Below are positions 1 to 64,000 of a DNA stretch of 64,000 nucleotides, piece after piece. Under the pieces are notes generated by a model. It was given only the letters and a program-made list of their open reading frames with translations. It did no database searches and was not told where the DNA came from. A program made the translations under genes and the position numbers. Every line of letters begins with the position of its first letter. Position 1 is the stretch's first letter. This DNA comes from Bacteroidota bacterium (lineage in GTDB: Bacteria; Bacteroidota; Bacteroidia; Chitinophagales; Saprospiraceae), in the NCBI GenBank assembly GCA_020160935.1, contig JAIUPL010000001.1, forward strand, positions 372,001-436,000. Reading direction: 5' to 3'.

Positions 1-1518
1 GGTATTGGATTTCGGATTGGCGCGCCCGAAACGGGGTGAACTTTCCCAATAGGGCACTTGCCCGCCGTCGTTGGCAACATAGGTGGGCAGCAGGTCGTTG
101 AACAGGACTTTATACTCGCGCCACAGGTGGGTGCGCTGGGCTTCGTTGAACTGCATTTGCCAACCCCAATTGTTCCAGGCTTCGTTGTTTTCGTTGTTGC
201 CGCACCACAGCGCTATGCAGGGGTGTTGGCGCAGGCGTTCTATTTGTTGCAGCGCTTCTTTGGCGGCTGTTTTTAAAAAAGATCCACCACCAGGGTACAT
301 CGCACAGGCATACATGAAATCCTGCCAAACCAGGATGCCTTTTGAATCGCAAAGGTCATAGAAAAGGTCCTCCTCATAGATGCCGCCGCCCCAAACACGC
401 AACATGTTCATGCCACCGGCTACCGCGTCGTTGATCGTGCGGCCATATTGGGCAGGCGTGACGCGATCCTGAAATATGTCCTGCGGTATGTAGTTGGCGC
501 CTTTGATAAACACCGGAACACCATTCAGTTTAAAGTAAAATGTTTCGCCTTTGTCGTCTTTCTCGGTGATCAATTCGATGGTGCGGATGCCTGTCCGCAC
601 ATAGGATTTTTCCAACACCCGACCGTTTTTCTTGAATTCAAACGAAAAATCGTACAAATTCGGTTCTCCAAGTCCTTGACACCACCACAGTTTCGGGTTT
701 TCTATTTGCCAGGTAACGGAATCCTCGTGTACGCCTGGGTAAAATTTTCGGTCTTCCAGCGAAACGCCCTTGCCATCGCGGGTAGAAACGAGTACCGGAA
801 TCACATCATCGGCGCGGTAGCGGAAACGCGCTACCATTTTGGCCAGTTCGGGTGTGACGCTTTGAGTGGTCACAAACATATTTTCAATCAGCAAATCATC
901 CCAGGCGCGTATTTCCGGCGCATGCAAAATGCCGGTACCCACAAAACGAGGTCCCCAGTCCCAACCATAATGAAACTGTGCTTTGCGGGAAAATGTGCGG
1001 ATACCTCCAGGAAGTTCGTAGCCCAGGTTTTTCCAGTCTTCCTCTACTTTTTTCACCGGGCTCTCAAAATAGATGTGAAGAACATTACCGGCAGGTTTCA
1101 GCCATTTTTTCACATCTACTTCCCAGGTACGAAACATATTATCGGTTTCCAGCACCAGGCTGTCGTTCACATAAATATGAGCATAGGTATCGAGGCCTTT
1201 AAAAACCAGTTCGATGTGTTTTTTTTGAAAAATGGCGGGTTCCACATCAAAAGTTGTCTGGAATTCCCAATCTTCTTTTTCTATCCATTGCAGTTTTTCC
1301 TCATTATCACGGTAAAACGGATCTTCAATCATACCGTTTTTTAGCAGGGCAGTGTGTACGCTAACCGGAATGGCAGTAGGCTTCCAATCGTTGGTATGCG
1401 CTTGCCGAAAAGTCCAGGCATCTGTCGGAAGCGGCTTTCGAACAGGGGTGTAACTGGCGGGTTGGGCTTGCAGGAGCATGGGCAGGAGAGAAACGAGAAC
1501 CAGAATATTTCTGAACAT
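1..1518 (-). CDS. Beta-mannosidase, GH2 family (partial, C-terminus outside window)
   Basis: Read on the minus strand from the ATG at 1518-1516, this frame stays open for 506 codons and leaves the window at base 1. It begins with a signal peptide (MFRNILVLVSLLPMLLQAQ), so it is exported. A GH2 sugar-binding jelly roll follows (FHYGWDWGPRF near residue 190), then the TIM-barrel segment with WCGNNENNEAW. Glu443 in GNNE is the expected acid/base of the beta-mannosidase branch of GH2; the nucleophile lies beyond the edge. Family knowledge: it removes terminal beta-1,4-linked mannose from oligosaccharides, usually in the periplasm. A TACTTTTG -7 element lies about 30 bases upstream on the same strand. 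The family is clear; the exact substrate is inferred. Confidence 0.9.
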   Translation of the reverse strand, partial: MFRNILVLVSLLPMLLQAQPASYTPVRKPLPTDAWTFRQAHTNDWKPTAIPVSVHTALLKNGMIEDPFYRDNEEKLQWIEKEDWEFQTTFDVEPAIFQKKHIELVFKGLDTYAHIYVNDSLVLETDNMFRTWEVDVKKWLKPAGNVLHIYFESPVKKVEEDWKNLGYELPGGIRTFSRKAQFHYGWDWGPRFVGTGILHAPEIRAWDDLLIENMFVTTQSVTPELAKMVARFRYRADDVIPVLVSTRDGKGVSLEDRKFYPGVHEDSVTWQIENPKLWWCQGLGEPNLYDFSFEFKKNGRVLEKSYVRTGIRTIELITEKDDKGETFYFKLNGVPVFIKGANYIPQDIFQDRVTPAQYGRTINDAVAGGMNMLRVWGGGIYEEDLFYDLCDSKGILVWQDFMYACAMYPGGGSFLKTAAKEALQQIERLRQHPCIALWCGNNENNEAWNNWGWQMQFNEAQRTHLWREYKVLFNDLLPTYVANDGGQVPYWESSPRFGRANPKSNT

Positions 1519-1546
1519 GAATGGCAATTATCGGATTGAAAACGGG

Positions 1547-1554
1547 CAAAAGTA
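1547..1554 (-). promoter_or_regulatory. -7 promoter element for the beta-mannosidase gene
   Basis: The minus strand reads TACTTTTG, a full match to the Bacteroidota -7 consensus TAnnTTTG, 29 bases before the start codon. No clear -33 TTTG is visible. Confidence 0.55.
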
Positions 1555-1660
1555 GTGGATTCTGCGGAGCGTAGCAGGCTTCCGGGGCTGTGATTGCTGC
1601 GTTTTGATGTTAAAAACAGACGCAAGGCCAAATATTGCAGCAAGTGTGGCACAAACCCTG

Positions 1661-1668
1661 TACTTTTG
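1661..1668 (+). promoter_or_regulatory. -7 promoter element for the peroxiredoxin-like gene
   Basis: TACTTTTG matches TAnnTTTG and ends 25 bases before the ATG at 1694. A TTG at 1635-1637 could be the -33 box, with a rather long 23-base spacer. Confidence 0.6.
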
Positions 1669-1693
1669 GCAACGTTTATTTAGCGTGCGTGCC

Positions 1694-2314
1694 ATGTCAG
1701 ATACATACCCAAATCTTCCACAGGTAGGCGACCTTGCTCCGGCGTTTGAATTCTCGACGGACAAGGGCATGATTCAGTTTCCGGAGTACAGTGCCGGTTG
1801 CTGGTGTGTGTTTTTTGCACATCCAGCCAATTTCACGTCTACCTGGACGATGTTTTCTGCATTTCTGGGTATGAAAGAGCGTTGGCTGCATGAGCGGAAC
1901 ACCAAAGTGCTGGGGCTTTCCAACGAGCCGATCTCTCAGAACGACTGGTCGAACAAGGCCCGGCGTTTTATCGGCATCTACCTGAAAGCACCGGTGCTGG
2001 AAGACCTCGATTTTCGTATTGCACGTATGTACGGCCTGGCTTCAGGCCGCCGGCCTCAGCCGGGTTGCGACCGTTTAGCGGTGATTATTGATCCGCAAGG
2101 TGTGATTCGCTATATTATTCACAGACCTTTGCCCAATATTGAAAGCGCATTGCTCGATATCGAGCGTGAACTGGAGCGCCTGCAGGGCAAAGAGATCCAA
2201 ACGACAGATACTTCTCTGCGCTCCATCGATATTGTAGAACAGTCGGATGCAGTGGATTTGACGTACAAGCCCAAGGCGGCGCACTTTCCTACGAAGAAAA
2301 TTTGCCCTAACTGA
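1694..2314 (+). CDS. Prx6-type peroxiredoxin homologue lacking the peroxidatic cysteine
   Basis: This 206-residue protein has the 1-Cys (Prx6) layout: a thioredoxin fold, then a C-terminal extension ending in YKPKAAHFPTKKICPN. In active Prx6 proteins the catalytic loop reads HPxDFTPVCTTE. Here residues 43-51 read HPANFTSTW, so Trp51 sits where the peroxidatic Cys should be. The supporting His and Thr of the loop are kept. Cys36 and Cys38 lie in a preceding strand and are not positional substitutes. The ATG at 1694 fits the family N-terminus; an in-frame ATG at 1604 would lie upstream of the promoter motif. It is unlikely to be a standard peroxidase and may be a binding or chaperone-like derivative. 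The fold assignment is firm, the function unknown. Confidence 0.85.
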   Translation: MSDTYPNLPQVGDLAPAFEFSTDKGMIQFPEYSAGCWCVFFAHPANFTSTWTMFSAFLGMKERWLHERNTKVLGLSNEPISQNDWSNKARRFIGIYLKAPVLEDLDFRIARMYGLASGRRPQPGCDRLAVIIDPQGVIRYIIHRPLPNIESALLDIERELERLQGKEIQTTDTSLRSIDIVEQSDAVDLTYKPKAAHFPTKKICPN

Positions 2315-2317
2315 AAA

Positions 2318-2394
2318 GAGGTGAGAAGTGAGAGGCGGGAGGTGAGAGGGTGTACGCTACGCCCTCTCACCTCCCGCCTCTCACTTCTCACCTC
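2318..2394. repeat. Hairpin element (site a), heptamer arms
   Basis: Perfect 33-base inverted repeat (2318-2350 and 2362-2394) around an 11-base loop. The arms are degenerate heptamers of the type GAGGTGA/GAAGTGA/GGCGGGA. It starts three bases after the TGA of the peroxiredoxin-like gene and lies before the convergent tRNA terminator. The loop holds GTACGCTAC, which recurs in the stem of site c. Confidence 0.9.
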
Positions 2395-2399
2395 TAAAC

Positions 2400-2425
2400 A
2401 AAAAAGCCTCCCCGAAGGAAGGCTT
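2400..2425 (-). terminator. Rho-independent terminator of tRNA-Gln
   Basis: On the minus strand a GCCTTCC/GGGAGGC stem with a TTCG tetraloop is followed by TTTTTTGTTT, four bases after the tRNA 3' end. Confidence 0.85.
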
Positions 2426-2429
2426 TCAG

Positions 2430-2500
2430 TTGGGTCACAAGGACTCGAACCCTGAATAACAGAACCAAAATCTGCTGTGTTACCATTACACCATGACCCA
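2430..2500 (-). tRNA. tRNA-Gln (anticodon TTG)
   Basis: The minus strand folds into a complete cloverleaf. The acceptor stem pairs TGGGTCA with TGACCCA, with discriminator A. The D arm is GTGTAATGGTAACAC. The anticodon stem GCAGA/TCTGT holds the loop TTTTGGT, giving anticodon TTG. The T arm is CAGGG-TTCGAGT-CCTTG. The U1-A72 pair is typical of tRNA-Gln. CCA is not encoded. A terminator follows directly. Confidence 0.95.
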
Positions 2501-2588
2501 ATCGCTTCTAAAGCGGGGCAAAATTAATAGGAATGCATGAAGTGTGCAAGCAATAGCGAAAAAAAAGAACAAGAAAGTTCGCAATGCC

Positions 2589-3008
2589 TCACTTCACGCG
2601 CGTCCAGTATTGTGTGCGGTAAAAAGGCCCCAGGTATCCGCGCACCACGAGCGTATTGGGATCGCCCTCTTTCAGCCACATTTTGCAACTGTACCATTTG
2701 CCTTTTTCGGGGTCGAGGATGTCGCCCGATTGCAGCATACCATCTTTTTGTACCATGTTTACCAAAAGGATCATGCCGACGAGCGGCTGGTCTTTGCGTT
2801 CGCCGGGGCATTTATCGCAGTGGGTAGGGGCGTTGTTGCGCAGGAGTTTTTCAATTTTGCCATACACTTTTCCACCACCTTCATATATCAGAATATGGCT
2901 TTTGGCTTCGCCGGTTTCGTCGTCTTTCGTGCGCCAGGTACCTAAATAGGATTGTGCCTGTAGTTGTGCTGCGGTGAAAACAAGCAGCGTGAAAAGGAGT
3001 TTTTTCAT
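2589..3008 (-). CDS. DUF2147 family secreted protein
   Basis: A 139-residue protein with a signal peptide (MKKLLFTLLVFTAAQLQAQ). The mature part has DUF2147 hallmarks: an early GTWRTKDDETGEAKSHILIY strand, a Cys pair in HCDKCPGE, and the C-terminal pattern WYSCKMWL...RGYLGPFYRTQYW. Family members are small periplasmic beta-rich proteins with no established biochemistry. The ATG at 3008 is chosen because it starts the signal peptide; a longer in-frame start at 3050 would run into the Thx terminator. It follows the Thx gene on the same strand but is separated from it by that terminator. Confidence 0.85.
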   Translation of the reverse strand: MKKLLFTLLVFTAAQLQAQSYLGTWRTKDDETGEAKSHILIYEGGGKVYGKIEKLLRNNAPTHCDKCPGERKDQPLVGMILLVNMVQKDGMLQSGDILDPEKGKWYSCKMWLKEGDPNTLVVRGYLGPFYRTQYWTRVK

Positions 3009-3029
3009 GGTAATATGGTTGGTTAGCGT

Positions 3030-3073
3030 AAAAAAAGCCTTGCCGGTCATATAAAGACGCTTGCAAGGCTTTT
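3030..3073 (-). terminator. Terminator downstream of the Thx gene
   Basis: AAAAGCCTTGC (3033-3043) pairs with GCAAGGCTTTT (3063-3073). On the minus strand the stem is followed by a run of seven T. It lies 20 bases after the Thx stop codon. Confidence 0.8.
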
Positions 3074-3092
3074 AGAACGAATTGTCTGAAAA

Positions 3093-3215
3093 TCAGTTGG
3101 CTGCAGCAGCCTGTTTTTTCAGTACCGTTTTGATTTTTTCCAGTTTCGGACGGCTTTTACCGTGTGAACCGCGGGAAATTTTACCCCGTTTGGTTCTTGC
3201 GTCACCTCTGCCCAT
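3093..3215 (-). CDS. 30S ribosomal protein Thx (bTHX)
   Basis: This 40-residue, very basic protein starts MGRGDARTKRGKISRGSHGK, the signature of the short Bacteroidota Thx proteins. Thx stabilises the head of the 30S subunit by binding 16S rRNA. The ATG at 3215 gives the conserved N-terminus; a longer in-frame start would add 43 unrelated residues. It is single, flanked by its own terminator and by the one of the upstream gene. Confidence 0.88.
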   Translation of the reverse strand: MGRGDARTKRGKISRGSHGKSRPKLEKIKTVLKKQAAAAN

Positions 3216-3306
3216 GTGGATGGAGATTTTGATTGCGTTGAAAAATGTTGATAAAGAGCGCCAAAGGTATACAGTTTTTGCAGAAATGCTGCCAATATCC
3301 GGAAAT

Positions 3307-3341
3307 GAAAAATGGCTGCAAGGCAAGAAGCCTGCAGCCAT
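3307..3341 (-). terminator. Terminator downstream of the DUF4783 gene
   Basis: ATGGCTGCA pairs with TGCAGCCAT and GGC with GCC, around an AAGAA loop with one bulged A (3312-3341). The minus strand then reads TTTTTC. It lies 19 bases after the stop at 3360. Confidence 0.75.
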
Positions 3342-3359
3342 CAACTAAAAAAACTAAAT

Positions 3360-3749
3360 TTATTCTTTGTCGAAACGAATTTCCTGGATGCTCACCGTGC
3401 TGCCACTTACTTTCAGGTAGAGGTAAACGCGGTAGTTGCCAGCAGTACCTGTCAGGTTGCCGATGCAGTACTGGTCGCTGTTTTCACGGCTGGTACCTTT
3501 GTGTACCTGGGTGAATGATTTGGGTTGGTTGGATCCGAAAAAGTTGCGGATCACCTCCGTCGCTTTCGCTTTGTTGTACGTTTGCTCCTTGTCTTGAATG
3601 GAGATTTCAACGTTGTCAGCAAAATATTTCGAGAGCCCTTCCGCGTCACCTGCGCCCAATGCTATCGAAATAGCGTCGAGGCTCGGGTTTCCCTGGTTGG
3701 CAAATGCAATAGCCGGAGTGAAAAGCAATAAGAAAAGCAGATTTTTCAT
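3360..3749 (-). CDS. DUF4783 domain-containing secreted protein
   Basis: A 129-residue protein with signal peptide MKNLLFLLLFTPAIAFA. The rest matches the DUF4783 pattern, an NTF2/lumazine-binding-like small fold: an early DAISIALGAGDAEGLSKYFADNVEI helix-strand segment, AKATEVIRNFFGSNQP, then YCIGNLTGTAGNYRVYLYLK and the terminal IQEIRFDKE. The family is almost confined to Bacteroidota and its function is unknown. It has its own promoter motif about 100 bases upstream and a terminator just downstream, so it is probably monocistronic. Confidence 0.85.
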   Translation of the reverse strand: MKNLLFLLLFTPAIAFANQGNPSLDAISIALGAGDAEGLSKYFADNVEISIQDKEQTYNKAKATEVIRNFFGSNQPKSFTQVHKGTSRENSDQYCIGNLTGTAGNYRVYLYLKVSGSTVSIQEIRFDKE

Positions 3750-3850
3750 TGCGTCAGTAGTTGATTTGATGTTCGTATAACCGAACGTTTGACATTTATA
3801 CGTCGGTCTTAAACATTGTAACTGTCAATATCGACTTTATAGTGTCAATA

Positions 3851-3858
3851 CAAAGTTA
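3851..3858 (-). promoter_or_regulatory. -7 promoter element for the DUF4783 gene
   Basis: The minus strand reads TAACTTTG (TAnnTTTG) about 100 bases before the start codon, in an otherwise featureless 142-base gap. Confidence 0.45.
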
Positions 3859-3891
3859 ATGCCGTTTCCACTCTGTGTAAGAGACTGACTG

Positions 3892-4761
3892 TTAAAGTTT
3901 TAGAATTTTAACAGTCTGAAGAATTTCATTGCCTGATAGTTGCAGGTAATAGGTTCCTGCCGGCCATTTTTCTGTCTGTATCCGACGTGTGAATGCACCC
4001 GACGCAAGATTATGCGCCGATTCCGACCAAATCAGGTTGCCGGAAAGGTCGTATGCTTTGAGTAAAAAATTTCCCGAATAGGGGAGCAATGCCGACATAC
4101 TGGTTTCCACGTCACATGGATTTGGAAATGCCTGCAGACTCAGTGGCCCCTCCTGAATAGGTTGCGAATTGGATAGCGTACCTGCTTCGAACAATTGCAG
4201 AGACGTATAATCGGCGCCGTCGCCCGAGCTGTTATTGTTGCCGTTCACAGCATTTCCGGCGGCATAAAAGGTAACGCTACCGGTTCCTGCTGCCGGCGCT
4301 GTCCAGCGCACATTAAAGGTGTCGGAAGCCGACATGGTGGGATGTTCGGCATAGGTGCGTCCGTTGCTGATGGTTGCGAGTTTATAATTGTTCGGATTAA
4401 TGTCTGTAAAACCGTCGAGGTCGATGTTGCCATTGTCGCGCAAGGCAATCATCTGGAAACCATAACCGGCTGGAGTTCCCGTAGACGGGTTGACGGTAAC
4501 GCGGGCGATATACTGCCGCCCGGGTATGTATTGGCTCACTGGCGTATTGCTTGAATCGATTACATGAATAGCCACAAAGGGATTAAAAGCTCCGTCATCA
4601 TGGCAGTCGGCACAAGTGTATGGCATTCCGTTGAGGGTTTGATCGCCGGGGGCGCCGGTATTGCCTTTACCCGATTGGGAGGCACGGCCGTTTTTGTTGC
4701 CGGGTAAAACGACCCAAAGCAGTAACATCAGAAAAAGAGAAAGTGCAAGGCGGGTATTCAT
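3892..4761 (-). CDS. Secreted reeler-like protein with CxxCH motif and T9SS type A sorting domain
   Basis: 289 residues. After a signal peptide comes GAPGDQTLNGMPYTCADCH: Cys50, Cys53 and His54 form a CxxCH haem-attachment motif, the usual opening of the 'choice-of-anchor V' or reeler-like family in Bacteroidota. The middle (about 60-200) is a beta-sandwich with YGFQMIALRDNG and VRWTAPAAGTGSVTFYAAG. The last 80 residues (FPNPCDVETSMSALLPYSG to the end) form a type A T9SS C-terminal signal, so the product is probably sent through the SprA translocon encoded in this window. Haem attachment is inferred from the motif only. Confidence 0.85.
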   Translation of the reverse strand: MNTRLALSLFLMLLLWVVLPGNKNGRASQSGKGNTGAPGDQTLNGMPYTCADCHDDGAFNPFVAIHVIDSSNTPVSQYIPGRQYIARVTVNPSTGTPAGYGFQMIALRDNGNIDLDGFTDINPNNYKLATISNGRTYAEHPTMSASDTFNVRWTAPAAGTGSVTFYAAGNAVNGNNNSSGDGADYTSLQLFEAGTLSNSQPIQEGPLSLQAFPNPCDVETSMSALLPYSGNFLLKAYDLSGNLIWSESAHNLASGAFTRRIQTEKWPAGTYYLQLSGNEILQTVKILKL

Positions 4762-4882
4762 ATCGATGGATTTAGTAAAGGAAAGATGCTGAAATCACAG
4801 TTTGCTTGGACGTTCAAACTGGCAAAAAGTTGAAACAGACATCTCTGAAACGCGCCTTTTTGTAAAGGAATTGCCATAAAAC

Positions 4883-4918
4883 AACATGAGCCACCCCAAA
4901 CCAGGGGTGACTCATGTT
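4883..4918. terminator. Terminator hairpin after the 78-residue gene
   Basis: AACATGAG/CTCATGTT and CACCCC/GGGGTG pair around AAACCA with one mismatch. T runs are short on both sides. It lies 20 bases after the stop of the minus-strand gene at 4939 and ahead of the reeler-like gene. Confidence 0.65.
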
Positions 4919-4938
4919 TTCAGTACCGGAAAAAACAA

Positions 4939-5175
4939 TCAGGATTGTACTTCCAGCATCGATTGGGCGCTGTGCCGCAGGATATTGTTGATGGTTCCGG
5001 AAGATGGCATGAACTGCACTTTCGGAAATTCTGCTTTGGCCGCAGCCAGGCTTTGAAAAACAGCCAGCATTTCAACATCCTCTTCCAAAGAACCGGTCAT
5101 TTCGACAACTTCTTGTGCCGAAAGTTCGTGGTAGAGATACTGTACCAACGCATCATATGTGTAGGTTTCTTCCAT
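4939..5175 (-). CDS. Small conserved hypothetical protein
   Basis: A 78-residue acidic protein starting MEETYTYDALVQYLYHEL. It contains a helical N-terminal half and a conserved-looking tail PKVQFMPSSGTINNILRHS. Small proteins with this layout recur in Bacteroidota, and I know no function for them. There is no signal peptide or membrane segment, so it is probably cytosolic. The ATG at 5175 is preferred; an ATG five codons upstream is also possible. A terminator follows it. Confidence 0.7.
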   Translation of the reverse strand: MEETYTYDALVQYLYHELSAQEVVEMTGSLEEDVEMLAVFQSLAAAKAEFPKVQFMPSSGTINNILRHSAQSMLEVQS

Positions 5176-5414
5176 AGGCCTTAAAGGCATTTAAATTATT
5201 TATAAGGTTAAAATCGGTATTTAAACAACAGGCAGCGGTGGTATATTGCTTTTCAACGGTTAATATTTTGAATTTTAACATTGAATAAACAAATGATGTG
5301 AATGTCGATTTGCTGCTTTGTATTGAATTGACGTATTCTAACCATTTTAGGTTGCCTGGCCCTCGTCGGCAAGTGTTTGGTTCTGTTTGGCTTCAGTATA
5401 TGCGTCTGTTTCGC
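5176..5414. other. AT-rich intergenic gap
   Basis: 239 bases between two minus-strand genes. I find no open frame, tRNA or strong hairpin. It must hold the promoter of the 78-residue gene, but no exact TAnnTTTG match is visible. Confidence 0.4.
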
Positions 5415-5843
5415 CTATTTAATATCCCATTTTCTGGTTTTTAAAAAACGAACCAGTAAATATAGCAACAACCCCGACGGGCCAGTGAGCATGGTCAGCA
5501 ACAAACCAGGTATCACGAATATGTGCCCGATTTGCAAATTGCGGGCATCGTGCGATTGCCATAGTCCAACCAGCAAGCAAAACGACAGGTAATTAAGCCA
5601 GCCGGTGAGCAGCATTTCCTTGCTTCGAAACAGGTTTTTAAACCCTTCCAGCGAAAAAAATCCGCCTTCTACGTTTGGGCCTGTCAAATAAAGAAAGGTA
5701 AATACCGCTGCGGCTACCAACAGAATTACCGCCGCTGCGAATGCCACCAATTCGGTGTAGCGGCCATTGGGTGCAAGAATGATCAGAAACCAGGGAATGA
5801 AGATCAGGATGCTGGCGTACCAGTAAAAGTTATCAGCGGACAT
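5415..5843 (-). CDS. ABA4-like family membrane protein
   Basis: 142 residues and four hydrophobic segments (about 6-24, 33-52, 79-97, 110-133). The conserved ABA4-like features are present: GGFFSLEGFKNLFRSKEMLLTGWLNYL, then LLVGLWQSHDARN and PGLLLTMLTGPSGLLLYLLVR. In plants ABA4 is needed for neoxanthin synthesis; in bacteria the role is unknown, though carotenoid chemistry is plausible. The start at 5843 is chosen because upstream codons of the longer frame come from the heptamer repeat at site b. It starts one base after the methyltransferase stop, so the two are probably co-transcribed. Confidence 0.8.
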   Translation of the reverse strand: MSADNFYWYASILIFIPWFLIILAPNGRYTELVAFAAAVILLVAAAVFTFLYLTGPNVEGGFFSLEGFKNLFRSKEMLLTGWLNYLSFCLLVGLWQSHDARNLQIGHIFVIPGLLLTMLTGPSGLLLYLLVRFLKTRKWDIK

Positions 5844-5844
5844 G

Positions 5845-6504
5845 TTAGAGGTGAGAAGTGAGAGGTGAGAGGTGAGAGAGACGCTGGATGGCAAAACTGA
5901 GGTGACGATGTGTTTCTGCCGTAAGATAGCGGATGGCCCAGTTTTGCTGGACACAAAATTCATTCACGGCCTCCACCACCCCGTACCGGACGCCGCCGTC
6001 CCAGTTGCCGGTCACATAATCGTGCCCGGCAATCCAGCCGTCGGGCTTGACAACTCGGGCGCAGGCATACAGTTCTGCCTTGGTAGTCTGGTAGGAATGG
6101 TCGGTATCGATATACACCCAATCGAAGTAGTGATCCGGGAACTGGCTCAATGCTGCTACACTGTTTTCCTGGTGGATACGCACTATTCCGGAGGCCAGTT
6201 CAGACTGAAATTTGAGGCGTACTTCATCCAGGTTTTTCCGAGATCGGGCGCCTTCCCAACTGTCGATTAAATGTAACATGGAAGGATGCGTTCGTTGCAG
6301 TATTGACCTGCTGAAATCGCCCCGGAACACCCCCAATTCTGCCACCACAACCTCATGTGGAAGGTAATCGAGCAAGGCCTCCCGATTCGGAATGGTTTGA
6401 AGATGCCGAACATGGGCCTCACTAATTTCTACATAAGGAATGCGCCGACTCTGACTTGTTCGCCAATGTTTCAACGCATTCAGAATGAGGCGTTTCCACA
6501 GCAT
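5845..6504 (-). CDS. Class I SAM-dependent methyltransferase (Methyltransf_24-like)
   Basis: 219 residues. The Rossmann-type motifs are visible: VVVAELGVFRGDFSRSIL (SAM-binding glycine loop), HLIDSWEG, DWVYIDTDHSYQTTKAEL and GWIAGHDYVTG. This pattern fits the Methyltransf_24 group, often acting on sugars or small metabolites; the substrate is unknown. It starts two bases after nadC stops. The last ten or so residues (HLSPLTSHL) and the stop codon are read from the heptamer array at site b, so the natural C-terminus has been replaced or extended by repeat sequence. Confidence 0.82.
   Translation of the reverse strand: MLWKRLILNALKHWRTSQSRRIPYVEISEAHVRHLQTIPNREALLDYLPHEVVVAELGVFRGDFSRSILQRTHPSMLHLIDSWEGARSRKNLDEVRLKFQSELASGIVRIHQENSVAALSQFPDHYFDWVYIDTDHSYQTTKAELYACARVVKPDGWIAGHDYVTGNWDGGVRYGVVEAVNEFCVQQNWAIRYLTAETHRHLSFAIQRLSHLSPLTSHL
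5848..5880. repeat. Single-arm heptamer array (site b)
   Basis: Four tandem heptamers GAGGTGA/GAAGTGA plus a partial unit, the same unit as sites a, h and l, with no opposing arm. It lies inside the 3' end of the methyltransferase frame and ends that gene. Confidence 0.85.
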
Positions 6505-6506
6505 AC

Positions 6507-7367
6507 CTAGCGAACGATTTTCAAACTCAGATCGAGTGGTTGTGCAGAGTGTGTGAGTGCGCCGGCTGAAATGAAATTCACACCGGTATGCGCATATTTC
6601 CGCACATTGTACAGGGTGATACCGCCACTGGCCTCTGTTTCAAAACGATTGCCCACCATGGCAACGGCTTCTGTGAGGATAGGCAGTTCAAAGTTGTCGA
6701 ACATAATACGCGTGATACCGCCGATGTTCAACACTTCTTCCACTTCCACCAGATTGCGCACTTCTACTGTTATACCCAGTTGTAGTCCTTTCTCTTTTTG
6801 ATAGCGCTGAGCGCCTTCGATGGCCTGCCGAACGCCTCCGGCAGCATCCACGTGGTTGTCTTTGATCATCATCCAGTCGTAGAGGCCCCAGCGATAGTTT
6901 TCACAGCCGCCGATTTTCACGGCCCATTTTTCCAGAAAACGAATCAGTGGTGTTGTTTTGCGCGTATCCAGCACCTTTACGGGCAAGTCGCCTACTTCAA
7001 AAGCAAAACGGCTGCTCAGGGTGGCGATGCCACTCATGCGTTGCATCGTATTGAGAACCAGGCGTTCGGCTTGCAGGAGTGCGCGCGTGTTGGCTTCCAC
7101 TTCGAAGGCGATTTCACCAAAAAAGACGTCGGTACCGTCTGTTTTGTGTATTGTGATGTTTGAAGTGGGGTCAATATGTTTGAAAATGAGTTGCGCCAGT
7201 TCCACGCCGGCCAGCATCCCGTAATCTTTTACCTTGAGTACAGCGCGGCTACGGCTGTCGGCCGGAATAGTGGCCAGTGAAGTGTGATCGCCTTCGCGGA
7301 TGTCTTCGTATAAACCGGCTTTGATGAAATCCTGGATATGTTGGTCAGTGATTTGTTCTGGTCGCAT
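6507..7367 (-). CDS. nadC: Nicotinate-nucleotide pyrophosphorylase (quinolinate phosphoribosyltransferase)
   Basis: A 286-residue protein of normal family length. It makes nicotinate mononucleotide from quinolinate and PRPP in de novo NAD synthesis, in the cytosol. Diagnostic stretches are LNTMQRMSGIATLS, DTRKTTPLIRFLEKWAVKIGG (substrate-binding Arg and Lys), WMMIKDNHVDAAGG, VEVRNLVEVEEVL, IMFDNF and EASGGITLYNVRKYAHTGV. nadA and nadB are not in the window. It sits in a minus-strand run between the thioredoxin-like gene (43 bases upstream) and the methyltransferase (two bases downstream). Confidence 0.95.
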   Translation of the reverse strand: MRPEQITDQHIQDFIKAGLYEDIREGDHTSLATIPADSRSRAVLKVKDYGMLAGVELAQLIFKHIDPTSNITIHKTDGTDVFFGEIAFEVEANTRALLQAERLVLNTMQRMSGIATLSSRFAFEVGDLPVKVLDTRKTTPLIRFLEKWAVKIGGCENYRWGLYDWMMIKDNHVDAAGGVRQAIEGAQRYQKEKGLQLGITVEVRNLVEVEEVLNIGGITRIMFDNFELPILTEAVAMVGNRFETEASGGITLYNVRKYAHTGVNFISAGALTHSAQPLDLSLKIVR

Positions 7368-7410
7368 TGCTGTTAGTTATTGTAGTGACGGGTTTTGGTG
7401 GTCTATTGGA

Positions 7411-7977
7411 TCAATGATCTGTTTTCCATTTGATATTACAGCCGCCGGAAGGGCGTTGCACGGCAGGCGCAGGCTGTTTGTTCAGCACAGCATCGATTGC
7501 CGCGCGCAGATCTTCTCCGGTGCTGGGTACAGGGTTGCGCTTGGGTCGGCTTGGGTCAAGTTGGCCCCGGTACACGAGGCGGCGTTCGCTGTCGAAAACG
7601 TAAAAGTCAGGCGTACAGGCCGCATCGTATGCACGTGCTACTCCCTGGGATTCGTCGTAAAGGTACGGGAAATTGTATCCCACGGTGCGGGCATGTTCCG
7701 GCATTTTATCCGGGGCATCATCGGGGTGGGTTTCTGCATCGTTGCTGTTAATACCTACAAATGAAACACCATGTGGGGTATATTCATCTACAATTCGGAC
7801 GATTTCTGGGTTGACATACAACACATACGGGCAATGGTTACACAGGAACATTACCACGGTGGCATTGCCTGTTGGAATGTCCTGCAGGCGCAGGGTTTTA
7901 CCAGTAGCAGGATTGGGGAGTTCAAAATCGGGCGCTGTGGTGCCCAGCGGAAGCATGTTGGATTCTGTGTAGGCCAT
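7411..7977 (-). CDS. Thioredoxin-family (AhpC/TSA-like) protein with CNHCP motif
   Basis: 188 residues with the redoxin fold: a PDFELPNPATGKTLRLQDI start, then VVMFLCNHCPYV with the redox pair Cys46/Cys49, GINSNDAETHPDD, and CTPDFYVFDSERRLVYRGQLD with the cis-Pro. No signal peptide is present, so it is probably cytosolic. Members with CxxCP motifs are usually annotated as thioredoxin-family proteins of unknown partner. It lies 39 bases downstream of the M15 peptidase gene in the same run as trxA. Confidence 0.85.
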   Translation of the reverse strand: MAYTESNMLPLGTTAPDFELPNPATGKTLRLQDIPTGNATVVMFLCNHCPYVLYVNPEIVRIVDEYTPHGVSFVGINSNDAETHPDDAPDKMPEHARTVGYNFPYLYDESQGVARAYDAACTPDFYVFDSERRLVYRGQLDPSRPKRNPVPSTGEDLRAAIDAVLNKQPAPAVQRPSGGCNIKWKTDH

Positions 7978-8016
7978 TTCTTAAAACAGTAAAAACGTGT
8001 AAGAGAATTTTCCAGG

Positions 8017-8799
8017 CTATTGGCAATCCGTATTGATGTCTCCTACATAATATTCTACAGTATGGAGTTCGGGGGCCAGTTCGGCGCCCTTAAAACCCTG
8101 AATATCGGTGTCGGTAAGTTTGTTTTTGTAAGCCTGCAACAGCGGCTTGCTGAGTGTTGTGTACGACCAGTGCCATTTTTCCTCCTGATACCCATGCGCT
8201 CGTCCGGCGGTGTAGGGTTGGCAAAATCCATATTCATGGGCATGCGTTTGCAACCACTCATACACTTTTTGGTATTTACCGCCTTTTTCAAAAGAGGGGT
8301 TGTTGAGGTCGTTCAAATCAATATCCGTGCCCCAATGGTGACGCGAGGAGCCGGGCATGGAAGAAAACTGGAGAATTTTCAGGGCGCGGTCCTTCGGCAG
8401 CGGCGCATCTTTGGCGAAGCGTTCCCATTTGGTTTCCCAAATGGTTTTTTGCTGGCTGAAGGTGCGGGTGGAGGAAATAATGCGCAGTACGATACCATCC
8501 GCTTTTGCGGCCTGATACATTTGTTGGAAAGCCTCGAAGGTTTCCTTGCGCAGCATCATGCCCGTGCGGTCGGAGTAGGGTTTTCCTACTTGCACGAAAT
8601 CAGGCCGGGTGGCCGGATCAAATTTTCCCAACAGGTATTCCCGGGCAAACGTATCCTGCATTGCAGGCGTAGCAGCGGATACGGAAGCCTGTTGAGTCGG
8701 AGTCGGCGTATGCTGACAAGCAGGCAGGAAAAAGGTAAACAACCACAGTAAAACTGACATGCCGCAGGTAAATTTCCGGGTTTTACTGGCTTTCAGCAC
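8017..8799 (-). CDS. M15 family D-alanyl-D-alanine carboxypeptidase-like lipoprotein
   Basis: 260 residues. The N-terminus has Lys/Arg residues, a hydrophobic stretch and FFLPAC, a likely lipoprotein signal. The M15 (VanY-type) features are [17 protein letters not shown], the zinc motif [11 protein letters not shown] and the ExxWHW motif EEKWHWSY. The family trims the terminal D-Ala of peptidoglycan peptides, so it probably works in the periplasm. The start at 8799 overlaps trxA by 17 bases and keeps the basic n-region; an internal ATG at 8760 would lack any positive charge. Confidence 0.87.
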
Positions 8800-9088
8800 G
8801 TTCGATGATCATTTTAAGGGCTGCTTTGGTCTGTACACCGGCTTCACTCCACAGCAATTGCCCGTTTTTATACAGCATCAGGGTGGGGACGCCCATTACT
8901 TTCATTTGTACAGCCAGGTCTGTGTTTTTGTCAACATCAATTTTGATGATGCGTACCCGATCACCCATTTCCGTTTTCAGTTCTTCCAAAACGGGCGCCA
9001 TCGCGCGGCACGGTCCGCACCAGGTGGCCCAAAAATCAATCAGAACGGGTGTTTCAGATTGAACCAGTTGTTCGAATGAAGATTTCAT
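8783..9088 (-). CDS. trxA: Thioredoxin
   Basis: A 101-residue classical thioredoxin: [16 protein letters not shown] with active-site Cys24 and Cys27, [12 protein letters not shown], then [11 protein letters not shown] with the cis-Pro. It reduces protein disulfides in the cytosol. The ATG at 9088 gives the family length; a longer frame upstream has no homology. It heads a six-gene minus-strand run down to 5415, overlapping the M15 gene. The gap to the divergent gene at 9280 holds no repeat element. Confidence 0.93.
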
Positions 9089-9279
9089 ATCTTCTGTTTT
9101 TCTAATTGAGATAAAAAAGCGGCACAAGATAGCGCTTCGCTGACATTTGCCATTACCACGCTCAAAGCGGTTGAACACAGGCAGGATAGCGCTGTCTGGC
9201 TATTTTCAGAAAAGACAAGGTAGAAACCCTTCTATTTTAGAGTTTTATTTTCCCAAACTTTCTGTCTGCTTAAATTTTT

Positions 9280-9744
9280 ATGAAAAACACACATTTTGCC
9301 TTGCTTGTTCTATGCTTGTTCACAACAGTATCCTTGCGGGCCCAAAAAGAGGAAAAAGATGAAAAGGCTATCAAAGCAGTGATTAACCTGTTTTTTGAAG
9401 GCCTCGAACATGGTGACACCGTTTTGATCAAAAAATCCTGTACCAGCCAGCCGGTTATGCAAACCTATATGGCCGACCGCGACGGAAATTGGCAGGTATT
9501 TACGGAGGACTTCAGCGAACTAATCACGTTTGTCGGTACGCCAACCAAAGACAAATACGATGAAAAAATAGAATTTGAGTCGATCATGAGCGAAGCCTCG
9601 CTGGCCAGCGTCTGGACACCCTACAAATTTTACCTCAACGGGAAAATATCGCACTGTGGCACCAACTCTTTTCAACTGGTCAAAACCCAGGAAGGCTGGA
9701 AAATACAGTACATCCTCGATACGCGGCGAAAGGCCTGCAAGTAA
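9280..9744 (+). CDS. NTF2-like (putative lumazine-binding) secreted protein
   Basis: 154 residues with signal peptide MKNTHFALLVLCLFTTVSLRAQ. The mature domain has the NTF2/SnoaL-like order: a helix AIKAVINLFFEGLEHGD, strands around FYLNGKISHCGTNSFQLVK, and the end GWKIQYILDTRRKACK, a tail often seen in Bacteroidota members of this group. These proteins bind small ligands or act as accessory domains; no catalytic residues can be named. It is transcribed away from trxA. Confidence 0.75.
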   Translation: MKNTHFALLVLCLFTTVSLRAQKEEKDEKAIKAVINLFFEGLEHGDTVLIKKSCTSQPVMQTYMADRDGNWQVFTEDFSELITFVGTPTKDKYDEKIEFESIMSEASLASVWTPYKFYLNGKISHCGTNSFQLVKTQEGWKIQYILDTRRKACK

Positions 9745-9782
9745 TTAACACGGGTACGTTCCTCATCCTGTACGGATTGCCG

Positions 9783-9790
9783 TATTTTTG
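9783..9790 (+). promoter_or_regulatory. -7 promoter element for the type B cargo gene at 9843
   Basis: TATTTTTG matches TAnnTTTG about 53 bases before the ATG. Confidence 0.5.
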
Positions 9791-9842
9791 CCCCTTTCCT
9801 GGCTGTTTTGATAACAAACAGATAAACGCTTGCTACTTCACG

Positions 9843-11210
9843 ATGAGGAAAGTTTACCTTTTTTGCTGTCTTTTGCTGCCGGCAATGGCATGGGCAGGGC
9901 CTATCCCCGAGCCAGTGGTAGCGATGGGCGTGGAAGTGCAACCTGGTAATATATCCTGTACCGGTATGCATGATGGTACTTTTCAACTCACCCTCATTTC
10001 CAATGGCGGTTTTGTCATTTATGAGTGGGAAAGCCTTTTTTCCGATACGTTGGGCGGTATTGGTTCTCTTACTGGCAGCAGTCCTTCCGACTTTTTAGAC
10101 AGTCTTCCGCCGGGCGATTATCTGTTTAAAGTGATGAACCTGAATGGCAACGATACCACTTTTGCCGCATCCATTATAGAGCCACCGCCGTTGGGAGGCG
10201 CAGTTAACGTACTGTCCAATTACAGCGGCTACGACGTTGCTTGCGTGGACGGCCCGGGCAATGGCAAGGTACGTGCAGAAGTGAGTGGAGGAACACATGA
10301 GTACAGTTTTTTGTGGTCGACAGGCGCTACCGGGCCGGTAGTTGTCAATTTGCCCCCCGGCCAGCATTCCGTTCAGATTAGAGACGCCAATGGGTGTCCG
10401 CTCGATCTCATTTTTACCCTCGATGCGCCGCCGCCGCTGTCTGCAGAAGTAAGCGCCAAGAGAGAAGCCTGTTTGGAACAACATACCGGTCAGGTGAATG
10501 TAGTGTTGGCCGGAGGCGGGGTGGGCCCCTATACTATGACCCTGGAAGGCAATACTGTTACCGGCTACACGGCCTCCTGGGACAGTTTGTCGCCTGGCTG
10601 GTACACCGTTGAAACACAGGATCAGAACGGTTGTACACTGCTTCAGGAAGTCGAAGTGGAGCAAGGGCCGGAATTTGAGTTTAGCGCAGGCGCGGATGCC
10701 GACGTTTTTTCTGGTGATACACTCGAACTGACACTCAACAGCGATCGCCTGCTGAGCAGCATCGAGTGGTCGCCCAAAATCGGCGTCTGGCAGGATACCG
10801 CGAGCGAAAAAGCAACATTTTTCCCGACTTTATCCACAGAATACACCGTTCGGGTGCGGGATGAAAATGGGTGCCTCTCGATAGACAGCATTCAAATTCA
10901 GGTGCATAAAAACCGGAATGTGTATTTTCCGAATGTTTTTGCGCCAGAAAGCAATGTGCCTGAAAATCAGTTTTTTAGTGCTTATGCCGATACAGGTGTA
11001 AGGGCCGTGCTATCGCTGCGCATTTATGATAGATCGGGCAGGTTGTGGTTCGACGGACGCAATATGTCTGTCAATGCCGCTGCAAGCGGCTGGCATGGCG
11101 AAACGTCCGGTGAAAAAGCCGAATCCGGCGTATATTTCTGGCAAGCCACGGTATTGTTCACCGATGAGCGTGTGGAAACATACCAGGGCGATGTGACACT
11201 TATCCGTTGA
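9843..11210 (+). CDS. Secreted adhesin-like protein with SprB-type repeats and T9SS type B sorting domain
   Basis: 455 residues with signal peptide MRKVYLFCCLLLPAMAWA. Residues about 35-290 contain several SprB-like repeats, for example GKVRAEVSGGTHEYSFLWS...GQHSVQIRDANGC and GPYTMTLEGN...GWYTVETQDQNGC. The last 90 residues (VYFPNVFAPESN, LRIYDRSGRLWFDG, GVYFWQATVLF) are a gliding-motility-associated type B C-terminal domain, which directs export by the T9SS. It probably ends on the cell surface or in the medium. The ATG at 9843 starts the signal peptide. It stands just upstream of tolC and near sprA. Confidence 0.88.
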   Translation: MRKVYLFCCLLLPAMAWAGPIPEPVVAMGVEVQPGNISCTGMHDGTFQLTLISNGGFVIYEWESLFSDTLGGIGSLTGSSPSDFLDSLPPGDYLFKVMNLNGNDTTFAASIIEPPPLGGAVNVLSNYSGYDVACVDGPGNGKVRAEVSGGTHEYSFLWSTGATGPVVVNLPPGQHSVQIRDANGCPLDLIFTLDAPPPLSAEVSAKREACLEQHTGQVNVVLAGGGVGPYTMTLEGNTVTGYTASWDSLSPGWYTVETQDQNGCTLLQEVEVEQGPEFEFSAGADADVFSGDTLELTLNSDRLLSSIEWSPKIGVWQDTASEKATFFPTLSTEYTVRVRDENGCLSIDSIQIQVHKNRNVYFPNVFAPESNVPENQFFSAYADTGVRAVLSLRIYDRSGRLWFDGRNMSVNAAASGWHGETSGEKAESGVYFWQATVLFTDERVETYQGDVTLIR

Positions 11211-11257
11211 AGAAACCCGATCAAAATTTCTTTATTTTCCACGCAGCATCATATATG

Positions 11258-11265
11258 TATCTTTG
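11258..11265 (+). promoter_or_regulatory. -7 promoter element for tolC, giving a nearly leaderless mRNA
   Basis: TATCTTTG matches TAnnTTTG and ends only four bases before the ATG at 11270. With the usual spacing, transcription would begin at or beside the start codon. Confidence 0.55.
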
Positions 11266-11269
11266 CGGG

Positions 11270-12616
11270 ATGAAAAATAGCCTTCCCATCCTGCTGTGGA
11301 GCGTTTTTATAGGAATTATCAACGCTCAACCTGCTCCAATACGCCCGATTTCGTTAAGCGATTGTCTGCGCCTTTCGCTGGACAACAGCGCGCAAGTGCG
11401 CAAGGCGCAACTGGACCGACAGGGCATTGAAAAACGATTGCAAGAAGGCAGAAGTGCTGCATTGCCACAAATTAATGCAGGCGTAAATATGGATTACCTG
11501 CCGGTACTCCCCACCCAACTGATTCCGGGAGAACTGTTTGGTATGGCAGATAACACGTATTTGCCCGTGCAATTCGGCCGTTCCTGGCAACTCACCGGGT
11601 CAATCTCTGTGCAGCAGCAGTTGTACAATGAATCTGCCCGCCGAATGGCCCCGGCTGCCAATATTTCCAGAAATATCTACGATTTGCTGCAAACCCGATC
11701 GGAGGAGGATGTCATTTACAGCACTGCAACCGTTTTTTATCAAACCCTGCAAACGGAACAACTGCTTCGGGCGCTCAATGCCAATCTGGACAAACTGGAT
11801 GCACTGCAGCGCATGGCACAGTTGCAATTGGCCAACGGATATGCCATCCCTACCGATGTGAAACGCATTCAGGTAGCCCATACCAATCTGGAAACCCAGC
11901 GCCAAAATCTGTATACTGCCATCAGTGGCCTGCGGCAGACGCTTCAGTTTCTCTGCGGCGTTTCATACGACGAAGCATTCGATCCGGTAGACGACATGGC
12001 TGCTCCTGCGGCCGACTCGGCCCGTTGGCAAAACCTTGTACTTGCCGCTGAAACAACTACCGAATACAGGTTGCTGCTTCATCAGGTAGAACTCAATCAC
12101 ATACAACTGAACAGCCTGAAAGCAGAAAATGTGCCCAATTTCAGCGCATATGCCAGCGCTTATACCCAGACATTCCGGCCGGATGCCAATTTTTTCGACA
12201 TCGATCGCCGCTGGTATGGGGCGGTGGCTCTGGGCCTTAAAATGCAAATTCCCATATTCGACGGTTTTCGCCGACTCCACAAATCGGATTTTCTGGCCAT
12301 AGAAGGTCAAAAACTTGCAGAAGACCGCCGACAACTCAACAGTGCCAAGGAACTGGAATTCAGACAGGCACGCGAACAATTGCAAAGCGCCTTGCGCGGG
12401 CTCCGAACCCAGACGGATAACGTTGGCCTTGCGCGCGAAATCAGTGATAAACTCATGCTCCAGTATAAAGAAGGTGTGGTATCTCTCACCGATTTGCTCA
12501 ATGCTCAAACGGCTCTTTCCGAAGCGGAAACCAACTATTGGCAACAGGTTTTTAGTTACAAACTGGCTGTACTTAAAATGCTGAAAACTACTGGAAAACT
12601 CAATGAACTGAAATAA
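11270..12616 (+). CDS. TolC family outer membrane efflux protein
   Basis: 448 residues with a signal peptide ending at IINAQ. Two OEP repeats are visible: ISLSDCLRLSLDNSAQVRKAQL and, in the second half, KSDFLAIEGQKLAEDRRQL with LMLQYKEGVVSLTDLLNAQTALSEAETNY. TolC proteins form trimeric tunnels across the outer membrane for efflux or type I secretion. No membrane-fusion or inner-membrane pump gene lies nearby, so its partner is encoded elsewhere. Its stop codon lies inside the arm of the hairpin at site c, and the palindrome includes its last three codons. Confidence 0.9.
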   Translation: MKNSLPILLWSVFIGIINAQPAPIRPISLSDCLRLSLDNSAQVRKAQLDRQGIEKRLQEGRSAALPQINAGVNMDYLPVLPTQLIPGELFGMADNTYLPVQFGRSWQLTGSISVQQQLYNESARRMAPAANISRNIYDLLQTRSEEDVIYSTATVFYQTLQTEQLLRALNANLDKLDALQRMAQLQLANGYAIPTDVKRIQVAHTNLETQRQNLYTAISGLRQTLQFLCGVSYDEAFDPVDDMAAPAADSARWQNLVLAAETTTEYRLLLHQVELNHIQLNSLKAENVPNFSAYASAYTQTFRPDANFFDIDRRWYGAVALGLKMQIPIFDGFRRLHKSDFLAIEGQKLAEDRRQLNSAKELEFRQAREQLQSALRGLRTQTDNVGLAREISDKLMLQYKEGVVSLTDLLNAQTALSEAETNYWQQVFSYKLAVLKMLKTTGKLNELK

Positions 12617-12760
12617 GTCCTGAGTCGACAGTCCTGAGTCCTGAGTCTGTAGCGTACACCGGATGACCCTTGGCATAGTTAGATAGGAAAGTCAAGGGTC
12701 ATCCGGTGTACGCTACAGACTCAGGACTCAGGACTGTCGACTCAGGACTTACTTCAGTTC
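12605..12760. repeat. Hairpin element (site c), 58-base perfect arms extended to 68
   Basis: 12615-12672 and 12693-12750 are perfect inverted copies; with one mismatch the pairing runs from 12605 to 12760. The outer part is heptamers CCTGAGT/CGACAGT, then CTGTAG, then a locus-specific inner stem. The 32-base apex (12667-12698) has CCCTTGGCAT on one side and GTCAAGGG on the other and belongs to family 1. It overlaps the tolC stop. Confidence 0.95.
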
Positions 12761-12844
12761 TCAGGCAACCATTTCCCACGCTTATGCGTCATTCCACCCG
12801 TTTACGTAAGTAACACACAACTACCACCTGCTTTTTTTTTGACA

Positions 12845-15800
12845 ATGACGAAGAGGAATCTCCTTCTTGCGGCAACCAGCCTGCTATCGGTATGTGTATT
12901 GTATGCCTTTTCCTACCCGGAAATTGCGCGTACGCAGCTGCTCACAATATTTTTTCCGGAAAAAAATCTTCCGGTAGCCATTGATCGCTTTGCCGATGTA
13001 TCCGCCGAACCGGAATCTGCCCCTCCGCCCGCGGCAGTAGCCCCCGACACCCTGCCGCCCTTGCAGGAACGGTACGACGATTTTTTGCAAACCGGAGGAA
13101 GCAATCCGATCGACCTGAAAGATCCGAAGGCGATTGACCAGCAGGTGGAATACGATCCGACCACCGGGATGTACATCATTACCGAAAAAATTGGCGAGGA
13201 TTTTTATCGTGCTCCTACCTACATGACATTTGAGGAGTATGTACGCTGGCGCGACCAGAAGCAACAAAACGAGTATTTCGACCGCTTGCAGGGCGTAGTG
13301 TCTTCCGATAAAAAAAGCAGCAATGGCGTGGTGGACCCGATCGCCAAGTTTGACATCAAAAACTCGCTGATCGATCGCCTCTTTGGCGGTACCGATGTGA
13401 GCATCAAGCCGCAGGGCAATATCAACCTGACCTTCGGATTTGACTACCAGAAAATTCAGAACCCCATTCTGACCCTGCGCCAGCAACGCAACGGCAACTT
13501 CGACTTCGACATGGACATTAACATGAACGCGTCGGGCAAAATCGGGGAAAAACTCAACCTGAATTTCAACTACAATACGCAGGCTACCTTCGACTTCGAC
13601 AACCAAATGAAGTTGAATTACGATACCAAAGGTTTTTCCGAAGACGAAATCGTTCAGAATATCCAGGCAGGTAATGTGAATATGCCTTTGCGTTCCCAAC
13701 TGATTAAAGGAGCGCAAAACCTGTTTGGTATCAAAACGGAACTGAAATTTGGTCACCTGCGCACTACCCTCGTGGCCAGCCAGCAGCGCTCCAAACAACA
13801 AAGCCTGACCGTACAGGGCGGCTCGCAGGTGCAGACGTTTGAAAAACCCATCGACGAATACGACGAAAACCGCCACTTCTTTCTCAGCCACTGGAACCGC
13901 GACGAATTTGAGCCGGCCATGAAATGCCTGCCTGTACCTATGTCGTTGTTCAACGTAACACGCATGGAGGTGTGGATCACGAATGACAAACTGGCCACCG
14001 AACAATTCCGCGACATTGTAGCCGTGACCGACCTTGGTGAGGCTGATACTGCCAAAATGGTAAGCGACCAGTATGCACTGACGGCTCCGCCATATCTGGA
14101 TATCAAGGGAAAGGCCCTGCCCGACAACAACAACAATAGTTTGTATGCCCAACTGACTGAAGGGCTCAATGATGACCCGACGGGCCGTTACAACGACAAG
14201 GTAATTCGCCGCCTGACCAACGAACTGGGCCTGACGCAGATTCGGGATTTCGAAAAAATGAGCGGCCGCCTGCTCTCACCTTCCGAATATACCTACAACG
14301 AGCAACTTGGCTTCCTCAGCATCAACCTCAACGTGCAGCCCGACCAGGTGATCGGTGTGGCAGTAGAGTACACCTACAACGGTACTCCGCATAAAATCGG
14401 TGAATTTTCGAGCGACGTGCCGCGTACCAGCAGCCAGGACACGCTCAACACCAATGTGCTGTTTGTAAAAATGCTGAAAAGCACTACGGCCAACATCCAG
14501 TACCCGATCTGGGACCTGATGATGAAAAACGTGTATGCCGTAGGCACTGCCAATGTAGACCCCAACGAGTTCCGCTTCGATATTTATTATGAAGATCCGG
14601 GCAAAGGCCAGAAACGTTTCCTGGGCGGGGAAGGCAATGCTGATATTCCAGCGTCTATCCGTTCCAAACCATTGCTTCAATTGTTCCGGCTGGATACCTT
14701 GAACCTGCAAGGTGACCCGGGCCCCGATGGCATCTTCGACTTTGTGCCGGGTCTGACCATCAATCTTCGTTCGGGTCGTATCATGTTCCCGGTACTCGAA
14801 CCTTTCGGCAGTTATCTGGAAGGAAAATTGTCCGACGCGGGCGCTTCACAGGCCGTCGTAAATAAGTACGTGTATCGCCAATTGTACGACCTGACGCCAT
14901 TCCTCGCGCGGGAATACCAGCAATACAACCGATTTGTGCTGAAAGGATCGTATAAATCCAGTACGAGTTCTGAAATATCGCTTGGAACCTTCAACCTGCC
15001 GCAGGGCTCGGTGCGCGTTACTGCCGGCGGGCAGTTGCTTCGGGAAGGCGTCGATTACCAGATAGACTATAATATTGGTAAAGTGCGCATTCTGAACGAC
15101 GCTATCCTGCAATCAGGACAGAACGTAAACGTCAGTTTTGAAGACAATACCCTCTTTGGATTCCAGAGCCGAACGATGCTGGGCGCCCGATTCGACTACG
15201 AATTGAGCAAGGACATCAACATCGGCGCCACGTACATGAACCTGTTCGAACGCCCGCTAACCCAGAAGGTGAATTTTGGCGACGACCCGATCAACAACAA
15301 AATGTACGGGCTCGATTTCAGCATTTCCAAAGACGCGCCCTGGTTGACCAAACTGGTAGATAAAATTCCATTTATCGATACCAAAGAACCTTCCAGCATC
15401 ACGGCCCAGGCTGAGGTGGCAGCCCTGCAACCTGGTCACAACAAAGCCATCAACCAGGGCGGCGACAAAGGCGGTACGGTTTATCTCGACGACTTTGAAG
15501 GCAGCACGGCCAACCTGCCGCTCTCCAACCCGGCTAACTCCTGGGTGATTGCTTCGGTGCCTCAGGGCGACCTGACTGAATTCCCGGAAGGCAATGATAC
15601 CACATTGGCGCTGGGCGCCAACCGTGCCGGTCTTTCCTGGTACATTGCCGACCCCAGCGCCCGCGACCAGGTAGACGGTACCAATCCGTACACCACACAA
15701 ATCCAGTATCAGGACATTTTCCCGAACCGGCAGTTGACGCCGCTGGAACAGTCAGCCCTGCGCCCGCTCGACGTGACAATTTATCCGCGTGAGCGCGGCC

Positions 15801-18800
15801 CGTACAACTTCGACATACCGGGCGGATACATGGGCAAGTCGGCAGGTCTCACCACCAGCGGCCAACTCGACCAGCCGGGCACCCGCTGGGCAGGTTTTAT
15901 GCGCGGGTTGAATACCAACGACTTCGAAGCCGCCAACATCGAATTTGTCGAATTCTGGGTGCTGAACCCGTACATGGAGAAAAACGACAATACCAACGTT
16001 TCCGATGATGGTAGTATGTTCATCGATCTGGGCACGATTTCGGAAGATATCATGCGTGACTCGCGCCAATTTTTTGAAAATACCCTCCCGACCGGCCCGG
16101 GTACAGGCGCTACGGCTCCTACACCATGGGGCCGCGTACCGGTACAAACCCCGGTAGTGAACGCATTTGACAACGACCCCGACAAACGTGTGCTTCAGGA
16201 TATTGGTCTTGATGGCCTGAACAACGAAGGCGAACGGCAGTATTTCGCTGATTACGTCGCGACGATTATGGCTTCATCCCTGAGCCCGAATGCCAAACAG
16301 GCTATTATGGACGACGTATCCAATGACGACTTCGTGTATTTCCGCGATAGCCGTTTCGAAGGTGTAAATCCGGGTCTGCTGGCGCGTTACCGCCGGTTCA
16401 ACAACCAGGAAGGCAACTCGCCGGTGAACAATACCAGCAACCTCAACCCCTCGGCTACCAACTTGCCGGACATGGAAGACCTGGACCGCAACAACTCGCT
16501 GAACGAAAACGAATCGTACTACCGGTATAAAATCAAATTTACCAGTAAAGACCAAAACATCCCTGTTACAGGCGAAATGTATCGGGGCATCGACCTGGAC
16601 GACCCGCAAATGCAGGAACTGGTTACGGATACGGTAGTTTTCCGCCGCAATGGTGAATACTATGTTTGGTATCGTTTCAAACTGCCGCTCGACTATGCGC
16701 AGCGTCAGCAGGTAGGCGGTATTCAGGATCTGCGTTCGGTGCGTTTTGTGCGTATGCTGTGGAAAGGATTCACAGAGCAAACGACCTTCCGTTTCGCTAC
16801 CCTCGAACTCGGCCGCAACCAGTGGCGCCGTTTCAAACAGGCGCTTCCACAAATCGATGTACCCAGCGGTACGGTGTGCGACGTAGGTTTTTCTCCCATT
16901 CCTTTCGACATCAACTCCGTGAGCATCGAGGAAAACTCCGCGCGTACGCCATTTAACTATACGATTCCGTTTGGTATCCAGCGGGAGCAGTCGGTGGGCG
17001 CTTTCCCCGACATTTTGCAGAACGAGCAATCCCTGTCGATGAGCGTGTGCAGCCTGGGTTATTGTGACGCACGTGCCGTGTTCAAAAGCCTGAACCTCGA
17101 CCTGCGTCAGTACGAAAACCTGAAAATGTTCGTACACGCCGAACAGCAGGATGAAACCATCTTCCCTTTCGACAGCAGCGACCTGACCATTTTCATGCGC
17201 CTGGGTTCTGACTATGTGAACAACTACTATGAGTATGAGGTGCCTCTGTACCCATCTCAAAGGTTAAACATCGTCAATGCCTCGCCGGATAGCCGCCAGT
17301 ACAAAGATGAGGTGTGGAGGCCCGAAAACAGTTTTGATTTTCCACTTGAATTATTGACGGAAGTAAAAAAACAACGCAATGCCAGTGGCACGACAGACCC
17401 CATTTTTGTAATTCCCGACCCGAATAACCCTCGAAACAAGGTAAAAGTAGTGGGCAACCCCAATCTTGGCTACGTAAAAGGCGTCATGGTGGGTGTGCGC
17501 AACGTCGATCCGGACAAACAACAGCACTGTGTGGAAGTGTGGCTCAATGAGTTGCGCCTCAGTGGCTTCAACGAACGCGGCGGATATGCAGGCCTTGCAC
17601 GGGTGGATATGAAACTGGCCGACTTCGGCAATGTGTCGCTGGCCGGCAACTACACCAGCATCGGCTGGGGAAGCCTCGAACAAAAACTCATCCAGCGCCA
17701 GCGTGAGGAAGTAATTCAGGTCGATGTTTCCACCAACCTCGAACTGGGCAAATTCCTTCCGGAAAAATCGGGCTTGAAAATTCCATTCTACGCACAGTAT
17801 TCCAATATCACCCGCAACCCGGAATACGACCCGTACGACCTGGATATCAAATTGAAAGACAAGATTCGCGACGAGGCAGATCCGGCAAAAAAAGAAGAAA
17901 TCCGCACCCTGGCACAGGATGTGACCACCATCAAAGGGTTCAATTTCACCAACGTGCGCAAGGAACGAAAAGGCGGCGCCCGCAAAGTGCCACTGCCCTG
18001 GAACGTTGAAAACTTCAGCCTGACGTATGCATTCAACCAGCAAAAACGCCGTACGCCATTCCTCGTCAACGACGAACAGAATCGCTACAAAGGCGCGCTC
18101 GACTGGCAGTACGCCACGGGCCTGAAGCCGATTACGCCGTTTAAAAAACTGATCAAAAACGACAAGTACCTGAAGTTCATTTCGGAGTTCAATTTAAACC
18201 CGATTCCGAATACCTACGGCTTCAACAGCAATATGGAGCGCCTGGCAGGTGTAACGACTTATCGTTTCGCAGGGGAAGACCCTCTCCTGAATACCTATTA
18301 CAACCGCCGTTTTACCTGGGACCGCAACTACGACCTGGGTTGGGATATTTCCAAAGCGCTGCGCTTCAATTTTGATGCAACGGCACGCAGCCTGATAGAC
18401 GAGCCGCTGGAATACAATGGAGATGGTTCTGTCGTCACAAAACAACAACGCCGCGACTCCATTATTACCAACATCCTCAAACTGGGCCGCCCGAAAAATT
18501 ACAATCACTCGGCCAGCCTCAACTGGACCCTGCCGTTCAAGGCGATTCCAATGATGGACTGGGTGTCGATGAAAGCCACCTATACGGCCGGGTACACCTG
18601 GACGGCACAGTCGCTGAAATTGCAGTACCTCGATGCCGGCGATTATGCTGATATCGTCAATTCACGTAGCCTGGGTAACGTTATTCAGAACAACAATACC
18701 CGTCAGATCAATGGCGATCTGAACTTCGAAGGTTTGTATAACAAAAGCAAATACCTGCAAAAAATCAACAAACCGGCTAAAAAGACGTCTTCGAAAGACA

Positions 18801-20560
18801 AAAAGACCTCCGATGACACTACCGGCGGACTAAATCCCGACGAGGAAGGCGGTGGCGGCAAAACAGCCAAAAACAACAATAAAAAATCGGGTGGCAAAAA
18901 TGATCCCAAAGGCAGAAATACACCTGATTCCAAGGATATTTCCGACAAATCAGCCGAAAGTGTACGGCCCGCTGAAGGCAGCGATGGAAAAACTGCCGGC
19001 GCTCCGGATAAAGCAGGTGACAAAAACAGCAAAGACAAAAATTCAAAGGAATCCAAAGAAGGGGGCGACAACAAGGCTAAAAGCAAAGACCGCCAGCCTT
19101 CCATGGCCGAGCGCATTGCACTGCGCCCGCTGATGCTGATCCGCAAAGGCCGATTTACCTACAGCGAAAATTTCAATACCGTGGTGCCTGGTTTCACACC
19201 CGATACCAAACTCATGGGCCTGAGCGAAGGTTTTGCTGCTCCGGGTTGGGCATTTGTAGCAGGTATTCAGCCGGGCACCGAATGGCTTGACAAGGCAGCC
19301 GAAAAAGGATGGATTACCCAGCGCCCCGAACTCAACCAGCAGGTGATGCGCAATTACACCCAGAATTTCGATGCAGGCCTCACCGTAGAGCCATTCCAGG
19401 ATTTCCGCATCGAACTGACGGCTAATAAACAGTATTCCCGCAATTCCACCGAACTGTTCAAGGACCAGAACTTCCTGCTTGATCCAAATGAGGTACAGTT
19501 CGAACACCGCGCCCAGCGCGATCTGGGTAGTTATACCGTGTCGTATTTCGCCATGAATACGCTGTTCAATAAAGATCTGAACGGTATTTTCACCAAGTAT
19601 GAAGATTATCGCAAAGTGATTTCACAACGGCTGGGTACCGATATTGGTGTGCTCGATCCGCACGAAACAGATGAAGGTTACGTAAAAGGTTATGGTAAAA
19701 TTCAGCAGCAGGTGCTGATTCCTGCATTTATTGCAGCGTACTCGGACGCCAATCCGCAAACAGTGGGCTTGAATATTTTCAAAACCCGCCCGGCTGTCAA
19801 CTGGAAACTGAACTACAACGGCCTTGCCAAAGTAGGTAATTTGAGCAAGGTGTTTTCGAGTGTGCAAATCTCGCACGGTTACAAGAGCACCCTGACGGTG
19901 AACTCCTACAACACCGATATTTTCTACGATCCGAACAATGCGTACACCATTGATCCGCTGAACTCCAACTATGTGGCGCGTTTTGAGATTCCACAGGTAG
20001 TCATTACTGAACAGTTGCAGCCGATGCTGGGTATCGACATCAAGTTGAAAAATGACATGACGTTTAAAACCGACCTGAAAAAAAGCAGGACGCTGGCAAT
20101 GTCGTTTATCGACTACCGCCTGGCCGAAACGCAATCGGAAAGTTATACCGTCGGGTTCGGTTACCGGATCAAGGATGTAAATATTCCGTTCCTGACGGGT
20201 AAAAAGGCAAAAAAAGCCAGCAGCAAGTCGAAAAAGAAACCGGCTCCCAAGCCTGATGCTTCTCCGACCCGCCCTGCTCCGGCAGCAGGAGGTTCGCAGC
20301 CGAATGATGTAAACATCAAGTTCGACTTCGAGGTGCGCGACGATATTACGATCAATCACCAACTCGACCAGTTGGTAGAGGCCATTCCGACACGTGGAGC
20401 ACGCACAATTAGTATCAACCCGTCGGTAGAATACGCACTGAATCGTCGACTGAAATTGCGTCTGTTTACGGACTACCGCAAAACGGTACCGAAGACATCG
20501 CAGTCATTCCCGATTACTACACTGAGTTCGGGTGTAACGGTGCAGTTCCAGTTGAATTAA
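12845..20560 (+). CDS. sprA: T9SS outer membrane translocon SprA
   Basis: A 2571-residue giant protein matching SprA (Sov in Porphyromonas) across its length. It forms the large outer membrane barrel through which T9SS cargo leaves the periplasm and is needed for gliding in motile species. Recognisable parts are a signal-like N-terminus, the early RLFGGTDVSIKPQGNINLTF region, internal GGDKGGTVYLDDFEGS, PLDVTIYPRERGPYNFD and VEVWLNELRLSGF. A charged Lys/Asp/Gly/Ser-rich stretch at about 1977-2087 and a second Lys/Pro-rich one at about 2453-2485 look like extracellular or periplasmic loop expansions. The ATG at 12845 is chosen over a TTG two codons upstream. It has type B cargo genes on both sides. 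Confidence 0.95.
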   Translation: MTKRNLLLAATSLLSVCVLYAFSYPEIARTQLLTIFFPEKNLPVAIDRFADVSAEPESAPPPAAVAPDTLPPLQERYDDFLQTGGSNPIDLKDPKAIDQQVEYDPTTGMYIITEKIGEDFYRAPTYMTFEEYVRWRDQKQQNEYFDRLQGVVSSDKKSSNGVVDPIAKFDIKNSLIDRLFGGTDVSIKPQGNINLTFGFDYQKIQNPILTLRQQRNGNFDFDMDINMNASGKIGEKLNLNFNYNTQATFDFDNQMKLNYDTKGFSEDEIVQNIQAGNVNMPLRSQLIKGAQNLFGIKTELKFGHLRTTLVASQQRSKQQSLTVQGGSQVQTFEKPIDEYDENRHFFLSHWNRDEFEPAMKCLPVPMSLFNVTRMEVWITNDKLATEQFRDIVAVTDLGEADTAKMVSDQYALTAPPYLDIKGKALPDNNNNSLYAQLTEGLNDDPTGRYNDKVIRRLTNELGLTQIRDFEKMSGRLLSPSEYTYNEQLGFLSINLNVQPDQVIGVAVEYTYNGTPHKIGEFSSDVPRTSSQDTLNTNVLFVKMLKSTTANIQYPIWDLMMKNVYAVGTANVDPNEFRFDIYYEDPGKGQKRFLGGEGNADIPASIRSKPLLQLFRLDTLNLQGDPGPDGIFDFVPGLTINLRSGRIMFPVLEPFGSYLEGKLSDAGASQAVVNKYVYRQLYDLTPFLAREYQQYNRFVLKGSYKSSTSSEISLGTFNLPQGSVRVTAGGQLLREGVDYQIDYNIGKVRILNDAILQSGQNVNVSFEDNTLFGFQSRTMLGARFDYELSKDINIGATYMNLFERPLTQKVNFGDDPINNKMYGLDFSISKDAPWLTKLVDKIPFIDTKEPSSITAQAEVAALQPGHNKAINQGGDKGGTVYLDDFEGSTANLPLSNPANSWVIASVPQGDLTEFPEGNDTTLALGANRAGLSWYIADPSARDQVDGTNPYTTQIQYQDIFPNRQLTPLEQSALRPLDVTIYPRERGPYNFDIPGGYMGKSAGLTTSGQLDQPGTRWAGFMRGLNTNDFEAANIEFVEFWVLNPYMEKNDNTNVSDDGSMFIDLGTISEDIMRDSRQFFENTLPTGPGTGATAPTPWGRVPVQTPVVNAFDNDPDKRVLQDIGLDGLNNEGERQYFADYVATIMASSLSPNAKQAIMDDVSNDDFVYFRDSRFEGVNPGLLARYRRFNNQEGNSPVNNTSNLNPSATNLPDMEDLDRNNSLNENESYYRYKIKFTSKDQNIPVTGEMYRGIDLDDPQMQELVTDTVVFRRNGEYYVWYRFKLPLDYAQRQQVGGIQDLRSVRFVRMLWKGFTEQTTFRFATLELGRNQWRRFKQALPQIDVPSGTVCDVGFSPIPFDINSVSIEENSARTPFNYTIPFGIQREQSVGAFPDILQNEQSLSMSVCSLGYCDARAVFKSLNLDLRQYENLKMFVHAEQQDETIFPFDSSDLTIFMRLGSDYVNNYYEYEVPLYPSQRLNIVNASPDSRQYKDEVWRPENSFDFPLELLTEVKKQRNASGTTDPIFVIPDPNNPRNKVKVVGNPNLGYVKGVMVGVRNVDPDKQQHCVEVWLNELRLSGFNERGGYAGLARVDMKLADFGNVSLAGNYTSIGWGSLEQKLIQRQREEVIQVDVSTNLELGKFLPEKSGLKIPFYAQYSNITRNPEYDPYDLDIKLKDKIRDEADPAKKEEIRTLAQDVTTIKGFNFTNVRKERKGGARKVPLPWNVENFSLTYAFNQQKRRTPFLVNDEQNRYKGALDWQYATGLKPITPFKKLIKNDKYLKFISEFNLNPIPNTYGFNSNMERLAGVTTYRFAGEDPLLNTYYNRRFTWDRNYDLGWDISKALRFNFDATARSLIDEPLEYNGDGSVVTKQQRRDSIITNILKLGRPKNYNHSASLNWTLPFKAIPMMDWVSMKATYTAGYTWTAQSLKLQYLDAGDYADIVNSRSLGNVIQNNNTRQINGDLNFEGLYNKSKYLQKINKPAKKTSSKDKKTSDDTTGGLNPDEEGGGGKTAKNNNKKSGGKNDPKGRNTPDSKDISDKSAESVRPAEGSDGKTAGAPDKAGDKNSKDKNSKESKEGGDNKAKSKDRQPSMAERIALRPLMLIRKGRFTYSENFNTVVPGFTPDTKLMGLSEGFAAPGWAFVAGIQPGTEWLDKAAEKGWITQRPELNQQVMRNYTQNFDAGLTVEPFQDFRIELTANKQYSRNSTELFKDQNFLLDPNEVQFEHRAQRDLGSYTVSYFAMNTLFNKDLNGIFTKYEDYRKVISQRLGTDIGVLDPHETDEGYVKGYGKIQQQVLIPAFIAAYSDANPQTVGLNIFKTRPAVNWKLNYNGLAKVGNLSKVFSSVQISHGYKSTLTVNSYNTDIFYDPNNAYTIDPLNSNYVARFEIPQVVITEQLQPMLGIDIKLKNDMTFKTDLKKSRTLAMSFIDYRLAETQSESYTVGFGYRIKDVNIPFLTGKKAKKASSKSKKKPAPKPDASPTRPAPAAGGSQPNDVNIKFDFEVRDDITINHQLDQLVEAIPTRGARTISINPSVEYALNRRLKLRLFTDYRKTVPKTSQSFPITTLSSGVTVQFQLN

Positions 20561-20625
20561 TGAGTGGGCCCATCCAAGCAGGTTGGGAAAATGGATGAAA
20601 TAGATTATTTCGGGTTTTAACTGAT

Positions 20626-20667
20626 TTTTTGCGGATTTTCGACCATCATTCTATGAAAAATCCGCAT
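20626..20667. repeat. Small hairpin after sprA
   Basis: GCGGATTTT pairs with AAAATCCGC across an 18-base loop. Its sequence resembles the repeat units of site o. It could help end sprA transcription, but no U run follows. Confidence 0.5.
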
Positions 20668-20754
20668 GTACACGCTACGCTTTGTGTTCCTTGTGTACTC
20701 CGTGGTTTATTTTAAACTACATGAGTCACGGAGCACACAAAGCGCAGCGTGTAC
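20668..20754. repeat. Hairpin element (site d)
   Basis: 20668-20687 pairs with 20735-20754 (19 of 20), with an inner CTCCGTG/CACGGAG stem. It contains GTACACGCTACGC, related to the GTACGCTAC word of sites a and c. It ends 12 bases before the stop of the convergent gene at 20767. Confidence 0.85.
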
Positions 20755-20766
20755 TTGTGTTCGGCT

Positions 20767-23058
20767 CTATCGCACCAATACCACGGCCCCATTAACCCTT
20801 TTCCACTCCACAGGCCGTTGCACGGGCGCCAATTGTAATTGTGCATCAAAAAGATACACCCCGGGTGGCAATTCCCGCCCGCTGAGTTGCCCGTCCCAAC
20901 CCCGAGCCGGATCATGGCTTTCGAACAGCAGATTCCCCCAACGGTCGTATATGCGCAGCATACCCGCCAAAACCGGACAGCCTGCATGCAAGCGAAAAAT
21001 ATCTCCACCTCGCACACTTCCTGGTGCAAATGCATTGGGCGCATACACCTGACATTCACTGCAATCAGCAGCATGTACCACAATGGAGTCGGAAAAAGCG
21101 CAATTGCCGGCACTCATGCGCAGGATGTAAAGTCCTGGCGACGCAATGTCAATTTGTAGCCCCGTATCGCCAGTGCTCCAGCGCAAATCGTAGCCAAGAG
21201 CAGCAGGGGGGGCAGAGAGCCGGATAGTTGCATCGGGGCAAATCAAGGTATCTGACCCCAGTTCGATAATGGCCGCATTTAAAAGCGACACGTCAATAGC
21301 GTCGACAGCACTACAAACATCCGTAACGGTCACTTCATAGACGCCGGGATTAAAAACGGGCAATTGCGACTCGGTTGCACCTGTGCTCCAGATAAATTCG
21401 GCGCCGGCAATTTGTCCAGCCTGCAACAGCAAGGTGTCCCCCGGACACAGGGTAGTATCTGGCCCCAGAGATATAGGCGGCGGTGGCACAATCGTTATTG
21501 TTTGCCATGCCGTGTCGCGGCACCCTGCCAGGTTGAAAACATGTCGTGCAGAATAGGTGCCTGATTGGCTGTAGCGCACATTTTCAACCGATGCCCCGCT
21601 GGCTCGAAGCGGAATACCTCCTTCGAAGAACCATTCAGAAGTGCCAAAAACAGGGTCGTCTATTCCTGCATTTCTTTTAAAATTTACGGTATTTCCAGCA
21701 CATATGACGGTGTCACTTACCTGAAAATCAGCATTGGAAGCACTGACTTCCACACAATTGCTTTCGGACTCCAGCGCGAGGGCAGTACTGATAAGTGTTT
21801 CATTTTGCAGGCACGTGGCGGGCGTACTTTGCCAGAAAATTGTCTCCGGAGCCAGCAAGGTGTCGTCTAATTCCAAATGACAAAGTGCAGGAAAAAAACA
21901 GCCTTCAAAGGTTGATCCGTCGGTACCTGACCGCGCCATGAAAAAATGACTGGCACTGATATTGGCAACACGGGCATATCCGGTTGTCGGTGCACTGGCG
22001 GCCATTTGTGCAAAAGGCCCGGCGAAGTAAACCTCTTCCTGCAAAAAATTACCTTGCAGATCGAATGCCAGTGCCGCTTTTTCACCACCGCTGGTATAAA
22101 ATATGGCAAATAATCGGGATTCATCGGCCGAAGCAGCCAGTTCCTGACCCATGATATTGGGCAAAAAAGGAGTAGTGCCCAACCCGGCAGACTTAAACCA
22201 CAGCCAGTTCAACTGAGCATCCATTACTCCAAGGCCTGTCCATGTAACATCGCTGGCGCTGCATCTGAACGCAATGTTTCCGTTGGAAAGCGGAACAAGG
22301 GCTGCCAGATGAACCACAGGGAAATAGGCCACCTGCAATACTTCGCCACTTGCAGCGATGCGAAAAAGGATCGTGTGTACAGGCCCGATGAGGGTTCCAC
22401 CAATAATTTTCGATACCGACAAGGCCAGTACAATATTGCCATTGGCACAGGTAACGATGGATTCTACCGTGTAGTAATCCATATCGCCCGCTTCGAGCCA
22501 TTGTTCCCAAATTACCTGACCACTGTTGCTGACTTTTCCCAAAAAAACCTTCCGCACGCCTTTGCCATTGGCAGCGTAATAGACATTGCCAGCATCGGCA
22601 CATACCTTGCTGTTGCGCCAGAGGCAGGAAGCGTATTTTGCCCATTGAGGTGTTCCGTCGAGGCTGGTTTTGAATAAAATACCGGCCGTTTCGTTTGTGT
22701 TTTGCTCTTTTGAAGCAGCAATGATGAGTCCGGCATCCCGGGTAGTTCGGATACTGGTGGCTTTCGGGAAATAGAAATTGGGGTCGGCAGCCGTGTATGT
22801 TTTGCTCCACAGCAAGTTGCCGGCCGCGTCAGCCTGCATGATGAAGCTGCGCGGTCCGCCATTTTGCACAGAACCGGTTACAAAATAGCCTTGAGACGTA
22901 TCGGAACAAATATCATGCGGGATAATAAAACCGCCATTGGCCTGGGTAAACTGTTTCTGAAATCCCTGGCCGAATGTGGCCTGAAAGCATAACGGGAACA
23001 TCAGCAGGAAGAGCGCCGAAAACCTGTAAAAGGATGAAATATGTGAATGAATAGTCAC
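20767..23058 (-). CDS. Large secreted protein with PKD-like domain and T9SS type B sorting domain
   Basis: 763 residues. A signal peptide ends near ATFGQ. Residues about 30-390 have repeated strands such as GGFIIPHDICSDTSQGYFVTGS and AGLIIAASKEQ, typical of a beta-propeller. At about 445-530 a PKD-like domain starts at VICAGNTVNFKRNAG. Two Ig-like segments follow (SLGPDTTLCPGDTLLLQAG and ELGSDTLICPDATIRLSAP). The C-terminal 90 residues (VYAPNAFAPGSVRGGD, LRIYDRWGNLLFESHD) are a type B T9SS signal. It is convergent with sprA and is most likely cargo for it. Confidence 0.87.
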   Translation of the reverse strand: MTIHSHISSFYRFSALFLLMFPLCFQATFGQGFQKQFTQANGGFIIPHDICSDTSQGYFVTGSVQNGGPRSFIMQADAAGNLLWSKTYTAADPNFYFPKATSIRTTRDAGLIIAASKEQNTNETAGILFKTSLDGTPQWAKYASCLWRNSKVCADAGNVYYAANGKGVRKVFLGKVSNSGQVIWEQWLEAGDMDYYTVESIVTCANGNIVLALSVSKIIGGTLIGPVHTILFRIAASGEVLQVAYFPVVHLAALVPLSNGNIAFRCSASDVTWTGLGVMDAQLNWLWFKSAGLGTTPFLPNIMGQELAASADESRLFAIFYTSGGEKAALAFDLQGNFLQEEVYFAGPFAQMAASAPTTGYARVANISASHFFMARSGTDGSTFEGCFFPALCHLELDDTLLAPETIFWQSTPATCLQNETLISTALALESESNCVEVSASNADFQVSDTVICAGNTVNFKRNAGIDDPVFGTSEWFFEGGIPLRASGASVENVRYSQSGTYSARHVFNLAGCRDTAWQTITIVPPPPISLGPDTTLCPGDTLLLQAGQIAGAEFIWSTGATESQLPVFNPGVYEVTVTDVCSAVDAIDVSLLNAAIIELGSDTLICPDATIRLSAPPAALGYDLRWSTGDTGLQIDIASPGLYILRMSAGNCAFSDSIVVHAADCSECQVYAPNAFAPGSVRGGDIFRLHAGCPVLAGMLRIYDRWGNLLFESHDPARGWDGQLSGRELPPGVYLFDAQLQLAPVQRPVEWKRVNGAVVLVR

Positions 23059-23121
23059 TTCACCAAACGATTTAACGCCCCTAAAGTATTCTTTTTCGCT
23101 CTTTTCTGGGGATGTTCGTTT

Positions 23122-23129
23122 TACCTTTG
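23122..23129 (+). promoter_or_regulatory. -7 promoter element for the polyprenyl synthase gene
   Basis: TACCTTTG matches TAnnTTTG, 18 bases before the ATG at 23148. Confidence 0.55.
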
Positions 23130-23147
23130 CGGCCTATCACAAGAAAA

Positions 23148-24125
23148 ATGCACACATTATCCGAGCTCCTCGAAGCCTTGCAGGTATTTGCAGCGGAAAA
23201 TCCGTTTCCAGGTCAACCGGCCGAATTGTATCAGCCATGCGATTATATGCTGACGCTGGGTGGTAAACGCCTGCGGCCGGCAATTTTGTTGATGGGATAT
23301 GAAATATACCGCGATGATGTGGAAAAAGCGCTTCCGGCGGCATGGGCCGTGGAATTGTTTCACAATTTCACCCTGATGCACGATGACATCATGGATGCTG
23401 CTCCGCTTCGGCGCGGACAGGCCACGGTGCACACGCGCTGGAACACCACGACTGCCATTCTCAGTGGCGATGTAATGTTGATACGCGCTTACCAGATGCT
23501 ACATGCTACGGGCCAGACAGACAGGTTGCCGGCACTCCTGCAAACATTCAACCAGGTAGCCACCGAAGTATGCGAGGGGCAGCAAATGGATGTCAATTTC
23601 GAAACAAGGGCCGATGTCAGCATTCCCGAATACATCAAAATGATCGAACTGAAAACGGCTGTTTTGCTGGGCGGCGCATTAAAAATGGGCGCAATTTGTG
23701 CCCAGGCACCAGATACCGATGCAGAACACCTGTATCATTTTGGTCGACTGGCAGGCATTGCATTTCAAATTCAGGACGATCTGCTGGATACCTACGGCGA
23801 TCCGGCGAAATTTGGCAAACAGGTAGGCGGCGATATTTTGCAAAATAAAAAAACGCTGCTCGTCCTCAAAACGCTGGAAACTGCTCCCGAAGCCGATTGT
23901 AATGAATTGCTGTCGTGGATGCAAACAGGCGCTGAACAAGGGGATGAAAAAGTAGAGGCTGTTCGCGCAATTTTTAACCGCAACAACATTCCTCAACTCA
24001 TCGCCCTTGAAAAAGAAAAATATCAGGATGAGGCATTCCAACATCTGGCCTCCATACAGGCGCCGGATGACAGAAAAAGCGTACTCCGAAAAATGATTGA
24101 AGATTTATTGGAACGAGAACGCTGA
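23148..24125 (+). CDS. Polyprenyl diphosphate synthase (short-chain type)
   Basis: 325 residues. It condenses isopentenyl diphosphate with allylic diphosphates for isoprenoid synthesis. Family motifs are GGKRLRP (39-45), the first aspartate-rich motif DDIMD (79-83) followed by PLRRG, and the second FQIQDDLLDTYGDPAKFGKQ. An aromatic residue (Phe74) lies five positions before the first motif, as in enzymes with C15-C20 products, but the chain length cannot be set from this alone. The ATG at 23148 fits the family start. The TGA stop is directly followed by the hairpin of site e. Confidence 0.9.
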   Translation: MHTLSELLEALQVFAAENPFPGQPAELYQPCDYMLTLGGKRLRPAILLMGYEIYRDDVEKALPAAWAVELFHNFTLMHDDIMDAAPLRRGQATVHTRWNTTTAILSGDVMLIRAYQMLHATGQTDRLPALLQTFNQVATEVCEGQQMDVNFETRADVSIPEYIKMIELKTAVLLGGALKMGAICAQAPDTDAEHLYHFGRLAGIAFQIQDDLLDTYGDPAKFGKQVGGDILQNKKTLLVLKTLETAPEADCNELLSWMQTGAEQGDEKVEAVRAIFNRNNIPQLIALEKEKYQDEAFQHLASIQAPDDRKSVLRKMIEDLLERER

Positions 24126-24330
24126 GTTGGGGGTTGATAAAGGTTGATGAGGGTTGATAAGAGTTGATGAGGGTTGATATTCAGCCACTCTATTAAGGTA
24201 GAATTTCTCTTCATTGAGCCGCTGAATATCAACCCTCATCAACCCTCATCAACCTTTATCAACCCCATCAACCTCATCAACCCTCATCAACCTCATCAAC
24301 CCCATCAACCTCACCAACCTTTCGCATTAC
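24126..24330. repeat. Hairpin element (site e), decamer arms, family 2
   Basis: Begins at the base after the synthase stop. The arms are tandem GGTTGATGAG-type decamers on the left and the complement on the right, where more units are present. The 65-base core at 24171-24235 starts GGGTTGATATTCAGCCACTC and ends TGAATATCAACCC. It aligns without gaps to the cores of sites f and p. It fills most of the gap before serC. Confidence 0.95.
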
Positions 24331-24346
24331 TCATAAACGAATATTA

Positions 24347-25423
24347 ATGAAAAAACACAATTTCTCTGCCGGGCCGGCCATTCTTCCTGCGCCGGTTCTG
24401 AAAGAAGCCGGCAAAGCCGCGGCCAATTATCAGGGAATGGGACTGAGTTTGCTCGAACTTTCGCACCGTGGCCCTGAGTTCACAGCCATTATTGAAGAAG
24501 CCAATGCGCTGATGAAAGAAATTATTGGCCTGCCCGACGACTACCATGTATTGTGGTTGTCAGGAGGCGCCAGTACACAGTTTTTTATGGCGCCGATGAA
24601 TTTGCTCAATTCCGACGAAACGGCTGCTTATGTAGACTCCGGCACCTGGGCTAACAAAGCCATCAAGGAAGCCAAACATTTTGGGAATGTAGCAGTTCTG
24701 GCCTCCTCCAAAGAGCAGAACTATACTTTTATTCCGAAAGGTTATAAAATTCCCAAAGACGCAAAGTACCTGCATCTGACAAGCAATAACACCATTTTCG
24801 GTACGCAACTGCACAAGTTTCCGAAATCGCCAGCACCGCTGGTATGTGATATGTCATCCGACTTTTTGAGCCGCCCGTTCGATCCGAAACCTTTTGGGCT
24901 TATCTATGCAGGTGCACAAAAAAATCTTGGGCCTGCCGGCACCACGGTAGTTATCGTACGTGAAGACATGCTGGGCTCCGTTCAGCGCCAACTGCCATCG
25001 ATGGTCGATTACCGCACATTTGTAAAGGAAAACTCGCTATACAATACCCCGCCGGTATTTCCAATCTACGTCAGCCTGCTTACCCTTCGCTGGATCAAAA
25101 AGAATGGAGGCTTGAAAGGTATGCAGCGCCGAAACAAAGCCAAAGCAGCGATTTTGTATCAGGAAATCGATCGCAACCCGCTGTTCAAAGGCACGACGGC
25201 TGTGGAAGACCGCTCTCTGATGAACGTGTGCTTCGTGATGGAAGAAAAATACGCAGCCCTGGAAAAAGAATTCCTGAAAGAAACGGAAGCCAATGGTATG
25301 GTGGGCCTCAAAGGCCACCGTTCGGTCGGTGGATTCCGCGCCAGCATTTACAATGCCATGCCTAAATCCAGCGTGCAGGCACTGGTTGATTTGATGGCGG
25401 ATTTTGCCAGAAGAAAAGCCTGA
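24347..25423 (+). CDS. serC: Phosphoserine aminotransferase
   Basis: A 358-residue PLP enzyme of normal length. It converts 3-phosphohydroxypyruvate and glutamate to phosphoserine in serine synthesis. It opens NFSAGPAILPAPVL; the PLP lysine is Lys192 in YAGAQKNLGPAG; SGGASTQF and the terminal GHRSVGGFRASIYNA are also typical. serA is not adjacent, unlike in many Bacteroidota. The gene is enclosed by two copies of the same family 2 hairpin (sites e and f), in opposite orientation. Confidence 0.95.
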   Translation: MKKHNFSAGPAILPAPVLKEAGKAAANYQGMGLSLLELSHRGPEFTAIIEEANALMKEIIGLPDDYHVLWLSGGASTQFFMAPMNLLNSDETAAYVDSGTWANKAIKEAKHFGNVAVLASSKEQNYTFIPKGYKIPKDAKYLHLTSNNTIFGTQLHKFPKSPAPLVCDMSSDFLSRPFDPKPFGLIYAGAQKNLGPAGTTVVIVREDMLGSVQRQLPSMVDYRTFVKENSLYNTPPVFPIYVSLLTLRWIKKNGGLKGMQRRNKAKAAILYQEIDRNPLFKGTTAVEDRSLMNVCFVMEEKYAALEKEFLKETEANGMVGLKGHRSVGGFRASIYNAMPKSSVQALVDLMADFARRKA

Positions 25424-25558
25424 TAAGAGGTTGATGAGGGTTGATAAAGGTTGATGAGGGTTGATATTCATCGGCTCGATGAAGAAAAAATGGCCCTTGC
25501 TCGAGTCGATGAATATCAACCCTCATCAACCTTTATCAACTCTTATCAACCCTCATCA
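25421..25558. repeat. Hairpin element (site f), family 2, inverted orientation
   Basis: Fills the whole gap from the serC stop codon to the start codon of the next gene. The arms are GGTTGATGAG-type decamers. The reverse complement of 25458-25522 aligns without gaps over 65 bases with the cores of sites e and p, including the loop words TTTTTTCTTCATCGAG. Confidence 0.95.
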
Positions 25559-26292
25559 TGAAAAAATACCGCGCAACCATACACGCCCACGGCCTCGAAC
25601 TGCCTGTGGATATCACGCTGGAGCACCGGCGCGATACCCGCTTTGGGGTGAGGGGGCAGCGGGTGTCACTTCGTATGCCGGCCGGCGCGAGCCATGACGA
25701 GGTTCGCCGGCAACTGACAGCGCTGGAAGAGTGGGTTTGTAAGGTTTTTGAAGACAAACCTGTTCTAAAAGACGCATTTAACGAAAAAGAATACCACACG
25801 GGCGATGTGCTGGAAGTGGGTGGCCGCGCGTACCTGCTCCATTTGAGCCTGGAAGACCGGGCTACCCATACAGCCAAACTGGAGGGCAATACCATTCGCC
25901 TGCAACTCAGCAACCGAGCCAACCCGGTACAGCGCACCAAAGCCATCAAAACACTGATGAGCAGGGTGGTAGCCACGGATTTTTATCCCGAAATTAGGAA
26001 AAGGGTGCTCGATATGAACGACCAGACATTTCGCCAGCATATTCAAAGTGTCAACCTCAAGTACAACCACAGCAACTGGGGAAGTTGTTCGGCGCGCAAC
26101 AATGTCAATTTATCTACCCGCCTGCTTTTTGCACCCAAAGACGTGCAGGACTACGTTATTTTGCATGAACTGGCGCACCTGGTCGAACTCAATCACTCCG
26201 ACCGGTTCTGGGCGCTGGTAGCCCAACACATGCCCGATTACAAAACAAAAGAACGCTGGCTCAAAAAGAACCGGAACCTTTGCGACTTTTAA
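25558..26292 (+). CDS. YgjP-like (SprT/M48-type) metallopeptidase
   Basis: 244 residues. An N-terminal beta domain (about 1-110) precedes the zinc site HELAHLVELNHSDRFW, with His203, Glu204 and His207. Upstream stands the family motif YNHSNWGSCSARNNVNLSTRL. Such YgjP/DUF45 proteins are predicted zinc peptidases with few known substrates. No signal peptide is seen. The ATG start directly abuts the right arm of site f, so the repeat forms its 5' untranslated region. A globin gene follows nine bases after the end. Confidence 0.88.
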   Translation: MKKYRATIHAHGLELPVDITLEHRRDTRFGVRGQRVSLRMPAGASHDEVRRQLTALEEWVCKVFEDKPVLKDAFNEKEYHTGDVLEVGGRAYLLHLSLEDRATHTAKLEGNTIRLQLSNRANPVQRTKAIKTLMSRVVATDFYPEIRKRVLDMNDQTFRQHIQSVNLKYNHSNWGSCSARNNVNLSTRLLFAPKDVQDYVILHELAHLVELNHSDRFWALVAQHMPDYKTKERWLKKNRNLCDF

Positions 26293-26300
26293 TAAACAGT

Positions 26301-26687
26301 ATGAAACACGACATCGAGAATGCTGCAGATATTAAAAACCTGATCGACCGGTTTTATGAAAAGGTGCGCGCCGACGAGGTGATTGGGTACATTTTCAACG
26401 ACGTTGCAAAAGTCGACTGGACGCAGCACTTGCCCATTATGTATGCTTTCTGGGAATTTTTGCTGCTCGATACCCCCGATGCCTACAAGGGCAACCCCAT
26501 TCAAAAACATTTCGACCTGCACGCACAGCATCCGCTGAAAGCAGCCCACTTCGAACGCTGGCTGCAATTGTTCCAGGAAACTGTAGACGAATTATTCGAA
26601 GGGCCTAAAGCGGCCGATGCAAAATTCAGGGCATTTGCCATCTCTGAAACCTGGAAACCCAAATTTGACGGGCCATTTGCACGGTAA
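26301..26687 (+). CDS. Group III truncated haemoglobin
   Basis: 128 residues. The group III hallmarks are the N-terminal DRFYEKVRADEVIGYIFN, the YAFWEFLLLDTPDAYKGNP segment, and HFERWLQLF with proximal haem ligand His83. These globins bind O2 or NO in the cytosol; roles in NO detoxification are proposed for relatives. The ATG at 26301 lies just after the upstream stop, so it is probably co-transcribed with the metallopeptidase gene. Confidence 0.9.
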   Translation: MKHDIENAADIKNLIDRFYEKVRADEVIGYIFNDVAKVDWTQHLPIMYAFWEFLLLDTPDAYKGNPIQKHFDLHAQHPLKAAHFERWLQLFQETVDELFEGPKAADAKFRAFAISETWKPKFDGPFAR

Positions 26688-26790
26688 AATATCCTTCCGG
26701 CCTACTCACTGTTTTTTTGTTTTTTTAACAACGCAAACGTTTTCGTAAACAGTAAAACGTATAAAACCCATGCTTTTTGCAAGGGAGCGC

Positions 26791-26798
26791 TATCTTTG
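26791..26798 (+). promoter_or_regulatory. -7 promoter element for pckA
   Basis: TATCTTTG matches TAnnTTTG. The ATG at 26891 leaves a leader of about 85 bases. Confidence 0.55.
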
Positions 26799-26890
26799 CG
26801 CCGCATTTCACGTACCACCACCACCTTTCCTTTTTGCGTGATGCGCCCGTTCTTTTATTTGCCTTAACCAATTTTCTAAAAACTGAATTC

Positions 26891-28504
26891 ATGCAGGAAC
26901 TTGGACTGAAAAATCCAACCGCAAGCCTTGAGTCGGCAGGGCTCAAGCATTACAAAACAGCCTACTGGAACCTTTCCCCTGAAGAACTGGCAGAACATTC
27001 CATTCAAAAAGGAATGGGCCAATTGGCCGACAGTGGCGCCTTGGTTATTTACACCGGCGAGTTTACAGGCCGCTCTCCCGACGATCGTTTTATCGTAAAA
27101 GACAGCATGACGGCGTCTAAAGTGCATTGGGGGAAAGTCAACATTCCTTTCGAGCCCAAAAAATTTGACAAACTCTGGCGCAAATGCTGCGCTTACCTGA
27201 AAAAGAAAGATGTGTATGTGCGCGACCTGCGGGCCAATGCCAGCGCCAACCCCGACTACCAGTTGCGTCTGCGTGTGATTACGGAATACCCCTGGAGCAA
27301 TCAATTTGCCAACAACATGTTTTTGCGACCCGATCACGCGGAAATCCTGGGTTTTGATCCGCGCTGGACGGTGTTGTGCGTACCTGGTTTTAAAGCCGAT
27401 CCGGCCGTAGATGGCACCCGCCAGCACAATTTTGCTATTGTCAATGTAAAAAAACGCCAGCTCCTCATAGGCGGCACTGGCTACACGGGAGAAATCAAAA
27501 AAGGCATTTTTTCCGTCATCAACTTTGTGTTGCCTACGCGTACCAATGATGCGCTGCCGATGCACTGCTCAGCCAATGTAGGCGCAAAAGGTGACATTGC
27601 CTTGTTTTTTGGCCTTTCCGGCACAGGGAAGACGACCTTGAGTGCCGACCCGAACCGTCCGCTCATCGGCGACGATGAACATGCTTGGGCCAGCGGCGAA
27701 GTATTCAATTTTGAGGGCGGCTGTTATGCCAAAACCATCGACCTGACGGAAGAAAAAGAGCCCGATATCTTCCGTGCGATTCGCCATGGCGCTATTCTGG
27801 AAAACGTAGGTTTTGTAGAAGGCACCCGTCACGTTGACTATGCCAATCGCAGCATCACCGAAAACACCCGGGTATCATACCCGATTCACCACATTGCCAA
27901 TGCCGTAACGCCTAGCCGCGCCGAAGGTGACCCTCAGAATATCTTTTTCCTGACCTGCGATGCCTATGGTGTGTTGCCGCCCATTTCCAGGCTCTCACCG
28001 GAACAAGCCATGTATTACTTCATCAGCGGATACACTGCACGAGTGGCTGGTACGGAAGTAGGGGTAAAAGAACCAAAATCGGTATTTTCTGCCTGCTTTG
28101 GCGCTCCGTTTCTGCCGTTGCACCCGACCAAATATGCCGATTTGCTGGGTAGAAAACTGCGCAAAAGCAAAGCAAAAGTATGGCTCATCAATACCGGCTG
28201 GAGCGGAGGCCCCTATGGTACGGGCAGCCGCATTAAACTGCCCTACACCCGCGCCATGATTACGGCCGCACTCAATGGAGCCCTCGATCAGGTGGAGTAC
28301 CATGAACACCCGGTTTTTGGGATGCAAATCCCAAAAATCTGCGCGCATGTGCCCGATCACATCCTGAACCCGCGTGAAACCTGGCAGGACAAAGGCGCAT
28401 ACGACGCCAAAGCCGCCCAACTTGCCCGAGAGTTTTCCGACAACTTCAAAAAGTTTGCAGATCAGGCAAAGCCGGAGATCGCCGCGGCGGGACCGAGGTT
28501 GTAA
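26891..28504 (+). CDS. pckA: Phosphoenolpyruvate carboxykinase (ATP)
   Basis: 537 residues, the usual family length. It converts oxaloacetate and ATP to phosphoenolpyruvate, the first committed step of gluconeogenesis, in the cytosol. Diagnostic parts are YTGEFTGRSPDDRF, the P-loop GLSGTGKTTLSADPNR near residue 240, LIGDDEHAW with the metal-binding acids, and NTGWSGGPYGTGSRI. The ATG at 26891 is preferred; an in-frame start at 26777 would precede the promoter. The TAA stop is directly followed by the hairpin at site g. Confidence 0.96.
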   Translation: MQELGLKNPTASLESAGLKHYKTAYWNLSPEELAEHSIQKGMGQLADSGALVIYTGEFTGRSPDDRFIVKDSMTASKVHWGKVNIPFEPKKFDKLWRKCCAYLKKKDVYVRDLRANASANPDYQLRLRVITEYPWSNQFANNMFLRPDHAEILGFDPRWTVLCVPGFKADPAVDGTRQHNFAIVNVKKRQLLIGGTGYTGEIKKGIFSVINFVLPTRTNDALPMHCSANVGAKGDIALFFGLSGTGKTTLSADPNRPLIGDDEHAWASGEVFNFEGGCYAKTIDLTEEKEPDIFRAIRHGAILENVGFVEGTRHVDYANRSITENTRVSYPIHHIANAVTPSRAEGDPQNIFFLTCDAYGVLPPISRLSPEQAMYYFISGYTARVAGTEVGVKEPKSVFSACFGAPFLPLHPTKYADLLGRKLRKSKAKVWLINTGWSGGPYGTGSRIKLPYTRAMITAALNGALDQVEYHEHPVFGMQIPKICAHVPDHILNPRETWQDKGAYDAKAAQLAREFSDNFKKFADQAKPEIAAAGPRL

Positions 28505-28612
28505 GTCGACAGTCATCAGTCATCAGTCTTCAGTCAACAGTCTTTAGTACATTTGCACACTGAAGACTGTCGACTGAAGACTGTTGACTCACACATGATG
28601 ACAGATGACTTA
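28505..28612. repeat. Hairpin element (site g) with a promoter in its loop
   Basis: Starts directly after the pckA stop. The left arm is heptamers GTCGACA/GTCATCA/GTCTTCA/GTCAACA; the right arm holds ACTGAAG/ACTGTCG/ACTGTTG units. The arms pair imperfectly. The right arm runs into the first codons of the next gene, whose start ATGATGACAGATGAC is repeat-like. Confidence 0.85.
28548..28555 (+). promoter_or_regulatory. -7 promoter element inside the loop of site g
   Basis: TACATTTG matches TAnnTTTG and lies 40 bases before the ATG of the gene at 28595, in the unpaired centre of the hairpin. Confidence 0.5.
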
Positions 28613-29158
28613 AAAATGGCTATTGTCCGAATGCCTGGCAAGGAAAAGGACAAAATTTTGCTACGGCTTGTGGCAAAGGACAAAAAACTGGTGCGCCGGC
28701 TTATATTTGAATTGCTGGAAGGCGGGGAAACGCGGGAAGAACGGGCGCAGGAACTTCGTTCGGAGATTGAAAAAAAATTGCCTGAAACGGGCGATAAGAC
28801 GCTCACACCTGGCTACCTGCTGCTGGAGTTGAGATTCTGGAATGCCCGAATTACCGAGCACGTACAAGCCACAAAAGACAAACCTGGAGAGGTGATACTT
28901 ACCTTCTTTTTGCTGGCTGAAGCCTTCCGCAGGCACAGTGTCATGTTGCGTTCCTTTCCAGAGCATCGAAGCAGTACATTCGCGCCGTATGTAGTACGCC
29001 GTATCACTACGCTATTAAAGAAAGCGGCTTCGCTGCACGAAGATTACTTTATGGAATACCGAAACGACTTGAACGAGTTGCTGGAATCCATCTACCGCTT
29101 CAGGCCCACAGCCTTGCTGGCACAACAGGCCGGGCTGCCGCACACGGCCGATCACTGA
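28595..29158 (+). CDS. Conserved hypothetical protein, helical, highly charged
   Basis: 187 residues, not recognised. It is predicted mostly helical and very rich in Lys, Arg and Glu (KEKDKILLRLVAKDKKLVRR; ETREERAQELRSEIEKKLPE). A later part reads LSFPEHRSSTFAPYVVRRIT-like and ends with ESIYRFRPTALLAQQ. There is no signal peptide or membrane segment. Starts at 28595 and 28598 are both possible; the first five residues (MMTDD) come from the arm of the hairpin at site g. It may be transcribed from the loop promoter of that element. Confidence 0.65.
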   Translation: MMTDDLKMAIVRMPGKEKDKILLRLVAKDKKLVRRLIFELLEGGETREERAQELRSEIEKKLPETGDKTLTPGYLLLELRFWNARITEHVQATKDKPGEVILTFFLLAEAFRRHSVMLRSFPEHRSSTFAPYVVRRITTLLKKAASLHEDYFMEYRNDLNELLESIYRFRPTALLAQQAGLPHTADH

Positions 29159-29177
29159 TAAACACACCTGAATTTTC

Positions 29178-29185
29178 TACTTTTG
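29178..29185 (+). promoter_or_regulatory. -7 promoter element for the gene at 29297
   Basis: TACTTTTG matches TAnnTTTG. It implies an untranslated leader of about 105 bases, unusually long for this window. Confidence 0.55.
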
Positions 29186-29192
29186 CACATGC

Positions 29193-29214
29193 AACCGTCA
29201 GGGAATGATGACGG
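29193..29214 (+). promoter_or_regulatory. Leader hairpin upstream of the gene at 29297
   Basis: ACCGTCA pairs with TGACGGT around GGGAATGA, soon after the predicted transcription start. A run of six T follows about 16 bases later. It could be an attenuator or a stability stem; it matches no riboswitch I know. Confidence 0.35.
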
Positions 29215-29296
29215 TCATTGGTGTAATCTTTTTTGGAAACCGGACGTTTTAATAACTCCTTTCACCAGGTGTTTCTCCTGTAAATTCTCATCAACT

Positions 29297-30583
29297 ATGC
29301 GTCGGACGATTGTAATGTTGTTCTTTTCTCTGGGCCTTTTGGCACAGATGCGTGCTTCCGTTATGCTCCTGCCAATGGACGAAACGAGCCAGCGCGACCA
29401 CCTGAAAGCCTATGGAATTACTTATTGGGTTATTTCACAGGGTGTGGAAGCCTACTGGTTGCTCAATTATCGCGGGGGCAGTTTTGCATTTGCCTATTCT
29501 ACGGTATTCGAAAAGGAATGTAAAACCCGGAATGTGAGTTATGAGGTGATATCCGATGCGCAATTTGCGGCTATTCAGAACGAAATCCTCAACCCGGAGG
29601 TCAATCAGGACGTGATCAAACTGGAAAAGGCGCCGAAAATCGCCGTTTATACGCCCGATAAAAACGAAAAAGGAGAAGTTATACAACCCTGGGATGATGC
29701 GGTTACTATGGTACTTACCTATGCCGAAATTCCATACGATGTAGTGTACGATACAGAAGTACTACAAGGAAAACTGGCCGGATACGACTGGCTGCACCTG
29801 CACCACGAAGACTTTGCGGGTATGTACGGAAAATTTTACGCCAGTTATGGTGGCCAACCCTGGTACCGCGAGCATGTGCGCATGATGGAAAACCTGGCTA
29901 CCAAAAACGGTTTTGACAAGGTGAGTCAGTTAAAACTGGCCGTCGCAAAAAAAATCGAGCAGTTTGTCAACGGCGGCGGATTTATGTTTGCGATGTGCTC
30001 GGCTACGGATACCTACGATATCGCGCTTGCGGCAGAAGGCACGGATATTTGTGCCACGCCTTTCGATGGTGATCCGATCGACCCCAACTGTCAGAGCAAA
30101 CTTGATTATTCCAAAACATTTGCCTTTACCAATTTTCAGATCATCACGGACCCGAGTATTTATGAGCACTCCACGATTGACCACAGCGAGGTCACGGGGC
30201 GCCGTATTCCGCCGGAGCAGGATTATTTCACCCTGTTCGATTTTTCGGCCAAATGGGACCCTGTACCCAGCATGCTCACTCAATGCCATACCCGCACAGT
30301 AAAAGGTTTCATGGGTCAGGCAACGGCTTTTCAGAAAAAATATATCAAGCCCAATGTGCTCACAATGGGTGAAAACAAGCCCGCTGCGGAAGCCCGGTAT
30401 ATTCACGGTACACACGGATACGGTTTCTGGACGTACTACAGCGGCCACGACCCGGAAGATTACAGGCATTATGTGCAGGATCCGCCAACGGATTTGTCAT
30501 TGCACCCTAATTCGCCCGGTTATCGTCTTATCCTGAATAACATCCTGTTTCCCGCAGCCAAAAAGAAACATCAGAAAACGTAA
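29297..30583 (+). CDS. Exported conserved Bacteroidota protein (family often labelled 'asparagine synthetase B')
   Basis: 428 residues with signal peptide MRRTIVMLFFSLGLLAQMRA. It matches a strongly conserved Bacteroidota family that databases often name asparagine synthetase B. Hallmarks are LLPMDETSQRDHLKAYGITYW, PWDDAVTMVLTYAEIPYDVVYD, DWLHLHHEDFAGMYGKFYA, GGGFMFAMCSATDTYDIALA and the end SPGYRLILNNILFPAA. It has neither the N-terminal Cys nucleophile nor the ATP-pyrophosphatase motif of AsnB, and it is exported, so that name is very unlikely to describe its function. True function unknown; the fold resembles class I amidotransferase-like sheets only loosely. Confidence 0.85.
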   Translation: MRRTIVMLFFSLGLLAQMRASVMLLPMDETSQRDHLKAYGITYWVISQGVEAYWLLNYRGGSFAFAYSTVFEKECKTRNVSYEVISDAQFAAIQNEILNPEVNQDVIKLEKAPKIAVYTPDKNEKGEVIQPWDDAVTMVLTYAEIPYDVVYDTEVLQGKLAGYDWLHLHHEDFAGMYGKFYASYGGQPWYREHVRMMENLATKNGFDKVSQLKLAVAKKIEQFVNGGGFMFAMCSATDTYDIALAAEGTDICATPFDGDPIDPNCQSKLDYSKTFAFTNFQIITDPSIYEHSTIDHSEVTGRRIPPEQDYFTLFDFSAKWDPVPSMLTQCHTRTVKGFMGQATAFQKKYIKPNVLTMGENKPAAEARYIHGTHGYGFWTYYSGHDPEDYRHYVQDPPTDLSLHPNSPGYRLILNNILFPAAKKKHQKT

Positions 30584-30610
30584 GGTGTATTATTCCTGCT
30601 GTTTTGGATA

Positions 30611-30653
30611 CCAACCCCTGTTCTACCGAGGTAGAGCAGGGGTTGGCTTTTAT
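30611..30653 (+). terminator. Rho-independent terminator
   Basis: CCAACCCCTG pairs with CAGGGGTTGG, extended by TTCTACC/GGTAGAG, and is followed by CTTTTAT. It lies 27 bases after the stop of the gene at 29297. Confidence 0.85.
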
Positions 30654-30708
30654 AGGATGTTGCGGGTAACTTCAAACGTTAATCGCTCCATTCAATGCGA
30701 ACATGGCA

Positions 30709-30716
30709 TATCTTTG
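30709..30716 (+). promoter_or_regulatory. -7 promoter element for the rhodanese-like gene
   Basis: TATCTTTG matches TAnnTTTG, 21 bases before the ATG at 30738. Confidence 0.55.
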
Positions 30717-30737
30717 CCGGTCAAAAAAAGAAATATC

Positions 30738-31229
30738 ATGCGCTCTCTCTCCAATCTGTTTGTTTTTCTGTTGATTTCTGCACTTTTTGCCTGTAAAAAT
30801 GACTCGGCCGACAAAAAAACAACGGACGGCCCCGTCGGCCCAGAAACCTTTATGACGAAAGACGTAAAACTTCCGACGGAATCTGACAAAGTTAAATACC
30901 TGAATGCTGATGACTTTGATAAGTATGTGCAGAATAATCCCAATATCCCGATAATCGATTTGCGTTCTCCGGAAGATTTTGCAAAAGGGCGCATTCCCCG
31001 CGCATTAAATATCACGTTTGTACCGGAAGGATTCGAGGATAAAGTAAAACATTTGAAAGGAGCAGGTGAAATAATGCTGTATGATGCGAGTGGTATTCGT
31101 AGTGAACGCGCCAAGGAGGTATTGTTAAAAATGAACGTTGGGCACCTCGTTATCCTGGAAAAAGGCCTCTACAGTTGGGGTGTTGCTCATAAAATGTTGG
31201 TAAAAGACCAGGGTACTACCAAAAAGTGA
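30738..31229 (+). CDS. Rhodanese-like lipoprotein with Asp in place of the catalytic Cys
   Basis: 163 residues. The signal ends in ISALFAC, with Cys19 as probable lipid anchor. The rhodanese domain spans about 50-155: IPIIDLRSPEDFAKGRIPRALNI, then MLYDASGIRSERAKEVLLKM. In active rhodaneses the loop begins with Cys; here Asp116 takes that place while Gly and Arg of the loop remain. It therefore should not carry a persulfide and may be a binding or regulatory domain. The upstream terminator and its own -7 box make it an independent unit. Confidence 0.85.
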   Translation: MRSLSNLFVFLLISALFACKNDSADKKTTDGPVGPETFMTKDVKLPTESDKVKYLNADDFDKYVQNNPNIPIIDLRSPEDFAKGRIPRALNITFVPEGFEDKVKHLKGAGEIMLYDASGIRSERAKEVLLKMNVGHLVILEKGLYSWGVAHKMLVKDQGTTKK

Positions 31230-31284
31230 GTCATGGTTTGAAATAGTTTATACTATTTTTAACGCGTAAAAAACGTGTTGAACC

Positions 31285-32127
31285 ATGGTTGATTCCATCG
31301 TAGAGTATTTCACCCACATACCATCTTCCCACCGGAGCGCCATTCTGCTAGGAGGGCTTACCTTTTTTTTGCTGCTTGAAAGCGGCATCCCCCTGTTTAG
31401 AAAGCCCTACAATAAATGGTCGCACACTGGTATAAACCTGTTTTTTACGTTCACCACGGTGCTGATTAATTTTTTGATGGCAGTTATCCTGTATCGCTCC
31501 AGCGAATGGGTGGTGGAACATCATTTTGGTATTCTGCAATGGCTGCCACCAATGCCGATGTGGTTATTCCTGATTGTAGGGCTTTTGTTGCTCGATCTCG
31601 TTGGAGCATATATCGTGCATTGGGCTGAGCACAAAGTGCGCTGGATGTGGTTGTTTCATCTGGTACATCATACCGACCCACATGTGGATACAACTACGGC
31701 AAATCGACACCATCCGGGCGAAAGCGTCTTTCGGTTTGTATTCACCACGCTGGGCGTCATCATCGCCGGCGCGCCCATCTATATTGTTTTCCTGTACCAG
31801 TCGCTGTCGGTGGCCTTGTCGCAATTCAACCATGCCTATATTCGTTTCCCCAAACAACTCGATCGGCTCTTGAGTTGGGTATTGGTAACGCCCAATATGC
31901 ACCGGGTGCATCACCATTATACCTTGCCATATACAGACAGCAACTATGGCAACATTTTTTCCATCTGGGATCGGCTTTTCGGAACATTTACCAGCCTCGA
32001 CGATGAAAAAATTGTATTCGGCATTGACACTCATATGGAAGAAGCCGAAAACTCGCGGATTGCTAACCTGTTGAAAATACCATTTCAGCCATATCGCTCC
32101 CCGGTAGGCGCCAAATTTGAAGAATAA
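31285..32127 (+). CDS. Sterol desaturase/fatty acid hydroxylase family membrane protein
   Basis: 280 residues with four hydrophobic segments (about 15-32, 50-70, 88-112, 150-172). The di-iron histidine boxes are present: HWAEH, HLVHH and HRVHHH, with NRHHPGES. The family inserts oxygen or double bonds into lipids at the inner membrane using O2; the substrate here is unknown. It is followed 14 bases later by the amidohydrolase gene. Confidence 0.88.
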   Translation: MVDSIVEYFTHIPSSHRSAILLGGLTFFLLLESGIPLFRKPYNKWSHTGINLFFTFTTVLINFLMAVILYRSSEWVVEHHFGILQWLPPMPMWLFLIVGLLLLDLVGAYIVHWAEHKVRWMWLFHLVHHTDPHVDTTTANRHHPGESVFRFVFTTLGVIIAGAPIYIVFLYQSLSVALSQFNHAYIRFPKQLDRLLSWVLVTPNMHRVHHHYTLPYTDSNYGNIFSIWDRLFGTFTSLDDEKIVFGIDTHMEEAENSRIANLLKIPFQPYRSPVGAKFEE

Positions 32128-32141
32128 GCACAATAGGCCGC

Positions 32142-33449
32142 ATGAAAGTATTTTTTACAGCACAAAAACGGATGCGCCTGCTGCACTTGTGTGGCTGGAT
32201 GTTGTTTCCTGCAATATTTTTTGCGCAGACCACTTATTTATATTGTGGACGAATCATTCCCGTCAGCGGCCCTGTACAATCGGGCGTTACCATCGTGGTG
32301 GAAAACAAGCGCATTGCAAGGATTGAAAATGGCTATTCCAAAGCGCCTGCGAATGCGACGGTGGTCGACCTGAAATCTCAAACGCTTCTTCCCGGACTGA
32401 TCGACTGTCATGTACATTTCGAATTCGAACAAAACAGAAATTCGTACAACGAGCGATTTACACAGAATGACGCCGACATTGCCTACCACGCAGCCGTGTA
32501 TGCTCGCCGAACCCTCGAATCAGGATTCACTACCGTACGTGATCTGGGCGGTACGGGCGTCAATATAGCCCTGCGCAATGCCATCAATACGGGTTGGGTG
32601 GCAGGGCCACGCATCATCACAGCCGGCAAGGCCTTGAGTATTACGGGTGGGCATGGCGATCCGACCACGGGCGCACGCTGGGACCTATTTGACATTCCCG
32701 GACCTGAAATGGGCATCGCCGACGGCCCCGACGAATGCCGTGCTGCCGTGCGCAATCAGATCAAACGCGGCGCCGATTGTATCAAGGTGTGCGCTACAGG
32801 CGGGGTGCTTTCTCTGGCCCGTGATGGTCGGCTACCGCACTATTCTTCCGAAGAACTGGAAACAATCGTAAAAACCGCCCGCGATCTCGGTGTGGATGTA
32901 GCGGCACATGCCCACGGCGACGAAGGGATGCGCCGGGCTGTGGAGGCCGGAGTGGTAAGTATTGAACATGGTACCTTTATGAGTGATGCTACCATGGATG
33001 CCATGATCCAACACGGCACCTGGTATGTACCCACCTTGACAGCAGGTTTTGCTGTGAGCGACAGCGCCAAAAACGCGCCCGGATTTTTTCCGGAAGTAGT
33101 GCGTGTGAAAGCCCTGGAAATAGGCCCGCAAATACAGGCTACTGCGGCCCGGGCCTATAAAAAAGGTGTAAAAATTGCCTTTGGCACCGATGCTGGCGTT
33201 TTCCCACATGGAAAAAACAATCTCGAATTTGTTTACATGGCACAGGCTGGCATGAAAAACACCGACATCCTTCGATCTGCTACGCTCGACGCAGCGACGC
33301 TGTTGCACTTGCAAGATAAAATTGGCACCATTGAAATAGGAAAACTGGCCGACCTGGTTGCAGTAGAAGGCAACCCGCTCGATGATATCCAGGCCATGAC
33401 CCGCGTCGCATTTGTTATGAAAGACGGAAAAGTCATTCTTCAAAAATAG
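32142..33449 (+). CDS. Exported metal-dependent amidohydrolase (imidazolonepropionase/prolidase-like)
   Basis: 435 residues. A signal-like N-terminus (LFPAIFFAQ) suggests export. The amidohydrolase barrel shows LPGLIDCHVHFE (His90, His92), the lysine in GADCIKVCATGG, AAHAHGDEG, SIEHGTFM and FGTDAGVFPHG with the catalytic Asp. The end, GTIEIGKLADLVAVEGNPL, is the usual return to the small beta domain. Relatives cleave Xaa-Pro dipeptides or cyclic amides; the substrate cannot be named. It lies close behind the desaturase-family gene, and heptamer array h starts right after its TAG. Confidence 0.88.
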   Translation: MKVFFTAQKRMRLLHLCGWMLFPAIFFAQTTYLYCGRIIPVSGPVQSGVTIVVENKRIARIENGYSKAPANATVVDLKSQTLLPGLIDCHVHFEFEQNRNSYNERFTQNDADIAYHAAVYARRTLESGFTTVRDLGGTGVNIALRNAINTGWVAGPRIITAGKALSITGGHGDPTTGARWDLFDIPGPEMGIADGPDECRAAVRNQIKRGADCIKVCATGGVLSLARDGRLPHYSSEELETIVKTARDLGVDVAAHAHGDEGMRRAVEAGVVSIEHGTFMSDATMDAMIQHGTWYVPTLTAGFAVSDSAKNAPGFFPEVVRVKALEIGPQIQATAARAYKKGVKIAFGTDAGVFPHGKNNLEFVYMAQAGMKNTDILRSATLDAATLLHLQDKIGTIEIGKLADLVAVEGNPLDDIQAMTRVAFVMKDGKVILQK

Positions 33450-33506
33450 CCACTCTCGCTTCTCACCTCTCGCTTCTCACCTCTCGCTTCTCACCTCTCA
33501 CCTCTA
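33450..33506. repeat. Single-arm heptamer array (site h)
   Basis: About eight heptamers alternating CTCTCGC and TTCTCAC, with CTCTCAC at the end, on the plus strand. It fills the whole gap from the TAG of the amidohydrolase to four bases before the DUF58 start. No opposing arm is present. Confidence 0.9.
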
Positions 33507-33509
33507 AAA

Positions 33510-34823
33510 ATGTTTCTGACCAACCGCTTCTTCTGGATATTCGGCGCTCTTACAGCCCTTTTTGCCCTGGCTTACCCCTTTGGCTGGCTGTTCCCTTTGG
33601 CGCAGATGACCCTGGGAGTAGGTGTGGCGGTATGGATGGGCGATTTGTTGCTACTCTATTCACGAAAACCTCGTGTAGTGTGCGAGCGACGCATGAGCCA
33701 GGTTTTTTCGTTGAGCGACCCGAATGAAGTGACCATTGCCCTTGAAAATCAGGGGAATATTTATTTCAATGCGGTCATTACGGACGAATTGCCGGTACAG
33801 TTTCAACGGCGTGATTTTGAGGTAAAATGCGCCTTGCCACCCGGCCAGCCATTTTTGGCCCAGCATGCGATGCGCCCCTTGTCGCGCGGGGTATATTCAT
33901 TTGGAAACATCAACCTGTTCGTATCTACACGGATAGGACTCGTCGAACGCAAACTAGTGTTTAAACAACCACAGGATGTAGATGTGTACCCATCGATTAT
34001 CCAGATGAAAAAATACGAACTTCGCGCCATGCAGCATATTGCCCACGAAACGGGCATCAAAAAAATGCGGCGCATTGGACACAGTTACGAGTTCGAGCAA
34101 ATCAAAAATTACGTGGAAGGCGACGATTATCGCAGCATTAACTGGAAAGCCTCCAGCCGCCGAGCCACGCTTATGGTAAATCAGTACGAAGACGAACGCA
34201 GCCAGCAGGTGTACTGCATTATCGATAAAAGCCGGGTAATGAAAATGCCGTTCGAAGGGCTCAGCCTGATGGATTACGCCATCAATACTGCTCTCGCCAT
34301 CAGCAATATTATTCTGAAAAAACAGGACAAAGCCGGGCTGCTCACGTTTTCCGATGTGCTGGGCGCCACCCTGAAAGCCGAACGGGAAAGCAGCCAGTTG
34401 AAAAAAATTCTCGAAGCCCTTTATCGGGAAAAGGAGCGCCCGGGCGAGGCCAACTACGAACTGCTGTACGAGGGTGTGCGCCGATTGATTGGAATGCGAT
34501 CCCTGTTGATGCTGTTTACCAACTTTGAAAGCATCCATGCACTGGAAAGAGCCTTGCCTACCCTGCGCAGGCTCAACCGCTCACACCTGCTCGTGGTGGT
34601 ATTTTTTGAAAATACGGAAATCCGAAAACTCGCCTCCGAAACGGTCGACCGTACAGCCGACATTTACCGCCAGACTGTAGCGCGCCAGTTTTTGCAAGAC
34701 AAAAAGGAAATGGTCATCAAACTCCGTCAGTACGGTATTCAGGCCGTTCTTACCCGCCCGGAAGACCTGACGGTAAACACGATCAACAAGTATCTGGAGT
34801 TGAAATCGAGAGGACTGATATAA
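33510..34823 (+). CDS. DUF58 domain-containing protein
   Basis: 437 residues. Two hydrophobic segments open the protein (about 7-25 and 30-47), followed by a beta-rich region and then the DUF58 signature KNYVEGDDYRSINWKASSRR near residue 205. The C-terminal half resembles a vWA fold (VYCIIDKSRVMKMPFEG; LLMLFTNFES). In Bacteroidota such genes commonly sit with MoxR ATPase and BatA-like genes; none is present here, so it stands apart from its usual cluster. The function is unclear, probably cell envelope-related. The start directly follows repeat array h. Confidence 0.87.
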   Translation: MFLTNRFFWIFGALTALFALAYPFGWLFPLAQMTLGVGVAVWMGDLLLLYSRKPRVVCERRMSQVFSLSDPNEVTIALENQGNIYFNAVITDELPVQFQRRDFEVKCALPPGQPFLAQHAMRPLSRGVYSFGNINLFVSTRIGLVERKLVFKQPQDVDVYPSIIQMKKYELRAMQHIAHETGIKKMRRIGHSYEFEQIKNYVEGDDYRSINWKASSRRATLMVNQYEDERSQQVYCIIDKSRVMKMPFEGLSLMDYAINTALAISNIILKKQDKAGLLTFSDVLGATLKAERESSQLKKILEALYREKERPGEANYELLYEGVRRLIGMRSLLMLFTNFESIHALERALPTLRRLNRSHLLVVVFFENTEIRKLASETVDRTADIYRQTVARQFLQDKKEMVIKLRQYGIQAVLTRPEDLTVNTINKYLELKSRGLI

Positions 34824-34925
34824 GAAGTGATGAGTTATAAGTGATGAGTTATGAGTGTGGGTGCTGTACCATGGGCTGTGTTTTAGAGCAGCCAATGGTA
34901 CCGGTACCACATCATTCATGCCAAC
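34824..34925. repeat. Decayed hairpin element (site i), family 1
   Basis: Begins right after the DUF58 TAA with heptamers AGTGATG/AGTTATA/AGTTATG. The apex at 34868-34899 is a 32-base family 1 core with ACCATGGGCTG and CAGCCAATGGT. The left side matches the outer left arm of site m at 38 of 39 positions. The right heptamers are eroded. Confidence 0.85.
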
Positions 34926-35201
34926 TCAGGACGGTCGATTTAGGACGGTCGATTTTAAGATGTCCAGATATTTCTGAATCACCTCCCTGTTTTCCCTGTA
35001 CACTTTGGCGCCTCGGGTGGCCGTAACGATGCTGCAAGGCACGTCTTTCGCCACTTCCCGCTGGGAAAGGCCCCGATCGAGCGCATCGAAAATTTTCCAG
35101 CGTTCGAGCATCATTGCGCGTTCATTTTCCGTAAAGGTCAGATCGAGCAGTTCGTTAAATTCGGCTTCGGTTTTGGCGGATTGAAACAATTGGTAGAACA
35201 T
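34926..35201 (-). CDS. TrpR/YerC-type transcriptional regulator
   Basis: 91 residues of the Trp repressor superfamily. An N-terminal helical part (FYQLFQSAKTEAEFNELLDL) leads to TENERAMMLERWKIFDALDRG and the helix-turn-helix LSQREVAKDVPCSIVTATRGAKVYRE. The nearest group is the YerC/YecD branch rather than true TrpR, so a tryptophan ligand should not be assumed. The last seven codons and the TGA come from two tandem copies of a CGACCGTCCT-type repeat related to the arms of sites c and j. Its probable promoter lies in hairpin j. The ATG at 35201 is preferred to a TTG two codons upstream. Confidence 0.82.
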   Translation of the reverse strand: MFYQLFQSAKTEAEFNELLDLTFTENERAMMLERWKIFDALDRGLSQREVAKDVPCSIVTATRGAKVYRENREVIQKYLDILKSTVLNRPS

Positions 35202-35217
35202 GGTCAAGGCTTTTTGT

Positions 35218-35349
35218 AGTCCTGAGTCGACAGTCCTGAGTCCTCAGTCTGTAGAGTGTACCAATTACTTTTGGCATTTACTTAAAGAGAAGCCAAAAGT
35301 AATTGGTACACTCTACAGACTGAGGACTCAGGACTATCGACTCAGGACT
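35218..35349. repeat. Hairpin element (site j), 58-base arms, family 1
   Basis: 35218-35275 pairs with 35292-35349 at 57 of 58 positions around a 16-base loop. The outer 37 bases (heptamers CCTGAGT/CGACAGT and CTGTAG) match site c with one change. The inner stem differs from c but still pairs fully. The 32-base core at 35268-35299 has CTTTTGGCATT and AGCCAAAAG. Confidence 0.95.
35294..35301 (-). promoter_or_regulatory. -7 promoter motif in the stem of site j, reading toward the TrpR-like gene
   Basis: The minus strand reads TACTTTTG (TAnnTTTG). Because it lies in a palindrome, the same motif also occurs on the plus strand at 35267-35274. Confidence 0.4.
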
Positions 35350-35356
35350 TTTTTAG

Positions 35357-36685
35357 TCACGACTCAAACGTTACGCTGTATTCCTTTGTCAGGTATTCCT
35401 TGACCCAATCAGTAGTAACCGATTTTGGGCGTTCGAGCGGAAGGCCCAGTACACGGCTCCAGCATTGGGCTGCCAGCACACCAAGTGCCCGACTTACGCC
35501 AAACAAAACGGTGTAGAAGTTGTATTCTTTCAAACCATAATGGATCAGCACAGCGCCGGAGTGGGCATCCACATTGGGCCAGGGGTTTTTCACTTTACCC
35601 AGGCTGGTGAGGATGGGTGGCACGACATCAAATATTTTCCAGACGACCTTGACCAGGTCGCTGTCTGGAATGTTATCTTCACAGAACTGGCGTTGAGCCA
35701 TAAAACGCGGGTCGGGTTTGCGCAATACGGCATGGCCATAACCCGGAATAACCCGGCCACTGGCCAGGGTACTTTTCACATATTCCGAGATTTGCTCGCG
35801 GGTAGGCTTGGTGGTACCGAGTGTTTCTATCATTTTTTGTACCCATCGAATCACTTCCTGATTAGCCAGTCCGTGCAGCGGGCCTGCCAAAGCGTTCATG
35901 GCAGCGCTGAAAGACAGGTATGGATCGCTGAGCGTAGAGCCTACCAGGTGGGTGGTGTGAGCCGAGGCATTTCCGCCTTCGTGGTCGGCATGTATGGTGA
36001 GAAACAGGCGCATGTATTCCCGGAAACCTTCGTCCTTGAATCCGAGCATGTGGGTGAAATTGCCACCCCAGTCGAGCGAAATATCGGGCAGCACTTGTTC
36101 GCCATTGTGATATACCCGGCGGAAAATGTAGGCAGCCACCCGGGGCAGGCGGGCAATCAGGGTCATGGTATCTTCATACGTGGCATCCCAGTATTCCGAT
36201 TTGTTCATGCCTGAGATGTAGCGCTGTGCAAAAACGCTGGTGCTTTGCATGGCCATCACACCTACCGATAACTGGGTCATCGGGTGGGTATCGGCAGGCA
36301 AGGCGTCGATAGCGCGAAACACATGTTCCGGGATATTGGCGCGGCGCACCCAGGCTTCTGTCAGCCATTTCACTTGTTCTTTAGTGGGGATTTCTCCTGC
36401 GAGCATCAACCAGAAAAGGCCTTCCGGGAGCGGTTCTTTTCCACCGGGAGCGGTAGGAAGTTTTTCGCGAAGTTCGGGAATGGAGTATCCTCTGAACCGG
36501 ATTCCTTCCTCTGCATCGAGCAGAGAAGGTTCCCAGATCATACTTGTGATGTCGCGCATGCCGCCATAAGCCTGTTCGATACTTACTTCATCCAGTTTTT
36601 TATTACCGTGTTCTTTCAGTAGTTCCTTGACCTCTTTGGCGAGTGCCTGTGCTTTGTTGTAAAATTCTTGCTTGAGTAAATCCAT
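35357..36685 (-). CDS. gltA: Citrate synthase, eukaryotic (mitochondrial-like) type
   Basis: 442 residues. It condenses oxaloacetate and acetyl-CoA to citrate. The sequence follows the eukaryote-like branch: an N-terminal extension before VSIEQAYGGMRDITSMIWEPS, GIRFRGYSIPE, LTIHADHEGGNASAHTTHLVGS, the catalytic region PGYGHAVLRKPDPR and PNVDAHSGAVLIHYG. Typical bacterial GltA lacks this arrangement. The TGA stop lies eight bases from the end of hairpin j. No exact promoter match is seen upstream, where the sequence is AT-rich. Confidence 0.93.
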   Translation of the reverse strand: MDLLKQEFYNKAQALAKEVKELLKEHGNKKLDEVSIEQAYGGMRDITSMIWEPSLLDAEEGIRFRGYSIPELREKLPTAPGGKEPLPEGLFWLMLAGEIPTKEQVKWLTEAWVRRANIPEHVFRAIDALPADTHPMTQLSVGVMAMQSTSVFAQRYISGMNKSEYWDATYEDTMTLIARLPRVAAYIFRRVYHNGEQVLPDISLDWGGNFTHMLGFKDEGFREYMRLFLTIHADHEGGNASAHTTHLVGSTLSDPYLSFSAAMNALAGPLHGLANQEVIRWVQKMIETLGTTKPTREQISEYVKSTLASGRVIPGYGHAVLRKPDPRFMAQRQFCEDNIPDSDLVKVVWKIFDVVPPILTSLGKVKNPWPNVDAHSGAVLIHYGLKEYNFYTVLFGVSRALGVLAAQCWSRVLGLPLERPKSVTTDWVKEYLTKEYSVTFES

Positions 36686-37048
36686 ATAGCGGTTGCGGCA
36701 AATTTGGTTATTACAGAGCGCTTACAGGGGGAAAAAAACGCCTTTTTTCGCGCCGGATGTTTAACGGGCATAAAGGTATGATTTTTCAATTTTCCCCATA
36801 AAAAACCCGCAATTTGTCGCAAAACAATATAAAAAAAGATTGGTTGCGGGAAAAAAAAATAAAAAAAAGCGCATTCGGAGTGCAAGAGCATGCTCTGAAT
36901 GCGCAACTTTCTGGCAATTAGCCAAAAAGGCTACAAAAGTCAACGTGTACTAATTGTATTAAGTGTCTGTTCTTCGAATTTATCCCCTTGGAAAAATTTG
37001 GATTAAAATGAGGTGCAAAGATGATACGAACTTTTGAATAAATTATTC
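36686..37048. other. 363-base AT-rich gap between citrate synthase and the Crp/Fnr regulator
   Basis: Contains a strong minus-strand terminator (36851-36904). The part from 36686 to 36850 must hold the citrate synthase promoter, but I see no full TAnnTTTG. The part from 36905 to 37048 has no open frame, no tRNA and no clear structure. Confidence 0.5.
36851..36904 (-). terminator. Strong rho-independent terminator, minus strand
   Basis: GCGCATTCAGAG pairs with CTCCGAATGCGC (one G-T pair) at 36869-36904. The minus strand then has a run of 18 bases that are all T except one A. It lies 145 bases after the Crp/Fnr stop codon. Confidence 0.85.
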
Positions 37049-37642
37049 TCATTTGTTAATTTTTCGATCAACGTTAGTTAATTGTTGTCTAATACGGCTC
37101 AGCGATTGGGGGGCAATTCCTAGATAATTGGCCACGTGCCTCAAGGGTACCCTGGAAAGAATATGCGGGTAACGCTGTGTAAATTTCTGATAACGTGTAG
37201 TGGCATCGTCTTCCAGCATTTCAAACAGTTCAATGGTTCGGTTATACAAAACCTTCTGAACCAGGTCATTCATCAGCAAATTCCAGCCTGGAAGTTGTTC
37301 GCCAATCCATTTCATATCCTCCCGTTCCCAGACGATCATTTTGACGGGCGTGAGGGCCCTCCAGTTGCGAAGGGAAGGTTTTCGTTGCCGGTAACCCTCC
37401 ATATCGATGACAAATTCTCCTTCTGCTGCAAAACCCAGGGTGCGCTCTTCCCCTTTTTCATTCAAATGATACATCCGAATCACCCCTTCCTCGATATAAC
37501 CTGCCCGATGGGAAGTTTGGCCCGCGGAAAGGAAAAAATCGCCGGTGTCAAACGTTTCAGGTTTTGATCGGGCCATCACAATTTCAATTTCATGCCGAGG
37601 ACGGGAATTGAATAGATTAATAAACGGAGGGAATTGATTCAT
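37049..37642 (-). CDS. Crp/Fnr family transcriptional regulator
   Basis: 197 residues. The cyclic-nucleotide-binding-like domain covers about 20-125 (FDTGDFFLSAGQTSHRAGYIEEGVIRMYH; GFAAEGEFVIDMEGY). The C-terminal helix-turn-helix is RVPLRHVANYLGIAPQSLSRIRQQL. There is no FNR cysteine cluster, and the cAMP-binding RES-type motif is not kept, so the signal is unknown. The ATG at 37642 fits the family; a longer start at 37705 adds an unlikely 21 residues. It is divergent from the GH20 gene, which it might control. Confidence 0.87.
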   Translation of the reverse strand: MNQFPPFINLFNSRPRHEIEIVMARSKPETFDTGDFFLSAGQTSHRAGYIEEGVIRMYHLNEKGEERTLGFAAEGEFVIDMEGYRQRKPSLRNWRALTPVKMIVWEREDMKWIGEQLPGWNLLMNDLVQKVLYNRTIELFEMLEDDATTRYQKFTQRYPHILSRVPLRHVANYLGIAPQSLSRIRQQLTNVDRKINK

Positions 37643-37762
37643 TTGCTCGTTGCATGTCCAATGATAGGGTAAGCCGTGATGTTCGCTAAGCCGCATCTTC
37701 GACAAGTGATGTCAAGCGACAGAGTATGCTTACTTTAGCGCCAAACAAAACAACACCCGCCC

Positions 37763-40111
37763 ATGTTTACGAGAGTACTCGCCTTTCTGGTTTTTTTACC
37801 CTTTTTGTCTACTTGTCAAACCGCCGCCCCTTCCAATATCCAGATTATACCGCAACCGCAGTCGATAAAACCTCAAACCGGCATGTTCAATCTGAGTGCT
37901 GATACGAGGTTGTATTATCCGGATGCACTACCCGAGTGGCAAACGGCTGCCCAATACTGGATAGCCATTGTACAGTCCGGTACGGGTATGAACCTGTTGA
38001 CACAGCCGTTCAAGGAAAAATTTACCAAACCCCGCACCAACTCTATCTACCTGTTGCCGGATGAATCGGTAGAATCTGCTGAAGGCTATGTGCTGGATGT
38101 AAAGCCGGCAGCCATTCTTGTTCGGGCTCGTACAGCAGCCGGCGCTTTTTATGCCATTCAAACCCTTCGTCAGTTATTTCCGGCTGAAATCAATGCCCGT
38201 CCTTTGCCGCCTAAGACAAAAGCAAAAGGTGATGCAAAGCCCGCCGGCCTGAAATGGACAGCACCGGCCTGCTTGATCACAGATGCACCCCGGTTTCAGT
38301 ACAGAGGCCTGCATCTTGATGTGGGGCGCCATTTTTTCCCTGTCGATTTTGTTAAACGGTACATCGACCTGTTGGCCATTCACAAATTGAATACTTTTCA
38401 CTGGCATCTTACCGAAGACCAGGGCTGGCGTATTGAGATCAAGAAATACCCCAAACTACAAACCATCGCTTCGTGTAGAAAGGAAACCCTGTCGGGGCAC
38501 TACACAGACCGCCCCATCAAATATGACGGCAAAAAATACTGCGGCTACTACACACAGGAGGAAATCAAGGATGTAGTGGAGTATGCGCGCAAGCAATTTG
38601 TCACCATCATTCCTGAAATAGAAATGCCGGGCCATGCGCTGGCGGCTCTTTCCGCATATCCGGAACTGGGTTGTGGAAAAAAATCTTACGAAGCCGCCAC
38701 CAAATGGGGCGTTTTTGAAGATGTATTCTGCCCGAACGAACAAACTTTTCAATTTCTGGACGATGTGCTGGCAGAGGTTTGCGCCCTGTTTCCGGCGCCA
38801 TACGTGCATATCGGCGGCGACGAATGCCCCAAAACAGCCTGGCAGCAGTCGGAGTTTTGTCAGCAACTGATGAAAAAGGAAGGCTTGAAAGACGAGCATG
38901 AACTACAAAGTTATTTCATTCGCCGGGCGGAGGCTATGCTTGCCAAACGCGGTAAAAAACTGATCGGGTGGGATGAAATCCTGGAAGGTGGGCTTGCGCC
39001 AACGGCTACAGTGATGAGTTGGCGCGGCGTGGAAGGCGGTATTGCTGCTGCCAAGGCTGGCCATGATGCTATTATGACGCCTACTTCCTATTTCTATTTC
39101 GACTATTATCAGGGCGACCCTACTACCGAACCACTGGCTATTGGTGGCTACCTCCCCCTCGAAACGGTGTATAATTACGAGCCTGTGCCTGCCGAGTTTA
39201 CGGCGGAAGAAGCAAAGCATATACTTGGAACGCAGGCGAATTTATGGACAGAATACATCGAAGACGGCGACAAAGTGGAATATATGGTGTATCCGCGAGC
39301 TTGCGCTATGGCAGAAATTGCCTGGAGCCCGAAGGAAAAGAAAAACTGGAAGGATTTTTCCAAGCGTATCAAAGTGCATTTTTCGCGCCTGGATGCACTA
39401 GGGGTACACTATGCCAAAACTTTTTACGACGTAAATACGGCTTTTTCCAAAGGCAGAATTACGCTGAGCACGCTGGATGCTACCTCGCAAATCAGGTACA
39501 CCACCAACGGGAAAGACCCTTCTCCAAAATCCAAAATGTATTCAGCACCTATTGCCATCAGTGAAACCACTACCCTCAAGGCTGCGGTTTTTCAGGGCGA
39601 CAAACAAATGGGAAGCATTCGGGAAATGGAATTCCAGATGCACAAAGCCAGCGGGAAAACGTATAAAATGACAAAAACACCAGACAAATACGCCGGAAGC
39701 GATACCTACGCACTTACAGATGGCGTGAACGGTGCGCTCAAAACCTGGGGCAATTGGGTGGGTTTGCTCAACAGCGACATCGATCCGGTGATTGATTTTG
39801 GTACGCAGACGGAATTTAAACGCATCACTACCCATTACCTCTGCAACAATGCCGCACACATTTATCCGCCGCGCAGTATTGAAATTTTTGGTTCGAACGA
39901 CGGTAAAAACTTCACCTCACTTGCAAAGCAAACCATCGATGTGAATACAAAAATCGATACACTGGCCATCGAAACCGTAAAAATGGAAAGCAAAAAAGCC
40001 AAATATCGCTACCTGAAAGTGGTCGCTACGGCATTCGGCCCTATCCCCGAAGGAGCACCGGGCGCCGGGAACGGGAGTTGGTTGTTTATGGACGAGATAA
40101 ATGTGGAATGA
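37763..40111 (+). CDS. Beta-N-acetylhexosaminidase (GH20) with C-terminal F5/8-type domain
   Basis: 782 residues. The signal ends FLSTC, a possible lipoprotein anchor. A GH20b domain (about 25-150) precedes the catalytic barrel: YRGLHLDVGRHFFPVDFVKRY, NTFHWHLTEDQGWRIEIKKYP, EIEMPGHALAALSAYPEL and HIGGDECPK, with the acid/base pair Asp353-Glu354. After the barrel come a chitobiase-like segment (ITLSTLDATSQIRYTTNGKDP) and a discoidin (F5/8 type C) module over about the last 140 residues. It releases terminal GlcNAc or GalNAc, suggesting chitin, glycan or peptidoglycan use outside the cell. Hairpin k starts right after its TGA. Confidence 0.92.
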   Translation: MFTRVLAFLVFLPFLSTCQTAAPSNIQIIPQPQSIKPQTGMFNLSADTRLYYPDALPEWQTAAQYWIAIVQSGTGMNLLTQPFKEKFTKPRTNSIYLLPDESVESAEGYVLDVKPAAILVRARTAAGAFYAIQTLRQLFPAEINARPLPPKTKAKGDAKPAGLKWTAPACLITDAPRFQYRGLHLDVGRHFFPVDFVKRYIDLLAIHKLNTFHWHLTEDQGWRIEIKKYPKLQTIASCRKETLSGHYTDRPIKYDGKKYCGYYTQEEIKDVVEYARKQFVTIIPEIEMPGHALAALSAYPELGCGKKSYEAATKWGVFEDVFCPNEQTFQFLDDVLAEVCALFPAPYVHIGGDECPKTAWQQSEFCQQLMKKEGLKDEHELQSYFIRRAEAMLAKRGKKLIGWDEILEGGLAPTATVMSWRGVEGGIAAAKAGHDAIMTPTSYFYFDYYQGDPTTEPLAIGGYLPLETVYNYEPVPAEFTAEEAKHILGTQANLWTEYIEDGDKVEYMVYPRACAMAEIAWSPKEKKNWKDFSKRIKVHFSRLDALGVHYAKTFYDVNTAFSKGRITLSTLDATSQIRYTTNGKDPSPKSKMYSAPIAISETTTLKAAVFQGDKQMGSIREMEFQMHKASGKTYKMTKTPDKYAGSDTYALTDGVNGALKTWGNWVGLLNSDIDPVIDFGTQTEFKRITTHYLCNNAAHIYPPRSIEIFGSNDGKNFTSLAKQTIDVNTKIDTLAIETVKMESKKAKYRYLKVVATAFGPIPEGAPGAGNGSWLFMDEINVE

Positions 40112-40231
40112 GAGTTATGAGTTATAAGTTATGAGTTTTACTCACATTGCTATTGGTCACACAATTGAAGAAGCCAAAAGCAACGTGAGTAAAACTCATA
40201 ACTCATAACTTATAACTCATAACTTAACTCA
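40112..40231. repeat. Hairpin element (site k), family 1
   Basis: Starts directly after the GH20 stop and overlaps the stop of the convergent gene at 40229. The arms are GAGTTAT(G/A) heptamers, the right arm having one extra unit. The inner stem TTTTACTCAC/GTGAGTAAAA pairs well. The core (40150-40180, 31 bases) has CTATTGG and GAAGCCAAAAG. Confidence 0.93.
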
Positions 40232-40711
40232 TAGCTCCCCCAAAGCATCAATCATCGTTTTGAGCGCAATAAAGATCGGTTCGCGGCCTTCTTTGGTGAC
40301 CAGCGATTCCGGGTCATCTTCATCTTCCAGCACGGCCTCTTCGGCGAAAGCAATGAGGTCTTCCTGATCGGTGCTTTCAAAAAACGGATCGAGGCGATCA
40401 CGAAATTTTTTACCTTCGGTGTGCTCCAGAATTTCGTAATTTTTTTCCTCCGCTTCGCCAATCTGGTCCTCCGAAACGGCTTCCAGCACGCCATTTACCT
40501 TTACAATTGAATTCCACGCAATGAGCGCCAGGTATTGAAGATAACCTTTCTCATCTTCATTCAACAAGTCGAAATGCTCACTGAACAGCCAGGCAAAAAG
40601 TACAGGCTGAGCCTCGGCAAAGGCTTCCATTTTCTGCTCATACTGCCCTTCGGGGAGTTCTTCCAGTTCCTCAATGACGTCGTCTATGATGTTTTCGCTT
40701 ACAAATTTCAT
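40229..40711 (-). CDS. Conserved hypothetical acidic protein
   Basis: 160 residues, strongly acidic and helical (VIEELEELPEGQYEQKMEAFAEAQP; EEAVLEDEDDPESLVTKEGREP). There is no signal peptide, membrane segment or known motif, so it is probably cytosolic. I do not recognise the family. It has the best promoter in the window, with both -33 and -7 boxes. Its stop codon lies in the right arm of hairpin k. Confidence 0.72.
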   Translation of the reverse strand: MKFVSENIIDDVIEELEELPEGQYEQKMEAFAEAQPVLFAWLFSEHFDLLNEDEKGYLQYLALIAWNSIVKVNGVLEAVSEDQIGEAEEKNYEILEHTEGKKFRDRLDPFFESTDQEDLIAFAEEAVLEDEDDPESLVTKEGREPIFIALKTMIDALGEL

Positions 40712-40742
40712 GTTGAAACAGATTTTTAAAAAATCAGGGCGG

Positions 40743-40773
40743 CAAACTTACTATTTTGAACGTCGTTGACAAA
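40743..40773 (-). promoter_or_regulatory. Complete Bacteroidota promoter (-33 and -7)
   Basis: On the minus strand TTTG (40773-40770) and TAAGTTTG (40750-40743) are separated by exactly 19 bases, the consensus spacing. The gene start at 40711 is 31 bases downstream. Confidence 0.75.
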
Positions 40774-40916
40774 ATAATGCATCCAATAACGACGGTTTTC
40801 CACGATCTTTGTATTCTTGTTTTTTATCCCGCCGGTTTACTTTCCAGATTTTCGTTGCAGTCCTGACCAGGATTTCACCGGACTTTTCATTTGCAAACGA
40901 ATAAAACCTGCCGTTC

Positions 40917-41735
40917 ATGTCTCTTCTCCGTGCTGCCCTGATTGATATGTACAATGGCGAATCCAACCGCGGGATTCCCATGCTGAATAAAATATTGGGC
41001 CACTATGCCCGCGAGATCGACTACGATCACTTTGATGTGCGCGCCAAAACCGAAATTCCCGATTTGTCATACGATATTTATATTTTCTCGGGAGGCCCGG
41101 GCGACCCGCTGGAATCGGGCGGGGCATGGCAGGAGCCTTTTTTCAACCTGATCGGGCAATTGTGGGAGTACAACGAGCGCACCGAAGAGCCGGAAGCAAA
41201 AAAATATTGCTTTTTCATTTGCCATTCTTTTCAGATGGCGTGTCACCATTTCGGGCTGGGTACCGTTTCTTCTCGGTATAAAATGTCGTTCGGAACTTAC
41301 CCGGTGCATAAAACCCACACAGGCAAGGAAGAACCGCTGTTTGAGGGGCTGGCCGACCCATTTTACATTGCCGATTTCCGCCGCTACCAGGTCACACAAC
41401 CCAATCGTGAACGCCTGCGCAGCATGGGTGCCACCATTCTGTGCCTGGAAAAACTGAGGCCGCATGTGCACTACGAACGAGCTGTGATGGCTATCCGGTT
41501 CAGCCCTGAAATGATCGGAACGCAATTTCACCCGGAAGCCGATCCGGAAGGTCTGCTTACCTATTTTATGGAGCCCGAACGCCGACAGTCGATTGTAGAA
41601 GAGCACGGCGAAGCGCGGTATTTCCGAATGATCCGCGACCTGTCCAATCCGCAAAAAATACAGCGCACATTCGATACCCTGATTCCCGGGTTTCTGGACC
41701 ACGCCATCGAGCAACTCACCCTCAGCACCGTATAA
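40917..41735 (+). CDS. Class I glutamine amidotransferase (GMP synthase-like)
   Basis: 272 residues. The GATase1 triad is visible: nucleophile Cys102 in FFICHSFQMACHHF, and His/Glu in GTQFHPEADPEG. IYIFSGGPGDPLESGG forms the early glycine loop. It is longer than a bare amidotransferase domain, with a C-terminal extension (about 215-272) lacking known motifs. It is not fused to a synthase, so the ammonia acceptor is unknown. It is divergent from the acidic hypothetical gene. Heptamer array l follows its TAA. Confidence 0.83.
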   Translation: MSLLRAALIDMYNGESNRGIPMLNKILGHYAREIDYDHFDVRAKTEIPDLSYDIYIFSGGPGDPLESGGAWQEPFFNLIGQLWEYNERTEEPEAKKYCFFICHSFQMACHHFGLGTVSSRYKMSFGTYPVHKTHTGKEEPLFEGLADPFYIADFRRYQVTQPNRERLRSMGATILCLEKLRPHVHYERAVMAIRFSPEMIGTQFHPEADPEGLLTYFMEPERRQSIVEEHGEARYFRMIRDLSNPQKIQRTFDTLIPGFLDHAIEQLTLSTV

Positions 41736-41765
41736 CCACCTCTCACCTCTCGCTTCTCACCTCTA
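41736..41765. repeat. Single-arm heptamer array (site l)
   Basis: CTCTCAC/CTCTCGC/TTCTCAC units fill the gap between two convergent stop codons and overlap the TAG of the minus-strand gene. The same unit occurs at sites a, b and h. Confidence 0.85.
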
Positions 41766-43199
41766 CCACCGCAACAACACCAGTCTCAACTTATTCCTGA
41801 ATTCTGAAGGTATAAGGCATTCGCCGGAGTTGAGTTGCAAGGCATCGCGGAAGCGAAGGCGCAGGCTTTGATTGACGGTAGTAAGCAGACTGTTGCGATC
41901 GAATTCGCCCAAGGGAGTCAGCACGTATTCGCTGCAAGTATTCTCATATTTGATTTCGTCGTTGAACATGAAGCGCAGTTTGTCCTGATTCATAAACAGA
42001 AAAAAGGATGAAAAGGTACCTTCATCGTCCTGAGAATACTGTTTTTTGTGGAGCACAGTTTTCCATTGCGGCTGTCCGTCGGGCTGGAAACCCAGTACGT
42101 ACACATCGTCGAAGTAGTAATCGATGACCAGGCGCATGCCATCGCGCCAAAACCCGCGGCCCGACGAAGCGCCGCGTTGCAATTGATGGCTACGTTCGAC
42201 GACCATAACTGCCCCGCCATCCTGCCGTAACACGAGTTGGCGCACTTCGCTGTCGGAGATGCCTTTTCCGTCGTCGGAAACGTCTTTCTGGCGAAGGATC
42301 GATACAAATTTATCGTCGAATGGTTCGTAGCGCAGTACCTGAGGCGCATTTGCACCGGCTGTCATACGCAGGTAAAAAGCACCGTTGGCATTTTCCTTGT
42401 TTTTTTCACTGTACAAGCCCGCTACGACCAGTTGGTTGTTTTTGTTGTCGAAAATACATTTGGCGGAGGAAGTGAGGAAGTTGGGCAAAGGCACTTTTGC
42501 CAGCCGGTCCGTGTTGTTTTGAACCTGCAGAATGTTCATGGTATGCTCATCCATTTTTCTGCTTCGGTTGTTTTCTTCTGACAGCAGGTAAAAATCGCCT
42601 TTGTTGCTAAGCACCATGGCTGGCGGGCTGTACTCATCGAATTCCTGCTTCAGTTCAAATGTTTTATCCCACAGCACCTGCATTTTGTCCAGTTGGAAGC
42701 AGGTGACTTCCAGGTTGCTTCGATCGCTGGTGTTGTACACGGCAATACAGTTTCGATCCTCGCTGTATATATAATTGAGGACAGGCGGGTTAAAAAGCCG
42801 TTCGCCGTAGTCTTTGATCAGCATGCTGTCTATCAGGTTGGCGCCAGGGTCGTATTTGTGGATACGCAGAACGGCGTATCCATGCCGCCGAATTTTGTGG
42901 ATCACGGAAAAATCATTTTTCCCTGCCACTACAGCCACAATCTGAATGCCTTTGCTGTCGATGTCTTCCAGGGTACGGCTCCAGGCGAGGCGCATTTGTG
43001 TATCATAAGCCTGAATTTCAAAGTCGTTGTATTTATCACGAAACACCAGAATGCGGTCGCGCAGGCGACCGATCAACTCATATCCGTAATCGTTTCGAAT
43101 GGAAATAGCATCTGAAACCAGCATGGTCTGTGCCAACAGGCTTTCAGGCTGCCAGGCGCTGCATACCAGAAACAAAAAAAATAGGACCAGTTTTTTCAT
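41763..43199 (-). CDS. Secreted hypothetical protein, probably a beta-propeller
   Basis: 478 residues with a signal peptide ending ESLLAQ. The mature part consists of repeated short strands such as [43 protein letters not shown] and [11 protein letters not shown], with spacing that suggests a six- or seven-bladed propeller. There is no sorting domain, so it probably stays in the periplasm. I do not recognise the family. It is divergent from aroQ with a 63-base gap. Confidence 0.7.
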
Positions 43200-43262
43200 A
43201 AAATCAGATTTGATACGGATGCGTCAGCAAAAGTTCTCAAAAATAGGCGGATTTTTGTGCTT

Positions 43263-43685
43263 ATGAAAATTCTTATTATCAACGGCCCTAACCTCAACTT
43301 GTTGGGTAAACGCGAACCTGAAATTTATGGAAATCGCACATTTGAGCAATTTCTGGCAGAATTGCAGGCTGGATTTCCACAAATAGAGATCGATTACTTT
43401 CAGAGTAACCATGAAGGCGCCCTGATTGACCGCATCCATGAAGCCGGTTTTTCGACAGACGGTATCATCCTGAATGCCGGCGCATATACGCACACCTCCA
43501 TCGCGCTGGCCGATGCTATTGCCGCCGTGCCGGCGCCGGTAATCGAGGTGCATATCAGCAATGTTCATCAGCGCGAGCCATTTCGACACCATTCGTACCT
43601 GTCGGCCAAATGCGTGGGGAGTATTGTGGGGCTGGGGCTGGAAGGGTATCGGCTTGCGGTAGAGTATTTAGAGAGTTATAAGTGA
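43263..43685 (+). CDS. aroQ: Type II 3-dehydroquinate dehydratase
   Basis: 140 residues. It dehydrates 3-dehydroquinate to 3-dehydroshikimate in the shikimate pathway as a cytosolic dodecamer. Motifs are [21 protein letters not shown] with the catalytic Tyr, [29 protein letters not shown] with the catalytic His/Asn region, and [20 protein letters not shown]. The ATG at 43263 is just six bases after a GATTTTTG near-match to the -7 box, so the mRNA may be leaderless. The last codons (ESYK and TGA) are read from the heptamers of site m. Confidence 0.95.
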
Positions 43686-43957
43686 TGAGTTATGAGTGTT
43701 GGTGCTGTACCATTGGCATTTCGGGTGAGTTGAGAGGGTTGAGGGGTTGAGATGTTGAGGGTTGAGGTACTTATCTTTTGGCATTCTTGATTGAGCAACC
43801 TAAAAGTAGAGGTTGTTCGGAAAAGAGTGTTCATCGATGCTTCTCTGAACAACCTCCAAAAATAAACATCTCAACCCTCTCAACCCTCTCAACTCACCCG
43901 AAATGCCAATGGTACAGCACCAACACTTATAACTCATCACTTATAACTCATAACTCT
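43672..43957. repeat. Composite nested hairpin element (site m), two family 1 units
   Basis: The outer arms (about 43672-43756 and 43865-43957) have AGTTAT(G/A) heptamers, GGTGCTGTACCATTGGCATT and GGTTGAG heptamers, and pair over about 85 bases. Inside lies a second 32-base family 1 core (43775-43806, CTTTTGGCATT to CCTAAAAG) and a third small stem (AGGTTGTTC/GAACAACCT). It fills nearly all of the 335-base gap between aroQ and porZ. Confidence 0.93.
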
Positions 43958-44020
43958 AAAAGCAACCTTTCCCGCCTTACCAGCGCCAACTACCCGATTG
44001 TACCAAAGTTTCTATTGATT

Positions 44021-46348
44021 ATGCGCCCTTTCTTTATACTACTTTTCTGTTTTGTGTGCAGCGGATGGCTACAGGCCCAGACCGATACGATTTTCCCGCC
44101 CTTGCGTATTGGCGAGTGGCAGCAGCACCTGCCCTGGCAACGCTCTACCTATGTCACCCAAAGTACCGATAAGGTGTATTACTCCACAGAATGGGCGGTG
44201 GTAGAAATTGACAAAACAGACCGGAGTCCGCGCTTTATTACCAAAGTGGAAGGGCTAAGTGATGCGGGCATCAGACTGATTCGATATAACCAGGCAACCA
44301 ATTCCCTGTTGATTGCTTATTCGAACAGCAACCTGGATATTTACCATCCTGCCGATGGAACCGTCACGAACCTGCCATTTATCTACAAGAACCTTAACCT
44401 GAGTGGCGACAAGCGGGTAAACAGTGTGTATTTTGAAGGCAAATTTGCCTATTTGTCCTGCGGTTTCGGGTTGCTGAAACTCAATATGGAACGCGCCGAA
44501 GCCACCTTCACCACTTTTACAGATGTACCAGCGAAGGCTTTTGCCATCTACAACAACTATTTCTACCTGGGCACGGAAGAAGGCCTGTTTCGCCTGCCTG
44601 CCAATGATATAAACCCGGAAGATTTCAGTCGATGGGAAATGCTGGGAGCAGCACAAGGTTTTCCGGCGGGTACATCGTATAATGCTTTGGCAGTTTGGCA
44701 GAATAACCTGTACCTTGGCATCGATGCATCCTTGTATAAATATACGGGCGCAGCACCCGAGTTGGTTACTACTAATCCGGACAATCGGCCTGTTCTTTAC
44801 ATGAGCCATGAAAACGAAGGGCTCCTCGTAGCCTGGAAAAGCGGGTATAGCGGCGTGGTGCAATACCTCGACCCCAATGGACAAAGACTGGAAATTCAGG
44901 GCGCCTGCGGGGCCACCTCTCCACTGTATGCCATTGAGGATGGTGCGAAAAAATTCTGGTTTGCCGACGACAATGAGCAGTTTCGCTACTACGATTTGGC
45001 GCAAAACAAATGCGACCTGTTTACGTTCAACTCACCCCTGTTTCAACATTCGGCTGAAATTGCGATTGAACGCGGAAAAGTGTACGTAGCAACACCGGGC
45101 GCCTTGCCCGACTTGTCGCCTTTGTTCCGCGACTGGGGTATTTACATGTATGAAGATGGCCGCTGGAAACGATTTTCAGTGGCTTCCAACCCCGAACTGG
45201 GCGATAGTTGTGGCGTTTCGCACTGGCGGGTAGCGCCACACCCTTCGGAAGATCGTTTTTATGTGGGCAGTTTTACTGGCGGCCTGATTGAAGCCACCAA
45301 GCCAGGCGCTCCGACAAAATGTTACACCCAGTACAATTCCATTTTACAAAGTGCAGGCGCTTCAGGGCAAAACCGGACGGCTATCGGTGGTCTGGCTTTT
45401 GATGAAAATGACAATCTATGGATCAGCAATTACGACGCTGTAGCCCCGATTGCTGTGCTGAAACCGGATGGTACGTTCCGCCATTTTTCCGGCGCTCCTG
45501 CCAACAATTTGCTGAATGTCACGGTCGACCACAATGGATATAAGTGGTTTGTTACCGCATTCAATGCCGGTGTGCTGGTGTATGACAGCGGGCAGGACCT
45601 CGACAGCCCTGCCGACGACCGATACCGGCTTATTTCAACCACCAACAGCGAATTGCCCTCCAATACAGTTTACAGTATTGCCGTCGATCTGGATGGCGAT
45701 GTATGGATCGGAACACAGGAAGGGGTGGTCAGTTTTGAATGCGGCAGCAATGTGTTTGACGCTGCCTGTACGGGCCGCAAACGTATTGTAACCGTCGACG
45801 GATTCAATGCTTACCTGCTCGAAACGGAAGAAGTAAAAGCCATTGCAATCGACGGCGCCAACCGGAAATGGTTTGGCACCAACAACGGCGTGTTTGTGCA
45901 ATCGCCCGATGGCATCGAACAAATAGCCCAGTACACCAACACCAACAGCCCTTTGTTCGACAATGCCATTACAGATATTGCTATCGACCAGGAAGCGGGC
46001 GAAGTTTGGATCGGTACAGAAAAAGGTATCGCATCGCTGCGCATCGAAGCCACCAAAGGCGGCAATATCAACAGCAGCACCGCCTATGCATATCCCAATC
46101 CTGTGCGCCCGGATTACGATGGGCCAATTGCTATTTACGGCCTCGCACGCGATGCCAATGTGAAAATCACTGATATCGCCGGCAACCTCGTGTATGAAGG
46201 AAAGGCGCTGGGCGGGCAAGCCGTGTGGAACGGCCGCGACTACCTGGGCCACCGTGCCGCCTCGGGCGTGTACCTGGTGATGGCGACCAGTTCGCAAAAT
46301 TTTGATTCGCCTGATGCTATTATTACCAAAGTGGTCATTCTCAACTAG
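44021..46348 (+). CDS. porZ: T9SS surface-assembly protein PorZ
   Basis: 775 residues. The signal peptide is MRPFFILLFCFVCSGWLQAQ. Two seven-bladed propeller regions are recognisable by repeats such as WAVVEIDKTDRSPRFITKVE, DGDVWIGTQEGVVSF, NRKWFGTNNGVFVQ and GEVWIGTEKGIASLRIEA. The C-terminal domain begins YAYPNPVRPDYDGPIAIYG and has VKITDIAGNLVYEG. In Porphyromonas PorZ delivers anionic LPS to the PorU attachment complex, which anchors cargo on the surface. The ATG at 44021 is chosen; codons further upstream in the same frame are read through hairpin m. Confidence 0.9.
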   Translation: MRPFFILLFCFVCSGWLQAQTDTIFPPLRIGEWQQHLPWQRSTYVTQSTDKVYYSTEWAVVEIDKTDRSPRFITKVEGLSDAGIRLIRYNQATNSLLIAYSNSNLDIYHPADGTVTNLPFIYKNLNLSGDKRVNSVYFEGKFAYLSCGFGLLKLNMERAEATFTTFTDVPAKAFAIYNNYFYLGTEEGLFRLPANDINPEDFSRWEMLGAAQGFPAGTSYNALAVWQNNLYLGIDASLYKYTGAAPELVTTNPDNRPVLYMSHENEGLLVAWKSGYSGVVQYLDPNGQRLEIQGACGATSPLYAIEDGAKKFWFADDNEQFRYYDLAQNKCDLFTFNSPLFQHSAEIAIERGKVYVATPGALPDLSPLFRDWGIYMYEDGRWKRFSVASNPELGDSCGVSHWRVAPHPSEDRFYVGSFTGGLIEATKPGAPTKCYTQYNSILQSAGASGQNRTAIGGLAFDENDNLWISNYDAVAPIAVLKPDGTFRHFSGAPANNLLNVTVDHNGYKWFVTAFNAGVLVYDSGQDLDSPADDRYRLISTTNSELPSNTVYSIAVDLDGDVWIGTQEGVVSFECGSNVFDAACTGRKRIVTVDGFNAYLLETEEVKAIAIDGANRKWFGTNNGVFVQSPDGIEQIAQYTNTNSPLFDNAITDIAIDQEAGEVWIGTEKGIASLRIEATKGGNINSSTAYAYPNPVRPDYDGPIAIYGLARDANVKITDIAGNLVYEGKALGGQAVWNGRDYLGHRAASGVYLVMATSSQNFDSPDAIITKVVILN

Positions 46349-46483
46349 TTTTTTCTGAAACGGATGAAAATCGGTTGTCCATGACCTAAATACGTGCTTT
46401 GATCCGAAAATACACCGCGTAAGGCGCGCCGACATTCGGTGCGCCTTATTTTTACGGCAATCATCCAGTCAAACTTATTCTAT

Positions 46484-48691
46484 ATGCGTCTGCTTTTTGC
46501 CATTGTTGTGCTTCTTTTTCACGCACTCCTTCCTGCTCAAAAACCTATCACCCCGGAAGACATCTGGAAAAATGATGCGTACAAAAGCAAGGGCGTTCCG
46601 GGTTTCAATTTCCGCAACGACGGGATACATTACACCTTGCTGGAAGCCAATGCTATCGTGCAATACGACCTGCGAAGTGGTGAAAAATCGGGCGTGGTGC
46701 TGGAGGCAGCCTCTCTGCAAAGCAATGCGGCGGGCTGGACGGGTAAAATTGATGACTATGTCTTCAGTGCCGATGAAAAAAAGTTGTTGCTGGCCGCAGG
46801 CAAAGAGCCTATTTATCGCTGGAGCACACGGGCCGACTACTTTGTGTACAACCCCGGCAGTAAAACCCTTACCCCGCTGATGGAAGGCCGCAAACAGCGC
46901 TACCCTGCGTTTTCTCCCGATGCTTCCAAAGTGGCCTTTGTGGTCGACAACGACCTGTATATCAGAGATCTGGCAACGGACGCTCTTACCCGTGTAACCA
47001 CCGACGGTAAAATCAACAACATCATCAACGGCGCCTCTGACTGGGTGTACGAAGAAGAATTCGAACTGCTGCGCGCCTTCGAATGGAGCCCCGATGGCAA
47101 ACACATTGCCTTTCTTCGCTTCGACGAAAGCCTCGTTCCGGAAATTACGATGGACATGTACACGGGCAAGGATTATCCGGAAGAAGTGACATTCAAATAC
47201 CCGAAAGTAGGTGAAAAAAACGCCGTTGTAACCGCGCATTTGTACGACCTCGCTTCGGCCAAAACCCAGGAAATTCAAATTCCCGATCGGCAGCCAGAAA
47301 AAGACGACTACCTGCCCCGCCTCGACTGGACGCCGACCGGCAAGGTGTGCCTTACCTGGATGAACCGGCACCAAAATCAAAAACGCCTGGTGCTGGCAGA
47401 CCCCGCTACCGGAAACTGTAGCACCCTATTGGAAGAAAATAGCAAGTATTACCTTGATTTGCATGATGTTACGTTCTTATCGGATGGTTCCGGTTTTATC
47501 ATTCAGAGCGAAAAAAGCGGCTTCAACCACCTGTACAAATACAACATGCAAGGGCAGGAAGTGGCAGCCCTTACTAAAGGTAAATGGGATGTGAGTGATT
47601 TTTTCGGCGTCGATGAAAAAAACGGGACCGTATTCTTTCAGGCCGGTGCCGAAAAACCCATGCAACGCGAACTGTACAGCGTCAACCTCGATGGCAAAAA
47701 ACGCAAGAAAATAAGCGGCCCGGAAGGCTGGCACAATGCGCAGTTCAGCAAAACCTTCGACTATTTTGTCGATAGTTATGCCACCGCCAATTCGCCAACG
47801 CAGTATTCCGTACGCACCCGTACGGGCAGCCTGGTGCGTATGCTGGAAACCAATAGTACGCTGCAAACCAAACAACTCGAACACAAGGTGGCGCCCGTAG
47901 ATTTTTTCAGTTTTAAAACCTCTGAAAATGTAGAACTCAATGGCTGGATGATCAAACCTACCGCTCCGCAATACCAGAACCAGAAACTGCCCGTGCTGAT
48001 GTTTGTGTATGGCGGTCCCGGCAACCAGCAGGTGACCGAACAGTGGAAAGGCGCCAATTACTGGTGGTTTCAAATGCTGGCACAGCAAGGATATGTGGTG
48101 GCCTGCGTCGACAATCGGGGTACGGGCGGCCGCGGCGAAGAATTCAAAAAAATGACCTACAAACAACTCGGCCACTACGAAACCATCGACCAGATCGAAA
48201 CGGCAAAATACCTGGGCGGCTTGCCCTTTATCGACAAAGAACGCATCGGTATTTTCGGATGGAGTTATGGCGGCTACATGTCGAGCAACGCCATTCTGAA
48301 AGGTAAGGACGTGTTCAAGGCTGCCATCGCCGTAGCGCCTGTTACCAACTGGAAATGGTACGACAGCGTGTACACCGAACGCTACATGCAAACCCACGAG
48401 GAAAATCCTGCTGGATACGACGACAATTCGCCGGTCAACTTTGCCGATCAACTGGAAGGCCAGTACCTGCTGGTGCATGGCCTAGCCGACGATAATGTAC
48501 ATTTTCAGAATACGGCCGAAATGGCCAACCAATTGATTGTCAACAACAAGCAGTTTGAAACAATGGTGTACCCCAATCAGGCCCACAGTATTTCAGACCC
48601 GAATGCCAAACTGCACCTCTACAACCTGATGACCAAATTTCTCAACGAAAAACTCAAGGGGAAAAAAGAAGGCGAAGTGTCGAAACCGTAG
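46484..48691 (+). CDS. S9 family peptidase (dipeptidyl peptidase IV-like)
   Basis: 735 residues with signal peptide MRLLFAIVVLLFHALLPAQ. An eight-bladed DPP IV-type propeller (about 30-480) includes NDLYIRDLATDALTRVTTDG and YEEEFELLRAFEWSPDGKHI, which contains the Glu pair that holds the substrate N-terminus. The hydrolase domain has nucleophile Ser594 in GIFGWSYGGYMSSNA, with the His in NQAHSISDP. It should cut dipeptides after Pro or Ala in the periplasm. The ATG at 46484 begins the signal peptide. Confidence 0.92.
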   Translation: MRLLFAIVVLLFHALLPAQKPITPEDIWKNDAYKSKGVPGFNFRNDGIHYTLLEANAIVQYDLRSGEKSGVVLEAASLQSNAAGWTGKIDDYVFSADEKKLLLAAGKEPIYRWSTRADYFVYNPGSKTLTPLMEGRKQRYPAFSPDASKVAFVVDNDLYIRDLATDALTRVTTDGKINNIINGASDWVYEEEFELLRAFEWSPDGKHIAFLRFDESLVPEITMDMYTGKDYPEEVTFKYPKVGEKNAVVTAHLYDLASAKTQEIQIPDRQPEKDDYLPRLDWTPTGKVCLTWMNRHQNQKRLVLADPATGNCSTLLEENSKYYLDLHDVTFLSDGSGFIIQSEKSGFNHLYKYNMQGQEVAALTKGKWDVSDFFGVDEKNGTVFFQAGAEKPMQRELYSVNLDGKKRKKISGPEGWHNAQFSKTFDYFVDSYATANSPTQYSVRTRTGSLVRMLETNSTLQTKQLEHKVAPVDFFSFKTSENVELNGWMIKPTAPQYQNQKLPVLMFVYGGPGNQQVTEQWKGANYWWFQMLAQQGYVVACVDNRGTGGRGEEFKKMTYKQLGHYETIDQIETAKYLGGLPFIDKERIGIFGWSYGGYMSSNAILKGKDVFKAAIAVAPVTNWKWYDSVYTERYMQTHEENPAGYDDNSPVNFADQLEGQYLLVHGLADDNVHFQNTAEMANQLIVNNKQFETMVYPNQAHSISDPNAKLHLYNLMTKFLNEKLKGKKEGEVSKP

Positions 48692-48733
48692 TAGAAGGAC
48701 TTATGCTACCTTCGGGCCTCGTTAACCACCTGC

Positions 48734-49840
48734 ATGGATCACATTCCCTTTTTTCGCGCCCGGCTCCTGCAATGGGCTGCCGAACACCCACGGCCTATGC
48801 CCTGGAAAGGGGAGCGCGATCCGTACAAAATCTGGCTCTCGGAAATTATCCTCCAGCAGACCCGGGTAGAGCAAGGGCTGCCGTACTATGAAAAATTTGT
48901 AGCGGCCTATCCCACGGTGACCGATCTGGCGCTTGCCCCGGAAGATGAGTTATTCAAACTGTGGGAAGGGCTGGGGTACTACTCCCGCGCCCGCAACCTG
49001 CATTTTACGGCAAAATACATCGCTACGGCGCTCGACGGCCGTTTCCCGGATACCTACGACACCATCAGGGCCCTCAAGGGCGTGGGCGACTACACTGCAG
49101 CGGCCATTGCTTCCTTCGCCTACGACCTGCCGCATGCTGTGCTGGATGGCAATGTGTACCGCATTCTGGCGCGGTTTTTTGGCATCGACATGCCGACTGA
49201 TACGCCTGCGGCGAAAAAAGAATTTACGCGCCTGGCCCAGCAGGTGCTCGATGCCGAACGGCCCGCAGCCTTCAATCAGGCCATAATGGATTTCGGCGCC
49301 ACACACTGTACCCCACAGCAACCCCGCTGTGCTACCTGCCCAATGCAGCCGCATTGTGTCGCTTTTCAAAGCGGGAGGGTGCAGGAACTGCCCATCAAAT
49401 CGAAAAAACTGATCAAAAAAGAGCGCTATTTCTGCTACTTTATCTTCCATTACAAGGGCGATACCTGGGTGCGGAAACGTACTGGCAAGGATATTTGGCA
49501 TGGATTGTTCGACTTTCCGGCTATGGAGTCGTCCGAACGACCCAATTGGCCGGAAAGCCGAACCGACATGGAACAATGGGTGCGAACACATCTTTTTCAG
49601 GAAACCACCCTCGATTTTCAGGTGACCCAGGTATCGAAGCCATATCGGCAAACACTCACCCACCGGCAGGTAGCGGCTATTTTTGTTGAGTTGGACCTGC
49701 AGAAAGAATTACCGGTGCATTTACCGGCATTTTCAGAGGTACAACGGGTATCGTGGGCCGATTTGAAAAAAAATATTGCAGTACCACGCCTGATTGATTG
49801 GTATTTGCAGGATAAAGCTGGAACTTTAAGTTTGTTTTGA
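48734..49840 (+). CDS. mutY: A/G-specific adenine DNA glycosylase
   Basis: 368 residues. It removes adenine mispaired with 8-oxoguanine. The helix-hairpin-helix with catalytic region reads ALKGVGDYTAAAIASFAYD; the iron-sulfur ligands follow the C-x6-C-x2-C-x5-C pattern in CTPQQPRCATCPMQPHC. A NUDIX-like 8-oxoG-recognition domain occupies the C-terminal third (KDIWHGLFDFP). mutY-ssb-gldE is a common order in Bacteroidota and is preserved here. Confidence 0.95.
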   Translation: MDHIPFFRARLLQWAAEHPRPMPWKGERDPYKIWLSEIILQQTRVEQGLPYYEKFVAAYPTVTDLALAPEDELFKLWEGLGYYSRARNLHFTAKYIATALDGRFPDTYDTIRALKGVGDYTAAAIASFAYDLPHAVLDGNVYRILARFFGIDMPTDTPAAKKEFTRLAQQVLDAERPAAFNQAIMDFGATHCTPQQPRCATCPMQPHCVAFQSGRVQELPIKSKKLIKKERYFCYFIFHYKGDTWVRKRTGKDIWHGLFDFPAMESSERPNWPESRTDMEQWVRTHLFQETTLDFQVTQVSKPYRQTLTHRQVAAIFVELDLQKELPVHLPAFSEVQRVSWADLKKNIAVPRLIDWYLQDKAGTLSLF

Positions 49841-49903
49841 AGGTAGCCGGATTCCCCGGTGCAATAGTTCTAATAATTTACTTTTAAAACACAATTCACA
49901 ATT

Positions 49904-50344
49904 ATGATCAACAAAGTAACCCTCATCGGAAATCTGGGCGGCGACCCGGAAGTCCGCCACCTCGAAAACGGCACTGCTGTCGGCCGTTTTTCCCTCGCTA
50001 CCAACGAGAACTACAAAGACAAAGACGGCAACTGGCAAAAACTGACCGAATGGCACAACGTCGTAGTATGGCGTGAACTGGCAGATCGGGCGGAAAAGCA
50101 ACTCAAAAAAGGCATGATGGTATATGTGGAAGGAAAAATATCCTACCGCAAATACGCAGGCCAGGACGGCGTGGAACGCAACGTGACCGACATCGTGGCC
50201 AACAACCTGCGCATCCTGGAAAAACTGGAAGGTAGCGGCAGCGATAGCCGTTTTCCGGTCAGTGAACCAGCCCGTAGTGCCGCAGCCGTCACCATGCCCG
50301 CCGACGCTCCGCCGCCGGCAGATGGCGACGATTTGCCATTCTAA
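49904..50344 (+). CDS. ssb: Single-stranded DNA-binding protein
   Basis: 146 residues. An OB fold opens with NKVTLIGNLGGDPEVRHLENG, followed by WHNVVVWRELADRAEKQLKKG and VYVEGKISYRKY. A short disordered linker leads to the acidic tip DGDDLPF, which docks replication and repair partners. It lies between mutY and gldE on the same strand. A near-match to the -7 box (TACTTTTA) precedes it, so it may also be transcribed on its own. Confidence 0.95.
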   Translation: MINKVTLIGNLGGDPEVRHLENGTAVGRFSLATNENYKDKDGNWQKLTEWHNVVVWRELADRAEKQLKKGMMVYVEGKISYRKYAGQDGVERNVTDIVANNLRILEKLEGSGSDSRFPVSEPARSAAAVTMPADAPPPADGDDLPF

Positions 50345-50357
50345 CATCCTTTGATAC

Positions 50358-50417
50358 CTCGAGAGGGAGCCCCTCGCTTCCGTTCTATTGCCTTTCAAAA
50401 CACTGCTCCCTCTCGAG
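50358..50417. repeat. Inverted repeat between ssb and gldE (site q)
   Basis: CTCGAGAGGGAGC (50358-50370) pairs perfectly with GCTCCCTCTCGAG (50405-50417) across 34 bases. It starts 14 bases after the ssb stop. Its arms are not tandem repeats, so its link to the other elements is uncertain. Confidence 0.8.
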
Positions 50418-50438
50418 TATTTCCTTTCGATTCCTTTC

Positions 50439-51698
50439 ATGTTCTGGTTTTTCGTCGGCTTGATCCTGTTCATTTTGGTCACTGTGGCCGAACGCGCCCT
50501 GGTGGGCCTGTCGCCGCACGACCTGGAACAATTACGACTCGCCGAACGCCCTGCCTCACGCAACGCCTATTTGCTGGGGCAGGAAGACATTCGGTCGGCC
50601 CTGACCGCACTGATGTTTGCAAAGGTTTTCCTGCAGGTCATCCTGGTAGTGATCGGCTGTGTCGCTTTTTTTGGCTCCGAATGGATTAGAATAAACCTGG
50701 CCAACAGCGCTACGTATTTTGGATGGCCTGAATTTATACTTTGGGGTATCGCGTCCCTTTCTCTTTCCATTTTGCTGGCCCTTCTGTTCTGGGGCATTCA
50801 AAAAACAGATTTGTTCAAAAGCAGTAGCAGCACCCTTTTTTGGGTGCAGAGACTCACACCATTTATCTATTTCTGGAAAAAACTATTTAGCCCCGTTCTT
50901 CCGAAAGAACCGCAAAAAGAAACACATCAGACCGGAACACCGCACGATCATTCCAATACGACCGGTAACAGCGAAAAGCGGGAAATGGAATTGCTGAAAA
51001 GCATTGTGAAATTCAGCGACGTAACGGTAAAGCAGGTCATGCAGCCGCGCACCAAGGTAGTGGGCGTGGATTTCAGGACGGATTTTCAGGAGTTGCTGCA
51101 AATTGTGAGAGAATCGGAGTTTTCCCGCCTGCCTGTGTATGACGACGACCTGGACAACATCACAGGCATTCTTTATGTAAAAGACCTGCTGCTGCACCTC
51201 GATGCACCGGCGGAGTTCGAGTGGCAACCACTTATTCGTACCAATGTGATGCTGGTGCCCGAGAGCAAGCGATGCAGCGAACTGCTCGAAGAATTCAAGC
51301 AGCAAAAAATTCACATGGCCGTGGTGGTCGACGAATACGGCGGAAGCGCAGGCATCGTTACCATGGAAGACATTCTGGAAGAAATTACCGGCGATATTCG
51401 CGACGAATTCGATGAAGACAGCGAAATCCGCTACCGCAAACTCGACGAATACACCTACCTCTTTGAAGGCCCCACCTTGCTCAACGACGTATGCCGCATT
51501 GCAGGCCTCGATGCTGCCGCATTCGATGCCGTGCGAGGCAATGCCGATACACTGGCCGGCCTCGTGCTGGAACTGCGCGGCGACATCCCTAAAACAGGTG
51601 TAGAAATACCCTGGAACGGGTTTCTGTTTACGATTACGGCTGCCGATAACCGCCGTGTATCGCAGATTAAACTAGGCCTGCCGAGGCTGGGGAATTGA
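50439..51698 (+). CDS. gldE: Gliding motility-associated protein GldE (CBS/CorC-HlyC domain)
   Basis: 419 residues. An N-terminal CNNM-like membrane region has hydrophobic stretches at about 1-17, 50-70 and 85-110. Two CBS domains follow: VMQPRTKVVGVDFRTDFQEL...SRLPVYDDDL, and MAVVVDEYGGSAGIVTMEDIL. A CorC/HlyC C-terminal domain closes the protein. Position after mutY and ssb supports GldE. gldD, its usual next neighbour, is missing here. The ATG at 50439 is chosen because an upstream TTG start would lie inside inverted repeat q. It ends four bases before the convergent DUF3089 gene. Confidence 0.88.
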   Translation: MFWFFVGLILFILVTVAERALVGLSPHDLEQLRLAERPASRNAYLLGQEDIRSALTALMFAKVFLQVILVVIGCVAFFGSEWIRINLANSATYFGWPEFILWGIASLSLSILLALLFWGIQKTDLFKSSSSTLFWVQRLTPFIYFWKKLFSPVLPKEPQKETHQTGTPHDHSNTTGNSEKREMELLKSIVKFSDVTVKQVMQPRTKVVGVDFRTDFQELLQIVRESEFSRLPVYDDDLDNITGILYVKDLLLHLDAPAEFEWQPLIRTNVMLVPESKRCSELLEEFKQQKIHMAVVVDEYGGSAGIVTMEDILEEITGDIRDEFDEDSEIRYRKLDEYTYLFEGPTLLNDVCRIAGLDAAAFDAVRGNADTLAGLVLELRGDIPKTGVEIPWNGFLFTITAADNRRVSQIKLGLPRLGN

Positions 51699-51702
51699 TC
51701 TC

Positions 51703-52728
51703 CTATTTCTTCGCGTCTGTATACGCCTTCACCCGCGCCTGCGCATTCTCCCGTACATTCAAATAGTACAAATTCAAATCGCCGATATGGTAATTTTTAC
51801 GCGTCAGCAGGATGCTGCCCGGAAATTTGGGTTTGGCAGCCAGCAAAATCCCCTTGTACACCTCGGCGTCTGTTACCCGTGGGCGCAGCACACCAAAGGG
51901 ACTGATGACGGCGCCGGAATTGGAGGTTTTAGGGGCATAGGTTTTTTCTGTTACGCTCCAGTTGAGCGGGTTGGTGCATACAATTTCCGGCTGGTAGGCT
52001 TTGCGCAAGCCGTATTTTCGGTTCCAGGTGCGCCAGGTACAATAGCAGCCGGTTTGGTCGGGGGTGGCGCAGGGAGGAATCTGCGCAAAGAAATTGCCCG
52101 GCACGGGCCAGCCTACGATGTATCCGGCCACAAACTGTTGTGCAATCGGGTGGTTTTCAATCATTTCCTTTATTAAGAACATCGCATGCCGTGAGCCTTG
52201 GCTATGCGCGGCAATAATGAACGGCCGGCCGTGGTTCCAGTGGTCGAGGTAGTATTGAAATGCCGCTTTTACATCCGAATACGCTACATCGAGCGCTTCT
52301 TTAGCCGATGTACTGTCCTTTTTGGCAAAAAAAACATGCAAATGTGCCTGCCGGTAGCGCGGGGCAAATACACGGCCCGCGCCATTAAAAATGGAGGCCT
52401 GAAAAAGAATGGAACTCTCATCGGTTTTTTTGTTGGTTTTGGCATCCCTTACATCGGCATTCCAGGCATTTTCATAACGTTTGCTGCCGGTGTAGGTAGT
52501 AGGATGCAGGAAAAAAACATCTACCCCGGAACTATCCTGCAAATCGGGCAGTCCGGCGGGTGTTCGGTCGGCAGGGTCTTTTTTATCGGGGTGGGCTGCC
52601 CAGTTGTCGAGGCTGGCGTAGTCGGGCGCCGGCGGCACATTCAGGGGAGCGAAAGCCTGTTTGGGGTGTACGGCGCAACCGTTGAGCACGAGCCAGCAAG
52701 CGCAAAAGAGAAGAAGGATTTTATTCAT
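51703..52728 (-). CDS. DUF3089 family lipoprotein, alpha/beta-hydrolase-like
   Basis: 341 residues. The signal ends LVLNGC, a clear lipobox. The core shows VDVFFLHPTTYTG, AFQYYLDHWNHGRPFIIAAHSQGSRHAMFL with the nucleophile Ser in HSQGS, and WPVPGNFFAQIPPCATPDQTGCYCTW. DUF3089 proteins are predicted lipase/esterase-like hydrolases of unknown substrate, anchored in the envelope. The ATG at 52728 starts the lipoprotein signal. It is divergent from another hydrolase gene at 52836. Confidence 0.87.
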   Translation of the reverse strand: MNKILLLFCACWLVLNGCAVHPKQAFAPLNVPPAPDYASLDNWAAHPDKKDPADRTPAGLPDLQDSSGVDVFFLHPTTYTGSKRYENAWNADVRDAKTNKKTDESSILFQASIFNGAGRVFAPRYRQAHLHVFFAKKDSTSAKEALDVAYSDVKAAFQYYLDHWNHGRPFIIAAHSQGSRHAMFLIKEMIENHPIAQQFVAGYIVGWPVPGNFFAQIPPCATPDQTGCYCTWRTWNRKYGLRKAYQPEIVCTNPLNWSVTEKTYAPKTSNSGAVISPFGVLRPRVTDAEVYKGILLAAKPKFPGSILLTRKNYHIGDLNLYYLNVRENAQARVKAYTDAKK

Positions 52729-52835
52729 AACAGATAAAGTTGTAGCAAAGCGGGAATTGCGATAAAAGTAGATGCAAATACGAGATTTATCTAAAACCGG
52801 ATCACGTATTCTGTTGTTCCGGCGTTGTTTGTACC

Positions 52836-53753
52836 ATGAAAAAAATATTGCGCAAAAGTGTACGTATAACAGCCTGGACGCTGCCGTTTGTTTTCTTGCT
52901 CGGCTGGTGGGGCGTGGAAAACGTATTGCCATACTGGCCCATAAAACCCTTTCGCCAAAACCCGGAACATGCCTCCTGGCGCATCCCCAAAGGTGCACAC
53001 CCGGAAAACTATGGCCTCCGGGCGGATTCATTTGAAGTTCGCACGACCGACAGCATCCAACTGAAAGGCCTGTATATTCCGGCCCAGGCTCCTGCCCATA
53101 AAACGCTGATTTTGCTGCATGGCATCAGCAGTTGTAAGGAATTTTTTCTGCCTGCGGCTGAAAAACTTACCAGACATGGCTTCAACGTTGTGCTGTTTGA
53201 TTTGCGCGCACACGGACAAAGCGGCGGCGAGTACTGCACCTTTGGCGCATGTGAAAAACACGATGTGAGTGCGGTAGTGGATATGCTGCTGGCCCGCGAT
53301 TCCACACAGAAAATCGGCGTGCTGGGCCACTCCTTGGGCGGCGCAATTGCCCTGCAGGCCCTGGCGGAAGATAAACGACTCCAGTTTGGCGTCATTGAAA
53401 GCACATTTCATAGCCTGGAAGCCGTGGTAGAGCAATACGGGGTGAATTACTTTGGCATAAGAAGTCCCTGGCTGGCACACCACACCCTCGATAAAGCAGC
53501 GGGAATTGCCCATTTCAATCCATATGAAGTCATGCCTTGCGAGTCGGCACGCCAGATCACCCAACCAATTTTTATGTCGCATGGCGATCAGGACGAGCGC
53601 ATTCCATGGCAATTCGGCAAACAAAACTTCGATCAACTCGCTTCTGTCGACAAGCAGTGGTACCTGATTCCCGGCGCGCACCACAATGGCTTGTGGCAAA
53701 CCGGTGGCGCAGCATACGAAGCGGCGCTGATGGGATTCCTGGATAGACAGTGA
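52836..53753 (+). CDS. Alpha/beta hydrolase with N-terminal membrane anchor
   Basis: 305 residues. A basic N-terminus and a hydrophobic segment (about 13-30) suggest a membrane anchor with the enzyme outside the cytosol. The fold shows TLILLHGISSCKEFF (oxyanion HG), VVLFDLRAHGQSGG, IGVLGHSLGGAIALQA with the nucleophile Ser, HGDQDERIPW with the Asp and GAHHNGLW with the His. The substrate is unknown; relatives are called serine aminopeptidase or S33-like. Hairpin n begins four bases after its stop. Confidence 0.87.
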   Translation: MKKILRKSVRITAWTLPFVFLLGWWGVENVLPYWPIKPFRQNPEHASWRIPKGAHPENYGLRADSFEVRTTDSIQLKGLYIPAQAPAHKTLILLHGISSCKEFFLPAAEKLTRHGFNVVLFDLRAHGQSGGEYCTFGACEKHDVSAVVDMLLARDSTQKIGVLGHSLGGAIALQALAEDKRLQFGVIESTFHSLEAVVEQYGVNYFGIRSPWLAHHTLDKAAGIAHFNPYEVMPCESARQITQPIFMSHGDQDERIPWQFGKQNFDQLASVDKQWYLIPGAHHNGLWQTGGAAYEAALMGFLDRQ

Positions 53754-53757
53754 GATT

Positions 53758-53897
53758 AGTTATCCGTTATCAGTTATTGGTTATCAGGGTGGTAGGGCAC
53801 CATCTGTACCAATGCTTCGTATCTGTTTTATGTAGCCAAACTTTTGTACAGATGGTGCCCTACCACCCTGATAACCAATAACTGATAACGGATAACT
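53758..53897. repeat. Hairpin element (site n), 52-base perfect arms
   Basis: 53758-53809 and 53846-53897 are perfect inverted copies around a 36-base loop. The outer heptamers are CCGTTAT/CAGTTAT/TGGTTAT. The right arm contains part of the TAG of the convergent gene at 53896. The core does not match family 1 or 2. Confidence 0.95.
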
Positions 53898-54633
53898 ATT
53901 CCCCGAACATTTCTTCCGCCTTCTTTTCCAGTTCCGACATCGGGTAAATACCCACCAGGCGCCCTTCAATACTCAGGCTGCCGCTGCCATAGTTTTTTTT
54001 GTATTTCACCAGCCCGATGCCTTTGGCGTACCACTCTTCGCCTTTGCCTTCCACTTCGGTATTGCCTTCCTTTTTATTGCCGATGGCCTCGGTCAGGCTG
54101 AAGCGGATACAGGGGAGTTGTTTGTTGAGGATTTCATAATTGGGAGCATCACCCAAAAAACGGCGATTGCGAATGACGTACACGGTGGCCAGGGTATCAT
54201 CCGGCGGATGAAAACTGACTGAAAACAGGAAAACGCCGGTAGAATCCTTTACCTGAAACGGAAAAATATCGGGTGCTGTAATGGCGGCACGTGTTTGTAT
54301 GGGCTCTCCGGAAATGGAATCGGGTTCGAATAGCATGTATTCCCGTGCCTGCGTGCCATTGTCCACCACCTTTTCCCGGCAAATCTGGCCGATCCGAAAA
54401 AACTGGTCGTAGTAGGTGCTACTTAGAAAAATCCCGCTGTCGCGCGAAACCGACCGATAAAACCAGTATTCCGGCGTAACCACACCATTCTGGCTCACTT
54501 CATACTCGTACACCAGTCCGCGACGAAGTTCGTCGATGGGGAAATAGTAGGCTTTTATATCGCGTTTGCCGTCTCCGGTACAAGCCGCAAAGTATATCCA
54601 GCAAAAAAAGATAAAAGCCCAGGTGCGCAACAT
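53896..54633 (-). CDS. Hypothetical lipoprotein downstream of metF
   Basis: 245 residues. The signal ends WIYFAAC, a lipobox. The mature chain has FPIDELRRGLVYEYEVSQNG, YWFYRSVSRDSGIFLSSTYYD and a terminal half with IRFSLTEAIGNKKEGNTEVEGK and GIGLVKYKKNYGSGSLSIEGRLVGI. The last part resembles a recurrent beta-sheet lipoprotein type of Bacteroidota without known function. It starts 11 bases after metF and is probably co-transcribed. Confidence 0.7.
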   Translation of the reverse strand: MLRTWAFIFFCWIYFAACTGDGKRDIKAYYFPIDELRRGLVYEYEVSQNGVVTPEYWFYRSVSRDSGIFLSSTYYDQFFRIGQICREKVVDNGTQAREYMLFEPDSISGEPIQTRAAITAPDIFPFQVKDSTGVFLFSVSFHPPDDTLATVYVIRNRRFLGDAPNYEILNKQLPCIRFSLTEAIGNKKEGNTEVEGKGEEWYAKGIGLVKYKKNYGSGSLSIEGRLVGIYPMSELEKKAEEMFGE

Positions 54634-54644
54634 GAAACAGGTAT

Positions 54645-55601
54645 TTACATAAGCGCACCGGCAATGGTGCGCGAGGTTTCGGCGTCGCCCATGGTGTAGT
54701 AGTGCAGGCAGGGTACACCGGCAGCCTTCAGTTCTTTCGACTGCTGAATGCACCATTCGATGCCAATTTGTTGTACTGCCGCATCGTCTTTGGCTTTTTG
54801 CACTTCCAGTACCAGTTCCTGGGGAAAATCTATGAAGAACTTACGTGGAATAGAACTGAGTTGGTAGCGGCGTGTAAGGGGTTTCAGGCCGGCTACGATG
54901 GGGATGTCGATCCCGTTGGCACGGCATTTCTCCACATAGTCGAAGTATTTTTTGTTGTCAAAAAACATTTGAGTCACGATATACCCGGCGCCAGCGGCTA
55001 CTTTGGCCTTTGTATATTGCATATCTACTTCGGAATTGGCGGCTTCAAAGTGTTTCTCGGGGTAGCCGGCAATGCCGATGCAGAAATCGGTGCGTTCGCC
55101 ATTCTGAATATTGAGGTCGAGGTAACGACCTTCGTTCATGCCAACAATTTGCTCCACCAGATCGAGGGCATATTTATGGCCATTTTCTTCTGGTATAAAT
55201 TTGTCTTCGAACTGGCGCGCGTCGCCGCGAAGCGCCAGTACATTATTGATACCCAGAAAATTCAGGTCGATCAGCGCGTTTTCCGTTTCTTCTACCGAAA
55301 AACCGCCACAAATCAGGTGCGGTACGGCATCCACGCCATAGCGGTGCATGATGGCAGCGCAAATACCCACAGTGCCGGGGCGTTTGCGGATGGCCGTTTT
55401 TTCATAATAGCCCGATGGTCGTTTTTTATAAATAAACTCTTCCCGATGGTAGGTCACGTCGATGAATGGCGGCTTGAACTCCATTAGTGCGTCGAGCGTG
55501 CCGAAAATGGCCTGCATACCGCCGCCTTTAAGCGGAGGCAGCACCTCGAATGAAACAAGCGTTTTGCCCTTGGCTTTTTTAAAGTGTTCCGTGACTTTCA
55601 T
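54645..55601 (-). CDS. metF: Methylenetetrahydrofolate reductase
   Basis: 318 residues. It reduces 5,10-methylene-THF to 5-methyl-THF for methionine synthesis with FAD, in the cytosol. The TIM-barrel motifs are VSFEVLPPLKGG with the catalytic Glu, FIDVTYHREE, VPHLICGGFS, NVLALRGDARQFE, FCIGIAGYPEKH and GAGYIVTQMFFDN. The ATG at 55601 gives the family start. metH and a SAM riboswitch are not present nearby. Confidence 0.95.
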   Translation of the reverse strand: MKVTEHFKKAKGKTLVSFEVLPPLKGGGMQAIFGTLDALMEFKPPFIDVTYHREEFIYKKRPSGYYEKTAIRKRPGTVGICAAIMHRYGVDAVPHLICGGFSVEETENALIDLNFLGINNVLALRGDARQFEDKFIPEENGHKYALDLVEQIVGMNEGRYLDLNIQNGERTDFCIGIAGYPEKHFEAANSEVDMQYTKAKVAAGAGYIVTQMFFDNKKYFDYVEKCRANGIDIPIVAGLKPLTRRYQLSSIPRKFFIDFPQELVLEVQKAKDDAAVQQIGIEWCIQQSKELKAAGVPCLHYYTMGDAETSRTIAGALM

Positions 55602-55735
55602 GGAATAAAAGCAATGATGTACGCCGACGAGGCGCACGGTGTGTAAAAAACGTAACCGGCAAATACATGCAGCCCTCCATATCAGGCGATGTGTTTGGGG
55701 ATACGGTACCGAAAAAAATTACCAATTTCTGCCTT
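55602..55735. other. 134-base gap between the TMTC-like gene and metF
   Basis: Both flanking genes are on the minus strand. I see no repeat element, no terminator with a T run and no exact -7 box here. Confidence 0.4.
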
Positions 55736-57697
55736 TTATCGTTGTGCATCAGCACGGGCTTTCATTTCGGCTGCTTTTGCAGTATTGCCCAGGGCGGTAT
55801 ACACTTCTGTCAGGTCGTCGAGGATACGAATATCTTCATATTGACGATTGAGTCCGTATAACAGAAATTTTTCAGCCGTTTTCGCGTCGTTTTTCTTCTT
55901 GAAGAAAAATTCATACCCTGCCCGGTGGCAGAATGCGAGGTATTTGTCGGCATTGGATCCGTTCAGGTAATCCATGTATTTATCGAGGAAATCCCTGAAG
56001 TTCGGGTTGTATGGTATTTTCTCCATGATGTATTCCATTTCATGGAAAAATTTGTCCAATTGGTGGTCCAGGTCAAAGCGGGCAGCCGCCACAGCGCCTT
56101 TCATGATAAGTGCTGCTCCGTAGTCGGGGTATATTTGCAAGGACCGATTGATATGGTATTCCATGCTATCTACCAGAGGCTTTTTTATTGCAGGATCTCC
56201 GTTTTTGATGGGCACATATTGGTCTTTATACAAGGCAGTAACATAGAAACAGTGTGAGCGGGCACTTTCGTGCGACACTTCGACGGCTACTTTATTCAAA
56301 GCCATGGGGTCTTTCCAGTCGGGCACGCGGGTAAACGTACGGTAAGCAAACAATCCTGCAATGATTGCCAGCGGCATGACACTCAAAATGGCCATACGAT
56401 CCTGCGGTTCATGGATGAGTTCAGGAAGTTTCCGGGCGAAAAACCATCCACCAAGGATGCAGAATGCTACAGAAGGCATGTACACAAAGCGCTCGTTCAT
56501 AAAAGTGCCTACCGATACAAAGAGGTTGGACACGATGCTCAATGTAAACAGGAAAAACAAAATGGCGTAGGCAGGCACCTTGCGTTTTTTCACATTCATA
56601 ACAGCCCATATGCCCATCCCAAGGTACAAGGCCAGCGACAACAATGCCCGCCAGTCCGTCCAGCCCACTTTTGGCACATGGTAGGGGTAATAATCATGTG
56701 TCAGAGGGTGCGGTACAAACAAGAGTTTTATATACCAGCCCAGGGTGAGAAAAATGGTAGCCAGGCGCTCGCCGCCAGTCATGCCTACGAATGGATTGTT
56801 CATCAAATCCACCGTGTCTTTGCCATGGCTGATCATATATCCCAGTGCTTTATAGCGAATCAGGATAAAAACCATGGCTGCCAGCAGCAGTGGAATACTC
56901 GCGCCGAAATTGCGCCCGCCCGACACAGGTGTGAAGAAGTACACAGTGAGCGGAATGACGGCAACAAAAGTGAGGGCATTTTCCTTGGACAATACTCCGA
57001 GCAACAGAAACAGCCCGGACAGGAGCAGCCAAAGTGTGCGGTTGGTATCGAAGTATTTTAGTGTGGCATACAAAGCAGCCAGGCTGCCCAACAGGGCTAG
57101 AATTTCATCGCGGCCTTTGATGTTGGCCACACACTCGCTGTGTAGCGGATGCAACACAAATATCATGGATGCCAGGAATGGCACGCTGAAATACCAGCGG
57201 CCACCTTCTTTCAATGGAAACAGCCCCAGCAGGATGCGGTACAGGAAAATTCCGGTAGCGCCATACAGCAGTATATTGATAAAGTGACTGATGTGAACCA
57301 GATTGGGATTGTCTTTGCCAAAAATCCCAATTTCTGCAGCAAAGGTGGCCAAACTCAAGGGGCGATAACGTCCGCCTTCCAACAAAAACTGTTGTTTCTG
57401 GAAATACCCCATAAAACTGTCATAGGCAAAAATGTCGCCCAACCCGGCAAAACCTTTTTGTACGTAAGCATTTTGCCAAATGACCAGCTGATCATCCAGC
57501 ATGTACCCATAACTGATCGATATGCCATAAAGAAGAAACGCCGATACCATCAGCAGCAACGCCGGAATCCAGTTGTCGCGCCAGAAGCCGCGTTGGAATG
57601 TGGCAGTAAGGACTGGCGCCGCTACAGCGGGCCGGGTGTTGCGGGCAGGAGTTTTGGCAGGAGCCTGTTTTGCTTGCTGTTTCTGTTTGGCAGCCAT
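55736..57697 (-). CDS. Polytopic TMTC-like membrane protein with TPR-like tail
   Basis: 653 residues. A basic, Ala-rich N-terminus precedes about ten membrane segments. The loop YMLDDQLVIWQNAYV and NPNLVHISHFINILLYG, with LHPLHSECVANIKGRDEILA, resemble the GT-C glycosyltransferase-like core of TMTC and related proteins. The last 180 residues are helical and TPR-like (YPDYGAALIMKGAVAAARFD; EVYTALGNTAKAAEMKAR). TMTC proteins in animals transfer O-mannose; bacterial members have no assigned reaction. The ATG at 57697 is preferred. Confidence 0.8.
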   Translation of the reverse strand: MAAKQKQQAKQAPAKTPARNTRPAVAAPVLTATFQRGFWRDNWIPALLLMVSAFLLYGISISYGYMLDDQLVIWQNAYVQKGFAGLGDIFAYDSFMGYFQKQQFLLEGGRYRPLSLATFAAEIGIFGKDNPNLVHISHFINILLYGATGIFLYRILLGLFPLKEGGRWYFSVPFLASMIFVLHPLHSECVANIKGRDEILALLGSLAALYATLKYFDTNRTLWLLLSGLFLLLGVLSKENALTFVAVIPLTVYFFTPVSGGRNFGASIPLLLAAMVFILIRYKALGYMISHGKDTVDLMNNPFVGMTGGERLATIFLTLGWYIKLLFVPHPLTHDYYPYHVPKVGWTDWRALLSLALYLGMGIWAVMNVKKRKVPAYAILFFLFTLSIVSNLFVSVGTFMNERFVYMPSVAFCILGGWFFARKLPELIHEPQDRMAILSVMPLAIIAGLFAYRTFTRVPDWKDPMALNKVAVEVSHESARSHCFYVTALYKDQYVPIKNGDPAIKKPLVDSMEYHINRSLQIYPDYGAALIMKGAVAAARFDLDHQLDKFFHEMEYIMEKIPYNPNFRDFLDKYMDYLNGSNADKYLAFCHRAGYEFFFKKKNDAKTAEKFLLYGLNRQYEDIRILDDLTEVYTALGNTAKAAEMKARADAQR

Positions 57698-57798
57698 CCG
57701 ATTATGTTTTGCTGTTTGATTCGTTTCAAAGACCGGACGTATCACCGGTCATCGCATATGAAAAACGGCTGCAAATATCGGATTATCCTTGGTATATG

Positions 57799-57989
57799 GA
57801 ACACGGATTACACGGATAGTATGCGGATTACACGGATTGCATGGATAAAAAATGGATTCGCGAGTCAAAAAGAAAAGTTGTAGAGATTTCCCCCTCCTGA
57901 AAATCCGCGTAATCCGCATTCTGTCTGTGCAATCCGCGTTGCAGAAAATCCGCGTAATCCGCATTCTATCTGTGCCATCCGTGTTGCAG
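57799..57989. repeat. Repeat element (site o) with a 45-base tandem duplication
   Basis: The left part (57799-57846) has ACACGGATT/GCGGATT units; the right part is two direct copies of a 45-base unit (57900-57944 and 57945-57989, 42 of 45 identical) built from complementary AATCCGCGT words. Left and right pair loosely. It ends three bases before the stop of the gene at 57993. Confidence 0.88.
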
Positions 57990-57992
57990 GTT

Positions 57993-59075
57993 TCACCAGT
58001 TATTCAGCAATTCGGGCTCTTCCCGATACATATCTTTCACGGCAGCCATCAAGGCGGCGCCTCCGAATGTGAGGGTGTAATGGTGTGAAAAATAGATAAC
58101 CCATTCCAAAGATGCATCGAACACCATGCCTTCGTGCGCGCCGGTAAAAATCTGGCTGGCATTTATTTCAAACAAGCCGGTTTCGCAGTCCAACAGATAT
58201 AAGGGTTTGTGTACATGCTGTTGTATCCATTCCGTTACCTGCTGTTTCCGGTCGTCGGCCATTCCGTTCAGGAACACCACTTCAGAAGGGGAGGACTGGG
58301 TAAGCGGATCCCAGAAACTGGAATCAAAATTCCATTTTTCCTTGAGTTGGCTGCGCAACGTAGCGGCTGTTTCGCCCAGTACCCGTTTGAACATATTGCT
58401 TGAAACAGGCTCCGGCTGCATCGGATCGCCCGGGAACAGCACAGGGAGTTCGCTGGCAATGGTGCGTGCCGACTTCTCCACAATACGAAAAAGCGAACGC
58501 AGGTATTCGGGTACATTGGGGTCAATGGGAATCTGCACCTGCTTTTCACGGCGACCGATGTGGATATCGAGCAGGAATTTTACTGGCGCGTTGGCGGCTA
58601 TTTTCTCTACCGCTTCCAGTGCCAGATCGGAATTAAAAATGGCGTAATAGTGCAGGTAATTGCCTGAAAAACGTTCGTTACCTCTCGGAATCCCGTTTCG
58701 GGTAGCCGTCAGCATCGATTCGATGGGATCGAGATACCCCGTCACCCAGTCGTCGTACCAGGGCGCTCCGGCGGGGTAGCCGCGCCAGCGAGGCATCTGG
58801 AAATGCAGGGTCATCACCTGCAGGTTGTTTTGATGGGGTTTGTGGTAGCCTTCAACAGCCCATTTTTCGGCTTCGAGGCGCAGTGCTGTGACGGGGTCTT
58901 TTGACGTGGAAAAGGATTGAAGCGTGGTACTGTCCGGGGATTGCCCGCAGCGGCCCGTTTCTATCAGAATCTGGGCGTCGGGTGTATTCGACAGCCGCAC
59001 GTAGTGCCATCGTTGCCCGATTTGTTTGTAGAGGATTAATTGAAAAGTATTCACTAACAATAAGTTTTCTGGCAT
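57993..59075 (-). CDS. Hypothetical protein with possible WGR-like N-terminus
   Basis: 360 residues, not firmly recognised. Residues about 8-80 (FQLILYKQIGQRWHYVRLSN; ETGRCGQ; ALRLEAEKWAVEGYHK) resemble the small WGR domain seen beside DNA-related proteins, but this is only a visual match. The remainder is globular and has no catalytic motif that I know. There is no signal peptide, so it is probably cytosolic. It is divergent from the VanW-family gene. Confidence 0.65.
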   Translation of the reverse strand: MPENLLLVNTFQLILYKQIGQRWHYVRLSNTPDAQILIETGRCGQSPDSTTLQSFSTSKDPVTALRLEAEKWAVEGYHKPHQNNLQVMTLHFQMPRWRGYPAGAPWYDDWVTGYLDPIESMLTATRNGIPRGNERFSGNYLHYYAIFNSDLALEAVEKIAANAPVKFLLDIHIGRREKQVQIPIDPNVPEYLRSLFRIVEKSARTIASELPVLFPGDPMQPEPVSSNMFKRVLGETAATLRSQLKEKWNFDSSFWDPLTQSSPSEVVFLNGMADDRKQQVTEWIQQHVHKPLYLLDCETGLFEINASQIFTGAHEGMVFDASLEWVIYFSHHYTLTFGGAALMAAVKDMYREEPELLNNW

Positions 59076-59244
59076 TTTTCTTTTTAACCGGCAAGGGTAT
59101 AGAAAAGTTCGTGCCAGACTTTTTCAGGAAACGGCAGGGATACCGGTAGTTTTGGACTTTATTTGCAAATAAACGGATGAAAAATCATTTTTCTCACCCG
59201 TCATACCAAAAAAGGGGTAGAAAATCGACCATTATCAAAAAACA

Positions 59245-60072
59245 ATGACACTCGCAACGGATCACACTGCACAGCGCCCCATACGTCGTTCGGCTTTTCG
59301 CCGCCGCATCGGCCGTTGGTTTTATATTTGGAAGCGTCGCTGGCAATGGTGGACAGGCAAAACAAAATGGGCGACACAACGCTATGCACCCCTGGAAGAG
59401 GAGGTAACTACCCACCACACCCCGCTCCTGCGCACCCTGAAACAGGTGGATATGTACTTGCAGGAGAACAAAAAAACCAACCTTCGACTGGCTGCTGAAA
59501 AAATTTGCGGCGTGTTGATACAGCCAGGTGAAACCTTTTCTTTCTGGTACCTCGTGGGGCGTCCCGCTGCACGGAAAGGATACCTGGAAGGGCTGGTGCT
59601 GGAAAACGGCCACATTGGAAAAGACATCGGCGGCGGGCTTTGTCAGATGGGCAACCTGATTTACTGGATGGCGCTGCATACGCCGCTTACGGTGACGGAG
59701 CGCTGGCGGCACAGTTACGATGTCTTTCCCGATGAAAACCGCCGGTTGCCGTTCGGCTCGGGCGCGACGCTGGCCTACAATTATATCGATTTGCAACTGC
59801 GCAATGATACTTTACAAACGTATCAACTTTTTATCTGGCTGACGGACACAGACCTGCACGGGGCCTTTTACAGCCCTGCTCCTTCGCCATATCGTTATGA
59901 AGTGTTTGAAAGTCACCACTTTATACGCCACGAACCCTGGGGCGGGTATTCGCGGCATAACGCCATTGCACGGCGGGTGTATGATGTTGCTTCGGGCACT
60001 TTGTTGCGCGAGGAACCGGTAACGCAAAACCATGCGCTGATGATGTATGAGCCGTTTTTGGAGGGGGGATAA
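59245..60072 (+). CDS. VanW family protein
   Basis: 275 residues. A basic N-terminus (FRRRIGRWFYIWKRRWQWW) precedes the VanW domain: NLRLAAEKICGVLIQPGETFSFW, VGRPAARKGYLEGLVLENG, the signature IGGGLCQMGNLIYW, and SGATLAYNYIDLQLRNDT. VanW occurs in some VanB-type vancomycin gene clusters, but its biochemical role is unknown and there are no other van genes here, so no resistance should be inferred. No signal peptide is evident. Hairpin p begins right after its TAA. Confidence 0.88.
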   Translation: MTLATDHTAQRPIRRSAFRRRIGRWFYIWKRRWQWWTGKTKWATQRYAPLEEEVTTHHTPLLRTLKQVDMYLQENKKTNLRLAAEKICGVLIQPGETFSFWYLVGRPAARKGYLEGLVLENGHIGKDIGGGLCQMGNLIYWMALHTPLTVTERWRHSYDVFPDENRRLPFGSGATLAYNYIDLQLRNDTLQTYQLFIWLTDTDLHGAFYSPAPSPYRYEVFESHHFIRHEPWGGYSRHNAIARRVYDVASGTLLREEPVTQNHALMMYEPFLEGG

Positions 60073-60259
60073 AGGTTGATGAGGTTGATAAAGTTGATGA
60101 GGGTTGATGAGGGTTGATGAGGGTTGATATTCAGCCACTCGATAGCGATACAATTTTTCTTCATCGAGTGGCTGAATATCAACCCTCATCAACCCTCATC
60201 AACCCTCATCAACTTTATCAACCCTCATCAACTTTATCAACCTCATCAACCCCATCAAC
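60073..60259. repeat. Hairpin element (site p), decamer arms, family 2
   Basis: Fills the gap between two convergent stop codons. The arms are GGTTGATGAG-type decamers, with more units on the right. The 65-base core (60121-60185) shares its first 20 bases exactly with site e. Its inner stem (TTCAGCCACTCGAT with ATCGAGTGGCTGAA) pairs perfectly. Confidence 0.95.
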
Positions 60260-60260
60260 C

Positions 60261-61280
60261 CTACTGCGTTTTCTGCCCCAGGCGCAGGAGTGCTTCTTTG
60301 GCATCGGGATAATCAGGCGACATACCATTGGCCTGTTTGTAATCTGCAATGGCGGCGTCTTTGTCGCCTTTCTTTTCCGAGCACAATCCGCGATAGTAAT
60401 AAGCCTTTACAAACAAGGGGTCAGTTTTGGTAGCAATATCGAAATTGGTATATGCCTGGTTAAGCGAATCCAGTTCGAGGTAAATTACACCCAGGTCGAA
60501 ATAGGCATTCGAATAGTCGGGGTTTCGCACGATGATGTCGCGGTACACCTCGAAGGCTTTTTCAAAATTGCCGGTTTTTTTATAGAAAATGCCCTTGTAT
60601 TCCCGCGCTTCGAGGTTGGTAGAGTCGAGGCGAAGCACATTGTCGAAATACTGCAGGGCAGCAGGATTGTTTCGATTCACAAAAATGCGCCCGAGAAACA
60701 TCCAGGCGTCGAGGTGGCCAGCGTCGAACTGTGTCGATTTTTTCAGGGAAGCGATGGCGTTGGTGGTATCCCCCTTGTCGAGGGCAATTCGGCCGGCCAT
60801 AAAGAATGCTTCTGCGTTTTGTGGATCGCGTTGCAGGATTTTATCCAGTGTTTTGAGTGCTTCGCTGTGTTGGCGAACGATCAACTGGAATTCGCTTAGT
60901 TTAAGCAGGGTGGCAAAGCGTGTAGGGAAACGCTGTGCTGCGAGTTCCATCACATCGAGCGCGCGTTTGGAGTCGCCCGGACGCGCATAATCCAGCAGGG
61001 CATCGCCCAGCAGGTGGTAATAGGCGGGCTGCATGGAGTCTATCTGAATGGCTTTCGACAGGTCGCGGATGGCTTCGTCGTAGGCATCCAGTTTGTAATA
61101 AGCCCGTGCCCGCAAATACAGAATGGAATCGTTGTTGGGGTTTTGGGCCACCAGATCATTCAATTTGGCAATAGTGGGATCTTGCCCATCCTGCCCCGTG
61201 TGGGTGCTTTTTTCAGGATCATTGTTGCATGCCCATACAAGGAACAGGGAAAAACAGAGCAGGCAGTAGCGGAGTGTCAT
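60261..61280 (-). CDS. TPR-repeat lipoprotein
   Basis: 339 residues. The signal ends LFLVWAC, a lipobox. About eight tetratricopeptide repeats follow from residue 45, for example ILYLRARAYYKLDAYDEAI, AYYHLLGDALLDYARPGD, AEAFFMAGRIALDKGDTTNA and AYFDLGVIYLELDSLNQAY. TPR lipoproteins serve as protein-binding scaffolds in the envelope. The ATG at 61280 starts the lipoprotein signal; a longer frame upstream passes through the promoter. Confidence 0.88.
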   Translation of the reverse strand: MTLRYCLLCFSLFLVWACNNDPEKSTHTGQDGQDPTIAKLNDLVAQNPNNDSILYLRARAYYKLDAYDEAIRDLSKAIQIDSMQPAYYHLLGDALLDYARPGDSKRALDVMELAAQRFPTRFATLLKLSEFQLIVRQHSEALKTLDKILQRDPQNAEAFFMAGRIALDKGDTTNAIASLKKSTQFDAGHLDAWMFLGRIFVNRNNPAALQYFDNVLRLDSTNLEAREYKGIFYKKTGNFEKAFEVYRDIIVRNPDYSNAYFDLGVIYLELDSLNQAYTNFDIATKTDPLFVKAYYYRGLCSEKKGDKDAAIADYKQANGMSPDYPDAKEALLRLGQKTQ

Positions 61281-61318
61281 AGCTTGGGTTTTTGCGTATA
61301 GAAACTTGAAAAAGTTTG

Positions 61319-61326
61319 CAAAAGTA
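61319..61326 (-). promoter_or_regulatory. -7 promoter element for the TPR lipoprotein gene
   Basis: The minus strand reads TACTTTTG (TAnnTTTG), 38 bases before the start codon. Confidence 0.55.
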
Positions 61327-61395
61327 CCCGTTTTATGCCCTTCTTTTATGATTTGACCAAAAAATGGCATATTCGCACAGGAAAACACTACACCT

Positions 61396-62055
61396 ATGCC
61401 CGAGACCAGTATTACACCCATCACAATTGGCCTGGCCGACGATCAGGAATTATTTATCGAAAGCCTGAGCGCTTTGCTCAGCAATGCCCGGGATCTGGTT
61501 GAAGTTGTCTGGAGTGCACGCAGCGCCGAGGATGCGCTCGAACGCATTCGACAACAGCCTCCGGATGTTGTGCTGATGGATTATTTTTTCAGAGGCCGCC
61601 CGATGGATGGTGGAGAAGCCTGCCGGATTATTCGGGAGGAATTTCCCAATGTAGGCGTGCTGATGCTCAGTGTCAGTTGCGATATGTCGGTGATTCGGGA
61701 GTCGCTGCAAAAAGGCGCGCTGGGCTATGTTTCCAAGGAAGTAAGCAAAAACGAACTGATACAGGCCATACAACAGGTTTCAAACGGACAATATTACCTG
61801 GATCGCACGGCATTGCGGGAACTCATTCAAGCCGTTGTGCAGCCTGCTCCCAAAATGCCCAAATCAGTGCTTACACCCCGCGAACTGGAAGTGGCGCGCG
61901 TGTATGTGAAAGGCGCTGCCATTCGGGAAATCGCAAGCACCCTTTTTATCAGCGAAGACACGGTGGAAAGCCATATCAAAAACATCCGCGCCAAAACAGG
62001 CGCATCCAGCCGCTACGAAGTAGGCGAATTTCTCAAACAGCATGACCTGTGGTGA
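61396..62055 (+). CDS. NarL/LuxR-type response regulator
   Basis: 219 residues. The receiver domain (about 8-130) has the acidic pair Asp15/Asp16, phosphoacceptor Asp62 in VVLMDYFF, and the Lys in GYVSKEVSK. The DNA-binding LuxR helix-turn-helix is at about 155-212 (LTPRELEVARVYVKGAAIREIASTL, SEDTVESHIKNIRAKTG). It should be phosphorylated by the histidine kinase encoded convergently; the two coding ends overlap by 23 bases. Confidence 0.92.
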   Translation: MPETSITPITIGLADDQELFIESLSALLSNARDLVEVVWSARSAEDALERIRQQPPDVVLMDYFFRGRPMDGGEACRIIREEFPNVGVLMLSVSCDMSVIRESLQKGALGYVSKEVSKNELIQAIQQVSNGQYYLDRTALRELIQAVVQPAPKMPKSVLTPRELEVARVYVKGAAIREIASTLFISEDTVESHIKNIRAKTGASSRYEVGEFLKQHDLW

Positions 62056-63997
62056 GCACGTTCCAAGGGATGCTGATATTGACAAAAGTGCCGCGGCCGG
62101 TTGCCGATTCCAGGTGCAGCGTTCCGCGCAATACTTCCACCCGGGTGCGGATATTGGCCAGCCCGATACCATCAGACGGGTTATCAGCAGCAGTATCAAA
62201 CCCGATACCATTGTCTTCCACGGTCAGGAGCAATAATCCCTGATGTTCGAGCACCTGCACGCTGGTAAGTGTTGCCTGCGCGTGTTTGAGTACATTGGCC
62301 ATCAATTCCTGAACGATGCGGTAAAGGTGGATTTTTACAAGACGGTCTACCTTTTCAGGATCAAACTTTGCGTAAAATTGAATATCGAGGCTTGGCTGGG
62401 CATTGCGGCACCGAATTACAAGGTCTTCGAGCGCCACCCGCAGGTCGGTTTTTTCGAGGGCTTTCGACATCAGGTCGTGGGAAATACTGCGCAATTCCCG
62501 ATATGTTTCTTCCAGATCAGTGGTAACGGAGGCCAGTTGTTCTGACAGCCCCAATTGATTGTCCATGCTGTCGCGCAAGTGGTCTATTTGCATATTGATA
62601 GCCGCCAGTTGAACGCAGGCGCCGTCATGAAGTTCGCGGGCGATGCGGCGGCGCTCGTTTTCGACGCCAAGAATCAGCGCCTGAAGACCTTCCTCCCGGG
62701 CTTGCGCAATTTTCATCTGGGTGCGTCGGTCTTTTTCCAGTAAACGCATGAATTTCTGCATGGAGAAATTGAACACCAGCAGCATTTCAAAAAAGAAGGC
62801 GGCCATTACCGGTACCGGCACATAGAAAGTCTGGGTGGTGAATACCAGTTTTTTCGTGAAAATATTGTCCGGCGCCCATGCTGTCAGGTTGTATCCCAAT
62901 GCCTGTAAGGATGTTGTAGCCAGGCCTATAAAATTCAAAATGACCACCAAAAACAGCGCGGCAGAGCGCCTGCGTCTTTTCAGAAAAAACTCCTTCAAAG
63001 CCCACAGCATGATAACCAGGCAGAAAAAAAAGAGATAAACACAAAAGAAAACATACCCTGCATGCATCAGGCTGGCGTAAATACCTGAAAATGGCCCCCA
63101 AACGGTGTAAATGCTCTGTACCAGCAAGGCCATCAGGAAAATTCCAATTGTTACGCCGAGAAAAATATTGAGTCTGCGGGCATTGCGCGCCAGATCAAAA
63201 TACGCCTGGAAAAACCAAATGCCGAGTATCAGACGCACGTTGTTGAGCGCCAGCGGCACTACGAATTGCAAACGGGGATATTCGGGCCATATATACTGGA
63301 ATCCGTGCCCCAGAAACGCCGAGATAAAGCAGGCTGTAAGTAGAACATACCCAAAATAATACCACTGAAACCGCTGCCGGGTAACGGAAAATACAAAGGC
63401 TGACAGGATGAGGTACAAGGAACAAAATACGAAAAAAACCGTCAGCAGAATGTCTTCATATCGCCGGATTACCCCTTCGCGGGTGTCGTAATCCACGATG
63501 AGAATATTGGAATTGGGCAGAAAATCGCGGGCGATGGACAAATACACCTGGCAGGAATCGCCTTTTTCCAGGTGCAGCGGAAACATAAAATTGCGGCGTT
63601 GCACCGGTCGATGAGAAAACGGAAACGATGCGCCAGTGGAAAATGCTGTATCGACCTGTCCACGGCCGTTTACCTGAAAAAAAGAAAGTTTGGGAATGAG
63701 TGGATTTACCACCTCTACTGTAAATACCCTGCTGTATTCGGCCTGGTTGACTACCTTGAAACGGAGCCAGATCGTTTCATGGCGGTATCCGCGCACGAAC
63801 GGCAGACTTTCCAGTGGCTGAAAGACACGTTGCTGCACTTGCCCGATGTCCAGCGCATTCGCGGTGTCCTCCAGCACTTCCAGTTGTGTATGCAGTACTT
63901 CAAAAACCGTGTCTTTCAGAAAACAGGCCGGCGATTGTGCCGCCGCGGGCCTACAGGTCAGCAAGATGCCCGCGCATATGGTCAGGAGTCGTTTCAT
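62033..63997 (-). CDS. Sensor histidine kinase with 7TMR-DISM sensor (NarX-type kinase core)
   Basis: 654 residues. A signal peptide (to PAAAQ) leads into a periplasmic 7TMR-DISM extracellular domain (about 25-165, with ETIWLRFKVVNQAE), then seven membrane segments (about 185-400). The kinase core is the HisKA_3 type: ERRRIARELHDGA with phosphoacceptor His457. The ATPase domain follows with QELMANVLKHAQ (N box), VEDNGIGFD and GIGLANIRTRVE. This core type pairs with NarL-type regulators such as the convergent neighbour. The DISM domain often senses carbohydrates; the ligand here is unknown. The start lies four bases from the window edge. Confidence 0.92.
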   Translation of the reverse strand: MKRLLTICAGILLTCRPAAAQSPACFLKDTVFEVLHTQLEVLEDTANALDIGQVQQRVFQPLESLPFVRGYRHETIWLRFKVVNQAEYSRVFTVEVVNPLIPKLSFFQVNGRGQVDTAFSTGASFPFSHRPVQRRNFMFPLHLEKGDSCQVYLSIARDFLPNSNILIVDYDTREGVIRRYEDILLTVFFVFCSLYLILSAFVFSVTRQRFQWYYFGYVLLTACFISAFLGHGFQYIWPEYPRLQFVVPLALNNVRLILGIWFFQAYFDLARNARRLNIFLGVTIGIFLMALLVQSIYTVWGPFSGIYASLMHAGYVFFCVYLFFFCLVIMLWALKEFFLKRRRRSAALFLVVILNFIGLATTSLQALGYNLTAWAPDNIFTKKLVFTTQTFYVPVPVMAAFFFEMLLVFNFSMQKFMRLLEKDRRTQMKIAQAREEGLQALILGVENERRRIARELHDGACVQLAAINMQIDHLRDSMDNQLGLSEQLASVTTDLEETYRELRSISHDLMSKALEKTDLRVALEDLVIRCRNAQPSLDIQFYAKFDPEKVDRLVKIHLYRIVQELMANVLKHAQATLTSVQVLEHQGLLLLTVEDNGIGFDTAADNPSDGIGLANIRTRVEVLRGTLHLESATGRGTFVNISIPWNVLTTGHAV

Positions 63998-64000
63998 AGG

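Follow-up and report, generated by a model that had tools for sequence, protein, structure and literature searches.

Long hairpins in this Saprospiraceae genome (Bacteroidota; assembly GCA_020160935.1) are present at the same intergenic slots in related species while the sequence of their arms diverges or is exchanged outright. They occur non-randomly and in many copies, belong to many families and are situated at gene 3′ ends. The explanation that we favour, with somewhat better than even confidence, is that they are palindromic repeats dispersed through the genome. A process acting on the DNA, probably template switching, would keep their two arms alike, and their sites would be re-filled, partly by loop insertion. 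The 21 slots common to two species make it possible to measure the persistence of a structure whose sequence often does not last, and to put to the test the question of whether repeats behind genes are kept by RNA selection or by symmetry-restoring DNA processes. They also carry a warning: a functional RNA is usually recognized by a conserved, covarying hairpin, and both signs might appear in the absence of RNA selection.

Tandem-armed hairpins of many families lie behind genes

The window is a stretch of 64,000 nucleotides (contig JAIUPL010000001.1, positions 372,001 to 436,000). An earlier note had described in it one dispersed family of tandem-armed, 3′-end hairpins at seventeen sites. Inverted repeats and tandem arrays were found at its positions, and the dispersal, tandem arms and 3′-end location are supported, but the single family dissolves into many, whose cores and arms combine as modules. 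We count 15 discrete sites, comprising 11 hairpins called by a strict inverted-repeat finder (+1 per match, −3 per mismatch, minimum score 18, maximum span 300) and four single-arm arrays; the letters given to the original sites lacked coordinates and were not matched one by one. Two of the three stems described as perfect are so (site a, 34 bp; site n, 53 bp), and site c (12605) is mismatched at one position in 68. The sites are given below with their counterparts in relatives, of which G028 is the nearest found (84–91% DNA identity).

2317..2395, hairpin, heptamer arms of AGAGGTGA type; starts 2 nt past the stop of the ORF ending at 2314
5847..5878, AGAGGTG array, single arm, at the end of ORF 5845-6504 (minus strand)
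12605..12760, hairpin, heptamer arms AGTCCTG, core GTAGCGTACACC
24130..24320, hairpin, decamer arms GGTTGATRAR, core CAGCCACTC, additional 3′ units; a GAGTTAT hairpin in G028
25429..25558, hairpin, decamer arms GGTTGATRAR; spacer length varies within the genus (see below)
28504..28610, hairpin, heptamer arms AGTCATC; each arm 7 bp shorter in G028
33453..33505, CTCTCGCTTCTCAC array, single arm, codirectional genes on either side; different units in G016, G006 and G031 (hairpin called by the finder only in G006, by eye in G016 and G031)
34825..34857, AAGTGATGAGTTAT array, single arm
35218..35349, hairpin, heptamer arms AGTCCTG, core GTAGAGTGTACC
40112..40237, hairpin, heptamer arms GAGTTAT; begins at the stop codon
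41737..41764, CACCTCT array, single arm, convergent genes on either side; ACTACTC units in the G028 spacer
43673..43949, composite hairpin, outer arms GAGTTAT, inner arms GGTTGAG; in G028, the spacer holds an AGTCCTG hairpin
53757..53898, hairpin, heptamer arms GGTTATC, 53-bp perfect stem; G028 has the same family with additional units
57800..57989, hairpin, arms ACACGGATT, right side with a 45-bp tandem duplication
60068..60262, hairpin, decamer arms GGTTGATRAR, core CAGCCACTCGAT

We extended the search to the window plus 20 stretches of the same genome, 461,172 bp in total. The finder returned 98 long inverted repeats against none in six dinucleotide shuffles, a result contrary to the possibility, raised in advance, that these are unrelated chance palindromes. 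Ten of the 20 stretches (C43:1-200000) were chosen blind to hits and hold 38 repeats in 200 kb, which extrapolates to ~1,109 per genome. The extrapolated range is ~1,100–1,240 copies, and the upper, whole-sample figure may be high because seven of the ten stretches not taken blind (L014, L016-L020 and L022) hold previously listed decamer places. The core GTAGMGTNNACC has 447 copies against 11 for the pattern reversed, and the decamer pattern 246 matches against 0.

Single arms have a median length of 45 nt. Among the 91 arms of at least 24 nt, 58 are tandem with a period of 7–10 (shuffled-arm mean 3.5), and the period is seven in 36 of these. Family labels were assigned by the first pattern matched, or by eye. 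The core string GTAGAGT occurs with four arm types; a core common to all hairpins was considered and rejected, CACTC[GT]A occurring in just 14 of 98 cores. At its gathering threshold, Rfam recognizes only tRNA across the whole window, with no match to the hairpins.

None of the 98 repeats lies more than half within a called gene, and the 26 that partially overlap a gene end do so by at most 43%. The claim that no site lies wholly inside a gene is borne out to this extent and is uncertain for the array at 5847-5878, because ORF 5845-6504 (minus strand), which scored weakly, includes the array at its end. Judged by an in-house hexamer scorer whose start positions are unreliable, codirectional elements are found a median of 5 nt past the stop and 89 nt ahead of the next start, with 37 of 43 closer to the stop than to the start. 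Convergent spacers are occupied in 35 of 69 cases, codirectional spacers in 42 of 168 and divergent spacers in 12 of 67.

Slots are retained while arm sequences are exchanged

Comparison with G028 revealed a hairpin in all 21 spacers that contain one in our genome and in 3 of 36 spacers that do not (Fisher p = 9.5e-13); among our spacers of at least 100 nt the figures are 21/21 and 2/18. Pooling G016, G006 and G031 gave 10/11 and 4/28, respectively. Two observations count against the favoured explanation: G031 has no hairpin at one of its five slots shared with a hairpin of ours, and the more distant G022 has none at the single slot compared.

The hairpins in shared slots are often unrelated. 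When a slot is scored as exchanged if its alignment score does not exceed the 90th percentile of non-orthologous pairs, 7 of the 21 G028 slots hold unrelated hairpins, one of them by nesting, and only 8 of the 21 hairpins match their orthologue best. Left arms of orthologous pairs are 0.25–0.93 identical (20 of 21 at or below 0.73), a measure that drops when arm lengths differ, whereas arms within one element are 0.86–1.00 identical, partly by construction because the finder selects such pairs. In the nested slot (L011:3686-3979), outer GCGGATT arms are common to both genomes and an inner CTTTGTG hairpin is confined to ours. This is the one clear, orthology-backed loop insertion; no plain trace of an earlier family is left at the six other exchanged slots in G028. 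At two slots the same copy is gained or missing in both arms: at 28504..28610 both arms differ by 7 bp between our genome and G028, and at L008:15485 a 44-bp copy differs between the species, again in both arms. Because relatives keep a hairpin though its sequence is often swapped, it is mirror symmetry and not the letters that seems to persist.

Arm copying and slot re-filling as a candidate mechanism

We propose that hairpins hold lasting slots directly behind genes. In single-stranded DNA or an extruded cruciform, a polymerase would switch template between the arms and copy one onto the other, and slippage would add or remove arm units; the arms could in this way remain complementary without compensatory point mutations. 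Template switching has been described, in the available parts of two reports, as homogenizing the arms of quasipalindromes (PMC8604942, PMC8794818), where likeness again stems from copying and not from compensatory mutation. That is a mutational process rather than a repeat family, and we offer it here as a mechanism. A hairpin of another family may, as at the nested slot, enter the loop of a resident one, and with decay of the old outer arms the slot would change family without ever being empty. Two considerations weigh against this explanation: replacement by another dispersed copy could look like arm copying, and a selected structural role would likewise give conserved slots. A bolder version, which we hold only tentatively and consider less probable than its negation, is that sites inherit palindromy itself, as self-renewing hairpins whose arms rewrite each other, whose units drift as a block, whose loops receive other hairpins that then take over and whose copies arise by hairpin replication with no dedicated transposase; each site would outlast whatever sequence occupies it.

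Alternative explanations

The leading alternative, although we judge it rather unlikely, is selection for RNA 3′-end structures, be they terminators, 3′-UTR stabilizers or insulators of convergent transcription. If any hairpin will do, selection would keep the slot filled and leave the sequence free, in keeping with the 5-nt median distance past the stop, the highest occupancy being that of convergent spacers, the retention of every slot in G028 and the very stable predicted folds of the paired sites. However, the T run that follows the stem of an intrinsic terminator (at least six T in 10 nt) was found at only 3 of 117 gene-facing ends, the mean being 2.9 T per 10 nt, in agreement with the earlier statement that no U run follows the arms. 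T-tailed terminators accompany 10 of 112 genes with a hairpin and 12 of 116 without (0 of 66 in the divergent control), and on these similar frequencies we rejected the idea that hairpins replace terminators. Nor do the stem mismatches support an RNA role: on the sense strand of codirectional sites they comprise 29 GU and 28 AC, without the G-U excess of RNA wobble pairing, although stems of such length may carry single mismatches neutrally under any function, which weakens this test. At convergent sites, the imbalance of the plus-strand mismatches (15 GU, 30 AC; p = 0.036) counts against the favoured explanation. Two further findings speak against selected RNA structures: the aminotransferase–YgjP spacer, which holds the hairpin at 25429, is only 3–20 nt long in 9 of the 25 genomes of the genus in which it was measurable (42 searched, loci of 30 taken), and hairpins are also kept in divergent spacers (4/4). 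A 3′-end role is possible. Under arm copying, the host would tolerate hairpins chiefly behind genes and in convergent spacers, away from promoters, and might possibly gain a bidirectional 3′ boundary as a side benefit.

We regard as less probable again that gene 3′ ends are simply permissive hotspots, hit repeatedly by mobile hairpins with no loop preference and no arm copying. Placement away from gene starts would follow, as would the hairpins seen at spacers that are hairpin-free in our genome, namely 4 of 28 in the pooled relatives and 3 of 36 in G028, where two of the three are weak and not tandem. Yet 13 of 14 hairpin-free spacers of at least 60 nt with a gene 3′ end remain so in G028, such that not every permissive spacer fills, and the matched changes in both arms at two slots also speak against hotspots.

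Mobilization of REPIN-like elements by a Y1 (RAYT/TnpAREP) transposase looked attractive because the flank of one locus (L002) resembled the decamer core, the string CGGCTCGGTAA being common to that flank and some decamer cores; we now consider it improbable. Our genome has two Y1 genes, and palindromes, atypical ones, are reported next to Bacteroidetes Y1 genes in the part of the source available (PMC6006769). Among 27 same-genus genomes, each represented by one non-randomly chosen stretch, seven without Y1 yielded 1 repeat in 123 kb and twenty with Y1 yielded 43 in 376 kb, but six of the seven are small (at most 4.3 Mb) and may be one lineage, and known sites of Y1 or hairpins guided the choice of several stretches. 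Y1 was dropped as the main account because no tandem-armed repeat adjoins any of 31 Y1 loci (22 from this genus, including both of our own; those of G028, G016 and G031 left out). The palindromes found there are short and REP-like, and those next to our two Y1 genes occur only rarely in the sampled DNA. In a comparison with MITEs, short spacers without an element exist, the ends of the elements vary too much for target-site duplication to be assessed and Y1 was the only parent considered. Loss of SbcCD as a permissive condition was also rejected, since hairpin-poor genomes fail the cut-off too: only 11 of 60 genomes pass it, some match, mostly partial, occurs in 46 of 60, and no SbcD match was found in our genome.

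It is very unlikely that the 5′ arms serve as back-stops to translation, with units that are not a multiple of three placing stops in all frames behind the gene. Stops in three frames occur in 48% of 117 gene-facing 5′ arms (19% when shuffled), at 0.077 stops per nt (0.057 shuffled), and the 3′ arms have no such excess (0.037 versus 0.039). Against this, the few families are not independent, shuffling destroys periodicity and the hairpin form is left unexplained. The excess is real, yet a stop codon in every unit was rejected, some units containing none (by eye, the consensus units GTGTTTT and GGCAARG lack one on both strands). Finally, although the assembly is a draft of 51 contigs, chance palindromes or assembly artefacts can be set aside with near certainty, given the empty shuffles and the hairpins at the same slots in a second assembly (G028).

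Relation to described repeats

Cyanobacterial STRRs are tandem heptamers in spacers, as many of the arms here are. STRR heptamers are not known to be paired as long arms, as the present repeats are.

The best reading of the hairpin repeats is as a variant of the REP/BIME kind. REP, BIME and REPIN elements are likewise dispersed, intergenic, high-copy palindromes, and REP palindromes lie on the 3′ side of genes. The present repeats differ: their arms consist of tandem 7–10 bp units, numerous families coexist, families are exchanged at shared slots and none of the 31 Y1 loci is flanked by them. They are also larger, single arms alone exceeding at the median the 20–40 bp given for whole REPs in the accessible part of one source (PMC3733652). 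REPs are described, in the portion available, as receiving insertions of other elements (PMC1525189).

The proposal that no such Bacteroidota element had been described requires qualification. Heptamer repeats (PMC4679880) and the Y1-side palindromes (PMC6006769) are on record, and neither source, in its available parts, describes this architecture; among open-licence papers we found no description of tandem-armed hairpins. The available part of the former reports TAACTGA heptamer direct repeats in five Bacteroidetes and, in Maribeggiatoa, locates most of them immediately before start codons, a single one of 170 sets being inverted (MacGregor 2015, PMC4679880). Those repeats are, like ours, intergenic 7-bp tandem arrays, and one unit form at 53757, AGTTATC, is obtained when a rotation of TAACTGA is reverse-complemented. 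They are direct and on the start-codon side, whereas ours are paired-arm repeats that, between codirectional genes, mostly lie nearer the stop. Of 394 other genomes in the phylum, 14 carry triple GAGTTAT arrays, and 10 of the 11 loci read, one per genome, are single-arm.

Abundance and placement of the hairpins

For one protein of the window, the best named matches come from metagenome genomes with the labels Saprospiraceae and Bacteroidetes (85% identity; loci L023 and L024); from this single protein we infer that the host most likely belongs to the Saprospiraceae. Its genome (G000) is a 5.84 Mb draft in 51 contigs, 97.9% complete. A single repeat finder was used on all of a 461,172-bp sample, comprising the window, which is G000:C43:372001-436000, and 20 further stretches of G000, with genes called by a simple hexamer scorer. 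The inverted repeats with short tandem units that an earlier note had described in the window, as dispersed 3'-end hairpins, are present where it placed them. The finder returned 98 hairpins from the sample and none from any of six shuffled versions. Partial overlap with a gene end occurs in 26/98, and in 0/98 does more than half the hairpin lie inside a called gene. Together they take up 3.0% of the sample, a length that corresponds to 16% of its intergenic sequence as defined by the gene calls, and extrapolation gives ~1,240 copies per genome from the whole sample or 1,109 from ten stretches chosen without regard to hits.

Hairpins occupy 35/69 convergent, 42/168 codirectional and 12/67 divergent spacers. 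Codirectional elements start a median of 5 nt past the stop codon and end a median of 89 nt ahead of the next start, 37 of the 43 being closer to the stop. Two further window features were recorded:

2430-2500, minus strand: tRNA gene, near the hairpin at 2317-2395
12839-20560, plus strand: open reading frame of 2573 aa

Arms and cores

Among the 91 arms that are 24 nt or longer, 58 are built of tandem units (mean count for shuffled arms 3.5), with a period of 7 in 36, 8 in 8, 9 in 6 and 10 in 8. The 5' arm is biased towards G (G>C in 76/98, C>G in 16/98). Stop codons are enriched in the 5' arms and not in the 3' arms of the 98 sampled hairpins.

Hairpin families in the sample (98 hairpins, labelled by first matching pattern)
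AGTCCTG: 15
GGTTGATRAR (decamer): 12
GTGAGAG: 11
GAGTTAT: 10
GGTTATC: 6
GCGGATT: 6
CGCAGAT: 6
CTTTGTG: 5
GCCAAGCGTT: 4
ATTTACGATT: 3
GGCAAAA: 3
GTGTTTT: 3
Four smaller labels, altogether: 6
No label: 8

Different arm types have cores in common: GTAGAGT is found in 26/98 cores, a 62-fold enrichment relative to the remaining sample, and the elements concerned are of the AGTCCTG, GTGAGAG, CGCAGAT and GTGGTGA types. Genome-wide, GTAGMGTNNACC has 447 matches (11 for the reversed pattern) and the decamer string 246 (0 reversed).

Conserved slots with changing sequence

Across compared stretches, the nearest relative found (G028) is 84–91% identical to G000. Among 57 orthologous spacers, a G028 hairpin lies opposite 21/21 own hairpins versus 3/36 hairpin-free spacers (p 9.5e-13), and two of these three are weak and lack tandem units. 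When only own spacers of 100 nt or more are counted, the figures become 21/21 and 2/18. Alignment scores are nevertheless only 12–27 in 7/21 slots, no higher than the value of 28 that marks the 90th percentile among non-orthologous pairs, and the orthologue is the best match at 8/21. Genomes G016, G006 and G031 (about 76–78% identity at one searched slot), pooled, carry a hairpin at 10/11 own hairpin slots versus 4/28 hairpin-free spacers, with units that by eye seem unrelated to the own ones in 9/10; G022 had none at the one slot compared.

The window spacer between the aminotransferase and YgjP-like genes, 134 bp filled by a decamer hairpin, was measurable in 25 of 30 fetched same-genus genomes (own included) and is 3–20 nt in nine. 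It holds a decamer hairpin in G028 too, a GTGAGAG hairpin in G016, GTGAGT-type hairpins in G006 and G031, yet other hairpins in G034 and G005, and single-arm arrays in several more genomes.

At L011:3686-3979, one of the seven low-scoring slots, the own hairpin shares its outer GCGGATT arms with its G028 counterpart in the same spacer, and its loop holds a CTTTGTG hairpin that the G028 spacer lacks. Screening for nested hairpins returned nine pairs, several being one array continued; in addition to L011:3686-3979, those at L017:19627 and L022:6557 are in our view clear cases. At L021:12059, outer GGTTAT units are common to G000 and G028, and an inner GTTGAG hairpin occurs only in the own copy.

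G000 has 38 occurrences of the decamer hairpin pattern, which is also present in 4/36 other same-genus genomes (G006 9, G016 28, G028 15, G031 8), and in 0/23 other genomes of the order. The identical finder returned 24 repeats from 1.28 Mb of other Bacteroidota (80 loci, 61 without any). Triple GAGTTAT arrays occur in 14/394 other Bacteroidota genomes; of the array loci L253–L263, 10/11 are single-arm and L255 is a hairpin.

Arms that change together

Arm-to-arm identity within elements, partly built in by the finder, is 0.87–1.00 in G000 and 0.86–1.00 in G028, whereas orthologous left arms are 0.25–0.93 identical between the two (at most 0.73 in 20/21), a figure that drops when lengths differ. 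Because of this finder selection and length effect, we give more weight to matched indels: at slot 28505 both arms are 7 bp shorter in G028, and at L008:15485 each G028 arm carries a 44-bp stretch in one copy more. Compensatory point changes can hardly account for indels of equal size in the two arms. Published work reports that template switching homogenises arms (PMC8604942) and that it creates and maintains RNA hairpins (PMC8794818). SbcD (TIGR00619) had no match in the G000 draft and, of the 60 genomes examined, passed the threshold in just 11. Long palindromes are cut by SbcCD in E. coli, and the hairpins might be permitted by missing SbcCD.

RNA, terminator and transposase readings

As to RNA pairing, stem mismatches on the sense strand at codirectional sites comprise 29 GU and 28 AC; at sites between convergent genes, with a gene facing each strand, those on the plus strand comprise 15 GU and 30 AC (p 0.036). 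An intrinsic terminator is not supported, as the hairpins lack a following T run, and T-tailed terminators are equally rare with a hairpin (10/112) and without (12/116). Repeats flanking a Y1 (RAYT/TnpAREP-type) transposase are an unlikely reading, since 0/31 Y1 loci examined, 22 from this genus, have a tandem-armed neighbour. Two G000 loci, L001 (G000:C42:24808) and L002 (G000:C29:2332), hold Y1 genes with REP-like palindromes unlike the tandem-armed hairpins; one of their flanks has CGGCTCGGTAA in common with some decamer cores.
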